From the NCBI GenBank assembly GCA_903813345.2, contig CAIIXF020000006.1, positions 34,263,524-34,327,523 of the forward strand: a stretch of 64,000 nt of DNA, in the 5' to 3' direction. The notes below the pieces were generated by a model that saw only the letters and a program-made list of their open reading frames with translations, was not told the DNA's origin and did no database searches. This document shows, one piece after another, positions 1 through 64,000 of this stretch (positions within the stretch are counted from its first letter, which is position 1; the number at the start of each line of letters is the position of its first letter). The position numbers and the translations under genes are program-made. Source of the DNA: Owenia fusiformis (taxonomy: Eukaryota > Annelida > Polychaeta > Sabellida > Oweniidae).

Positions 1-75
1 GAATTAGAGGTATAAGATGTTCAATTTCTATTTTATAAAAAACTCCTTTTATTTTAAAAAACTTTTTACCTTTTT

Positions 76-1065
76 ATGGTATAAATATATCCTAGTACAG
101 AGTATATCTATTTTTACCTATTTATGGTATAAATATGTGCCACTACAAAGTATATCTATTTTTATCTATTTATGGTATAAATGCGTGCTAATACAAAGTA
201 TATATATTTTTGTCTATTTATGGTATAAATACGTGCCACTTATAAGTATATCTATTTTTACATATTTATGGTATAAATGGTGCCACTACAAAGTATATGT
301 ATTTTTACCTATTTATGGTATAAATACATGCTAGTTCAAAGTTTATCTATTTTTACCTATTGATGGTATAAATACATGCTAGTACAAAGTATATCTATCT
401 TTACCTATTTATGGTATAAATACGTGCTAGTACAAAGTATATCTATTTTTACCTATTTATGGTATAAATACGTGCTAGTACAAAGTATATCTATTTTTAC
501 CTATTTATGGTATAAATACATGCTAGTACAAGTATATCTATCTTTACCTATTTATGGTATAGATATGTGCTAGTACAGAGTATATCTATTTTTACCTATT
601 GATGGTATAAATACGTGCTGGTACAAAGTATATCTATCTTTACCTATTTATGGTATAAATACGTGGTAGTACAGAGTATATCTATTTTTACCTATTTATG
701 GTATAAATGGTGCCACTACAAAGTATATCTATTTTTACCTATTTATGGTATAAATACGTGCTAATACAAAGTATATCTATTTTTACCTATTGATGGTATA
801 AATACATGCTAGTTCAAAGTATATCTATTTTTACCTATTGATGGTATAAATACATGCTAGTACAAAGTATATCTATCTTTACCTATTTATGGTATAAATA
901 CGTGCTAGTACAAAGTATATCTATTTTTACCTATTTATGGTATAAATACGTGCTAGTACAAAGTATATCTATTTTTACCTATTGATGGTATAAATACGTG
1001 CTAGTACAAAGTATATCTAATTTTACCTATTGATGGTATAAATACATGCTGGTACAAAGTATCTA
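76..1065. repeat. 48-bp tandem satellite, about 20 copies
   Basis: A 48-bp unit repeats head to tail with a few indels and substitutions. Each unit contains GGTATAAATA, a good TATA-box match, followed by GTGCTAGTAC. Because 48 is divisible by three, the array reads open with a 16-residue period (YLWYKY...SISIFT) wherever indels do not intervene. I see no start context, splice sites or protein-family match, so I treat it as a non-coding satellite. It lies about 1.4 kb left of the first secure PNPLA6 exon. Confidence 0.93.
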
Positions 1066-1392
1066 TTTTTTTGTACAGAAATGTGTAATATATTTTCCCC
1101 GAGGCTTATGTCCCAAACTCACAAGATGTAGTTATGCTGGTTTTTCATGTTTTTGAGGGCTAATTTTAAGGTGTATTGTATGACTGGTCCCTATCATGGA
1201 GGGGGAGGCTGAGTGCTCTCATAATCTATTCATTTTATTTCTTACATCTTATTTATGACAATATGTTCTGTTCTTTACATATAGATGAATTTAGAATATT
1301 ATAATATAATGTATATTTGAAGTACTTGTTTCTGATCGGGGTAGTTTTGCAAAAAACAACAATTCTCTTGATTTTCAATTTTATTTATTTAG

Positions 1393-1434
1393 AGAGACCT
1401 CAATATACAAGACGTATGAGTTACCATGGTAAAC
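1393..1434 (+). CDS. candidate 42-nt microexon of the PNPLA6/7 gene
   Basis: A TATTTAG acceptor precedes 42 nt that end in AAAC before a strong GTAAGT donor. Read with two leading bases, it encodes RPQYTRRMSYHGK and ends in phase 1. That fits the exon beginning at 2458, which needs one incoming base (giving K-Q-N-S-K-R). The basic, serine-containing peptide would suit the poorly conserved linker between the first and second cyclic-nucleotide-binding domains. No recognisable domain is present, so the call rests only on splice signals and phase. It could be a chance open stretch. Confidence 0.35.
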
Positions 1435-1675
1435 GTAAGTGAGGAAGTTAAAATTTGTGGAATTGAGGGGTCTTTTACTCAAGTATTACACACAAGCATT
1501 ACACTCAACCATTGTATGAAATACATTACTAGGAACTAGTCTCCTGTGTGTGTTTGTGAATTGTGAATTATGGTCTATTTTGTAGGCAGAAATGGTGAAA
1601 AAATGTCAGCACTTTTGTATTTGTCTACCTGTAGTTTAGCTAATCCCAGAGACATACCATGTATGGTTCTGTTAG

Positions 1676-1806
1676 CTCATGTAAGCTCTAATTCATCGGC
1701 CAACGCCTGTACGATTGAGTATTTTGTTCAAAAATGAATGCAATTCTAAACAAAATACTCCAATTGTACAGGCGCCGGCCGATGAATCGGAGCTTATGTG
1801 AGTTGG
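1676..1806. mobile_element. hairpin MITE with ATCGGCC arms
   Basis: Two inverted arms of about 55 bp (left near 1676-1733, right near 1749-1806) surround a short loop. Each arm contains a CATCGGCC-type block, a CCTGTAC block and a copy of GAGTATTTTGTT. The arms agree except for scattered mismatches, so the DNA can fold into one long hairpin. The same GAGTATTTTGTT and CATCGGCCG blocks occur in the element at 34568-34700, so they form a small non-autonomous family. No coding capacity. Confidence 0.75.
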
Positions 1807-2457
1807 GCATTAATGTTTTAAACCCTTATAATGTAACCCTCTTGTGTTAAGGTACATATGCACTTTGGATTCTGGTTAACATGAGTTTTAACACTTTTTT
1901 ATTTAGTTTTTAAAGTTGTGTGTAAAATGTCCTTATATTTTGCCCTATTCAAGATTTTACTTCTTTCTGTAAATAATAATGAATTCTTGGCCAAGGATAT
2001 CCATAGCTTACCCCATATAAATCAAGTGCACATTTTAATACCACTAGATATCATGGAACTATTGTTTTATCGCAACAAAGAAGTTATGACATATTGTTAT
2101 GGCATCATTTTTTGCAACCAGCACTTCGATAATTACACCCAGATGATAGCAGTTTGCCATGTTAATGTTTTCATGAATTACACAGTGTGTTCCAGAAGTA
2201 ACAAGACTGGTGCTGGTATTTTGTTAAATATACACAGTCAAATTGTCATTGAATTTTTACATACTGTACTTTCAAGTATTGCAAATATATGACATTGCTT
2301 ACAATTTTATTTATCTCTGACTTTGATCATGTTGAAATTTTTGGTATTTTTGTGGAGAATGTGAAATCCAAAAGACTTCATACAACTTCAACTTCAGAGA
2401 AAATGGCTAAAACCTGTGTCCCTCTTTCTCTGATCTCAGATCTGTTTATTTCTTTAG

Positions 2458-5400
2458 AGAACTCAAAACGTGTGAATTATCACCACCATAGAAGTAAATC
2501 TGAGGAAAGAACAATAGCAGAAGCCTCTCCTTCTGACTTTGATGCTGTTATTGCCCAGGCAAGGCTTACAGAAGAGTCCAATCTTGGAATCCAGACAGGT
2601 TCCCCAGTACATTTGCCAAAAAAGGTAAGGATCAATGGCCAGGTATTAACAGATGTGGAAAAATCAATTATTGATGGGGTAATTAGTGATTCATTTAGTA
2701 GATTGAGAATAAGGTATGATCAAATCAAGATCAATATTTAATTTAATTTTTATTTGATTTTATTTGAAAGGGACAAAAGGATGCGACACGTTTGACTGGA
2801 ATTTTAATATTAAAAATACATGTAGTTCAAATTTCTTATTACATTTTAGACATCTGATGAGCAAATCAATAAAAATAACCGCAACCCCAGAAAGATAACC
2901 AGCCTCCCCGACCAGACTTACAGTAGTAGTGCTCCATTAGATTCTGATGGCTTTAAGACATACATGGACGACAACCAGATCATTGAGCTGGCTCGCATGG
3001 ACCTCATGAAGATATTAGGCCTTGATGTATGTATTTTTGCTTAACATGTTTTCTTAGAATGTAATTAGATAATACAGTAATATAAGTGTTCCACCTCCTT
3101 GGACCACCCTGTAGAAAGAAGGTATTTGAAAATAAGATGGGTCAGGATCTAACCAGTTTTTTTTAGAATTCAATCAGATTATACTAGTTGAATCAAAAAT
3201 GTTCCACCTTTTTGGATATAAACTCCTTAATTTATAACAAAAAATTGACTTTTGCACGCTGGTGAAGTTGCACCTTTTTTGATGGATCTCACACCTTAGA
3301 CCTCACACCTCATTTTCCCAATTCAGATCAAAATTTGTCAAAATATGCAAATTTTTCATGATTTTTCTCATTTTCAAGTGGGAGCAAATGGATTTTCAGG
3401 TGGGTGCAAGCCTATTTTTAAAAATCTCAGGTGGATGCTGCGCCCTCTTGCTTTAATGCTGGGGGAGATCTCATAATAAATATGTTAAGAATAGATATGG
3501 ATTGACTGTTTTTTAGTTGTTTATAGTCACATTCTGGCATCTTGTTGGCAATGTATTTCAGTTAAGAATAAAACTACTCGGATTGAACAAAACATCCAGA
3601 AAATCAAAACAAATTTCAATGTCAATACGCCTTTTTAGCTCATATGGTGTGGGCTATTGTAATCCCTCACTTGTCTGTCCATCTGTCTGTCTGTCTATTA
3701 TTATTCCATCCAATGATGCTGCTTTGCAGCTCTACATGGAGACATTTATTTGTATTGAAAATAAAATTCTTTAAATGTGAAGTAGGACAGAAAGTAGAGA
3801 TGGTTGTACTTTTTACTGAAAGCAGTTATTTTCAGGGAAAACTTATTATATGTGTTATGCTTATGTATACTAGTGACATAGTTAGATACATGTTGTTTTA
3901 TTTACTTCAGTCCAATGGTATTGGAAAAAGATTCTACAGCTACAGGGTGATCCAGTAGTATGACACTAATGTAAAATAAGAAATAAAATAAATAGAATTT
4001 TGCTTTTTTTCAGGATGAAGAGTTATTGGAGGGCAAGCTTACGTTGAAGTATCTCCGCTCTGGAAGGGCACTCACCAAGCAGGGAGACCAAGATGCTAGC
4101 CTTGTGTTTGTTGTTACAGGCACCCTTCAAGTCCTACAACAGGTGGTTGGCAATGAAAATGAAGAGGTATTTAACAACTGTTTGTAAAACCTATGTAAGT
4201 GGAGCAATTTTTGTACTTGGAGGTGTTTTCCCTATACGTTTATTTTCATGAGTTCATGAGTAACAGAACCTGAAAGTGTTTCACTTACAGAGGTGTTCCA
4301 ATTTACAGGTTTACTATACTATATTATCAGCTATATTTGGATACATTTTAAAAATTTGGAAAAATACTGTTTGAAAAGCTACACAAGAAAAAGGGATGTT
4401 TTAAACGTGAGGATTGATGATTAGGATGTCCTTTATAGTACAGACTCTTTGTAAGGATATTCCTGGTAACAAATAATACCCCTGATAAAAATACTAAGAT
4501 TCAAGGACTTGTATGTTCCTCTTGATTTATCCACACATAATTTTGTTTTATAGAGGACACTGTTCATAGCTCACCCTGGAGAGATGGTTGGATCATTGGC
4601 TGTACTAACAGGAGAACCCTCCTTCTTCACTACAAGGGCTAGAACTGATGTAAGGATCATCCTGATATCTAAAAATGACTTTTATGGGTAAGTTTGGTTT
4701 GATCTTTGGCATTACTAACAGGAGAACCCTCCTTCTTCACTACAAGGGCTAGAACTGATGTAAGGATCATCCTGATATCTAAAAATGACTTTTATGGGTA
4801 AGTTTGGTTGGATCTTTGGCTGTACTAACAGGAGAACCCTCCTTCTTCACTACAAGGGCTAGAACTGATGTAAGGATCATCCTGATATCTAAGAATGACT
4901 TTTATGGGTAAGTTTGGTTGGATCATTGGCTGTACTAACAGGAGAACCCTCCTTCTTCACTACAAGGGCTAGAACTGATGTAAGGATCATCCTGATATCT
5001 AAAAATGACTTTTATGGGTAAGTTTGGTTGGATCTTTGGCTGTACTAACAGGAGAACCCTCCTTCTTCACTACAAGGGCTAGAACTGATGTAAGGATCAT
5101 CCTGATATCTAAGAATGACTTTTATGGGTAAGTTTGGTTGGATCATTGGCTGTACTAACAGGAGAACCCTCCTTCTTCACTACAAGGGCTAGAACTGATG
5201 CAAGGATCATCCTGATATCTAAGAATGACTTTTATGGGTAAGTTTGGTTGGATCATTGGCTGTACTAACAGGAGAACCCTCCTTCTTCACTACAAGGGCT
5301 AGAACTGATGTAAGGATCATCCTGATATCTAAGAATGACTTTTATGGGTAAGTTTGGTTGGATCTTTGGCTGTTATTACAGGAGAACCATTCTTCACTAC

Positions 5401-8400
5401 AAGAGCTAGAACTGATGCAAGAATCCTCCTGATATCTAAGAATGACTTTTATGGGTAAGTTTGGTTGGATCTTTGGCTGTTATTACAGGAGAACCTTCCT
5501 TCTTCACTACAAGGGCTAGAACTGATGTAAGGATCATCCTGATATCTAAGAATGACTTTTATGGGTAAGTTTGGTTTGATCTTTGGCATTACTAACAGGA
5601 GAACCCTCCTTCTTCACTACAAGGGCTAGAACTGATGCAAGGATCATCCTGATATCTAAGAATGACTTTTATGGGTAAGTTTGGTTGGATTTTTGGCTTT
5701 ACTAACAGGAGAACCCTCCTTCTTCACTACAAGGGCTAGAACTGATGTAAGGATCATCCTGATATCTAAAAATGACTTTTATGGGTAAGTTTGGTTTGAT
5801 CTTTGGCATTACTAACAGGAGAACCATTCTTCACTACAAGAGCTAGAACTGATGCAAGAATCATCCTGATATCTAAGAATGACTTTTATGGGTAAGTTTG
5901 GTTGGATCTTTGGCTGTACTAACAGGAGAACCTTCCTTCTTCACTACAAGGGCTAGAACTGATGCAAGAATCCTCCTGATATCTAAGAATGACTTTTATG
6001 GGTAAGTTTGGTTGGATTTTTGGCTTTACTTACAGGAGAACCTTCCTTCTTCACTACAAGGGCTAGAACTGATGCAAGGATCATCCTGATATCTAAGAAT
6101 GACTTTTATGGGTAAGTTTGGTTGGATCTTTGGCTGTACTAACAGGAGAACCTTCCTTCTTCACTACAAGGGCTAGAACTGATGTAAGGATCATCCTGAT
6201 ATCTAAAAATGACTTTTATGGGTAAGTTTGGTTTGATCTTTGGCATTACTAACAGGAGAACCATTCTTCACTACAAGAGCTAGAACTGATGCAAGAATCA
6301 TCCTGATATCTAAGAATGACTTTTATGGGTAAGTTTGGTTGGATCTTTGGCTGTACTAACAGGAGAACCTTCCTTCTTCTCTACAAGGGCTAGAACTGAT
6401 GCAAGAATCCTCCTGATATCTAAGAATGACTTTTATGGGTAAGTTTGGTTGGATTTTTGGCTTTACTTACAGGAGAACCTTCCTTCTTCACTACAAGGGC
6501 TAGAACTGATGCAAGGATCATCCTGATATCTAAGAATGACTTTTATGGGTAAGTTTGGTTGGATCTTTGGCTGTACTAACAGGAGAACCTTCCTTCTTCA
6601 CTACAAGGGCTAGAACTGATGCAAGGATCATCCTGATATCTAAGAATGACTTTTATGGGTAAGTTTGGTTGGATCTTTGGCTGTTATTACAGGAGAACCT
6701 TCCTTCTTCACTACAAGGGCTAGAACTGATGCAAGGATCATCCTGATATCTAAGAATGACTTTTATGGGTGAGTTGTAGAAATTTATGAGTACACAGATG
6801 GGATCAGAATCCTTACCTAGTTAAGGAGATGATGGGAGTCTAGGGAAATGGCAACAGGTGGCATAGAGAGACACTGGGATCCTGAATATGGGGACAAGTG
6901 TGACTTTAAACATACACAGGTACGAGATATACAGGCATGTAGTCAGTGTGTGGTATTTCGATTATTGCAATGGTGGTCAAATGAACCAGGTTCGTGGGTT
7001 CAACAGGTGGTATGTGTGAATATGAAATGGTCATATTTGACCACCAAGTTTTAACAATAGTTCACCCAGTGAGCTAACAATGGCCACTCCATTTGAAAAT
7101 CAACAGCAGCTCAATAGATACTATAAGATAATAACACATTGAGAATAAGAGAATAACACATTGAGAATAAGAGAATAACACATTGAGAATAAGAGAATAA
7201 CACATTGAGAATAAGAGAATAACACATTGAGAATAAGAGAATAACACATTGAGAATAAGAGAATAACACATTGAGAATAAGAGAATAACACATTGAGAAT
7301 AACACATTGGCTTTATGCTTATAAAACGTGATGTATTAGATTATATATGCACGTGTACAATATGTGGAGCCACATTGAACTTTATAGAATATTGAATTCC
7401 ATCAGTCTACTTTTTGTTTACTCCTGAACCTTTTTGTCACAAATCTACATACAAACAATATGACAATCTTCAAAATGAAGAAGATAACTGATATAACTAA
7501 GGTCAGGAAAGCATAGATGTCTATCATCCAGAGTTGCCAGAAAGGCATCTCAACTGAACTTGGTCTCAAATGTTCTCCTCCAAACATTACTACATGGTCT
7601 AATGCCTCGAAAGCTCTCTTTCTTGGGCTCCTCCTTGATCTGAATATCTTCGAAGCCTTTTGGATGTTATCTCTGTATGAACTGTTAGCTAGAATTTCCT
7701 TGATGTTATGTAAAAGCTGGTCAGCAGTTAAATCGTGTACATTCATCGCAATCCCATATCCTTTACTCTGCATCCTGATGGCATTGTGTGGTTGGTCGCC
7801 AAACAGAGGTAATCCAAGCATGGGGACTCCATTGTTCAGTGCCTCGTACTGGCCATTACTACCACAATGAGTAATAAATAGTTTCACCTTAGGATGGGCC
7901 AGCAGATCATTTTGAGGAATCCATTTCAATAGTTTGATTCGAGATGGTAAATCAATAAAATTGCCGTTATATTTCCATATCACACTTTGATTTACTGCTT
8001 TGAAAACAAATATGAGTTTAGCTATTATTTCTGGGTCCAAAACTTCTGTTGATTTTGATCCAAATGAAACTAATATGACATCATTGTTAGCTTTTGTTAG
8101 AAAGTCTTCAAGTTCTGTTGGTAAAGGTTTGTTTGGCATAATGGACAAGCCTCCAACTTGGATGGCATTCTCCATCAATGGGACATGGAATTCAAGCAAG
8201 TTATCTTGGTTGATCAACCAGAGAAGGGTTTTGCGCTTTAGATCATGGTATATTGCGGGTCGATTTGGAGCATATTTCTTTATAAGTGCATTTCCCTCAG
8301 CTTCATTAAAATTGTATTTTGTAGTTATTTGCTCTAGGATGATAATTAGAAAAAAGTTTGATAAACGTTTTAAGAATGTCATTCTATCTGTGTATAATGA

Positions 8401-11400
8401 AGCTGTACTTGGCACAAATGATGGCAGAGCTGGGGTACCCATCAAATTGTTTAGATTATTAGATGCGAGAGAACAGAATGGGATATCTAGGATATACGGC
8501 ACAATATAAAGACTATCTAAGAATGGAGATCCATCCACTACAGCTACGTCATACTTCATCTTTTTGAGTGGTTGAAACACACTCCCATCATCTAGTAAAT
8601 CAGCTACAGCTTCATTGACTATATCAATTAAAGCTTTCATGATTGGGAACATTTCCAAAACGCTTTTTCCTTTTGCCTGTATCTGTCCCAACTCTGTAAG
8701 AAGTCCTGTTAAATCCTCGTCTGTCCTTTTGGTAGGGATTATATGTGTTGTCATACTGGTTCCTTTGCTCCCTTTTGGTACTCTGTTACGTAATGGTGGG
8801 GTTACTACTATCCCAACCTTGAAGTAGAAGTAGATAATTCCTCCATATAAAACATGAAGGCCATTGAAGGGCTCACATTTTCAGTTTTAACATATATTGT
8901 AATCAGTTTAATAATTGCTTAAATATCATGGACTACATACTCGTATCTTTAGTCAGTTTAATATTTTCACAGTCATTTAACCTTCTTTTCTTTTATGAAA
9001 AAATGTGTCATTTTGACAATAGGGAATAGGCTAATTGAAAATTTTGGGACATCAGTTGAATATTAAAAGTAGCTGCTTCATATAGACATGATAGCATAAT
9101 AAAATGAAATTTTACTGAAATTTAAAAAGTCTGAATTCATTAGAATCAAAAAAGGAGTTCTCTATTTCAATTGTTTTACAAGATAGCCTTAAAACAAAGA
9201 ATCATCCCAAAACATAAATTCAGAACTTCTAGACTTTTTATCAACCATTCAAAATTGAGGCTAAATAATACAGTCATACACCAATTAAAATAGATAATAT
9301 TTCTCACCTGATGTCCTTGTTCCAGTAGCTCCTCCCCCAGAGGAGTGAAATAGAGCAGGTGACTGGCTATATGTGGGGACGGAATTCTACATTTCGCGAT
9401 TCGCTCTTTGAATCAGAACGTTCGCAAATATGTACTGAAAAAGCACTCAAAAAGGACAAAATTTGATTGGTCAATATTTTCTCACTATGCATTTCGCGTA
9501 GCTATTTGCGTGACCCGGAAGTTCAAAATCAAATTAATTACGCAATTTTGTTTTTACACCCGCACGCTAAATAAAACAATGACAACATCGGAAGTATTCT
9601 TCTTTGTCATTGCTTTAATAGTCAGTATACGGAGTTTAATCAATAAAAGATTGTACAATTAACAACAAAATTCGGAAACGAGTACTATAGCTTTGCTTTC
9701 GGACCACTGAACAGAGTGACCTAGATAATAGCGACGCTTCTTCTTTGGTCTACTGCTCAGTTATTTGTTGGTTTTCAACGTAATTCTATGATGTAATTTG
9801 AAGATGAATACTTTTATTCAGTTGTTGCATCGATGTTGCAGTTTGTAGTGCGGTAAGATTGGCATGAAGGTATTGAAAGTCGAATGGAATTGTTTTTTCC
9901 AATATGGCGACTAGTCAACTGATCATGTGACCTTCTCTTCCGGAATATTTTCTCACTTTTCAATCATCGTTTTCACCACGCTATGAATCAATACAATGAA
10001 AAAAATAGCTGTTATATTAAGATTAATAAGAGATCAATCGTTTATAATAATTTTTTCTGTACCCTCGTACGGGGATATGAACGAATATATCGTTTGAAAA
10101 ATAGGTGTGAAAATCCCCATGTTAAACCTATGAGGGAAAACAAGGAAGTATAAATTTGTTCCTCCGCGAACTGCATCATGGGAAATATTTTGACCTTATA
10201 AGGAAAGATTTTCGCGTCTCCTCTTTTGAAGAGGGAACAGCGATTTCGACAATTAGAAGTACCTTCATGGCCCGAACTGAGGGTACAATAAGCAGTATTA
10301 GTAATAATAGCCTCACTGCCATTATTACTTCCTCTGGATTCCTCAGTTTTGGTGTTAATACACTGTTGATTATCAATATTCTTCATAGAGTTTTACTTCT
10401 CACTTTTACTGCTTTGTGAACCTTAGTGTCGCTGCATGTATATTTAAATTACATGTTATTTATATAGCCTCTTATGTTTCATGTGACCTCCAAAGTGAAT
10501 GTCATAAATATAAGTTTACTTATAATTGTCACTTTATAGGCCATTGTACTATTTGATTATTTTCTAAATATTCTGTGTCACTATAACCCTATTCATGTAT
10601 GTAAAACACAGAAATGGAACACTGAGAAAGCACAAAGGACAATATTTGAAAGACAAAATAATTTAGCCCATAAAAACACTATGAACTACAATACAAGGAA
10701 TAGCACACATGATCTGGGGTAATGGGTATGCTTATCCAAAATGTCGTAAATAGATCTGGTTTCACCTTTGATTTAACCAAATTCCAAAGGTATTTGTAAG
10801 GTATACTTTCTATGTTATGATATGCTATTTGAAACCTTGGAGTGGTTTTCTTATCTATATGAGAAATGATATTACCGTTTTACATATGATATACGTAGTA
10901 CAAGAGTTTGCCAGAGTTTAACGTTTCAAAACGTTGGTGGAACACAACTAAATGCTATAACATGCATTTCCCCATATAAATGAACTGTCTTTCAGAGAAA
11001 AATTTGATTTTTGGCCATGTTTTGTTATCATGCCATCATACTCAAGTATTTTCTCTGTCAGTCACAAAATCAAAAAATCTCACCTGTTGAATATGCAATT
11101 TATATAATGTCAAAAATTGTCATTTTGGTTTTGACGGATGAAGGGAGGTCAAAAAGGTCACATTTTTCAAATAAAGTGCAACTTCATCACATCAGATCAT
11201 GTACACTTTTTCATTGATGTACTTACCACTAAATCCAACCACTGGTAATGCTGATGTAATTACAATAATGGGCTATATTCTTGATTTTAAAGTGCCATCT
11301 TTTAGGACCATTTTGATATTGGAGCTTACAACATTTTAAGTAAGTTTCATAATGCTTTCTCACCAACTTCCACCCCATATAATAAAAATTTGAAATTGTT

Positions 11401-14400
11401 ATTTGCATCAGAAGATTTCAACATTTGCTTGAACAAAATACCCTCTCCCCCTCCCCTTTGAACTGTTGACAATTAGACTTTATCCCTCATCAAATGTGCA
11501 ATTTTGGACATACCATTGGCTGTACTATCATACTGTACTGTACTGTACTGTACCGCACCATACCATATCTTGCTGTGTTGTGCTTTGCTGTACTTTATTG
11601 TACTTTACTGTACTGTACTTTATTGTACTGTAATGTAATATAATGTACTAGTTTAGTCTATGTTATATGCAGGAACATGTTTGCAATTCCAGTATAATGC
11701 AGGAGAGGCCAAGGATTGTCCTGAATGTTGCAGAGACAGTGTTAAGAAGAATGTCTCCATTTGTGCGTCAAATAGATTTTGCACTGGATTGGACCCAGAT
11801 GGAGGCTGGGAGAGCCCTCTATAGGTAAACCTACAAACTAAATCTAGAATCAGCCATTGTGTCATCTGTTTTGATTTGATAATTTGATCCACATTTTAAA
11901 ATAAAGTAAAATCTGTGGAACCCCTTTGGTACCACTTAACATTATTTAGGGGTGTCAGACGCACCATGCTATATTTGCATTTGACCTTATACCTTTATTA
12001 GTCAGTAAAATACATTGTACACTGTATTTTGTTTATGCTCTGGACTAAAATTGTTCAATAAATGTAGTGTGCCCCATGCCCTTAAAACATACTACTGACC
12101 TTATCTTATGAGTTGTACATATTTTTACTTTTTAAATTAACATACATTCTAGGCAAGGGGACCATTCAGATTCCATTTACATTGTGCTGAATGGAAGATT
12201 GAGATCTGTGGTGTCCCTTCTCAGTGGGAAGAAAGAACTCATAGGGGAATATGGTAGAGGAGAACTTGTAGGTCTGGTAGAGATATTAACCCAGACTGAT
12301 AGATCTACTACAGTAATGGCAGTCAGGTATGCAACATTTGTATAGATGGCATACCTAAAATGTCCGTCTGCTTAACTTATTTTACTCAATTTCTCTCCAA
12401 AATTTGAATGAAGTATTTGATTTTCTGTTTTTTTTATATAATTTCGTGTTTTGGCTACTTGCCTGTTTATTCCATTTCTTGCTGTTTTTGGCTTTTAATA
12501 CATAACGAACATGAATGAATGTTTTCTCATCAGATGTTCAAAATGTTCATCCATCTTATTTAATTTTTCATCTGGTTTTGGCAAATAACACTAACACAAA
12601 TTAAAAAAATATTTATTGATAAAACAGTGATTTGTTATAAAAAATTAATTGAAACAAGACAAAATTAAAAACAATTAATTGAAATGATCAATTAACATTC
12701 ATATTCCAGAGACACAGAGCTTGCCATGTTGCCAGGAGAATTGCTCAATCTCATCAAGCGTAAATATCCACAAATTGTTACACGTCTCATCCACTTATTG
12801 GGACAAAGGATTTTGGGAAGCCTTCAGGACAGAAATGTATCATCGGCTTTATCAGGCAAGATGATGATCAGTAGTTGTTGAAGTTGATTTTGTTATATTG
12901 AGGGAATGCATATTTGAGGATTTTGTTTTTAAAGATACTGATTAACAAGTGTATTTAATCAAATTGATCTATGTGTACATCTTGAAAAAAAGTGTCACAT
13001 TTTTTATCTTGTTTTCAGAACATCCAAATGTTGATCTGCGACCTGCAGTGGCTAATCTTGCCACAGTGGCAATACTAGGAGCCTCTGATGACGTTCCAAC
13101 ATCCAACTTCACGCTAGAGTTACAGTATGCTCTCAATACTATAGGCAAGTACATGTATAGAACTTCTCTACTCTGGGTATGGTTTGGTAGGACTTGTATG
13201 GAAATAAATCCTGTGCTTTTCTACATTTCTAAAATTTATGTAACATGGTCAATTTTTTCAATTTCGAGGTTATTTTTATTAAATAGTTTTTAGGATGACA
13301 CAAGTGTTGTGATATCATAGATAAATAATTGATACATTAAATTTTATTGTAGGCCCTACCCTAAGACTCACTAGTGAGATTATACAAAACAGACTGGGAG
13401 TTAATGCTCTTGACACGTAAGTTATTTTGTGCCAATTAAATTAACAGCAATGGTTGCCATGCCTATTATATTCTCTTCAATGTTTCTTGCGTTTCTATAC
13501 AGGCGTAGAGCTATATTTTTAGTCGTACAATGTACGCCACCACAGGAACACAAGTTGGGCAAAGCAAAAAAAGAGTGTTCAAGCTGGTCTGGGGGTCCTC
13601 CCCCCAGAAAATTTTGAAGTTTGGTTGTATTTGGAGTTTACTTGCAACCATCTGGTACACCTGTGCGTACAAGTCGTACCGGTCGCTACGCCTTTGACAG
13701 TCTACAGTGTTTTCTTTAATTTCATAAAATCTTAATTGTTTTCCAATTTCATACAATCTGAAGTGTTCCCAATTTAATAAATTTGTTCTCTAGTGTCAAT
13801 GAGTATAGACTGCTTAGCTGGCTTGGTCAACAGGAGGATATACATAGGATAGTCCTGTACCAGTGTGACCAGAGAATGACAGCATGGACCCAACGATGCA
13901 TCAGACAGGCTGATTGTATACTCATAGTTGGACGTAGTGGGAATGAGCCAAAAGAAAGTCCAGTAAGTTCTTACTTATTGATCTGGAATATTACCTCATG
14001 TTTGTGCTATATCAATGATGGGATATTCAATATGAGATATTAGGGAAATGATTTTAAGAAACGTTTTGAATCTAAAATCTAAATGTATTTTTCTTTGAAC
14101 ATAATGAGAAAAAATGTATATTTACAAGCGGACAACTCTCTTTTGTTGACTCATGCCAAGCTACAATGTCCACGTCGCCAATATGTTATCATACACTCCC
14201 AGAACCATAATGATAATTACTACTGGTATACTGTCAATTATAATATTGCACAGTGGTCCTTTGATTGCTTATTTTTGCTTACATTTTAATGTCTCAGTGT
14301 GTAGGAGCACTTTATCAATGATGTTTGTATTACAGCTGGAAAAACAAGTAGAGAATATGGCAGTTAGGGCTCAGAAGGAACTTGTTCTACTCCACAAAGA

Positions 14401-17400
14401 TGAGTCAGTTAAACCAACACGTACGGTGGAATGGTTGAATGCTAGAGGCTATTGCAACTCACATCATCACATCAAATGCCCTAAAAGAGTATTTAGTAAA
14501 AAGTCCCAAGCCAAAATGGTATGTTTGGTTTTCTATTGTTTATTGTAAAGATCAAATTGATTTTTATCGGAAATAAGATTTTTTCAGGGATTTTATGGGA
14601 TGTGTGAAATATAAATTACCTGGTGTATGCTGATTCACGTGTATGTCAGATCTCAATATTATTCTTAGATGTAAAGATTGTCATTTAGGACATCCAATTG
14701 AAAAATATACCAATACTTTTACATATGTTGCTGTTGTAGATGGAAATTTATGAAAAACTGTATGAAACACCTCCAGACTGCCATTCAGATTTTTCCCGTC
14801 TTGCGAGATTTCTTACTGGCACCTCAGTGGGTCTCGTACTAGGAGGGGGCGGAGCTAGGTAAATATTATTCATATTAATATAAAAAATCATGAATATTTA
14901 AATTGTCGGACAGGAGTATATAATATGGCTATTTATGGCTTTTTGTACCTAAAAAATATCATTGTCAGCAAATGGCAGGGGGGTGTATGCTGGCACTGGC
15001 CATCTTTTGGACATGTTTTATGATTCTTTTTTCTTTTTATTTTTACAAGATTATTATTCACCCTCTGCCTTGTTAATCTCTTACAGTTAGTGTTACATAG
15101 TGGGTCAAAGATAGTGTTACATAGTGGGTCAAAGATAGTGTTACATAGTGGGTCAAAGATAGTGTTACATAGTGGGTCAAAGATAAGTAGAAGGTTCTTT
15201 CCAACATGCCCCTTATATCTTGTAGGTCTAAGTATCCACCCTTGCTATAAAAAGGATTATTTCATTTGCAGAGGCTGTGCTCATGTAGGACTTATACGTG
15301 CAATGACTGAGCTTGGGATACCCATAGATATGGTAGGAGGGACAAGTATAGGATCATTTATGGGTAAGAGAGTTCTCAACAGAATTTCTTTTTATTGCAC
15401 TTCAGTGGCATGCATGGGTATTTTGTGAATGTACGCCACCAGTGAGCGAAGCGAACAGGCTTTGAGGGGGGTTTGGGGGGTTGAAAATTTGAAATTGAAA
15501 TTGCATTTGAAGCGTTCTGGGGCATTTTAAAATAGGAAATCCTGACTAATATGGACTAATAAAATGAAGAAATGCCATTCAATATAAAAAATTCACCTTT
15601 TTCTAAATGTGAGAGTACGCCATGGCGTTTTATGCATATATGACGCTACGCCAGTGCACTTTTTCAAAGTGTTATATGAACAAGTATATTATCTTCTTGT
15701 TTGCAACTGTTTGAGTTAGTAAATTACTCGGTGGCCATTTTTATTTCTTTGATAAAAAAGTGTGATACATGTATTTATCAGTGTGTGTCTGGTTTGCATA
15801 GTGGAATCCTAGCACCATTTAGATGAAAGAAAATAACGAGATTTGTGGTATGGTCCTTACATTATGAGGATAGATTATTATTAGATAGCTCATTTATTTT
15901 CCTTTGCATTCTTTTCTACAATAATACAATGTCACCTGCAATAATATTTGTTCTGTTTAGCCAAAAATGTATGTTGCACTGGTCCCAATACTTATGTATG
16001 TATTGTATCTTAGGGGGATTATGGTGTGCAGAACGCAACATTACAACATTCACACAAAAGGCCAGGGAATGGTCAATGGTATGTTGTCTTTGCATCTAAA
16101 CATTGCTTCATCCTCTTCAAGTTTGACAATTATTACCTCTATAAAACCTTTCCCTGGGGCTGAAAGAAAACATGTGTATATCTAAGCATATCTGAAAAAT
16201 GCCATTTTGGTTAATCAATATAGTGGAGTTAGTTGAATTTGCAAGAAATTAATGCAGAATTAATTTGCAGAAAATCAAATATTATTTTATTTCAATTGGT
16301 GTGAAAACAAGATTAATAGAAAATAATAACATTGAAGTGTCTGCTCTATATTTTGTAGGAGTTTGGTAAGATCTATAAGAAAGTTTTGGACCTGACCTAC
16401 CCCATCACATCTATGTTCTCAGGTAAGAAAGAATATTAACTGTATAACGGTTTTTGGAAGTCACATTTTATTAAAACAACTGTAAAACATATCTAATCAG
16501 AACTCCATTGGGCCTGGCCAAAATTTTTTGGATTGGCAGTTCTTCACAATTTAAGGTCTCTTAACATGTAAGTTAATGTGAGATTACAAAAGTGGGACCC
16601 AGAAAAAGTGTTCTTATTGAAATTTTGAATAATTGAAATACATGTTTAGAGGAAACAATTAAATTAGCTAGGAATGAAATAAATAGGCATGTAGTTAGAC
16701 TCTAAATTGTATTGAAATGCAAGAAAATCATACAGTTCATTCAACTTTTCAAGAGAAATGGCACTTAAAAGATTGAGCATTAACTGAAAGATACATTGTA
16801 TAATATTTATTCAAGGTGCATCATTGAACCACGCTGTAGAGGATGTGTTCAAACACACCCAGATAGAAGATCTCTGGCTCCCATACTTCTGTGTTACAAC
16901 AGACATCTCATCCTCCAAGGAGAGGATCCATACAAGCGGTAAGTGAAATCTTAATAATGCTCAAGTCAAAAATCAATGTTTAATTTTCAATACAGTAAAT
17001 ATGGTTGTATAAGGTGAAAATCATTAAAGGCCCCATGTAAAGTTTAAACCACTTTGGCTTATATTGTAGTCTTACCCAATGTTATCAAAGTGTGATATGT
17101 GAAACTTTTTTTTTTAATTTCAAAAAGTGGTTTTTGATAGACTTTTTGTTCCAAAATTTTTGAATTTATTTAAAACCAACTTTTAGAGTTCACTCATATC
17201 TTCTAATTAGCCACAATTCATACCAATGCATAGCATTCATCCTCCCATGTTTTTTGCCGAAAAAATTAAGAAAATCGGTTGATAAACAAGCGAGAAATGA
17301 ACTTATCAGTGCATGAAAATGGTTCTGAGAAAAATGCATTTCAAAAGTTTAGTTCTCATAGAAACCAATGGTACAATGATATCTAAAACATAATTTATTC

Positions 17401-20400
17401 TTCCTTTTAACCTGGTTAGACAATCAACATTGTTTTTTTATGAAAGTCTAGCATATTTAGAAAAGATTGACATCGAAAAAAAATTTTAAATTTTTTTCAA
17501 AAAGTTTTTGTTACCTTAGTGACATCACTAATGTTTCAAAATATTTTTTATATGCTAAAACATTGAAGTGGCCCATTAAATATGGCATTTTATTATTGAA
17601 ATAGTGCGTCCTTTGTTCAATCTTTGCATTGGTGTTAAAAAGATAATCTTTTTCGAAATGCATTAAGAAATATTTGATGATTAAGAAATTTCAACTTTTT
17701 TGGAAAAATGGCGGGAAATTTGAATATTTGAGAAATGAAATGCTCACAACTTTCTTTTCAAAAAAATTTTTTGTTCAAAAATCTCTAAAATCACTTTTTA
17801 AGTCCTGACAAATAGTAAATGAATGATAAAAAAATATTTTCAAACTTTAGTCGGGGACTTTAAGATTTTGATGGATGAAATATTATTTTTCAATGTCTAT
17901 TGGCTGAACAAAGACACAGGCATAATCCCACATGAATTACATTCTTGATTTTTTGTTTTGACCTGGTCCATAGTGGACGAACTATGAAGGATAAGTAAAA
18001 ACCAAGGTATTTTAGAATGAATAAACATCATGATTATTTTTGTATTCAAATTTTTATCAGGGATGTGCCCCATAAATTCTATCACTCTTGAAAAGTGCTA
18101 TATTTGGTTATCTTGTGATGAAGAGCAGGCATCAATGCAGATGGCACAAAAATTTTGTCATGAAGATTTCAAGAAAACTGTTAACCTCTTGAATACCAGG
18201 CTCTAAAATCGATTGAAACTAGAGAATTTTTCATTTTTGCCATCTTTTGAGATTTAACCACATACCTTTACAACTTTAGATGCTCATCTTAGTAAAATTA
18301 GATGGCAGATATCATTTCTACACATTTTAAAACAATTTCGTGTAAATTGGTTGAAAATTGTTCAAATAAGAGCAATTTTAGTGAAAATTTTTGTGATGGA
18401 TTTTCTCGTCACTCTGGGTTTCAAGATCATTTCCGAGATGACGAGAAATCTCGTCACTCCAGGTAGTCAAGAGGTTAATCTATTTAACATACAGATGCAA
18501 AAGTAGACTTGGCACCAAGATCTGATAACATTGTGGGCTTGCTGGATAATTTACGATGTCGGCCATTTCACTGTATTGTTTGATATTAATTAATGTGCGT
18601 CTTTTTTCTTCAGGTTGTCTTTGGAGGTATTGCAGAGCCAGCATGTCCCTAGCGGGTTATCTACCACCTCTTTGTGATCCAACTGATGGTCATCTCTTAC
18701 TAGATGGCGGCTACGTTAATAATTTACCAGGTTAGCACCTACAAGATTTTATCGTACAGCAGAATTTTTTCATCTATGATTTATGACCAGGATTTTTATT
18801 TTTTAAGAAAGTTGTGTACTTAATAGATAAAGCTCAGTGAGGTGGCCCCAAAATGGGTAATTCAAAAAGAATCTTAGTTGATGAATTATTATTATCATAC
18901 TACCTCATTGCCTTCATAAGCTTTGAGTTAGAATCAATCTCGTCTGATTGGCTAAAACGTACTTGTACAATATCTCATTCTAGCTGATGTTATGCGAGCC
19001 AGAGGGGCACAGACAATATTTGCCATTGATGTAGGGGCACAGGATGAAGCCAATCTTACTAACTATGGCGATGTGTTGTCTGGTTGGTGGTTGCTATGGA
19101 AACGATGGAATCCATGGGCATCTGCTGTCAAGGTGCAGTACATGCTCATGTAGTTGAGTTATATGTAAAAATATACAAATATGTTAAAGAGGTGCAAGGC
19201 TGGGGACAATTTTGATTCTTTACATTGGGAGGGGTAATTAATCTTTCTTTATATCCATTCCCAGATAGGAAAATATTGAATCTAGTACCTCCCTTTATGG
19301 CCTAGTCACATAGCCCGGCCGATGTCCGGCATCGGTAGAGCTCGGTGGATTTTTTTGGTGCCACCGAGCTCTCCTCATCGGAAGCAGAGCTCGGTGACGT
19401 GAACGGACTCTGTCCGGACATCTTCAGGCGACCGACCGAACACCGGCCGGTGACCGTACGGAGTCTGTCTCAAAATGGTAGTTTTTTTCTGCCGATGTGG
19501 CAGCAACTACCGGCCGAAGGTCGGCCGGACATCGGAAGGAATACGGCCGGTACCCGAACAAGTAACAGCACACCGTGCGATCGCCGGCCGGGTTGTTAAC
19601 GGGCTTTGAACAGTGACCGGCCGATGCTCTGTCCCACGGTCGGAGCTCGGCCGCTGTCCGTTAAAAAACCTCGTCCTCTGGTTGTCTCAGATGCACGGGA
19701 CACCGGCCGATACTCGGCCGTGCACCGGCCGACGTGTTTTCCGATGTGGTTACGATGGGGCTGCCATGACATGATGAGGGAGCTCGGTGAGAGCCCGGTG
19801 AAATTTAACTCCGAAGTTAAAATTTCACCGAGCTACCACTGATGTGGTTTTGAGCAACAAACGCCACGGATGTCCGGCCGGTGTTCGGTCGAGTTCGGTG
19901 AAAATTGCATCGCTGGCTCATCGTAACCTCATCGGCCGGGCTATGTGACTAGGCCATTAATTGCTGATTATTTCTTGTAATTTGGGTCATTTAAAAAAGA
20001 TCATATCTCTAGAAATATTTAAACAGTGATAATTGTTGAGTCTCTCTTTAAATTCAACATGTTCAGGTCCCCAGTATGGATGAAGTCCAGAGCAGGCTGG
20101 CTTATGTCTCCTGTGCCAAACAGATGGAAGCTGTGATGAACTCAGGCTATTGTGAATACATCAGGCCTCCAATAGACAAATACAAGACATTACAATTTGG
20201 TGCTTTTGATGAAATAAATGTACGTGTTCCAGCCTTAGTGTAGAATTGTTTTCTTCTAATATTAAAACTGTGTTATTTAATTTGAAATTTTAGAATGCTG
20301 AAGTCTAAACCAGTACTTTTAATTTTGTGTATATATATTTTTTAATATATGGTAAAATGATTAAGTTAATTCCTCTTTAATGTCAGTTATTAGACACCAG

Positions 20401-22469
20401 TGTGAAAACAAACTTGTAAATTATTGTTATGTACAGTGTATTAAATGAATACTAAACTGTCCATTTTAAAATATATATGTGGAGCATTTAAAATAATTTT
20501 TTTCAATCTTATTGCCATACAGGAAGTGGGCTACAACCATGGGAAGACCCTGTTTGGAGCACTTAAAGATACTAGCCTCATCAAAGATATGTTCAAAGAA
20601 AAGTCAAGGGACAAAATCAAACCAAAGTGCCATCAGGTTAGTATAGCACTGACACAAAGTGGGATGTTATTCTTGGCAATGGGGCACATATGTCTGGAGG
20701 GCAGGATAGCCTCATCTCTTTTGACAGAGAATCTAAACAGTCCTTGAGACTATCATTTAGTGTGGGATGCACCTGATTAAGTGTTAGAGTGTCACTATTA
20801 TAAATAGTATATTTCAAAATTAATAAATAATAGCCGTACCAGTAAGCACAAGCTCCAGAGGCTATAAAACATTTGTTTGTATTATTTGTATTATGAAGCA
20901 CATTTTCTTGGTTTAAAGGGTTGTGGCATATTTGGTGAAAATTTTGACTATTGATGTACCAATAAAATGCCATTATTTTCCTCACTATTTTAATTTAAAT
21001 GTTTTTCTAACTTTAGACGCAGGTTCCAGCCAATGCAGCATTTACAGATCTAGCAGCCATGGTCTCACAGATAGAAGAGCCACAGAGTGCCAAATTTTTC
21101 ATCTCTGATATAGGTAAGTAATGATTCTCTATTATTACTCTTAAGGCCCCAATAATGATGATAATGTGGGGATAATGCTGGCCTTGGTTTGTCAATTTGT
21201 ACATCCACTTGTATTGCGTCTGACCGATTCTTCCAAAACTGCTACTGGTGTCAAGGGTAGTATCATCATTTAATTCTATATAAAGCATACTGAATAAATT
21301 TTAAGGTGTCTTTTTGGATTTTCCATACCAAAATTGTGTCTTCAAATTCTCATCTATATCTTTCCAATGTTCAGAGATTAGTATTAGTATGGAAGTCCAG
21401 AACTTTTTAAGCATGCTAGGTAGCATTAAGATGGCAATTTTGGATATTCTCTCAATACAATAAAATCTGCTTTGCAAATTCTGTGCCGAAGATTTCAATG
21501 TAAGATTTGCATGGAATTAAATATTATCAAAAAAACATCAATTAAATAATATTTTCAGATGAAGATGATGAATATGAAGATGAAGAGGATGAGGTTTCCA
21601 TAGCAACAACAATTATATCATCCAGAACTCCAAAACACAAGATTGTATCACAGTTATCCAATGCTTCCAGTAAAGCAGAGGTAGGTGTTTGTTTCTTTTA
21701 GGGTGTATTATTACATTGTATAGGATAGAGATGGGTTAGTTAGATGACTGCTTGTGAAACAAATTTTTTTGGTCACTTTTGATTGGCCACGAGATCTTCC
21801 TAAATGACACACCACATAGTGACAGGACAGATAAATAATCAAGTGGTTTCAAGGTGTGTTATAACCATCTTAAAAATAGAAGATACTTCATCAAGGCAAA
21901 CATGTAGCCTAATACTCAGAAATAGATTTAAAGTCAGTAAATCAAAAGGACACATAAGGCACTTACTACAGATGCTGAATGCTGGTCACAAAAATAATAG
22001 TGGCAATAACATGAGGGGAAATGTTGACATTGGCACTACTGATCAGTATTTTTTCACATTGATTTAGGATGAATGTTTCATCACAATAGGAGTAATAAAA
22101 AATGACATCATCTATTATACTGTTTATCAGTCAGAGTGAACCTCCCCTTCAAAATCATGCAATTTTCACCATTTTGAGTACTTTTCAAATGAAAGGTTTC
22201 AAATGTGAACCTCCCTGGAATTCTTTGAAAACTGAACACCCTTGGCAAAAGTGGGCCTGGTCTGTTCATAGCAAATATATAATTTCTATTTTCTCAAAGA
22301 CTAAGCTATTGACTATTTGAAGTCAGTAACAATTGAATCATGTTATATCTTTTATACTTTACAGAGTGGAGTACACAAGAGGGCAAGGATAGGTTCTGGG
22401 AGTGGATTCAAGGTTGAAAAAAGACGAACTGAAAAAACTGAAGATTCTCACAAAACCAAGGAAGCTTAG
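2458..22469 (+). CDS. neuropathy target esterase (patatin-like phospholipase), 5'-partial gene
   Basis: This is a lysophospholipase/phospholipase B of the ER membrane that degrades phosphatidylcholine and lysophosphatidylcholine. I assembled these exons, all with matching phases: 2458-2624, 2850-3026, 4014-4166, 4554-4687, 11693-11824, 12153-12326, 12710-12855, 13019-13144, 13353-13416, 13794-13962, 14336-14518, 14740-14858, 15272-15363, 16014-16078, 16359-16422, 16816-16938, 18614-18730, 18984-19132, 20067-20219, 20523-20636, 21017-21113, 21559-21680, 22365-22469 (stop TAG). They give about 980 residues covering the linker, cyclic-nucleotide-binding domains 2 and 3, the patatin domain and an acidic C-terminus. 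The family is usually about 1300-1400 aa, so the N-terminal membrane segment and first binding domain lie left of the window. The first exon aligns with the family linker through the motif SDFD. Vertebrates have two paralogues (PNPLA6 and PNPLA7); I cannot choose between them. The 7-kb intron after 4687 holds a tandem array and an antisense UGT gene. Confidence 0.96.
2850..4687 (+). CDS. PNPLA6/7 exons for cyclic-nucleotide-binding domain 2
   Basis: Three exons (2850-3026, 4014-4166, 4554-4687) encode the helix [16 protein letters not shown] and then a cNMP-binding beta roll. Visible blocks are [36 protein letters not shown] and [17 protein letters not shown]. The ligand-loop order PGE-x-VG-x-LAVLTGE is typical of this enzyme, whose domains are not known to be strongly cAMP-responsive. 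The last exon ends TATGG before GTAAGT in phase 2 and is completed to Gly by the exon at 11693. The 3' 76 nt of that exon plus its donor are what the adjacent array repeats. Confidence 0.95.
4579..6768 (+). repeat. 20-copy, 110-bp tandem array of an exon 3' end plus splice donor
   Basis: The unit is 110 bp (about 105-109 where a few bases of CCCTCCTT are lost). It starts inside the genuine PNPLA6 exon 4554-4687 and runs through its GTAAGT donor. I count 20 GAGAACC...TTTATGGG blocks, the first being the real exon. Copies 2-20 each have an acceptor-like end (TACTAACAG, TTACTTACAG or TTATTACAG), 76 nt of exon sequence and a GG/GTAAGT donor; the last copy has GTGAGT. Read-through from the true exon meets TAA in the first donor, so the array must be intronic. 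Splicing a copy in would shift the frame and reach TAG within about ten codons. The spacer between copies is only 34 nt, too short for a normal animal intron. Confidence 0.95.
7128..7308. repeat. 22-bp minisatellite, about 8 copies
   Basis: The unit AATAACACATTGAGAATAAGAG repeats nearly perfectly. It lies between the exon-derived array and the 3' end of the UGT gene, inside the same PNPLA6 intron. The minus strand reads open through it in two frames only because the unit lacks stops there; it resembles no protein. Confidence 0.92.
7402..8817 (-). CDS. UGT exon 3 (acceptor and donor domains, membrane anchor)
   Basis: The acceptor is TTCTACTTCTACTTCAAG, and the exon opens with [16 protein letters not shown], upstream of the first in-frame ATG at 8754. 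It therefore should not be annotated as starting at that Met. It encodes 471 residues: part of the N-terminal aglycone domain ([14 protein letters not shown] near residue 143), the UDP-sugar domain and the C-terminal anchor. No frameshift or internal stop is visible, which argues for a working gene. Confidence 0.95.
   Translation of the reverse strand, partial: VGIVVTPPLRNRVPKGSKGTSMTTHIIPTKRTDEDLTGLLTELGQIQAKGKSVLEMFPIMKALIDIVNEAVADLLDDGSVFQPLKKMKYDVAVVDGSPFLDSLYIVPYILDIPFCSLASNNLNNLMGTPALPSFVPSTASLYTDRMTFLKRLSNFFLIIILEQITTKYNFNEAEGNALIKKYAPNRPAIYHDLKRKTLLWLINQDNLLEFHVPLMENAIQVGGLSIMPNKPLPTELEDFLTKANNDVILVSFGSKSTEVLDPEIIAKLIFVFKAVNQSVIWKYNGNFIDLPSRIKLLKWIPQNDLLAHPKVKLFITHCGSNGQYEALNNGVPMLGLPLFGDQPHNAIRMQSKGYGIAMNVHDLTADQLLHNIKEILANSSYRDNIQKASKIFRSRRSPRKRAFEALDHVVMFGGEHLRPSSVEMPFWQLWMIDIYAFLTLVISVIFFILKIVILFVCRFVTKRFRSKQKVD
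7402..10322 (-). CDS. UDP-glucuronosyl/glycosyltransferase (UGT), three exons, nested antisense gene
   Basis: UGTs move a sugar from a UDP-sugar to small lipophilic molecules in the ER lumen. Exons on the minus strand are 10322-10263 (ATG, signal peptide), 9403-9308 and 8817-7402 (stop). All join in phase 0 and give 523 aa, the normal family length. Exon 1 encodes [20 protein letters not shown] and ends at an AAG/GTACTT donor. Exon 2 holds [20 protein letters not shown], where the His pair is the expected catalytic region. Exon 3 holds the donor-binding signature: [26 protein letters not shown] and the closing PLFGDQ (about residues 350-395). A membrane helix (about 481-510) precedes a short basic tail ending KQKVD, a KxKxx-type ER retrieval motif. 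The whole gene sits in the 4687-11693 intron of PNPLA6 on the opposite strand. The exon 1 assignment is the least certain part. Confidence 0.9.
9308..9403 (-). CDS. UGT exon 2
   Basis: This 96-nt exon encodes 32 residues ending EELLEQGHQ before a CAG/GTGAGA donor. The stretch [18 protein letters not shown] is a recognisable UGT N-terminal motif. The acceptor (CAAAGAG then CGA) was chosen because it keeps phase 0 with both neighbours. The pyrimidine tract is weak, so the 5' edge could shift by a few codons. Confidence 0.8.
10263..10322 (-). CDS. UGT exon 1 (signal peptide)
   Basis: Twenty codons from ATG at 10322 encode a leucine-rich signal peptide followed by Ala-Met-Lys, then an AAG/GTACTT donor. 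Family members begin their mature chain with a similar Lys-hydrophobic strand. An in-frame ATG 54 nt upstream (10376) would add a polar stretch before the hydrophobic core, so I prefer 10322. It lies about 860 bp from exon 2. Confidence 0.6.
11516..11650. repeat. degenerate TACTG low-complexity tract
   Basis: TACTG, TGTAC and TTTATTGTAC pentamer-like words repeat imperfectly just upstream of the PNPLA6 exon at 11693. This is simple-sequence DNA with no visible coding role. Confidence 0.8.
11693..12855 (+). CDS. PNPLA6/7 exons for cyclic-nucleotide-binding domain 3
   Basis: Exons 11693-11824, 12153-12326 and 12710-12855 encode [53 protein letters not shown] and [20 protein letters not shown]. 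This is the third cNMP-binding-like roll and its C-terminal helix, in the order and spacing of neuropathy target esterase. The last exon ends in phase 1 at CAG followed by GCAAGA, an apparent GC donor. Confidence 0.95.
12856..13018 (+). other. GC-AG intron (PNPLA6/7)
   Basis: The exon ending at 12855 is followed by GCAAGA, and the next exon begins after TTTTCAG at 13019. The junction restores S-E-H-P-N in frame. CAG/GCAAG is the classical GC-donor context. A weaker GT site lies 15 nt downstream (ATCA/GTAGTT) and is also in frame, adding five codons, so an alternative GT donor is possible. Confidence 0.7.
13019..14518 (+). CDS. PNPLA6/7 linker exons between binding domain 3 and patatin domain
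   Basis: Five exons (13019-13144, 13353-13416, 13794-13962, 14336-14518, continued by 14740) encode the conserved Rossmann-like linker. Recognisable blocks are [66 protein letters not shown] and [19 protein letters not shown]. All junctions keep phase. Confidence 0.95.
13145..13352 (+). other. second GC-AG intron (PNPLA6/7)
   Basis: The exon ends ATAG and the intron begins GCAAGT, the optimal GC-donor sequence. The next exon follows TTGTAG at 13353, restoring I-G-P-T-L. A GT lies 4 nt further on (GTACAT), but using it shifts the frame and gives an early stop. The GC donor is therefore required by the protein. Confidence 0.85.
14740..19132 (+). CDS. PNPLA6/7 catalytic patatin domain exons
   Basis: Exons 14740-14858, 15272-15363, 16014-16078, 16359-16422, 16816-16938, 18614-18730 and 18984-19132 build the esterase domain. 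The glycine-rich oxyanion loop LGGGGARG spans the first junction. The nucleophile motif GTSIG (Ser) lies in the exon 15272-15363. The catalytic Asp is in DGGYVNNLP (18614-18730). Further conserved blocks are [50 protein letters not shown] and [14 protein letters not shown]. The Ser-Asp dyad is intact, so an active enzyme is expected. Confidence 0.96.
15088..15183. repeat. 24-bp tandem repeat, four perfect copies
   Basis: TAGTGTTACATAGTGGGTCA followed by AAGA is repeated four times in the PNPLA6 intron 85 bp before the exon carrying GTSIG. The unit reads open with an eight-residue period, but the true exon starts at the acceptor TTTGCAG at 15271, so it is not translated. Confidence 0.93.
17025..17862. 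mobile_element. probable non-autonomous element with AAAG(G/T)CCCC termini
   Basis: The left end reads AAAGGCCCCATGTAAAGTTT near 17026, and the right end reads as its imperfect inverse (CTTTAGTCGGGGACTTT near 17845-17862). The interior is AT-rich with no open frame. The same end sequence occurs inverted near 25590-25612, so the family has at least two members here. Terminal repeats are only about 80 percent alike, so the boundaries are approximate. Confidence 0.5.
18185..18474. mobile_element. TTAA-flanked MITE, copy 1
   Basis: TTAA at 18181-18184 and 18475-18478 flank inverted ends CCTCTTGAATACC and GTAGTCAAGAGG. The inner right arm contains two TCTCGTCACTC blocks. TTAA target duplication with a CC start suggests a piggyBac-like non-autonomous element. 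A related copy lies at 37263-37482. It sits in a PNPLA6 intron. Confidence 0.75.
19299..19956. mobile_element. GC-rich terminal-inverted-repeat element
   Basis: Near-perfect inverted ends (GGCCTAGTCACATAGCCCGG on the left, its inverse on the right at about 19931-19955) bound about 650 bp of strikingly GC-rich DNA full of CGGCCG, CCGGCCGATG and ACCGAGCTC words, in otherwise AT-rich surroundings. TTA abuts both ends, a possible 3-bp target duplication. The open frames inside have no family resemblance and are probably composition artefacts. It lies in the PNPLA6 intron between exons ending 19132 and starting 20067. Confidence 0.85.
20067..22469 (+). CDS. PNPLA6/7 C-terminal exons
   Basis: Exons 20067-20219, 20523-20636, 21017-21113, 21559-21680 and 22365-22469 encode [48 protein letters not shown] and [14 protein letters not shown]. 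An acidic run ([12 protein letters not shown]) and a basic, serine-rich tail follow, ending at TAG. The first half matches the conserved end of the patatin region; the acidic tail is typical but variable. No consensus AATAAA lies close after the stop, so the 3' end is not placed. Confidence 0.94.
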
Positions 22470-24616
22470 AAGGTTCCTCACTAGTGCCAGGGGGACCAAA
22501 AATTATATAGCTGAACACTTACATTAGGAGCACCCTGTTAAATACATGGACCATATCATATAATATAGATATGTATATATACACTCCCCTCCAAAGGTTT
22601 GGCAACACTAACTCTCCCATTGGACCATATGTTAAGCCTCACATTGGGTGGTTTAGGAAGTTAGAAATCATAAGTCATGAAGTCATATCTTCAACCTTAT
22701 ATAATTTGGTATAAATAATCAGGCTAAATACAGAGTGTACAATGGGAACACATAGTTGCAAACCTGTCTACCATACTCGGCATTACATGGCCCAATGGAA
22801 TAATTTTATAATTTATAAACTCAACTATATACTCAATACATTTCACTCAACCTTATTCAACTATACTCAACCTTAATCTATTATGTTGAAGAATCCTCAA
22901 TATGCCCAATCCTATGAAACAGTTGAATTGGACTTATTTATGTAATATTTCATTTGATATCCAGTTCATATTCATTTGCCTGTTTTTGGTCTTTTCTTTT
23001 TCTATCTGAATACTGTCTTTCATGAGCCATAATCCAAACCCCAATGGTACTATGAGGTCAAACATCCTGTGATATTATACCATAAGGATACAGTATAAAT
23101 GGGTAAAATAGGTACATGGATAAAAACTGCAATCATTTATAAATGACTCAATTATTGTGAGCTTGAGCAGTTTGCCGTATAATGGTGGCATGTGTATAGT
23201 ACCAGTCTAAATAACTGGTAGATCTGGTGCTAACTACAGGTTACAACAAAGTTCTTATTTGTTATTTATTTTTTATTTCACAGTACAAGTCAGAGGTGTT
23301 TTATGGCAATTTGTATGTTTGTATTAAGATAATTAGAAGAAATAATGGATTTTCTTTGTTTTGCTCAAAAGATAAAGCAATACATGACTTGTTTTGGTTA
23401 TTATCTAAATCACATGTGAAAGTAAGTATAGTCAGTGTTATCGAATTCTCTTTTCAATTGATATTGCAGTATCACAGTACCTTCACAGGAAACTACTAGG
23501 ATAGGATGTATATATTATAATGTATGTTGATGTATATAACTGTGTATATAACTGATATTTTGAATACAACAATGCTCTTAGTAACCATAATATGTTAATG
23601 ATGGAGCATCTAATTACAATCTACAGCATTTACATGAGTTCATATTTCTGTAGATAATTTTAGTTTGAGGAATTGTAATTATTGGAAGCTAAGTTTGACA
23701 GGAGTAAAAATTGAGGAGTTGAAAAAGTTTTAAAAAAATGTGATTTTGCTGTAAGATTCCAATTTCGTGAATTAGAAATCTAGGAATTTCGAGGCTATTA
23801 TATTTCGCAAATTTTAGAGGTCTGGAGGTTTGGCCCAAGAAAATCAAAGACAAACAAGGGTGACATCTATTATGTCAGCATTATTCAGCTATTTAGAAAC
23901 TATACAATTAATCCCCATAACATAATCTTGAATGCCTAAACAGCAAATGCTAATAACACTCTTAAAATTCTGTTTTTGACTCTGTGAATCTGTTTTTTGA
24001 TCATTTTGTAAAAGGTAAAAAAAATGGAATGAACCTTCTTTACCAGCCTCTGCAGTGGATAATCCTCTGTAGTCATTTAAATGACTTTGTACAGATGGAA
24101 AGTGGTCACTCAAACTGCTTCAATGAATTCTATTAAATGATGTAGTATATTTGCAATATATCGTTTTTGTATACATATACAGTATGCTGTAAAATAAAAT
24201 ATTTGTTATGATAATTATAAATAAATTTTGTATTGTTTTTTTTTCAATCAAAAAGTTGAAATTATCTTTGTCAATGTTCCAATATTTCAAACAATCAGTC
24301 AAATTGAGTTAAACGTTTCATTTATTCATATTAACTGCCAATTCCAGTTTAGTTCCCTTGGACTGGGCATCTGGTTAATTATTTTTCACATTCGTTTTGC
24401 AACAACACCTCCTTAATTCAGCTGTTTTGAATCACTGTTGTTGGTGATATAGGGGATTTTGAGTCAATGTTAGCCTTGGTCAAATGATGAGGGTTTATGA
24501 AAACAGTTGAGTTTGTGTATAAAGAAGCTCAATCTCAAATGTTTTCCTTTAAATTCTTGTAAATGTAATTATGAAACTATATTCTATATTATTCTATATT
24601 ACTAGAACAGGACCAC
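22470..24616. other. intergenic DNA downstream of PNPLA6/7
   Basis: It contains the PNPLA6 3' UTR of unknown length and AT-rich unique sequence. I see no exon with flanking splice sites or protein similarity. A CTCCCCTCCAAAGGTTTGGC stretch near 22587 resembles a Tc1/mariner end, but I found no partner. Confidence 0.6.
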
Positions 24617-25058
24617 CAATAACCCAGATGCGAGTAGAAATAATCTTGATTTACGTCATTAAAAATTCAAAATTCAGTCAAAGTAATATCATATTTGAAA
24701 TCTACATGTAAAATTACTTCTAGAAATGTGGTTTTAAAAAGTGTTTATCAACTTTGAAAAATTAATTTTCTTTGAAAATGTGACTTCTAGCTCGGGGAGA
24801 TTCCCCATAGACCCCATGCTATAAAATCACAAAAAATGAAATATCTTTTCTTTTAGTGGACAGATAATATTTTGCTTTACTGAACATATTTTCATTCGTA
24901 TAAGTATCAGGCACATAAGGGTTATATGAAAATTGAGCCACTTAAATTGATAATATTCAAGTTTAAGGGAACTTTCTTATATACCTGCCATGTTAATTGA
25001 CCCGAATCAGCCACCTGGTGGTGAAACTGGTAACTACCTACTCGCATTTGGGTAATTG
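24617..25058. mobile_element. 442-bp terminal-inverted-repeat element
   Basis: The ends CAATAACCCAGATGCGAGTAG (24617-24637) and CTACTCGCATTTGGGTAATTG (25038-25058) are inverted copies with two mismatches. The interior is AT-rich without a long open frame. This is a MITE of unassigned superfamily in the PNPLA6-Roquin intergenic region. Confidence 0.82.
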
Positions 25059-26255
25059 CTCATTGCATTCCAAATCTATTTAAAATACAATCAAAAACAT
25101 GATGGCTAATTAAAGAATACAAGGATGAAGAATAAATGTGAAAAGGACTTTTTGATATGGCATAATAAACCTGGGAATACTAAACCAAGAATAAACAATA
25201 AAACAAACAATTTTTTGTTTCTGTTTTCCAAATGTCTGTTTTATTTATAGTTTTCAATGCATGATTAAAGGTGCAATACAAAATGGACAGTGACATTTTT
25301 CATTGCTATAAAGTTTTAACTAATTGACAACAGCAGAGCTTTACAGAAGCAGTTCAAAAAGTATAATCATTTTCAGAAGTGTATGTATTTGACACAAGGC
25401 GAGAGAAATACAAAATCAAACCATCCTGTTTTTTTTATATATGAAGCTAAATGAGACTCATCTATATTTTCAAAGTAGCAATATATACATATACACTATG
25501 TCATCTCTTCCCTCTCAATATTGAAGGAAACTACTGTGTTTAAAAATGGAACCCCACATGTGGCACACTATAATATAAGCCTTAGTGGTTAAACTTTACA
25601 TGGGGCCTTTAATAGGCTTTACACATATATTAATAATGACACCTTGTCCATTGAATGTAGTCTTTCTATGAAAAATTCTCAGAATTATACTGCACTTGTA
25701 CATTCGTTCTGGATATAAACCAGTTTTACAATTTTAATCCAGTATGGATTTTCTCGACTTCATTTCAAAAATCATCTTTAAATATCTTTCCAGTATGGAT
25801 TCTCAAATCTCTATTTGTATCAAAAACTTAGTTCCAGTATGGATACAGTTTCTTATTTGATGCTTCCAATATGGAGCTTGACATTTTGTGACTATACAAT
25901 ACTGATACAATGTACCCTTGCAATTACGATCCTTGTTTAGATTTTTGCTTAGAGAATAGCAGGAGAGTGTAAAACTAGCGAGGAAAATTCCCGACTTACT
26001 TCTAGCATTATTCCTCTTACTATCGAAATTTCATTTCCCTGCCATCCCACTATTTTTGAATTAAGAAGATATTTTTCAAGACCACAATTACTTTGACTTT
26101 TTCTGGCTATAGTAAAGTATAATTACATTATAAAAAATGTACAGTTTTCAATGAAATCCATAACAGAGTTTTACAGTAAGTACTTTGTTGATATGATATG
26201 TTGTGAGAAACATGCATCTTCAGTTTCTCTACGAAGCAAACTTTTTCAGCTCTTA

Positions 26256-26955
26256 TCAACATTGAATGGCAATCAACATTGAATCAGCACATGATTCAAC
26301 ACTGAATGGCAATTCAGCATTTAATCAGAACAGAATTCAACATTGAATGGCAATTCAACATTGAATAAGCACAGAATTCAACACTGAATGGCAATTCAGC
26401 ATTTAATCAGAACAGAATTCAACACTGAATGGCAATTCAACATTGAATAAGCACAGAATTCAACACTGAATGGCAAATCAACATTGGATCAGCACATGAT
26501 TCAACACTGAATGGCAATTCAGCATTTAATCAGAATAGAATTCAACACTGAATGGCAATTCAACATTGAATAAGCACAGAATTCAACACTGAATGGCAAT
26601 TCAGCATTTAATCAGAACAGAATTCAACATTGAATGGCTATTCAACATTGAATAAGCACAGAATTCAACACTGAATGGCTATTCAACATTGAATCAGCAC
26701 AGAATTCAACACTGAATGGCAATTCAGCATCTAATCAGAACAGAATTCAACATTGAATGGCTATTCAACATTGAATCAGCACAGAATTCAACACTGAATG
26801 GCAATTCAGCATTTACTCAGAACAGAATTCAACATTGAATGGCTATTCAGCATTTAATCAGAACAGAATTCAACATTGAATGGCTATTCAGCATTTAATC
26901 AGAATAGAATTCAACATTGAATGGCTATTCAGCATTTTATCAGAATAGAATTCAA
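26256..26955. repeat. 41-bp satellite, about 17 copies
   Basis: The unit has the form GAATTCAACACTGAATGGCA followed by ATTCAACATTGAATAAGCACA (or ATTCAGCATTTAATCAGAACA). The second half is a diverged echo of the first. Two unit types alternate over much of the array, implying higher-order duplication. Non-coding, intergenic. Confidence 0.92.
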
Positions 26956-28477
26956 GACTGTCATCACTATATAATAGTGTCAAACATACACAGTATTATT
27001 GAATGATTTAAAGTGATGCACTTTTTCAACACATATTCACATATATCTTAAAATTTAATCAGAATTAATTATTTCCATTTAAAGTGATGCACTTTCTTAT
27101 TAATAAGTACATGTAGTCTATACATTGATTGAATTGTACCAAATTGAATTTTAATACTGGTATTACTGTAAAAAGTGATGCACTTCTTCAACTCATATTC
27201 ACATGATATGGTATTTCTTAAAATTAATCATGATGAATTATTCCAAAATAAAGTGATGCACTTTTTGATTAATACGTTTACTACAATACATTTAATGTAA
27301 ATACTTACAAGTTAATATGTACATACTGTCAAATGGAGTATCTATGTAAGTGGAACACCTTGCAGGTGGACTAGTTTTTTAAGTCCTGGGACTTATTGAC
27401 TTTGTTTTAAAATGAACCTTTATAAATGGAAAACATGAGTGGAACACTTCTGTTAGTGGACCACCTTGCAAGTGGAACAGTTTATAACTACTATGATCCA
27501 CTGACTTTATATATTAAAATGGACTTATGTAAGTGGAACATCACTATTAATATACAAGGCATTCCACTTGCACAGGTTTTACTCATGTTATTTACTGTAA
27601 ATATTCTAGAAAATGTACTCATAATATTAAGTGTTATTATTAAAAGTGATGCACTTTGATAAAGCATAAGCTAAATAATATATATTTTCAGTAAACTAAT
27701 TTACACTTCTTTCTTATTTACAACTGCAGAACATAAATCTAAGGGCTGCCCACAACATTTTCACAACTTCAAATGTCCTCGCCATTATAATCAATTTTGA
27801 GGAAATTCCCTGACTTTTTGTCAGTTTTCCAGACTTAGGCACCCTGTATATATCTAGCAGGTTCTCTCAGGCACTGCTCCAGTACACATTTGCCCAAGCT
27901 ACAGCATTTTGCTGCTCTGACCTCCAACATAAACAACATATGGTTCAGTGGCCAAGTACTATTAGTAAACAAATTATAGGTGCCACTGTTTTATTTAGGC
28001 TAGGGGTGACCAAGTTGCATTTAGTCTCTATCCCAGTGCCACATTAAGGACATGCATCTACTCATTAGCTTTTTGGTGAGGGGCAAATCAGGAGATCTTC
28101 AAGGGGTTAAATTTTTGTTTTATTATGATATGGATCTACCCTATGTCCTTCTTTTAATCATTAGTTCCACTAAGGCAAGAGGAATTTGCCCAGTGGTCGA
28201 GAAGACTATTAACTATTAATGACTATGGATGATTGTCAGATATACAGAGATATATGGGTAACCATGGTTACCTGTTGACCCAATGATACAATAATTAGTT
28301 ACCATAGTTATCTGTCCTAAGGGCCACCTGAGCTACCTCGTCTCCCATTTTATCATAGAAGCTCTACTTTATGCAAATCTTGCCCCAATGTTCCATACAG
28401 CTCCCTCTATCTTCATTTGCTAGACATATTTATGGCTATAACCACATTTGTAAGGGTGACCTACAATGTAGCAGAAT
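26956..28477. other. intergenic DNA with AAGTGATGCACTT motifs and a degenerate GTGGAACA element
   Basis: The imperfect palindrome AAGTGATGCACTT recurs near 27011, 27080, 27175, 27250 and 27644, part of a duplicated segment of about 165 bp. At about 27340-27580, GTAAGTGGAACA-like words repeat and resemble the element at 56170-56484. TTTATT at 28119-28124 would be an AATAAA signal for the minus-strand Roquin transcript, but this is unproven. No gene seen. Confidence 0.5.
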
Positions 28478-28801
28478 CTCTATTCATGGCTCTAATGTTG
28501 CATGTAGCCTCTATTTCTGGCCCTTGATGTTGCATGTAGCCTCTATTCCCGGCCCTAATGTTGAATGTAGCCTCTATTCCTGGCCCTAATAATGCATGTA
28601 GCCTCTATTCCTGGCCCTAATGTTGCATGAAGCCTCTATTCATGGCCCTAATGTTGCATGTAGCCTCCATTCCTGGCCCTAATGTTGCATGTAGCCTCCA
28701 TTCCTGGCCCTAATGTTGCATGTAGCCTCCATTCCTGGCCCTAATGTTGCATATAGCCTCTATTCCTGGCCCTAATGTTGCATGTAGCCTCTATTCCTGG
28801 C
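28478..28801 (-). repeat. 31-bp array derived from the last codons and stop of Roquin
   Basis: On the minus strand the Roquin coding end (GCCAGGAATAGAGGCTACAT, then GCAACATTAG) is followed directly by about ten copies of the same 31-bp unit. Each copy carries the stop-like TAG. The first copy is the genuine C-terminus (A-R-N-R-G-Y-M-Q-H-stop). The rest form the start of the 3' UTR. The period is not a multiple of three, so loss of the stop would not give a clean peptide repeat. Confidence 0.93.
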
Positions 28802-28906
28802 ATCATGAACTGCCATATTCTGGGCCTGATCAGGGTCAAACTGCTGCATCATCTGAGCATGATTCACCAAAACCATATCACCATTTCCAGTGTAAGCATA
28901 TTCCAC
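28772..28906 (-). CDS. Roquin last coding exon
   Basis: A TTTTTCTTTAG acceptor precedes 44 codons beginning [20 protein letters not shown] and ending GYMQH-stop. Phase 0 matches the donor at 31415. The intervening intron is 2.5 kb and filled mainly by the satellite at 29515-31165. The assignment rests on splice signals, phase and a Gln/Met-rich composition like the preceding exons; this region is poorly conserved across the family. Confidence 0.8.
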   Translation of the reverse strand: MEYAYTGNGDMVLVNHAQMMQQFDPDQAQNMAVHDARNRGYMQH

Positions 28907-31900
28907 CTAAAGAAAAATTCTGGTAGTTACGACTTGGCTAGCATACTCAAAATGAAAAAAATATTCTAGCATTGACCAATCAAATGCATCTAATGAAAAA
29001 AAATTTGACAAAAAATATATTCTGTTTTAAGTTTATTCTTTTGAATTTAATGTCCCCTTGAAGCCCAAGTTTATCTTAGATCGAATACCAATTTGATTTA
29101 TTTACAGAAACCACTCTATTTCTTCGAATATTTTCTTAATTTTGTATTACTTAAGAACTAACAATCTGTATAATGCAAGAAAATAAATCAAATACTTAAA
29201 TCTGTGTTTCAAATAATGAACAATGAGCCACTGATGTTTCAAATGGGGGGTTAATAATTAATTAATGATTATTAATTCTTCCAGCATCCCTAAAATCTAA
29301 TCGGGTCTAGATGATGACAATATTAAATATTCTTTTAGGTTTGATAAAACAAATACAGGGTGTCCATACAGTCTCTTTATATTTTATTTCTTGGTTTAGA
29401 TTTTGTATTGAAATTGTAAAGAGAATTTATGGACACCAAGTATAACAAACTAACAAACAAACAAACAAGGCATTAACATGACAAAATGTCACCACCTAGT
29501 TGCTCACAATATTATGAGTTCAAACTTAAGTCAGATTTGAATTTCTGAGAACTTGTAAAGTCAAATTTGAACTTCTGAAAGATGAAGATGATTTTGAAAA
29601 AAAAATTTGATCAATTTGAAGCAAGTTGAAAACAGACCTTTTTGACCTTTTTTGACCTTGAGAAGGTCATTAAAGGTCAAATGTCAAATCTAAAGTCAGA
29701 TTTGAATTTCCAAGAACATGTAGATGATTTTGAAAAAAAAAATTCGTCAATTTGAAGCAAGTTGAAAAAAGACCTTTTTGACCTTTTTTGACCTTGACAA
29801 GGTCATTAAAGGTCAAATGTCAAATCTAAAGTCAGATTTGAATTTCTGAGAACATGTAGATGATTTTGAAAAAAAAAATTCGTCAATTTGAAGCAAGTTG
29901 AAAAAATACCTTTTTGACCTTTTTTGACCTTGACAAGGTCATTGAAGGTCAAATGTCAAATCTAAAGTCAAATCTAAAGTCATATTTGAATTTCTGAGAA
30001 CATGTAGATGATTTTGAAAAAAAATTTAGTCAATTTGAAGCAAGATGAAAAAATACCTTTTTGACCTTTTTTGACATTGAGAAGGTCATTGAAGGTCAAA
30101 TGTCAAATCTAAAGTCAGATTTGAATTTCTGAGAACATGTAGATGATTTTGAAAAAAGAATTTAGTCAATTTGAAGCAAGTTGAAAAAAGACCTTTTTGA
30201 CCTTTTTTGACTTTGAGAAGGTCATTGAAGGTCAAATGTCAAATCTTAAGTCAAATCTAAAGTCAGATTTGAATTTCTGAGAACACGTAGATGATTTTGC
30301 AAAAAATTTTTAGTCAATTTGAAGCAAGTTGAAAACAGACATTTTTGACCTTTTTTGACCTTGACAAGGTCATTGAAGGTCAAATGTCAAATCTTAAGTC
30401 AAATCTTAAGTCAGATTTGAATTTCTGAGAACACGTAGATGATTTTGAAAAAAATTTTTTGTCAATTTGAAGCAAGTTGAAAACAGACCTTTTTGACCTT
30501 TTTTTGACCTTGAGAAGGTCATTGAAGGTCAAATGTCAAATCTAAAGTCAGATTTGAATTTCTGAGAACATGTAGATGATTTTGAAAAAAAAATTTAGTC
30601 AATTTGAAGCAAGTTGAAAAAAGACCTTTTTGACCTTTTTTGACTTTGAGAAGGTCATTGAAGGTCAAATGCCAAATCTTAAGTCAAATCTAAAGTCAGA
30701 TTTGAATTTCTGAGAACACGTAGATGATTTTGAAAAAAAATTTTAGTCAATTTGAAGCAAGTTGAAAACAGACCTTTTTGACCTTGAGAAGGTCATTGAA
30801 GGTCAAATGTCAAATCTTAAGTCAAATCTTAAGTCAGATTTGAATTTCTGAGAACACGTAGATGATTTTGAAAAAAAATTTTAGTCAATTTGAAGCAAGT
30901 TGAAAACAGACCTTTTTGACCTTTTTTGACCTTGAGAAGGTCATTGAAGGTCAAATGTCAAATCTAAAGTCAGATTTGAAGGTCAAATGTCAAATCTTAA
31001 GTCAGATTTGAATTTCTGAGAACATGCAGATGATTTTGAAAAAAAATTTAGTCAATGTGAAGCAAGTTGAAAAAAGACCTTTTTGACCTTGAGAAGGTCA
31101 TTGAAGGTCAAATCTAAAGTCAGATTTGAACTTCTGAGAACATGTAGATGATTTAGAAAAAAATTGAGACAGTATTTGTTAAGTTATAGGAAGTTGTAAG
31201 AAATTGTTACAGACGCCGGACACCAACCGCCGGACGCCAACCGCCGGACACCAACCACCAACCGCCGGACGCCAACCGCCGTCGCAAAAAAAACGGAGAC
31301 CATAACAATATGTCACCACTTTTGGTGGTGACATAACAAAAAACAAACAAATAAACAAACAAAAAAAAAATAAATAAAAAATAAACAATGAACGAATGAA
31401 CAAAAATGACTCACAGGCTGTTGATACATAGGGACCGGACTCTGATGAAACACCTGGGGTTGACGAGCAGACATCATGTATGTCTCATTCTCCGCAGGCT
31501 GAACAGGCATACCATGGTCATCTTGAGCAGGGATTACTATTCCCCCATATGGGGTCTGGTACATGGCCTGCATATTGTTCATCTACATTTAAAATAAGCC
31601 ACAAGTTAAAAAAACGAAAACCAAATATATAAAAATTAGATTTTGACAATTTTTACCATTGACTGAAAATAACAAAATGATTAATTTTGCAATATTTCAA
31701 TTTATGTATATCTTTTTTCAAGCAACTGCTTATTTACACTCAGATGAAAATTAAGATTGGCAACATTGAGAAGGTCCACATTGTGAAAAAAATTTATTTC
31801 TCAAAAACAGAGGCAAAGATAGGAGCCGAAACAAATGGTGTAAATTGCCAGTATGGATATCCATAAAATAGATGTCAGCATTCCAACGAATTGCAGTTTT

Positions 31901-34900
31901 CGTCTGTCCATCAAAACTTGACAAACAGCTTACATATTCATCACAATAACACTTACTGTCTGCTGTTGCTGAATCTGGTGCTTCTCAATGTTGATGCTTT
32001 GCTTTACTTGATTCAACTCTTGTGTTAATTGTTTCTTTGTCAACTCTTCTTCATAACGTATATGTTCTGTCTCAGCTGTTGACCCACCTACACCTGCCAC
32101 ATTCATTTGGTTTATCCTGAAAAACATGATCAGTTACAACCCCATGGAAAGTCTAAACCATATTATACTGCAGTCTTCTTATGTTTTATCTAGATCTGAT
32201 AATAATTTTACAATTTCCCTTTTCCCTCTAAGTTGTTTTACATTCTATTTCATATTATTTCAATTCACAAATGCCGATTAACTATTTATAATAAAACTTA
32301 CTTTGCACTATGATCATCATTCCCATGTTGCGTCATGTCCATGGGTTGAATCTGGGGTGCGTTGTATGGTAGAATAGCATTATGAGGTATGTGCATGGTG
32401 TATTGTGGTTGTTCACCTCCTGTTTCAACTCGTTGAATCGGAAAATATGTTGGAACCTGACTAGCAATAGCATGTGGCCTTTCATTGGATACCAACATAG
32501 TGGGCTTTGTATCAAGCTCCTGAAAAAAACAACTAAGTTAATGATAATCGGTTTCATTTTAGGGTAATATTGACATAGCTTTCTGAACCAGGGGAGAGCC
32601 ATATTTTTGCAAAAAGAATATGAAATCTTACTAGATCTTCATTTGTTACTGAAATCAAAAATGGTTGAAAAAAGATGTTCTGATATAAAAGTGAATTGCT
32701 AAAATTATCCGCCTCCTGGTGTCACATCAACCCACGTGTCATCATAAGTATTTCTGCCCTGTGATTTAAACATACCAGGTCAGCAGTGACTTGGACAGGC
32801 TCAGTGTACTTCATCTTAGCCTTGGCGTGTCTTGAGATAGGGCCGTAGCGAGACACAAACGGAGCATCAGGGTTGAATGGGATGAAATCATCTTCCGACT
32901 CAAACAATATTGATGACCTGGTAAAACAACAAATGATGATATGAAATGTGAATTCTTTTTATCAAGGTCCAATCAACAAAAGAATAAATGTTCTATGGAT
33001 CTGACCTTCACCCTCATCTTTCGACCTTTCCAAATATGGTATTGTAATTCTAATTCATTATATGGTGTGTGTCATGTGTCAATACATCTGTCACTGGAAT
33101 TTTAGTTAAGGTAATGTAAAATAAGTACAGTGGAACAAAGAGTGAAACTGAAATAATATCACATTTCTCTTATTTGTACTGCCCATTTGTACTTACCGCG
33201 TTGAAGATACAGTCTTCCACAAAGTCCTTGGCTCTCTCGCACTTGAGGTCAAGGTTGAATCCTGGAACATAGAGATTACAGAATGATTAGATCTGAACTG
33301 GAACATTTTTTCATGTGTAATTAAATGCATTCAAGTTTGCAGCATTGAATTGCTTTATAAGGTATCCCTAATAATAAATTCAGATCCTAAATCATCCTAT
33401 TGTCATGAATAAATTGAAAGGCATTAAACTGACCATATTTACCAAATATTCCAGCCATGATCCCAACCTAATCTGAGTATGAGATACATACCTTTGAGCC
33501 CCGAGAACTATTTGTGCCAAGTATCCTACTTGCATCAATTCCGCTTGTCCATGGCTGATAATCGGGGGCTTCGTTACTCATAAATTCAAGGGCAGAGTCA
33601 ACTGTAGATGTACTTGAGAATGGTTCATTGCCCCTGGATGATGTTGTGCATGATGGTTCATTGCCCCTGCTCTCTAAATACAATTAAGGAATAAATAAAG
33701 ACAAAGATTAGCATGATGTTAACAGAATCAAAACACTAAATTAGTAAATGGTCACTCAAAAGTTAATCAGTGCCTATAACATGTGTACAAATATGAAGGA
33801 AATCTGACTTGCTGTTTTTTTCTGATATGGCAATGACAAGAATTGTCTCAAAACTTCTAAAATGAGATGCCAGAAAGCAAAATGGTCATCAAGAAGTTGA
33901 TCAACTGTATAACTTGGTCCCGTCTAACAAGTGTATGAAATGCAACAAAAACTTTGAAAAAGACAAGATGGCTGCCTGAAAATTTAAGATATATTTAATT
34001 ATTGCCAATCTCAGTGAATAGATTTCTCATTTCTGTTCTGGTGCAAGGTAATTTTCAAATTCTCAACAAAGAATGTTGAATTTAACGGTTCAATATCACA
34101 GCTATAATACCTGAAATCTGTAGCTGCGCCTGTAATGATGTCACAAGATGGCTGCTCATCTGACTATCGCTAAATGAACGTACACATTCATCTGTCGTCA
34201 TAACATCTTCCTGATTTAACAAAGGCGACTGATTATGTGTGTTAGAATCCACCTTTGACCCACGTCTTTCTGTTCCTGGAGGCATGGCTCTTGAAGCCTG
34301 GGGGTGCCCACTTTGGTACTGTTCTGCGGGTGGATTGTTTTGTGGTTTCTGCTCTAACTTCTGAAGTTGAGACTCTATCTCCTGCTTCTTTTGATGTAGG
34401 ACCTCGAGGGTGCCCGTCTTAGGTAGCATGTTACCATTGTGTACAGCAGGTAGAGAGACCTGTGGAAAAACAAATTGGTTCAATTCGTTGAATTCATAAT
34501 TAAGGGTATTTCGTTCATTTGATGAAGACTGAGTACACTTGGGGTATTTTTCAAGATCTTCTCATTTAATGCCTTGGTCACATTTGCTCCGATCCATCGG
34601 CCGGCGCCCACCCGATTGAGTATTTTGTTCAATTTTGAACAAAATACTCAATCGGCCGGGCGCGGTAGAGAAAATTGGAGCAAATGTGACAAAGGCATTA
34701 GTAATCATTTGCAATGACCATTGAAATGAATCCCAACACTGGGAATGTTAGAGAATACTCTAAGCTAATTACTATTAGCTTTAACATGGCCCAGAGCATG
34801 AATTTTCCTAATCACTAGGGAGGGGACAACACAAGGACATGATGAACACTAGCATAGTAAGATTCACCTGTCGATGGATACGATGGAAAATAATTTGCGC

Positions 34901-37900
34901 TATAACCCTCAACCCTCAATGGCAGTCCCTATAAATCACTTTTTGTGGAATACTTTCAACAATTGCATAAGACATCTTTGTCAGTAAAGGTATCACACCA
35001 CTATTAGGTGAATTGATTTTACTGGTGTGATTCCAGTAAATACAATACTCCACATTCCAGGAATGTTAAATCCCAGACAACAATCACACAGATGAGAAAT
35101 GAAACATCATTCAAACTCATTAGAAAAACACACAGTTAGTATATGCTCAACATACCAAAGCTAAATGATAATTAAAGAAGCTCTCATGACATACAGTAAA
35201 ACCTGTCTAATCTGAACATCACTTGGACTAGTCAAAAGTGTTCAGATGAGCAGGTGTTCATATTTCAAGGTTTCTCAATATGTAAATCATGGTATACTAC
35301 AAAACTTGGACCAAGAAAAACTATTCACATTGAGATATGTTGGGATGGCAGAGGTGTCATGATATCCAGGTTTTACTGTACATGTAGGCAATATTAAAGT
35401 GGCATTCTAATTAATGTGGAATTCTAATTAAAGTGGCATTCTAACATATTTGAGCTGGCTCATTAAAGCAGTTTCATGTCATTTAATTCAATTTTTGTAA
35501 ATATCGAATTCTAAAAATCAGGAATGTTTTACACAGTGTTTGATCTTTAAGATACAATTTACTTACTTACAACTGTTGTGTATAAGTTGTAATTGTATTT
35601 TAAAGAGAAACAATCTTAAAATTTTACAAATAAAAACATGTATTTATTAGTAACATTTTAAGATTGTTTCAATATTCTTTTGACTGCTGCAAGTGGTAAC
35701 TGTTTTGCATTTTTAAAAATTTGGTGTATTTTAAGACAATTGGCCACTTTTATAATAGCTATATAAATAACTAAATGACTTTATTAGACAAAGGTATCAA
35801 ATTAAAATATCATTTATGCCAAAAATGAAGCAGCTTTAAGAATTAAAATTAGCCTATGGTATATTGGTTTACATCTCATGCCAAGTGATGATATCCAAAT
35901 TTGTACTATTTTGGCTAATATGACCCTTTCTTTTCCCTCATGTAATGAAATTTGAAAATGCCGATCTGCCTTTTATTCAACTTTTCATATATGCACTTCC
36001 TCCTCAAAAAATTAAATGGCTATAATGATACTTTGATGTGACCCCTTAAAGCTAAAATCAATTTTGGCTATAATGATACTTTGACGTGACCCCTTAAAGC
36101 TAAAATCAACTTTGGCTATAATGATACCTTGACAAGACCCCTTAAAGCTAAAATCAATTTTGGCTATAATGATACTTTGACGTGACCCCTTAAAGCTAAA
36201 ATCAACTTTGGCTATAATGATACCTTGACAAGACCCCTTAAAGCTAAAATCAACTTTGGCTATAATGATACCTTAACAAGACCCCTTAAAGCTATAAGGT
36301 GGCTAAGGAAAGAGCACTCACATTGACAGTGTAGTAGGATCCATCAGGTTGGTAATGAACAAGCCGACCCATTGCAACGTCACCCTAGAAACACACACCC
36401 CAGTCAGCAAAATCAATGTAAGGGATCATCTCAAGGATCACAATAGAAGGTCGTCTATGTAGGATGTACTGTGAAACCTTTGAGATGATCCCTCACTCAC
36501 AAGCGTAAAGAAATGTTGTGTCGAACCGCCATTCATAAACAAAGGTCAATTTTTATTTTTGATGTATTTCTGTGAGCTTGCACCAGACTTTATATTAGGA
36601 TTTATGGCTTTCAAGACTCATTAGTCATTATTAGCTGGAGTCTCTGACCAACAAAAGTAATACAGAGACTGGAAGAAGTGAGTCATTTCAGTCTGATGCA
36701 AAGTCCAAAAGGGCTTGATTTGAGTCAGACTGTTGAAATCAAGCATAATACCATCATTGGCCTTGTTTACTTGGGGTTCTAGGCAAGATAAAAATGTCAC
36801 AATGGTCGTTGTATTTAGATTTCTCCTTTTCAATTTGCACATCTCTTCTGTATAATGTGAAAGAAGTACTTTTTCTGTTTCTTAAATTTCTTTCGCTGTT
36901 AACCATCCAATTATGCCTAACAGGGTGATCACTAAGACCAATTCCCAGAACTTAATGATCACCCTGTATTCTAGGCAATTCTAGGCATAACTTCAAATGC
37001 ATAACTTCTTAACGCTGATATCTCTAATTTATGTTTTAACATAAATAGATAGAGTTTGACCATTGTAACATTTTTTCTCATCAACACATTATAAATCGTG
37101 CAGAACAAAAACATTGTTGGTACAGCCAGCTAATTAGCAGTGAATTCCGATAAATATACAAGTTTAAAGTACATAAAGGTACAGCCATCTTTCATACAGT
37201 AAGAACTGTAAGGATTCTTTCTTTTAGAAATTAATGATTAATACCTTTTTATAAATGTTTAACCCCTTGAATACCCAGAGTGCAGAATATACCAGTGACA
37301 GAATTTCTCTCTAAAATGGCTAATACATTGAGAAATTTTGTTCAATTTTCACAAATTATGGATAAAGATATGTGTAATTTTTCATTGTTCTTTGTTACCA
37401 AAATGAACATCAAACATTGTATATTAAGTTACAAATATGGCAAAAGCAAGCACAAATGAAAAATGCTCTGGTATTGAAGAGGTTAATTAACAAAAATTAA
37501 GATAAATAACAGTCCTATCAAAAATCTTTCATTTTGTATTTGACTCAAAAAGAAAGGATCATTCCGGATAATCGAGAATGTTAAGTTCAAAAGATATTAA
37601 ATACTTATCCATGTGTTTCTCTGAGAAATATTTTGGACTTTAATTTTTATTAGATATACTGTATATAGAGTGATATCCTTTGATCTATGAGTGATATGAT
37701 TTTAATCCATGCATGGATATTGATATTTGCACACATACAAGTGTAGCAAGGGAGAGTGCAGATATCAATATTCATGAGAGGATAAAAAACATATCTGATC
37801 TGATTTTTACTTTATTCAATAGTTAGTTAAAGGATGCTTAAATAATTCATTGTACAGTCAGTATTGTTTTGAGTCAATTAGCAAAAATTTGTTAACCATT

Positions 37901-40900
37901 TGTTAACCATCCGAAAGGGTGAATTTGCCAAAAATATGATCTTTTTTACTTGTTACAAAAAACAGTTTTTATTTTGACATGAAATCCCACAAATATCCCA
38001 CCATCTAACATACCCATAAAACTGGAATTTTCCTGGGGTCTGCTAAGTATGCTATGTTCAAAACATGTTATTAAAAATAGCAGACAATAGGAGCAATTCC
38101 AGTGAATGGTCTAGACTGATAAGAGTTAAGAACTGTTTGTGTAAAACTTGGCAGGCCAATCTGAAAATCACACAAGGAAAAGTAAAACAAAATTATTGCA
38201 GAAATTATAATTGGAAGTCTGAAGCATTGAGCATTAATAAACAAGAACAGTGTTAGCTTAAGGTCCATTTTTGTACAATCGTAACTTACAATTCCTAGAA
38301 AATGTGCAATTTCAGGTAAACAATAATTCAATGTAAGTTACAACAGTTCAGAAAACTGACCATATTTTGTACACTCATGAGTTACAGAAAATATATGAAC
38401 ACTGTATAATGATTAAAGAACTCCAAACATACATATACTCTCAACATTGAAAATATTTCTGATGAAAGCTATTCAATCAAAAATGATATGGGACAGAAAA
38501 AAGGGTCTTGAAACATAAAAATGGACCAAAGGATGACCCTCTGTTTGCAAAGCCACTGTCATAGTTCATGAGAGTTAATGATGTTGCCGATGATGTCAGG
38601 GGTCATGTGATTGGAGGTGAGCATGGGCATGTTAGAAATGTCTTGATTGTTAATGTAGTATTACCTCTTAATTTTGGCTAATGGCCATATATGAGATTTG
38701 AACACAATGTTATGTGTATTAAAATGTTGTAGAATCAGATTGTGTAATTCTCAAAAATAAATTGGTGGGGAATTTGTTATGTTGGTAGAATGCATTAGCT
38801 GGCTCATATTGAAGGATATATGGATATATGAACTATGGGAACATGAAGCTTCATAAGAGATTAAGAGGGAGAATGTTTACAATAGGAACAGCCAGACCTG
38901 GATGAATTTGAAATTGAAGTTTGGGTTGACCTCGTTTAACCCTTGCAAAAAAGCAAAGAATTTGTTCTTATAAGTGATATTGGCTATTACTCTGAATCCA
39001 GGGCTTGCATTAACGGCGTCCCGTACATGTTAAGGACTCAAAAAATAATTTGGAGGATGCAAAAATGAAAATATTTCAGTTTTTTGAATGCAAAATATTT
39101 TTAGGTCAATATATATATCTTTTATTGACTCTTTAGATGTCATATCATGACATATTAGTCACTAAGGTAGAGCAGTTCTTCCCATTGTCGAGTTGAAGAA
39201 CTGGTATCTTTATCCTGGCAAGAACCATAGACAATTCTAGCCAGCGCCAGCCTTTTATCGAGTTAGCAGCACTCTAGTAATTGCCGGTATAGGTCAGCAG
39301 TCATAGGTCAAAGACAAATCACAAGAAGTGCTGTGACCTGGGTTTGAACCCAAGACCTCTACTTTTTCAGCCTGAAGCCAGACTTCCTGCTTATACTACA
39401 ATGTGTTTACAACGATACCTAACAAAAACAAATAATTATGATCTCTCACCTTTATTTGAATCGTAAATAAGGCTCAACATGTTGAATATTTACAAATAAT
39501 CATGATTCTCTCGAATTTTTTCGACTTTGTTTATTTTTAGATTTGAAACCATGACACGCCACAGTTTTTCCTATTCAGACACAAATATTAGGTTATTCAT
39601 GAAATAAAATGTATTCACTGTCGAATGAACGAACATGCATTTATTCAGTCCGTACTTAACGTTTACTTCCGTTTTAAATTCGCGGCAAGAAATCAAAAAC
39701 TGAAAGGTGTTTTGGTAAAAAATGCTTTTAAAATAAAGTTATACCTCAAAACAGGCTAGAAATAAGGGACACACTTTTTTTCAAAGGACACACTTTTTTA
39801 AAAAAATTGCGTCCTTGGGACTCACAAATTTTCTAACCTAATGCAAGCGCTGCTCTGAATCTGAGCCTGAGCACTGCAATATCTCAAGAACATATGTTTT
39901 GGTCAGAGTTTAGTAGTGGGCCCCTGTTTCATATACAGGTGGTTGCACATACCTGAGTGTACTGTCCATTGGCATCCACTATCACCTGCTGGGTCGGGGG
40001 CCGTTGTGCAAATTCAAAAGCTCCTGGTTGTACAACTGCCCCTTGGGGAAGACCTGGAACCATACCCTGTGGCACCATCTGTACAGCCTGTGGACGGGCT
40101 ACCATTGCTCCCTGGGGAATGACTGTTCCCACACGTTGTTGATGTACCACACCTTCAGTTGGCGCTAGTAAAGGACGATTTGGCGTATGAGTTGCAGCAA
40201 TTCTTTTACCCATGGCTGTAAAATATTCACACTTCTTTTAAAGGATTGGGTCAAAAATGTCCTGTTAAAAACTTACAAAAATTACATATTACAAATGGCT
40301 TTATCATTAACTTTTAACTTTACTCAGGTCTTTCACTGATATATGGCCTGAAGATATCTAAAACCTATGTTCAGTCACTTGTTTCTCAATTTTGTAGTTT
40401 CACTTTGAGATGAGAGTTGAACAATTACATCAAAAGTCATTGACATTTACCTGCAGATGTATAAGCATTGGGTTGTTCTTGTTGAGGCGTATGCTGACTC
40501 TCAACAGATGCCATTCTTATCTTGGGTCCTGTATAGATTTGGGGTTGACTAACTGCTGGGGTAGCTACCATAGTTCCTAAATGTCTGGGCCCTGCAGCAG
40601 CATTAGCTTTTATATCAGACCTGCAACAGAAGAAATTAAATTGATGCAATATAAGTCTAGCTATAAATTATTCCAATATGACTGTCTTGTTTCTACTGCA
40701 GCTTGTAAAATGCATCTTTGTTCACTTGGCTCCTGACAGTCTGAACGCAGACCGAGAGTGTGAAGATGTGTAAAATGTGGAATGTTTAAAATTAAAGGCA
40801 GAATCAGATCTATAGGGAGTGACAAAATTGCAAACAATATGTACAATTGATCTACCAATGTACTAGTATTCCTCACAAGCTCAAATATAACATCTCTCAA

Positions 40901-43900
40901 AAGATCAGTGACATGTTAGCAATTGGTGAAGTTATTTAAGATTTAAAGGGCAAAAATGGGGGAACAATATTTAAATTCTCCCAATTTAATAAAAATGGTA
41001 ACCATTCTTATAGACAAATGATTGCATTATTGTAAAAATCGCTAGTTTTCCTCAAATTAAGTATATTCTTGGGGTATTTTTAGAAAATAGACATGACATT
41101 GAATGATTTGAACCCAAAATAATCTAAAATTGAAACAATTTCCATTAAGAAGGTGCACAAAAGTAATTGCTATATCTGATTCTGCCTTACTGAACAAGTA
41201 AAATGTAAAAAAATTAGCCCCAAGATTGTTCTCAATAAATCTAATTATTCATAAATTAAATGTGAATGCAGTGGACTAAGTGTGCATAACAGAGAAGTAT
41301 TAACCTGTGCCATATGGTACATATACTGTACTTACACAGGTGTTTGAGCATGTGAGATATGATCAACATCACTCTCTGCACTTTCTCTTTTTAATCTGTC
41401 CTCAGATATTGACCTATCAGGAGTCTCCCTCTTGTTATATGTTGCGGCATCTGGTGGTCGAGGCCCCATGCGTCGACTCTTAGCACGGTACCTACGAGAT
41501 GAAGTATCAATATTATGTGGTCGAATAGTCCAGGGTTTCTTCCTTAATTTTAGAACTTTATTCCATAAAAACAGAGAAAATCAAAGATTCTCTAAAATTA
41601 CACTATCTGGTTCATACTTTATTATTTGTAAATATGGAAATATATAATTTCTGCATATCAAACACATTGGCATCTTTTTAATTTGGTGTTTTCCAAGGTG
41701 TCAAATGAACTGAAATGAATCTATAGATGCCATGCAAAGAAATTCTTAATTAACATTCACTGTATGACAAACAAAATTTGTACATGTACATGTACACACA
41801 ATAAAATATCAAAACTCAAATTCACATACTTTTCCAATTCCTCTTTGGAGTGTGCAAACGTACAAAGAGCTCCTCTTGGGCACATTGTCTTTGCCATATA
41901 GTCTCGGCAATAATTTGTTTTGTACTTTGCATTATGGGAAGAAGAAGGCTCATGACGTCTATTGTACGACAAAGTCTGCATGAAGGGGATTAGGCCTTGT
42001 ATAATTGTCTTGATTGCCCGCAGCACAAATGCAAGGTTCTCCCATGATGGAGAAGGAGATTCTGAAATGGAAACATCACAAAATATTTGAAAAACACTCT
42101 ACGTGCAATTTCTCATATTTCAATTTATTCTTCAAATGATACACACATAAGTAAATATAAACATAGAAGCCTGAAGTACTTGACAGGGCTAGGGTCAACA
42201 CTGGCTAGAAGCCTGAAGTACCAGGGCTAGGGTCAATATTGGCTTAGAAGGCTTACCAGGGCTAAGGTTAACAATGGCTAAAAGCCTGAAGAACTTGAAC
42301 GAGCTAGGGTCAATGTTGACTAGAAGCCTGAAGTACTTACCAGGACTAGGGTCAACACTGGCAAGAAGCCTGAAGTACCAGGGCTAGGGTCAATATTGGC
42401 TAGAAGCCTGAAGTACCAGGGCTAGGGTCAATATTGGCTAGAAGGGTTACCAGGGCTAGGGTTAACAATGGCTAAAAGCCTGAAGAACTTGAAAGAGCTG
42501 GGTCAATGTTGACTAGAAGCCTGAAGTACTTACCAAGCCTGGGGTAAATACTGGCAAGAAGCCTGAAGTACCAGGGCTAGGGTCAACACTGGCTAGAAGC
42601 CTGAAGAACTTGAATGAGCTTGGGTCAATGTTGACTAGAAGCCTGAAGTACTTACCAGGGCTAGGGTCAACACTGGCTAGAAGCCTGAAGTACTCATGTA
42701 ATCGGGTCAAGTTTCCAGGGTCATTGGACCTCTGTAAAACTATCATCAGCTCATCAACACTTTGGTTGAATGACTCTGGATTCTGAAGCTGAAAATATAA
42801 CATTGAACATAAATGATATCTGTTCCTTGGTAGGAAGCATTTGCCAACTTGGCAATATATCATATTGAAAACAAGACTACTATCTCCCTTTATGATACTT
42901 GCAATCAAATATGTAAAAGGAAAAATTGAAGAATAAAATAAGAAGATTTATCAAATAATCCAGGAAATCATTCTGATTACTGTGGTCTGAAACCTACTTT
43001 ATCAACAATAGACTGCATATGTGACTTGTGTATGGCATCCCCATAGAGCAATGAAGACCATTGGTCAGGGGCAATCCTCAACCCTGCCTCTGTCGCGATC
43101 TGCACAATCTGAGCATCATGCTCTCGTCGTAAACTGTCATATATTCGGAACTCTTCCTTTAGCTCCATCAGCGAGGACTCTTCGTTCCTTTTTGTGACCT
43201 GAAATAGCATAGTAATGAACATTTAGGAAAATACAAGTATTGTAATCCGTCAGAAAGTATTTATTTATTTCAGTGCAACAAAACAACAAATTCATTGAAG
43301 CAAGATGTTTTTCGAAGTGTGACAACTTTAACCGTTTGTTAGCGATAATTCCTTGATAACAACATGTATGTTCTAATCCAATGCAAAAGGAGGATAACAA
43401 TCAGTTCCATGCCAAATTCTGATGCTGATAAATATAGGCAGCCATTGTATAATGGTTCATTTTGGCATCATCAAAATTACATAGTACAATGTTCTTATTT
43501 CCAATAATGATACAGTAAGGCTACATTTGTATTTTCAGGATCAAAACTCTGTTATGCATGAATAACTCAAGGTCAAAATTAGAAATGAGATATGTTATTT
43601 TAGTAAAAATGTCTCTTGTTGATTGGGCATTCATATTAAAAGAGTAGAATTTTAGGCTTTAAATAATCTTAGAATCTTAGGCTTTAAATAATTGGCAGTG
43701 AGGAACATATAAATGTGTATGACCAGTTTTTGTTTCCATCTCAAAATAAATGTATGCTTCCACTGGAAAAAATGACAACCATGATTAATTTTTAACTGAG
43801 AAAGTTGAATGGCAAGATAGCAATAATAGTTGAATTATGAAACAAAATGTATGCAATCTAGCCTTTGGCTTTCAGAGACTATATGATTACTAAAAGTTAT

Positions 43901-46900
43901 CATGATCACTGTAAAAATGATACCATGCACCTTTAGGGTTTCCGGATCTTTCATACCAAGAATATTACCCAATCTTTTATCTGAAGAAATCCAATACACC
44001 AAACTCTTGTTGATTCATCCTCAGATTGCAGGAAAGAGCCACTCCCAAACAATCACTTACCTTGAAACATGAAGCTCTGTATAGCAGCTGAACAACATGT
44101 CCTATGGCCGTCTTCGAGGCCTGTGGGTATTGAACCTCCATTTTCTGAACAACAAACTGGACAAGGACTTTCCTGGAGAGAGGGGAGCCATCCTCTAGTG
44201 CCAGTAGTATCAGTTTGAGTACTTCTTCTTGCATTGCTGCAATATATATTTGAAATTTATTGCAATGATATACATTATCATGGAATATGTACACTTGGCA
44301 TCTCTCCTTACATTAAAATCTTTGGCACAGCACCTCTAATTGAACAGCAACATTTTTCAATGTTGAATTAATGTTGATGACTGATGAGGATTGACTTAAC
44401 CTTTTTCAAGCTTAAATCTACCATAATATTTAGTCATTTTATGGAAATGGGTTCAGGAGTATATATTATGTATTTTGACACCAGGAAAGCGTATGATACT
44501 GTATGGTTAAATGGGTTATTCCATAGGATATATAGTCATGTTGGCATTAAAGGAAAATGTTGGAGAATTTTAAGGAATTTGTATTCCTCATGTCATGATG
44601 TTGTTCGAATTAATGGCAAATTTTCAGACGGGGTTCATGTCTAGACAAGGTATTCGGCAGGGAGGAAAGTCATCTTTGTTAATGTATCTGTACTTCATTG
44701 ACCCTTTGTTAGATAAGCTGAACAAAAATGGGTGTAAAATGTATGATGTAACAATAGGTGCTCTAGGATATGCTGATGATTTAGTGGCCCTTGGACTCCA
44801 CAGAATAAGTTTACAAACATCGATAGATGTTGCATATAGATTCTCCAGATGCTGGAGATTTGATTTTAACATAAAGAAATGTGCTATCATGATTCTTAAT
44901 AATACTTGTAGAGGAGTAGGGAACCCTGTATTTTATCTAGGAAATAATAGCATAAATATTGTTAACTCTTACAAACATGTTGGGGTGACATTAAATACAG
45001 ATGTAACTAGGAAAACTGATACTGTAAATAAGAAGATCAGTGAGGGAAGAAGGTCATTTTTTGCCCTCTGTGGAGTGAGATGTGAAAAGAGTATTTTAAA
45101 TCCCCTTGTTTTATCAAAATTATTCTGGTCAGTTGCAGTCCCAAAAATGCTCTATGGCTGTGAGGTGTTGTATTTTAAACAAGCTGAGCTTGATTTGTTA
45201 AATGATGCACAAAGGCAAATAGCCAAAAGAATTCAGAAATTACCCATGAATACACCAGATATTGCTAGTTTGGGTTGTTTGGGATGGTTAGAACTCAGCG
45301 CTTATATAGATCTTCGGATTGTACTTCTTTAGGTCAATTGTAATGCTAAATCCAAGTTCAATCTGCAGAAAACTGTTTTTCCTGAGAATGCATGCAATGA
45401 AAGATAATATAACGGGAGTAATTATGAACAGGAGTATTGTATATAACATGTTACAAACCTTTATCAAGTATGAGTTGTATGATATGATAATTAATGTTAT
45501 TGAACAAAACATCATCCCTTCAAAGGAAATATGGAAAAAGAAATGTAAAACTAATGTATAAAGGCTTGTAATTGAAAGATGGAAAATACTCCTTATGTTA
45601 AGTCACAAACTAAATGTTTTTAGAATTGTATGTCCCAAGTTCAAAGTGAATGCTTGGTGGACTATGAGCAAAAGAGCACCTATAGTTAAAAATGAATGTT
45701 TCCAAATGGTGAGGCTACTAACTGGAGGATGTTCATTAGAGGTATTTACCCAAACCAATGTCATAAGGGAAGATAGGAAATGTACCCTTTGTAATGCTTG
45801 AGTTGGTGACTTAATACATTTTGTACAACAGTGCAATGTTTTTACTAGATTCAGATGTTTGTTTAGAAATACAATGAAGGCAAAACTTGTTAAACTAGAT
45901 TATGATAACTTTTACATGAGATCAGAAACTGAAAGGTTTTATATCATGATGGGATTACAAGAAATACCAGGTATAAATGATGAAATGGATTCCATAGCTG
46001 CAAAATGATATGCAATATGTATAACTATAGAAATGTGAAATTGAAGGAACTAAATTAATTTAAGTCAAGAGATACATGTACATGTAGCATTGTGTAAATA
46101 ATACTTTTTATTACTCTTTCCTTTGTAATGTAACTATGTTGTAAAAAAGAAAGTATTGTCACCAAATTGGTGGTTGAATAAATATACAAATACAAATAAT
46201 ATCAAGCAATTGATTCAATATTGATTTTTTCAAGTTTGATTCAATTATGATTTGTTCAAACTTGATTCCATGTTGAGGTTAGAGGAGAGTGTGGCAAGTT
46301 GAAAAGGATTAAGGGTACTTTAAAACCTACCTGGACCCAAAAACTGACAACCTCTGGTTCGTACAGCTGCCCATAAATTCGAAGACAGCTGCTGTGTGCT
46401 CTGATGCTGTAATATCAACTCTGTAGCTGCCCTCTCTCCTAGAGACCTCGCCCCCCTCATGATACGCACCCTGCCCTCCTCTTCAAACAATTGGCAGCCA
46501 ACCATTGAGACAAGTTTACGCATCATTGGTCGACTCAAATAGTTCTGTGTGGAGCTAGCTGATTCATCTGAAACAGACAAGAGTAATAGAGTATATTCAT
46601 GAACATTCATGAACACTGTACAAAGAATTACTGTATGTTATAAAGCAGACAAGAGTGTAAATAATTTATGAATATTCATGAACTGTACAAAGAACTACTG
46701 TATACTATGTTTTCATCCAAAGCAGACAAGATTGTATTCATGAACACTGTACAAAGAATTACTGTATGTTATAAAGCAGACAAGAGTGTAAATAATTTAT
46801 GAATATTCATGAACTGTACAAAGAACTACTGTATACTATGTTTTCATCCAAAGCAGACAAGATTGTATTCATGAACACTGTACAAAGAATTACTGTATGT

Positions 46901-49113
46901 TATAAAGCAGACAAGAGTGTAAATAATTTATGAATATTCATGAACTGTACAAAGAACTACTGTATACTATGTTTTCATCCAAAGCAGACAAGATTGTATT
47001 CATGAACACTGTACAAAGAATTACTGTATGTTATAAAGCAGACAAGAGTGTAAATAATTTATGAATATTCATGAACTGTACAAAGAACTACTGTATACTA
47101 TGTTTTCATCCAAAGCAGACAAGATTGTATTCATGAACATTGTACAAAGAATCACTGTATGTTATAAAGCAGACAAGAGTGTAAATAATTTATGAATATT
47201 CATGAACTGTACAAAGAACTACTGTATACTATGTTTTCATCCAAAGCAGACAAGATTGTATTCATGAACACTGTACAAAGAATTACTGTATGTTATAAAG
47301 CAGACAAGAGTGTAAATAATTTATGAATATTCATGAACTGTACAAAGAACTACTGTATACTATGTTTTCATCCAAAGCAGACAAGATTGTATTCATGAAC
47401 ATTGTACAAAGAATCACTGTATGTTATAAAGCAGACAAGAGTGTAAATAATTCATGAATATTCATGAACTGTACAAAGAACTACTGTATACTATGTTTTC
47501 ATCCGCAGCAGACAAGAGTGTATTCATGAACATTAATGAACATGTACAAACTAGAAAAACAGCAACTCCACGGAGTAGCAAATCCCACCGAACAAAACAT
47601 ATTTAGATTATTAGTGGCCATCTTGAAAATTCCTTCTTGAGCAGAGCTTGTTTGTCCCTAAGCATCAACATATGAAATGTAAACCATATCCATAAATTAA
47701 AATTTGAGTTATCAAAGATTACATTCTTTTTTACTAAAAACGGCAGCCATTTGAAATTCTGCAGTCATTTTGAAAATCTTTCTTGAACAGAGCTATAAGT
47801 GTCTCCAGGTATCAGCACATAAAATCTGAATTAAGAAAAATGGCAACCATTTTGAAATTCAGCTGCCATTTTGAAAATTCTTCCTCGAACAGAACTACTG
47901 TGTCCCTAGGCATTATCATATAAAATTTAAAACAAATCCGTTCGCAGGTATTAGAGTTATCAAAATTTTATGTTTTTTTACAAAAAATGGCCACCATTTT
48001 TAAATTCAGTGGCCATCTTGAAAATTCATTTTTGAACAAAGCAACTGTGTCCCTAGCCATCATCATATGGCCATCTTAAATATTTCTGTCGAACATAGCT
48101 ACTGTGTCCTTAACCATCATATAAAATTTGAACCAAATCCGTTCACTGGTATTTGAGTTATCAAAGATTACATATTTTTACGAAAAATGGCTGCCATTTT
48201 GAAATTAAGCGGCCATCTTGAAAATCTCTTTTTGTGCGAAACTCCTATGTCCCTAGGCATCAGCATATAAAATTTGAACCAAATCCGTCAACTTGTATTT
48301 CAGTTATAAACAATTACATTTTTTACAAAAAATGACGGCCATTTTGAATTGAGCAGCCATATTGAAAATTCCTTCTCGAGCAGAAGTCCTACACTCATAA
48401 CGCATAAGCCTTTAAAATTTGAACCAAATCTGTCAACCGGTATTGGAGTTATCGCCAGGCCACACGGACGGATGGAAGGCTTCTCTATATCCCCCTCGAA
48501 CTTCGTTCGGTGGGATAATTACTGTATGCTATGTTTTCAGGGGACCTGAGTAAAATGTCAGAGATTTCTGCCTCTATGAAATCTTTGATGTTCACCATCT
48601 CCAATTGATTCATACTCCCAGATTTGGGTCCAATGATTCAAAACACCTCTGATAACTAAATATTTTCTCTACAGTAGGTCATGTGGCTATTTTATTGTGG
48701 CATGATATTGGTTTCTTAAATCATTAGACAAACAAACAAATAAATAATCAAAACATTTACTCACTTGAACAGAGAGGTTTCAGGTAAATGGCAAGCTCTT
48801 CAAGGGATTTCCTCGATGCAGCATAATGTTTCTTATCCTTTCCTAAGCTTGCCTCCAGGGGGCAGGTCTGGTCTGTTGGCACAGGGACATCCACGAGCTG
48901 TAACAGTCCGTAGTTTACGGGGAACTTTGTGTATTGCTGCGATATCGCCACTTGATCGAAGGGGCATTTTGACTGATTCAGCTTCTCAAGGCATATCATA
49001 CAGAATGTATGTGAACAGCCAAGGCTTATTGGCCTATGTTTTTTCACATCGAATAACGTGTAACAGAGTGGACAACTCAGGAACTCTGTCCACTGTGGGG
49101 CCTGTATCGGCAT
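28772..49113 (-). CDS. Roquin (RING/ROQ/CCCH RNA-binding E3-type protein), complete coding sequence
   Basis: Roquin binds stem-loops in 3' UTRs and recruits mRNA decay and deadenylation machinery in cytoplasmic granules. Eighteen coding exons on the minus strand join in exact phase: 49113-48765, 46567-46331, 44236-44061, 43198-42998, 42788-42656, 42061-41830, 41491-41336, 40620-40451, 40215-39953, 36384-36322, 34459-34111, 33673-33492, 33261-33197, 32917-32776, 32519-32302, 32116-31957, 31582-31415, 28906-28772. The total is 3399 nt, or 1132 aa, close to vertebrate RC3H1. The start [11 protein letters not shown] equals the family start; an upstream in-frame GTG is not the start. Domains in order are RING, ROQ, one CCCH finger, then a long Pro/Gln-rich tail with a short coiled coil. 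Vertebrates have RC3H1 and RC3H2; invertebrates usually have one gene. The promoter and any 5' UTR exon are not placed. Confidence 0.96.
29515..31165. repeat. satellite of about 136-150 bp, 11 copies, rich in AGGTCA half-sites
   Basis: Each unit contains TGACCTTTTTTGACCT, then a short spacer, then AAGGTCATTGAAGGTCA, flanked by TCAAATCTAAAGTCAGATTT and TCAATTTGAAGCAAG. Read as AGGTCA half-sites, this is a direct repeat with 4-nt spacing, an everted pair with 5-nt spacing and a second direct repeat with 4-nt spacing. TGACCTTGA is also the inverse of TCAAGGTCA. Two units lack one TGACCT. The array lies in the last intron of Roquin. Confidence 0.93.
31211..31283. repeat. GCCGGACGCCAACC minisatellite
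   Basis: Short GC-rich units of the type CCGGACGCCAACCGC, with ACACC variants, repeat about five times. This is the only such GC-rich patch in the Roquin intron. A related GACGCCAGACGCCGAACGC occurs alone near 59924. Confidence 0.85.
31309..31335. other. perfect 11-bp-stem hairpin
   Basis: TATGTCACCAC and GTGGTGACATA flank a 5-nt loop (TTTTG). It lies between the GC-rich minisatellite and an A/AAAC-rich tract, 80 bp inside the intron from the Roquin donor at 31414. It may be the end of an inserted element; TGTCACCACCTAG also occurs near 29488 at the other side of the satellite. Confidence 0.7.
31415..41491 (-). CDS. Roquin C-terminal low-complexity exons
   Basis: Eleven exons encode a tail rich in Pro, Gln, Met, Ser and Val. 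Notable parts are [15 protein letters not shown] (exon 34459-34111, equivalent to the vertebrate RRRKEIMAQLEE-like helix), [20 protein letters not shown] (32917-32776, a conserved Roquin block) and a predicted coiled coil [18 protein letters not shown] (32116-31957). In vertebrates this tail contacts the deadenylase complex; that function is inferred. Exon 33673-33492 contains a short internal repeat, SRGNEPS...SRGNEPF. Confidence 0.92.
34568..34700. mobile_element. palindromic MITE with ATCGGCCGG arms
   Basis: The ends TAATGCCTTGGTCACATTTG and its near-perfect inverse (right end at 34700) enclose inner inverted blocks CATCGGCCGG and GAGTATTTTGTTC meeting in the centre. The whole 133 bp folds into one hairpin. 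It shares its core with the element at 1676-1806, is partly like the ends of the GC-rich element at 19299-19956, and lies in a Roquin intron. Confidence 0.85.
35194..35378. mobile_element. pogo-like MITE, 185 bp
   Basis: TA at both sides flanks inverted ends CAGTAAAACCTG(T) and CCAGGTTTTACTG. The CAGT(A/G)(A/G)AACC start with TA duplication is typical of pogo/Tc1-mariner derivatives. The interior has no open frame. It lies in a Roquin intron. Confidence 0.75.
36018..36300. repeat. 48-bp tandem repeat, about 6 copies
   Basis: The unit GGCTATAATGATACTTTGAC followed by GTGACCCCTTAAAGCTAAAATCAA repeats with a GTGACC/AAGACC alternation. It ends about 25 bp from the donor of the Roquin exon 36384-36322, on the intron side. 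It is not derived from that exon. Confidence 0.92.
37263..37482. mobile_element. TTAA-flanked MITE, copy 2
   Basis: TTAA flanks the ends CCCCTTGAATACCCAGAG and CTCTGGTATTGAAGAGG, closely matching the ends of the copy at 18185-18474. The 220-bp length differs because the interior is shorter. It lies in a Roquin intron. Confidence 0.78.
39240..39420 (-). mobile_element. tRNA-derived SINE-like fragment
   Basis: Read on the minus strand, TAGTATAAGCAGGAAGTCTG followed by GGTCTTGGGTTCAAACCCAG resembles the A and B boxes of a tRNA promoter with about normal spacing (roughly 39400 down to 39330). No acceptor stem or cloverleaf closes properly, so a functional tRNA gene is unlikely. It lies in a Roquin intron. 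Confidence 0.45.
41830..42061 (-). CDS. Roquin exon with CCCH zinc finger
   Basis: It encodes [20 protein letters not shown] and then the finger C417-x8-C426-x5-C432-x3-H436 ([21 protein letters not shown]) followed by SKEELEK. Spacing is canonical for RNA-binding CCCH fingers, and all four ligands are present. The acceptor side completes Glu 366 from the donor at 42656. Confidence 0.97.
42170..42655 (-). repeat. array of about 38-bp units derived from a Roquin exon 3' end plus donor
   Basis: On the minus strand the exon 42788-42656 ends TACTTCAGGCTTCTAGCCAG, then TGTTGACCCTAGCCCTG, before GTAAGT. Immediately downstream, this stretch is repeated about 12 times with variation. Several copies keep GGTAAGTACTTCAGG (donor plus next unit), some have GGTACTTC or GTTCTTC instead. 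Some units carry a TTGAACGAGCT-type variant tail, giving a higher-order pattern. All copies lie within the 0.6-kb intron before 42061. Confidence 0.92.
42656..46567 (-). CDS. Roquin ROQ-domain exons
   Basis: Exons 46567-46331, 44236-44061, 43198-42998 and 42788-42656 encode the RNA stem-loop-binding ROQ region. Conserved blocks are [126 protein letters not shown] and [20 protein letters not shown]. The identity with vertebrate Roquins is very high and leaves no doubt about the family. Confidence 0.97.
44430..46195 (+). pseudogene. 5'-truncated, frameshifted LINE (non-LTR retrotransposon) remnant
   Basis: On the plus strand, antisense in a Roquin intron, a reverse-transcriptase region is visible. 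Palm motif A is [15 protein letters not shown] near 44460; after a one-base frameshift near 44630 come [12 protein letters not shown] and the catalytic GYADDLV near 44770. Later pieces in other frames include a CTLCN...HFVQQC zinc-knuckle-like tail near 45780-45835, interrupted by a stop. The 3' end has AATAAA near 46177 and an ATACAAAT-rich tail. The endonuclease and 5' end are missing. It cannot encode active protein. I cannot assign a clade with confidence. Confidence 0.9.
46570..47535. repeat. 131-bp satellite abutting a Roquin splice acceptor, about 7 copies
   Basis: The period is 131 bp. Each unit consists of two related halves (GCAGACAAGAGTG... and GCAGACAAGATTG..., both with ATTCATGAAC and TGTACAAAGAA). 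It begins directly at the acceptor of Roquin exon 46567-46331. On the minus strand the acceptor CTTGTCTGTTTCAGATGAAT resembles the array CTTGTCTGCTTTGGATGAAA. Most units are nearly identical, implying recent expansion. Confidence 0.93.
47570..48515. mobile_element. repeat element with degenerate internal units of about 145 bp
   Basis: CCCACCGAAC (47584-47593) and GTTCGGTGGG (48505-48514) are short inverted ends. Between them, six or seven diverged units repeat the order TGGC(A/C)GCCATTTTGAA, CTTCTTGAACAGA, GTCCCTAGGCATCA and AAATCCGTTCA. A partial copy of the left end occurs near 50766 (AGCACATCCCATTGAACA). It has no open frame and lies in the Roquin first coding intron. Confidence 0.65.
48765..49113 (-). 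CDS. Roquin first coding exon with RING finger
   Basis: Starting at ATG 49113, it encodes [17 protein letters not shown] and a RING of Roquin type: C14, C17, C33, H35, C38, C41, C50 and D53, with Asp as last zinc ligand as in known Roquins. [10 protein letters not shown] and [13 protein letters not shown] follow. It ends TCAA before GTGAGT in phase 1. An acceptor-like ACTAAG lies about 25 bp upstream of the ATG, so a separate 5' UTR exon is likely. Confidence 0.97.
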
Positions 49114-49137
49114 TCTTGTTGGCTGATCCCTCCTCAC

Positions 49138-52100
49138 TTAGTTTATTGTCACTTGTTACCATATCAACATCATGTCATAAGTTTGCTATGTGGATATATG
49201 AGTCCATATACCTGAAATTACAGGATATTGTTATTAATACTCCCCCATTCCAGTAATTCTCTCTGTAGCGACTCTTTCATTTTGCTCTATTCTCTTAACT
49301 GGGTGAACAATATGGCTGCATATTTTTGTCATTTCCGATCAGAATGAAGTGTTCACTATATTTCGATCCTTTCCTTCTTATTTTATGTTTAAAACAAATA
49401 TCATGCAATTTTATTGAAGGGTATACACATCCTCCTTCTAATAGACAATAGAGAAGGAAGCATGAAGAAAACAGTTTTTTAATTTTCACTAGTTAACATG
49501 CACATGAAGCATGTCTTACAGTCAGCGAAATTACCTATGGCTGATCATGACATTAACATTCTCCAAACAGATTTTGCAGACTCCGTGTTCAGTCTTTTTA
49601 AGAAATTTTGGATCAATCAAACATAAAGAGATTGAATATAACATCAAATATTATGAACAGAACTGACAAACTTACTTTGTTTTAATACTTATAAGGAAAA
49701 TGATTAATACCTTGACCTGTGACTAACTGGCTGTTTAAAAATATTTTGACAACAGATTTTAGCAAAAAATTAAGACCAAATTACATTAAATATTCAAAAT
49801 GTGAAATCTTTTCTTGTATTTCTGGGGGAGGTTTCTCCCCCAGAGAGTCAGTGATATCCTGTTATAATTGTTTATATCTTACATACCATGCCTTCAGCCA
49901 GGCAGCCAATCAGATTCAAAGCCGTTTTTAATTTCGTTCAGAATTTCCAGAACTGCCATTTACAGTTCCTTTGGTCACGCAACCATATTGATAAACAAAT
50001 TTAACTACCGATCAGATAACATGGATTTTGCCGGTTTATTCCAGTTTCAGATAATTAATTTTGACCAAAATAATTCAACAGGTCAGCACAACTCGCAAAT
50101 TAGCTAATAAAGCGGTGGATTCAGGGCTTCTTCATTGGTAAGTAGACAGGTGAAATATGTGAAACAGCTCAACATGCAAAAAAAGTCCAGAGGGTCTTAA
50201 TTGTGCTTTTCTATCACTACATCCCTCTTTAAGCTCTTTGCTGCTTCTTAGAAGACTATTAAATGGAATTTTCTTGATTGTAACATCTCAAAATTTCTAT
50301 AATGTGGCTAACAATGATATTTAAATTGCAATGAAAATTGAACAATCAGTTCACATTGTGAAAACAACATTTCATTTACATGTATATTATACAATATGAA
50401 ATATATATAAGAAATTAAACAAACCCGAACAAAAGAGAAACTGCAGTTGCAAATAATCCAGGACTTGAATATGTTCGTAGCTAAAGCCCCTATTTTTAAG
50501 GTCAAATAATTTTCACATTACTTCCTTGTTCTGATTGTTAACGTTGTTATGAAAAAGACAGGTGCCTTGTTACTTGAACAAGACATAAATGGCTCTATAA
50601 AAGTACTTTCTTGTATGGAAACATGTAGCATTGCATGACACTTTATTATTTGAACTGACCAATTGGTTTCTAGGATTTTTGAGCCTCTGACTACATTTTT
50701 TAATCAATTATCTAGATCTTAGCTATAAAATGACCTAACACCTAAATTGACCCTGCCAAAAACTAAACAACAGCAACACCAACGAGTAGCACATCCCATT
50801 GAACAGCAATGGCTGGCATATTTACAAACGAAATATATAGCAATTAACGTTAAATAACACACACAAGAAAGGCCACCATTTTCAATCAAAATGGTTGCTC
50901 ACTAGCCTAGATGTTATCAGAAAAAGAAATATGCTTTTAAGTAGGCACATATAAATGACTGCCTACAACCCAAAATGTCATAAGACAGTGTGCTAAGCTT
51001 ATGAGTACTCACATATCAAATATGAACAAAATCGCTCTATTACCATTGAAATTTTCATCCTACATGTATAATTTCAATCTACCCAGTCGGCCACGTTTCT
51101 AAAAGAAATTGAAAACCGGCTTTGAATCTGATTGGCTGCCTGGCTAAAGGCACATGCCAACCCATGGTCGAAACAGCCCCACGTTAAAGTAACCCCATAC
51201 GTCAAAGTTCGATGCAGTACCCCTAGGTCCAAATCAAACTCCCATTGACTACACCAGTGAACAGTATTACATGTATTAATGTAGTATAGCAGGTAAAGAA
51301 AGACTTCCACCTCCTATGTAAAAGAAACAAGGTAATTTGATCCACCAATAAATAGGAATTATCTTGAACATTGTGTCTCATTAGTTAATTATAAAATTAA
51401 GGCCAGAGCGCACTTTATCAATAAAGTTCAATAGGCTAACCTTCTTCTAAGGCCACTATTTCGTGGACTTCGTCCAAAGATAAATCCCTGCATGTTTTTT
51501 ACTCTGCCGGATGTGAGTCATGTCGCTGTATATGGGTCATGTGGTAATCATAAAATTTGAAAACAAATGTTCGCCATTTTTCAAAATCACAATTTGAATT
51601 GCGAGTTTTGGTCTTATTACCACCAAAAATTCCAAAACATACATTAAGTGAACAATGTATTAGTTCACATCTTCTGGATGGCTAACTTAGAATTTACAGC
51701 CAGTTTCTAATGTCAGACATTAATGAGATTTCGTCCAGTTGTCGCCATTTTTCTTAGAGCCGTATGTTTTAATTTTAGATGAAATCCTGTCGAAATCATG
51801 CAATATCTCATCAAGGAGCCCAGCCAGTTCCATTTTAATTCATGATATATTTATCTGGCAATTTTAAAAATATTTAATAAATTGTTAACACGCCAGCCAG
51901 CTTTTTTAAAATGGTTCAAGATGAAATTACTTCTAGCCAAGAATTGGCTAGAGACTCGAGTAACAATATGCGACTTTGAATGGACCTTCATACATTGTTC
52001 AAAATTCAGGCCTGTCAACTTAAGAACACCTAACATGAGTGACTTACAAATGTTGAACCATCCTTCAAATTGTGGACACCTTGGTTCAAAACTGAACACC

Positions 52101-53020
52101 TTGGTCAAAATATTGGACACCTCAATTTTTCCCGCAGGTACAAATTATTTCGAACCAAATGAATGTTTTTTTTTACTGTATCAGCATTTTATAAAAACCA
52201 AATTTTTTTAAATATCAACATAATGACTGTGTGATTTGCGTGACATTTTATCATACACGCAAAATTGATGCGTGATTTCAATTTTTCCAGCAAATGCAAG
52301 ACAAGCACGCCTAATGCGTAAAGGTTGACAGGGAAGGAAAATCGAATCACCAGAAAGCAGTTTTAAACCTTAGAATTAGATCTAATACTAGCCTATAATA
52401 AAATTTTAAATGTTTGGAACTTAGAATTAATAATTCAGAAGATGCGTCACTAAATTGGAAAATTTCAAAACAAGTGACCACCTTTCAAAACATTCCTCAT
52501 ACAAAATGGTACCTGCTTCCCTGACAGATTTTGCACTTAATTTATAGCTGAGATCTTCATCTTTCTATTTCTACTTGTTTGTTTCAAGTAAATAACCTAT
52601 GGATGCAGTAATTTGACTTTTAATACGGCAAGTATTTTTCACTTGATCCAGGCTCTTGTGTGTCTAAATATCATTGTAATCCTGACATCACATTCAGATT
52701 TGGACAGACAAGAGCCCAGTGATAAAATATCACTGTTTTAGTAGACTTCAAGATGTCCCTAGTCCTTCATGGCCATTGGGAAAGGCTATGTTTTGGCTTC
52801 TTATCAACGCAGTATTGCTTGAATAACGTTCATTGGTGATTAAAAAGTTAAAGAGAAGCTTTGAATGAAGTATGATTTGTCTCATACTTTTCGGAAATGG
52901 CTGCACAATCACAATTTTAAAATTTCGAAATTTTTTTAGTGTCTCATCTGGAGGAATATTAATTGAGATACTGATTCTACTAAAAAAGAATCTGGCCGGG
53001 ATCTATGTATGGCATAGCCT
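49138..53020. other. region upstream of Roquin coding start, no gene seen
   Basis: AT-rich DNA with no convincing exon. A dispersed repeat containing CAGGCAGCCAATCAGATTCA lies at about 49893-49950 and again inverted at about 51095-51155. A 5' UTR exon and promoter of Roquin may lie here or further right, but I cannot place them. Confidence 0.55.
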
Positions 53021-53095
53021 AGGAATAGATCTATTGTACAAAATTTTGTAGGAATGGGCCATTCCATTTAAAAAATGTACGGGGGGTATGGATGC

Positions 53096-53290
53096 ACAGG
53101 CTGAGACACCCCCCCCCCCAGAATTTTTTTCTTGCTACCCCCCCCCCCAGAAAATTGCATCCATACCACCCCCCCCCCCCCCGGAAATTTGCATCCATAC
53201 CCCCCCCCAGAAATTTGCATCCATACCCCTCTCCCCTGGAAAATTGCATCCATACCCCCCCGAAACACGCAAAATCCCCCCTTGAGAAAC
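53096..53290. repeat. poly-C / GCATCCATACCCC minisatellite (left copy)
   Basis: Runs of 8-14 C alternate with AGAAAATTGCATCCATA-type words, unit about 26 bp, on the plus strand. The left flank (AAAAAATGTACGGGGGGTAT, then GGATGC) is the inverse of the unit and matches, inverted, the right flank of the array at 56930-57180. Open frames through it are proline- or glycine-rich composition artefacts. Confidence 0.88.
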
Positions 53291-54958
53291 AATATAAAGG
53301 TTATAAGTTGCTCCTACCATTGAAATAGGCAATCAGTTTGCAGAATTTACAAATTAGCGTTAAAGGCACATGTTCATGGAAATACCCACGTTATCGGTGT
53401 GTATACAATAGAACCACATGTTATATTTCACAAGTCCAAAAATATCTGCACCAGCTATGCACATATTTCTTACCTCATTATTGATTAGTATCCAACAGAC
53501 TGAGTGTGAACTCAGTTTGTTATCCTTATTTTCTGCCGTGTGGTTATTGCGGTGAATTGTATTGCACAAAATTATCAATTCATTAGAGGAAGCATTACTT
53601 CAATAAAATAAACATTATGAAAATTTAATTAGGTAGTAAGGCACAATTAAATGACATAAAAAGTAACACAGCATATTGTCTAGTCTAAGAGATAAAGCTA
53701 CACGTAGTGGAACTTAAAAATAATTTAAATATGCAAATTAATTTACTACATCAGTCACTTTGAATTATAATTTACATTAAAAAGATATGTTTGAACAACA
53801 ACATTTAACATAGGCCGTTTACAGTCTGAGTATTTCCAACTAAATTTCAAAAAATACCGTCTAGAGGATGTAGTCTACTCAATTGATTCTATACACTATA
53901 CACAACATTCTCTCAAAGCTACAGCTGTCTTTTGAAATACTGGTCGATTTAAAAAGTCTGCGATTTGAGACAGCCGCAACTTTTGGGCTTTGAGAGAACA
54001 CTTAGGCTGGTTTTTAGATTAAATTGAAGTAAGAAATATGTACATAGCTAGCACCGACTTTTATGTCTTTTGATAAATAACATAATGTTCTTTACTCAGT
54101 TACTTAAAGAAGGCAATGCAAAGATAATTTCCTGAAAAAAAACAAAGAAATAAAACACATGCCTTCATACTATATTTTGTACCAGAAATTTTCAAAATAT
54201 TTCCATATACACGTGCCTTTAACAGAATGTCAGTAAGTCATACGCTCAGAATGAATTATTGCTTATATTACTGTAACAGGATATTTCTAGGTCAACTTTT
54301 TTTGCCTTAGCTATGGTGGTTTTGATGACATCTAGTCTCAACAGTATATTTTCACATACTAGTTAGCACAAAAAGTGTATGTATATAGTATCAAAGATAC
54401 AATCTGATTGAATTAGTCTGAAAATATTGCTGGTAGTTTGAAGTAACCTTCCTCAATAATGTAGACAAAATGAGTGAAGTAATTTTGACAACCAGAAATT
54501 AGTGTACCTATTAACGGTTCACAATTCTTTAGAATGTATGAATAACTAGAATATTCACTGGTTTACTTTTCAAACTACTGTCCTATATTTTCAAAAACAC
54601 ATGAAAAGTTCAATATGTGAAGCAAGTGACCACATAGTTTATGACTGAAATTAGATGCCCAAAATGTGGAACAGACATGACAGAAAATAATACTATGAAC
54701 TTATAACAAAAGTGTTCTAGATACTCTCATCTACTTGAATAAAGTTATATTTGAAGGCTACACATGTTGCATAATTCGACCAAATTGTCTAAAAGTCTAA
54801 AGAACAAGGAAGTAATTGCCAGATTGGAACCTATATATTGCAGTTCCAACATTGCAGTTTACATGTAGGTCACTGTCACATACACTGTTTTTTGTTTGTA
54901 TTTAGTGTACTATATACTGCTTGTAGCTCTCAATTCAGAGTAAGGTCATGTGCCTACT
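53291..54958. other. AT-rich stretch without recognisable features
   Basis: I see no exon, repeat array or element ends here. A polyadenylation-like AATAAA near 53606 has no associated reading frame. Confidence 0.5.
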
Positions 54959-54968
54959 AGTGTAATGT

Positions 54969-55512
54969 TATCCCGTTCCCGGACTATGGTCCTGTGAACA
55001 TCTCAATATTTTGCCTGTGCGATTACAACATGGGAGAATTTTTTACTGATCTTACACTTCAGATACCTACTTCAATAGATTCCTTGGTAATTTAGCATTC
55101 TTTTCGTGTAGTTGAATCCACAATTGTCTGGGTTTATCGGCAGAACGAAGACATTTTCGTTTTTGATCGCAATATTTGCGTGTAACATTTAACTTATTTC
55201 AACCGTCAAATTCCTCCATATTGGTACTTCCGGGCTTCATCCGGGACAGCCAAACGGGGGATTCCCCTTTTAAATCCAACCGCCATTTTGAAAAGCGATG
55301 GAATCTCTCTCGATGAAAAAGAGAAAATGTTCCCGTTCTGCCGATATACCCAGACAATCGGCGGTTCCAATATATTAGAAGTTACATCTTGAGTTCTATA
55401 ATGCATTGAGGTAGGTATCTTAAGTGTAAGGGGCGTAGATAATTCTCCCAAGTTGTAATCGTACAGGCAAATGAATGCGATCAGTGCAGGACTATAGTCC
55501 GGGAACGGGATA
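54969..55512. mobile_element. foldback element, 544 bp, with 10-bp direct repeats
   Basis: The ends TATCCCGTTCCCGGACTATG and its near-perfect inverse continue as inverted arms of more than 200 bp that include CTGATCGC-, TACGATTACAAC-, ATTGTCTGGG- and TCGGCAGAACG-blocks. AGTGTAATGT flanks both sides exactly (54959-54968 and 55513-55522), a likely 10-bp target-site duplication. That length points to a Mutator-like non-autonomous element. No protein coding is visible. Confidence 0.87.
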
Positions 55513-55808
55513 AGTGTAATGTATCCTGATCTCTAGACAAGTTCACTAATTTGTTATATTGAGGTTGTAATAGTTTTATCCTGATATATTCAGATGACCT
55601 GTGTACTTTCTCAACAGACTAGGCCTAAATGATTATGAAAAGCAAAAATAAAAACTGAATATTTCATAATTAGTTAGTTGAACTCGCTACCATTGTTCAC
55701 TTCACACAATCAAAATTAAAATGTAATGTTTCCATTGGTAACTACAATATTTTTTCATTATTTATTATTATTTCTTAAACATAAATTACACAATTCCGGG
55801 CTCAACGA

Positions 55809-55960
55809 TGACGTCAGAAGAAATGACCATATATAGAACGTCGGTCAAATTTGGCCAACGAACACTGATTGGCGCGGTGAGTTCACAGGTTTATTTTAGT
55901 TTGAAAGAGTGAAGACGAAGCTCTCTTTTAAGAAGTGAAGTCAAACAAATGTAAAGGGTA
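55809..55960. promoter_or_regulatory. possible promoter: CRE, TATA-like and CCAAT-like motifs
   Basis: TGACGTCA at 55809-55816 is a perfect cAMP-response element. CCATATATAG follows at about 55828, and GATTGGC (inverse CCAAT) at about 55869. These are within 65 bp of each other in a locally less AT-rich patch. The position, about 6.7 kb upstream of the Roquin ATG, would suit its promoter only if a UTR exon exists. No transcript evidence; chance co-occurrence is possible. Confidence 0.3.
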
Positions 55961-56169
55961 ACGATTGTGTTGTCCTCTGAGCTATGTTTTCGCAAACATG
56001 TACATTTTCAAAAACATATGATACTGATACACGTTTGTGAGAAAGAATGTCATGGGGAATCTGCCTACAACGCGTGAAATAAGGAAAAAGAAAAATCGTA
56101 CCTTCGACGTTCCGACAAACCTTTTCGCTAACCAGTGTAATCAAGTGGATCCCCAGTATATAGGATGTA

Positions 56170-56484
56170 CAGTAGAACCTGTGTAAGTGGAACAACCTCC
56201 GTTCTGCCAAAAAGCGTTCCACTTAGGAGGTGTTCCACTTACGGAGGTTTTGAGTTCGCGGGGATTTGTAAACACACAAGATCAAACATTGGGACTATAT
56301 GTATCATGGGAAATACGATTCTCCGTTCCAATATGGGGTGTTCACTGTTCAAGTTTGGAGGTGTTCCACTTACAGAGGTTCAATTAACATTAAGTCAATG
56401 GGTTTTTAAAATGGGACTTTGAAAAAGTGTTCCACTTGCGAGGTGTTCCACTTACGGAGGTGTTCCACTTAGCAGGTTCTACTG
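56170..56484. mobile_element. pogo-like MITE, 315 bp
   Basis: TA at both sides flanks inverted ends CAGTAGAACCTG and CAGGTTCTACTG. The interior repeats GTTCCACTTA(C/G) words in both orientations. Degenerate relatives appear near 3090-3210, 4200-4320 and 27340-27580. No open frame belongs to it. Confidence 0.85.
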
Positions 56485-56929
56485 TATGATATAAATTAGA
56501 AAATGTACTGATCTCACTTGAGAATGAAGATATTCTAATTCTCATTGTCTGAATTTAAAAATGTTTAAATAATATGCAGTAACTGTTTCAGAGAAAAATG
56601 TCATATTTGTTAATTTTAATGATTCTTCATGTTTTTGGAGAAATCATGTTTTACTGTTCCAGAAATGAAGAGGAGTTTTATGAAAGCCATGACACTGTAG
56701 AGAAAGTTATACCCTTAACAAGAGCATACCAAAGTTTTCCTTATCTTAGCATTAAGCATTATATAGGATCACAAATACATTGCAAATATGAAAGTCAGAA
56801 AAACCTGTATACAGCTAGCTGTAGCATACTTTGTTCTGTTGGCTGGGATTAAATTTCGAAATAATAAACATGACCGAGATTTGGTGTCAGACAAGTCCAT
56901 ACACAAAATACTCAAGAAATACTACCACC

Positions 56930-57175
56930 ACCACCCCCCTATTATTAACCCCCCCCTTCATAATGCCTTTGCAAATACCCCCCCCCCCCCCAGAATATTC
57001 CATGGTCAATACCCCCCCCCCAGAATTTTTTCGGTCTCCTACCCCCCCCCAGAATTTTTCGGTCAACACCCCACCCCCCCCCCCCCAGAATTTTTTGGTC
57101 TCCTACCCCCCCCCCCAGAATTTTTTGGTCAACACCCCCCCCCCCCCCAGAATTTTGCATCCATACCCCACGTAC
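56930..57175. repeat. poly-C / AGAATTTTTTGGTC minisatellite (right copy)
   Basis: C-runs of 8-14 alternate with AGAATTTTTTGGTCAACACC-like and GGTCTCCTACC-like words. The right end, GCATCCATACCCC followed by GTACATTTTTTAAATGGAAT, matches the left flank of the array at 53096-53290 in inverted orientation. Proline-rich frames here are artefacts. Confidence 0.88.
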
Positions 57176-57885
57176 ATTTTTTAAATGGAATGGCCCAATT
57201 TTTGTAAAGATCTAATTATCCCTTACCTTGCCATTCAAAATATGGCCACTCCTACTAGTACTAGCTTCCAGAAAACCAAGCATTCCTAAAAGTCCCCGAG
57301 AGCTTTTTTTTTATTAATAAACAGTTTCCTACATTATAGGGATTCACTAACAAAGGTATAAAACGTCCTCGTTGAAAACGGTGAGAATTGAAAAATTCTG
57401 GAACTTCCGGATCCGTTTAAGCTTTTCGTTAAGTGTAGTGCATTTTCCCGGGATTTCAGAGTTAAGACTACTTCATGTTGTATTGGTATATTGGCTTTGG
57501 CTCATACAACAGGGTCGAATCTGGAAACTAACAAAGTGGGCAAATTTAAATTTGAAAAACATGTTTGGCCCCTAAAATCAAAAATTGGGTCCAAATTTTG
57601 AAAATCTAAGGCCCATTTTCTTGAAATTTGGCCCCGGGGTTGTCATCATCCAATGGATGGCCACACTAGGTATCACTACAAACCCGGGGTTTATTTTTGC
57701 CGGAGACTGTTGGCATGACCACTTTTTGGATATTTGGTATGGCTGTGGTGTTATTTAAATCCGATGGACGTATATCAACTAACTGCGTGCCACATGACTT
57801 GGAGTATTTGAACATGGTGAACTTTTACAGGGTATGGGAGCATAGGCTACTGAATCAGACCAGAGACATTAAACACTGTTTCATG

Positions 57886-59318
57886 GCATTTGTCAATTAA
57901 TTTATCGAAAACAAAAATAATGAAATTTATTGGAAATGGTAGAAAATGTACAGAAAATTTTTATTTTGATGGGGATGAGATCGAGACGGTAAAATCATAT
58001 AAATACTTGGGTTTGACCATAAGTAGTTCAGGTACGTTTAGTAAATCCAAGGACTATCTGTATGACCGAGGATTAAAGGCAATTTATAAAATAAAAAGGT
58101 CACTAGGCGATACAAGTTTAAAACCTTCAATAGGAATAAAGATTTTTGAACAATTGGTAGTTCCAATAATCTTATATGGATCTGAAATATGGGGCATGTC
58201 GAATTACTTTTCTACAAAAGATTTGAATGAATGGTTTACAAATGGCAGACGATTTCCATCTGAGAAACTTCTGTTATCTTTTTGTAAATATATTCTTAAA
58301 GTAAATAAAAAATCAACAAATTTAGCAATTTATGGAGAGCTTGGGAAATACCCACTATATATAAATATATTCAAACAAGCTACTAATTTCTATAATCACA
58401 TGTTAAATACGTCATACATCTTATTATCAGAAACACTTACTACATCAAATGACTTATCAAAGATCAACAAGTCATCGTGGATGCTGAATTTTAAAAGTGT
58501 AATGGATAAATTAGAGGTAGTATCATTTTCAGGAAATACTCCCAGCAATATCAATAATACTTTAGATGTAAAAGAATATACTATTGACGCATCCGAAGTT
58601 GTTTGTAAATCAAAAATTAGTTTTGAAGATTATTGGCGAAATCAATTGAATTCCGACCAATGTCGCAAACTGAATACATACAAAATATTTAAAAGCAATT
58701 TCAGGTTCGAACCATATTTAGATTCAATTTCAAATGGGCATTTACGACGAAGTCTAACAAAGTTTCGTATCAGTAACCACAAATTAAAAATAGAAACGGG
58801 TAGATACGAACGCCCAAAATTAAAGATCGATGAAAGAATTTGCGAGGTTTGCAATTTAATAGAAAACGAAAAACACATAATGCGTTCATGTAAAAAATAC
58901 AGTCTATATAGAAAGAAAATGCTCGATAAACTTGTATCACACGGCAACCCAATTAAACACCTTTTCAACATTGAGGACGATTCACTTTTTTCCAATATTG
59001 TATGTCTTGTGAAAATAAAGAAATTGAAATTGTAGCAGAATTTATTCATAAATGTAATATAACATAGAAGGGTGTGATATATGACATAAACAATGGACGC
59101 GTATCACAATCACCATTCATGTGCTTATCCATGATGCATATTTATTTGTTCATTTATTTACTTATTTATTTATTATGAAGTGTTAATTTTGTGTGTTGTT
59201 ATATATACTGTTTTCTGTTGTATTGATATATTGTAAAATTAGTGTTTACTTTGTGTACACTTAACCTTTTATGGGTATGAATGTGTAATAAAGTTCATAA
59301 ATCTAAAATCTAAATCTA
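57886..59318 (+). mobile_element. LINE 3' fragment with intact C-terminal ORF2 portion
   Basis: An open frame of about 380 codons (57890-59035) encodes the post-palm part of a non-LTR reverse transcriptase: INLSKTKIMKF, then ETVKSYKYLGLTISSSG, VVPIILYGSEIWG and a C-terminal CEVCNLIENEKHIMRSC zinc-knuckle-like motif. The catalytic palm is absent, so the copy is 5'-truncated and inactive, yet its frame has no stops, implying a young insertion. The 3' end shows AATAAA near 59287 and an AAATCT-rich tail. It is the same general type as the remnant at 44430-46195 but not the same subfamily. Confidence 0.9.
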
Positions 59319-62300
59319 TGTCTCTGATCAGATAAATGTAGCCTACTTAGGGTTCTGGTTCCGGTACGGCCGTCAAAGTTGTTTATACAGCGAAACCCCC
59401 GGACCTACAAATAAGACTACGGACAATATCCCCGAACGGACAATAATCTCTATGACACATGGACTGTTCGTTCTCATCTTTTACTTTATTGTAGCCTAAG
59501 AACTTATCGACTGGCCGCCCATGGTTACTTAAAACTCGACAAAATTGCAATTTGCACGGTCCTATATTCTTTCTTACGATGATTGTGTCATGTTATGTAT
59601 GACAATAGCCGCAGATATTTTCCTATCGTTTATCAGATGTATTGCATTCAACTTTGAGTAGCTAGCCACTAGGGAAATTCGAATTTCGCGCCAAAATATA
59701 AACGTTACCATGGCCACCGTTGGACTGAGCTGTTTGCGGTTTATGCAAAAATACACCTTAATGAGTGATAAATGGTGCAAGTGCAATCCACATATATGTG
59801 GATATATATGTTTAATATATAAACAAGGAGCTTAAGCACATGACAAAAAATGCCTCCATTTTAAAAGTAATTGCAAATTATTACATACACCTGTAAGGTG
59901 TAATACTATATCATTTGTTATAGACGCCAGACGCCGAACGCTGGAAAATAGTAATTTCACATTTTTTGGGCAAAGTGACATGGAAAATGTCCGGATGAAA
60001 ATGACCAAACACAAGTGTCAACGTGGATATACGATATAAATCGTAGTTTGATTCTATGAAATTAGGGAATTTCCATGAACTGGCATAAAATGGAATAATG
60101 AGCCTAAAATACAGAGATGTTGAAAGCCCATGATATAAATTAAGACAACTAATTTTGGAAGTGTGATGAAAACTATCACATAAAATGGCATTTCTCACAA
60201 TAGCTACCATGTAATAAAGAAAATGTGACGAGTATCAGAATGGGTTGATATCGCCTAGTTAAAGAACATAAATGTAATCTTCATTCTTCACTCTAGATAT
60301 TGCATAAAATGTCTTTTTCTTCGCGTTTTTTCATTGTATTCCCCTCAGCATCAAAACGAAAGACTTGATTTACCTGGTTTTCGTTTTCTTCTTAGTGCGA
60401 ACTCCAGACCAGTTTATGTTATTCCTTGTCTGCTCGACTCATTTCTGTCATTCTTGGACTTTAAAACACGACCATCTTGTTATTTTCACCAAGGGGGGTA
60501 ATAAGGCCTCAGTAATGTCATGGTAATATAAGGGGTAATGGCAGGGGATAATCTTTATGGCTATGGTCTGGAACCGACAGATAAACACATCAACAGTAAG
60601 AAAAGGATGTAGACTTTTAGAATAACACGGAGAATAGGCTCATGATCTCAATCCGGCGTGATGATGAGGACATTTGAATTGCAGATTTCATTTTCAATAT
60701 TGGAGTAGGCCTCAGCCACAAGGGACCCGCCATCATTTAAAGTGACGTTAACCGAATAAATGCTAAGTACCCACCTAGGCGACGGCGTACTCACATTTTA
60801 GAGAAAAAATAATATTGCATTCAGGAGATTTTTTTAAGAGATCAAATAATTCTACGACTGATGTTATACCTCTGCAAGCGATCATCCTCGAATGAGAAGT
60901 TTCTCAATAGAATCTGTTAGTCCCAGATAGAATACACCAAGACCAGGCCTGCAGCAGGCCTACAAATATGTAAATCTATATAAATGGCTTATAATGTATA
61001 AAATGAAAGGTGTATCGGTTTAAAAGCCTATTAGAGCAATTCCTCTTGGCTGTACGTTTGGCTGTATATATTCCCAATAAATGCGACCACAGTAACTACT
61101 ATTGAGGCAATCAAAGCCTTACATGCTTTTTAATGACAGGATTAATGGAATTACGTAATTAGGCCAGAGATAAAAGATTGGATTTGACGCTATTCATCAT
61201 AAGGAGCTGTGAATTGAATTTGATGTAGGGACTAGCAGCTAGTATAGATACAGATAACCCTACGGCTAATACATCTGGAGATTTTGGATTGATTTCTTGG
61301 ATTAAAGCGAATTACGAGAAATGACAGCTTAGGAATAATAATCATTCTATATTATCAATTGAGAGGTAAGTTTGTCAGATTTATTTTAAATCATCTTCCG
61401 AACGCAAGGCTCCAGATAACATCTACTACGTTCCTTCCTACGAGATATAGTACGAGTTCTGTAGGCATGTTGGGAGGATGTCCATAACAGACTTTCCTGC
61501 TTTGCGCTCGAAAGAAATGTTATGGGCTGTGGGACCAAAGAATGTCTGATATCTTGTTACCTTGAAAAACAGAGTAGGTGAATCTCAGTTTAAAAGAAAC
61601 AAAAACAAATACTGGAAATCGAAATATCTAAATTGGTCGCACTTTGGATTTAGAATAGTGAAAGCTAAGATTATCCCTCGGAAGGGTGTATGAACAATGC
61701 TTCTCCGATATGTTGGTTTCAGCTTCCTTTGATCACCGCAAAATAATTCTTTGATATCAATTTTGTGAATCACGATCACGGTGAAAAAAGCAAGCGCAAA
61801 AGAAATATCAAAATGTAACTGTATGGACGAAGCTTTTTTTAAGAAACTATTGAAAGGGAAAACGGGAAAGATGAGAAAAATAAATTAATCAGCACAAATA
61901 TCAGTCACGAATTTCAAGGGATTTACAGTTGTATCTTGTAAAACGCATGGGTATCATTTAGTCAGGTGTTTATTTCAAGAAAATGACAGAGATCGTTTCC
62001 ACACACCGGTCTACCTTTTAACCTTCAATACAAAGTATGAGACCTTCATAATTTCAGAAAAGGGTACAACCGAATCGATGCGAATATATCCTAACATAGA
62101 AACCGTTGCTGGCTTGCAATTTGTAATTATCCAAGAGGATGAGATTCTCTAAATTGCATTGTTCAGTAAAGCTTGAAGAACAATCATTTTCTATTTATTG
62201 GAGTCCAAATGTTGCTAAGTCAATGAAACCTTGTGATGCCTCAGGGACATCTTAATTGACTTATAACGTGTGTAATTTTGAGATAAATCAATTTATTGCA

Positions 62301-62405
62301 TATTACATGATCAATGTTTCGCTTCCTTTAATTTTTCTTTTAACACGTCATAACTCATAAAGACACATTTTCATCGTAACATTTTCCAAATCAGTCTCAT
62401 ACTTG
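59319..62405. other. no gene recognised
   Basis: The composition is mixed and no splice-flanked exon with family similarity is seen. Short frames on both strands are not conserved-looking. It could hold regulatory DNA or introns of a gene off the right end. Confidence 0.45.
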
Positions 62406-62880
62406 ATATAACACAGGGTACGTACCAAATTAAGTGTGACAGTTGAACGCGCAGGGTAAGGTACAACACGAGGGTGATGAGCAAACTCATGTTTTAATTG
62501 ATTTAGAAAGATCTGGTCTAGTTTCTACACGGTGGGTATAGTCTGTCACGTGACTTTAGTTTTCGTATGTGGGCGTTTGACTCATTTCTAGATATTTTAG
62601 ACATAACGCGCGGGTATATGATCGATGCCTCGTACGATATAACGCAAATTCAAATTCCTTGTGTTGTAACTAAGTTACTGCGCGTTATACCTTATACTAT
62701 ATTCGGTGTGGTGTCGGTTTAGCTATGAAATTCACTGTCGAGTTCACTATCCCTGATCTTTCTAAAATGATGAAAAATCAGTCTGCTAAAATTTCATCAC
62801 CCTCGTGTTGCACGACCTTATCCCGCGCGTTCACTACCACGCTTAATTTGGTACAGTCCCTGTGTATAGGCTTAATGTGT
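62406..62880. mobile_element. inverted-repeat element, about 475 bp
   Basis: The left arm (ACACAGGGTACGTACCAAAT, then ...GAACGCGCAGGG...ACACGAGGGTGATGA) and right arm (TCATCACCCTCGTGTTGCAC...GCGCGTTCA...CTTAATTTGGTAC...CCCTGTGT) are inverted copies with small indels. Weaker inner matches such as TTTAGAAAGATC extend them. The centre has ATAACGCGC in both orientations. Terminal boundaries and target duplication are not clear. Confidence 0.7.
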
Positions 62881-64000
62881 TCCCACATTGTGGGATCCAC
62901 AGCTAGTACCATCTACAGTTTTAGATAAGAGACTGAGATGAATCAGAATGTGCTCTTGTATTGCATCAACCCATGTTTTCCTTAATATAAGGTGCACTAA
63001 CATTCCTTCAATTTTCTAGCTTACTAAGTGATCCCAAAAGACCAATAGAGTAGCTTGTATGTATTAGATATTGTTGAATGTGAGCCAATGTAATAGATTG
63101 AACCAATTGTGAGCTATATAGGGAATAAAAATCGAAACAGAATGGAAGGATAAATGGAAGGATAAATTCCATTCTGGTGAAATTAACCATATAACACTAT
63201 GACTCGATGTGTTACAAGATCACCGTGTCATGTAACAAGAAGCCACGTTTTCAAGTTTTAATTTTAGTCTAAAGACTTTTTGATTTCTGATTTAATGATA
63301 TAATTTTGTATGATTTCAATTTTGTCAATGATCTTACCGCATAACTCTTTCTTTATAGTGGATTTCATGTAGTTTAATTACGTATTCTATTGTTTAAAAC
63401 ACATGTCTTACCAATATTTGACTTCAAATAAATGAATAAACGCAAGGAGCGCACGCGCCTCGAACTCACGACCTCGTGACGACAATAGTATTGACAATAT
63501 TATCACATCACACGCCATGAAGAGTGTTGAGCATCCCAAAAGAACTGAGGCAACTCTAAGTAACAATAACAAGGCCATGTGCCTGATTGCCGATTCTCAC
63601 AAAATTTAGTCTTGCTTCAAGACCCATTATCTACTGGACTGAACTGACAATTGTTCAACTGACAAATGCGTCACAAGGTCTTGTAGCTAAACTACACAAA
63701 ATCAATCCCCAGCGCAATGAAAATTTTGATTTTGAAATTTCATTCTTAGTGTATTTTTGTACACTTATACTCAGTATTCCCTTTCGATGATTATTCATAT
63801 CACTTGTTTTCTTGACAAATTAATGATACCACCTCGCATATCCTGTTTCGTCTTCAAACGAGACAAAGATAACGAACGATACTAATGTATCTTCAGATCA
63901 GAAGATCCCTGCTGCATTGCAATGCGTCAGTAAGTGCGCCTCTCCTAATACAAATCACGGCAAATATAGATGTAAATCTACTAAAATGCAATCAACTAGA
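62881..64000. other. no gene recognised at right end
   Basis: GAACTCACGACCTCGTGAC near 63458 resembles a tRNA B box on the minus strand, but no A box or cloverleaf is present. The remaining sequence shows no exon or repeat array. Confidence 0.45.

Follow-up and report, generated by a model that had tools for sequence, protein, structure and literature searches.

Tandem repeats that span exon-intron boundaries were named mirages in amphioxus, and the available text of the report describing them (PMC3087553) proposes that new introns can come from mirages, holds that they are possibly more general in cephalochordates, calls their mechanism unclear and cites Canestro et al. 2002 on Adh3. The same text gives normal splicing by RT-PCR for amphioxus mirages, together with length or somatic variation. 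Minisatellites located at exon-intron boundaries have reportedly given rise to new introns in duplicated human genes (PMC2812944); there, as far as the accessible part of that paper describes them, variable repeats (on average 30-bp units, 4 copies) lie within exons of segmental-duplication paralogs and are partly spliced out as novel introns. The arrays described below likewise touch exon-intron boundaries and alter gene structure, but they start at an intact exon and continue into an intron already present, in conserved genes. Intronic minisatellites are also on record in an annelid, namely in the metallothionein genes of earthworms, to which our arrays are similar in host phylum and intronic position, although the available text on those genes (PMC12783039) describes no sharing of the repeat unit with an exon edge. 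Intronic minisatellites of C. elegans, in the portion of the report at hand (PMC4039745), have no bearing on exon-edge units. A literature search (minisatellite with mirage or exon-intron, Owenia repeats, intron gain by duplication), which covered few subscription journals, found no annelid report of exon-edge arrays.

Splice signals are reportedly also duplicated in tandem under a model attributed to Rogers, in which introns are gained by tandem genomic duplication of AG/GT sites, and mutually exclusive exons, such as those of muscle myosin heavy chain, are tandemly duplicated exons. With the former our arrays share their start, a tandem duplication of a segment that carries splice signals; the model, however, places the new intron within an exon, whereas here the copies lie in an existing intron. 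With the latter they share tandem copies of exon sequence within one gene, but mutually exclusive exons are copies of a whole exon, whereas mirage units usually hold one edge only and are near-identical.

The window, a stretch of 64,000 nucleotides from the annelid Owenia fusiformis, contains a gene that we take, from its protein sequence, to be PNPLA6, and one of its exons is followed by 19 further copies of the exon's own end (Table 1). The exon has an acceptor, ATAG/AGG, at 4554, a donor, TGG/GTAAGTT, after 4687 and an open frame between them. Units of the array measure 110 or 107 bp. Every unit terminates in GGGT(A/G)AGT, placing a donor at the end in 20/20; exon end and donor read GGGTAAGT in 19 of these and GGGTGAGT in the last unit, and the ACAG ahead of GAGAACC is likewise kept in all 20. 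The genuine acceptor is absent from the units, an in-frame TGA falls within the exon-derived part of 4/20, and the frame past the exon runs straight into TAA. In an array of mutually exclusive exons each copy would be a complete exon, having its own acceptor, open frame and donor, which the PNPLA6 units are not. The array is intronic, because the next PNPLA6 exon found begins only at 11693. The same intron holds, on the strand opposite to the gene, an uninterrupted open frame whose product resembles what we presume to be a UDP-glycosyltransferase.

The PNPLA6 units differ from one another, in an ordered fashion, by substitutions at scattered sites and by 3-bp deletions. The array has a higher-order period of 437 bp (four units), which suggests turnover by unequal exchange or slippage. 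Similarity to the exon falls with distance from it (Spearman -0.53, P=0.019, n=19, for copies that are not independent of one another). The copies near the exon are therefore the most exon-like, whereas in amphioxus, according to the available text, it is the units at cluster boundaries that escaped homogenisation. A search of one genome assembly with the exon returned 20 matches, all at this single locus.

Table 1. Positions of exons, arrays and neighbouring features, in the window and at sampled loci elsewhere in the Owenia assembly (gene names as presumed from protein sequence)
Feature	Sequence	Position	Strand	Remarks
Array	window	63-1070		48-bp units
PNPLA6 exon (cyclic-nucleotide-binding region)	window	4554..4687	+	last ~103 nt plus donor form array unit 1
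PNPLA6 array	window	4585..6775	+	20 units, extending into intron; TRF and direct reading
Open frame in PNPLA6 intron	window	7402-8880	-	492 aa
Next PNPLA6 exon found	window	11693..11824	+	by presumed homology
Array	window	26256-26960		41-bp units
Roquin coding-end array	window	28478..28801	-	10.4 copies of 31-bp units
Array between last Roquin exons	window	29556-30980		136-bp units
Array	window	36017-36294		48-bp units
Roquin exon-end array	window	42164..42693	-	12-13 units of ~38-42 bp, into intron
Roquin exon	window	42656..42788	-	source, by its 3' end and donor, of the array downstream
Open frame in Roquin intron	window	44381-45332	+	retrotransposon-like
Roquin exon adjoining 131-bp array	window	46331..46567	-
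131-bp array	window	46605..47532	-	7.1 copies; relates to intron end before acceptor 46567
Open frame	window	57854-59035	+	retrotransposon-like
Exon-derived array, scored non-edge	L009			kinase exon outside the sample list
Exon-derived array, scored non-edge	L022	189-295		second block of one mirage
Exon-derived array, scored non-edge	L146 with L157	L146 2274-2554 and L157 (C3:18451134-18452300)		unsampled proteasome exon; 83-bp units
Three edge-spanning arrays, CCT2-like gene	L123 and L124	C11:134265-143122		units 96, 53 and ~28 bp
Twelve tandem myosin-head exon matches	L158	C9:37986009-37994334
GSK3-like adjacent exon versions	L054	C10:2256896-2257205

A second gene in the window, presumably Roquin to judge from its protein sequence, carries three further arrays. 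In the array at the exon 42788-42656 the genuine donor sits in the first unit, and GTAAGT recurs in some of the others. The coding-end array likewise begins with gene sequence, its first unit comprising the final Roquin codons and the TAG stop, and has grown from the coding end rather than from a splice edge, for which the available text on amphioxus mirages offers no counterpart. The 131-bp array differs from both. Alignment to the Roquin acceptor region pairs 34 nt of intron with a score of 15 (reached by 0/500 shuffles) and halts before the CAG, so that this array shares no exon sequence and falls outside the definition of a mirage. The sequence-only reading, which had proposed four arrays grown from exon edges in these two genes, was largely right as an observation: coordinates and sharing held for three, whereas for the array at acceptor 46567, which it had called less clear, the likeness to the intron side stood and the sharing of exon sequence did not. 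Also within the Roquin gene, the array of 136-bp units is rich in the motif GACCTT / AAGGTC and its inverse. The two open frames on the forward strand, one within a Roquin intron, have features that appear to be reverse-transcriptase-like or related to non-LTR retrotransposons, with YADD in the first.

Two arrays of the window, those at the PNPLA6 exon and at the Roquin exon 42788-42656, fit the definition of mirages, as do the 19 edge-spanning arrays of the sample described below, two of which share only about 4 exon nt. As in amphioxus, so far as the accessible text goes (PMC3087553), the unit spans the exon-intron boundary, 5' and 3' boundaries are both affected, many units carry AG/GT signals and the authentic boundary remains next to its duplicates. 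Copy number reaches 20 in Owenia, against 3 and 6 in two haplotypes of one amphioxus globin gene. The host is an annelid and the name was coined in cephalochordates, a matter of context and not of definition. The Fox genes of the assembly fit Owenia fusiformis: 38 Fox matches fall on contigs C1, C3-C6 and C8-C11 and none on C2, C7 and C12, and if the twelve large contigs are taken as size-ranked chromosomes named in the order 1, 10, 11, 12, 2 ... 9, these are chromosomes 1, 2, 3, 5, 6, 7, 8, 11 and 12, as published for that species (PMC9539403); the foxQ2 tandems on 5 and 7 and the close foxC-foxL1 pairing on 11 described there recur in our data. GFP and COX1 families had no match in the assembly, from which a mitochondrial contig may be absent, and carry no weight as to the host. 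The claim that no named mechanism predicts such arrays accordingly fails as regards the name and stands as regards the mechanism.

Taken alone, the window is compatible with pure chance, that is, with a minisatellite-rich genome in which arrays start anywhere and the edge-crossing cases are merely noticed more. Against 35 exons set manually from open frames and splice motifs, some of their edges approximate, 3 of the 20 window arrays include a coding edge by sequence and uniform seeding expects 1.13 (P(>=3)=0.098), so that four cases in 64 kb, which the sequence-only reading took for a process rather than chance, are by themselves not beyond chance. Our script flagged 2 of the window arrays; for Roquin the top-scoring row, 42165-42606, falls short of the exon and the row 42164-42693 covers it. 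Of the 8 window arrays whose units are 45 bp or longer, 1 shares exon sequence. Three other arrays, with units of 48, 41 and 48 bp, overlap none of the 35 listed exons.

The enrichment test that had been proposed was run as a sample of 234 exons, chosen by protein family before the surrounding DNA was viewed: 69 kinase, 80 myosin, 56 CCT chaperonin and 29 proteasome exons, the last family being a later addition, made after the results of the first three. These are 234 of 325 matches in a 498-Mb assembly (mostly twelve contigs of 32-62 Mb), and the choice of rows preceded the fetching of DNA around that family's matches. For kinases, 94 of 144 matches entered and 69 (<400 bp) were kept, the omissions being near-full-length domain matches, some weak exons, tandem gene copies and small-contig duplicates. 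The myosin set comprises 80 of 92 matches, with 12 tandem Mhc exons omitted, the CCT set 56 of 60, with three long matches and one at a contig start omitted, and the proteasome set 29/29. With 600 bp on each side of the exons, the sampled DNA amounts to 268,327 bases at 156 loci, in which TRF at fixed thresholds (score at least 80, period at least 12) detected 55 arrays, 47 in the first three families and 8 in the proteasome set. Expectations were calculated by placing the founding unit uniformly at random, with wholly exonic placements excluded. For 149 exons, 131 acceptors and 120 donors were predicted; the match end served as the edge where a splice site was unpredicted, and in a few arrays (e.g. 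the L010 donor, L038 and L095) the splice site chosen by the script belonged to an adjacent copy. All 19 script-flagged overlaps with a sampled edge were checked by eye and accepted. A stricter count required at least 8 nt on each side of the edge and excluded L095 and L120 (at 3158), in which only about 4 exon nt are shared.

A sampled exon edge is spanned by 19 of the 55 arrays against 5.36 expected (P=1.1e-7), or by 17 against 4.50 under the stricter rule (P=1.5e-7), P values that are optimistic because certain edge arrays come from the same gene (one CCT2-like gene has three, L010 and L120 have two each). Three arrays that derive from exons were counted as non-edge (Table 1), and the excess is thus, if anything, understated. 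The edge-spanning arrays lie on 18 of the 234 exons (~8%), a frequency measured here and set against random seeding, unlike in the available text on amphioxus. Their units are 28-259 bp long, as compared with 10-160 bp in amphioxus mirages in that text, and in 19/19 the genuine edge, inspected by eye, is the exon-side terminal unit of an array that runs into the intron. By family the counts are 4/12 for kinases, 4/19 for myosins, 8/16 for CCT chaperonins and 3/8 for the proteasome, and the observed fraction exceeds the pooled per-array expectation in all four. The bulk of the excess comes from units of at least 45 bp, where 15/24 arrays span an edge against 4.11 expected; for units below 45 bp the figures are 4/31 against 1.26 (P=0.035), or 2 against 0.74 under the stricter rule (P=0.17). 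In the first three families, 11/30 arrays of at least 3 copies span an edge against 2.03 expected, as do 5/17 of those with fewer than 3 copies against 2.16 (P=0.046). Pure chance, which the proteasome sample alone would allow (3/8 against 1.13, P=0.084), and with which the ordinary minisatellite size of the arrays agrees, is unlikely in the face of 19/55 over 234 exons and four families. That no array wholly within a sampled exon was flagged also fits chance seeding, as selection would ensure it. The process that the sequence-only reading had in mind therefore finds its support in the sample rather than in the window.

An excess of this kind could also arise if the DNA near exon edges were prone to breakage or duplication through open chromatin, R-loops or splicing-coupled damage, so that arrays would cluster there. 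Acceptors and donors are both affected, as such a zone would have it, and in the window the Roquin arrays at 46605 and 28801 lie near an acceptor and at the coding end, respectively. Arrays that lie less than 30 bp from an exon but stop short of its edge are, however, not in excess among the sampled loci (4 against 3.64 expected), nor are those at 30-100 bp (4 against 7.66), which is evidence against splice junctions being generally prone to damage. Further out the counts are 5 against 9.59 at 100-200 bp, 17 against 16.97 at 200-400 bp and 6 against 11.78 beyond 400 bp; the observed distances were measured to whichever end of the complete array is closer to the exon, and the expectation is for a single unit, a bias that, if any, favours the near bins. 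With an observed-to-expected ratio of 3.5 for edge-crossing arrays and 1.1 within 30 bp, figures that also speak against pure chance, the excess is specific to arrays that cross the edge: the unit must contain exon sequence. A zone of fragile DNA is accordingly an improbable cause. Priming at splice junctions, understood as an effect of splice signals, fares no better, since the edges concerned are 11 acceptors and 8 donors, plus the Roquin stop codon.

Base composition gives no hint of a preference toward exons: at the first 137 loci, the G+C content of non-edge arrays is 34.2%, that of all sampled DNA 34.7% and that of exons 41.6%. At the same loci, edge and non-edge arrays have a median TRF match of 94.5% versus 89% and a median unit length of 57.5 versus 28 bp, and an all-against-all search found no obvious allelic pair of any edge array. 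Three of the edge-spanning arrays lie in one CCT2-like gene. At L146 and L157, some twelve or more units of 83 bp are copies of the acceptor and first part of the apparent last exon of a PSMB5-like gene, and the sequence ends short of the genuine exon. The names CCT2-, PKN-, PSMB5- and GSK3-like are those that we presume from the respective protein sequences.

The arrays are probably exon-edge minisatellites of the mirage kind, born and grown as minisatellites ordinarily are, with exon-containing seeds over-represented and the products tolerated via splicing. Such an array would begin with the tandem duplication of a short segment that happens to run from an exon's end into the beginning of the intron beside it. 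The extra copies would land in the intron, there to expand and contract by unequal exchange or slippage. The copy beside the rest of the exon would stay intact, and the spliceosome would pick the exon-proximal site and remove the array with the intron. As other copies have equally good sites, this choice would be made by position and exon definition; with an identical donor in 19/20 PNPLA6 units, position, and not donor strength, would have to decide. A tolerance of satellites that grow right beside coding sequence, which the sequence-only reading had offered as an example, may explain why arrays can exist, but not their excess at edges. The excess may instead mean that exon DNA seeds arrays more frequently than intron DNA does, or that its seeds last longer. 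On the first view duplication would strike exon DNA more often, and selection would let only the edge-crossing products survive; on the second, arrays at a conserved exon would persist and be re-homogenised.

A broader proposition, which we consider less likely than not, is that exons are permanent minisatellite seeds, several per cent of those in Owenia carrying an array anchored on one edge. Exon sequence would be preferentially duplicated and also kept from decay by selection on the gene, so that its arrays are homogenised and expanded anew whereas those within introns fade. If this were true, new introns, shifted splice sites and tandem alternative exons would have a constant source in such arrays, and would have it in two or more distant phyla.

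Could the copies instead be maintained for a regulatory or protein-diversifying function, as alternative exons or decoy splice sites under selection? The donor and the ACAG before GAGAACC, kept in every PNPLA6 unit, would suit such a role, as would boundary minisatellites that can yield alternative splicing in duplicated human genes, according to the available text of PMC2812944, and the presence elsewhere in the Owenia genome of apparent true alternative tandem exons (a myosin set of 12 copies and a GSK3-like pair). Most units, however, have only one genuine splice edge and are not whole exons, and at the usual copy identity of 90-97% most splice dinucleotides would be expected to stay intact without selection. 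Multiples of 3 are not favoured among unit lengths (5/16 edge units in the first three families, near the chance third), and the copies contain 2 stop-making changes as well as five distinct gaps of which 4 are not multiples of 3. Synonymous changes are somewhat over-represented among the pooled copies (34/89 against 23.1 expected, sd 4.1); the reference for the L010 donor in this test was the outer of two copies, which leaves its three differences unaffected. This mild excess, which could count in favour of function, fits, together with the greater likeness of exon-near copies in PNPLA6, some exchange between exon and array, a weakly supported reading, and constraint on the exon alone could explain it too. 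Little points to a coding role for the copies, and a selected function is a decidedly unlikely explanation of the arrays.

That an assembler inserted the repeated units is very improbable: short near-identical units are hard to assemble, the copy numbers given here are the assembly's own and one amphioxus mirage was misassembled in a draft genome, but the ordered substitutions and 3-bp deletions among PNPLA6 units, and two-copy cases at 92-97% identity (L010, L117, L136, L148), do not resemble simple duplication errors, and amphioxus clusters differing in length were either rebuilt out of trace reads or present in two haplotypes (both amphioxus points from the accessible text of PMC3087553).

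Exon-edge minisatellites of the mirage kind had previously come from a few amphioxus genes. Their presence in an annelid, their frequency and an excess specific to edge-crossing arrays are, as far as our literature search reaches, new, and at about 8% of sampled conserved exons and 3.5 times random seeding they become a measurable genome process. Owenia offers itself as an animal for direct tests of the origin of introns and alternative exons by tandem duplication of splice edges. In practical terms, genes that bear such arrays call for caution, since gene prediction and short-read assembly may put their splice sites or exons in the wrong place.

Two arrangements of whole exons were met among the sampled families. 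At L158, twelve tandem matches to one myosin-head exon (of the TYSGLFCVVINPYKRLPIY... type) stand beside a muscle-type myosin heavy chain; the copies are clearly diverged and open over a common core, and on these features the set looks like a large cluster of mutually exclusive exons. At L054, in the GSK3-like kinase gene, exon versions QLYMYQLLRSLAYIH... and QLYMYQLFRSLSYIH... lie adjacent to each other with an intron of ~50-60 nt between them, and are likely to be alternative exons.
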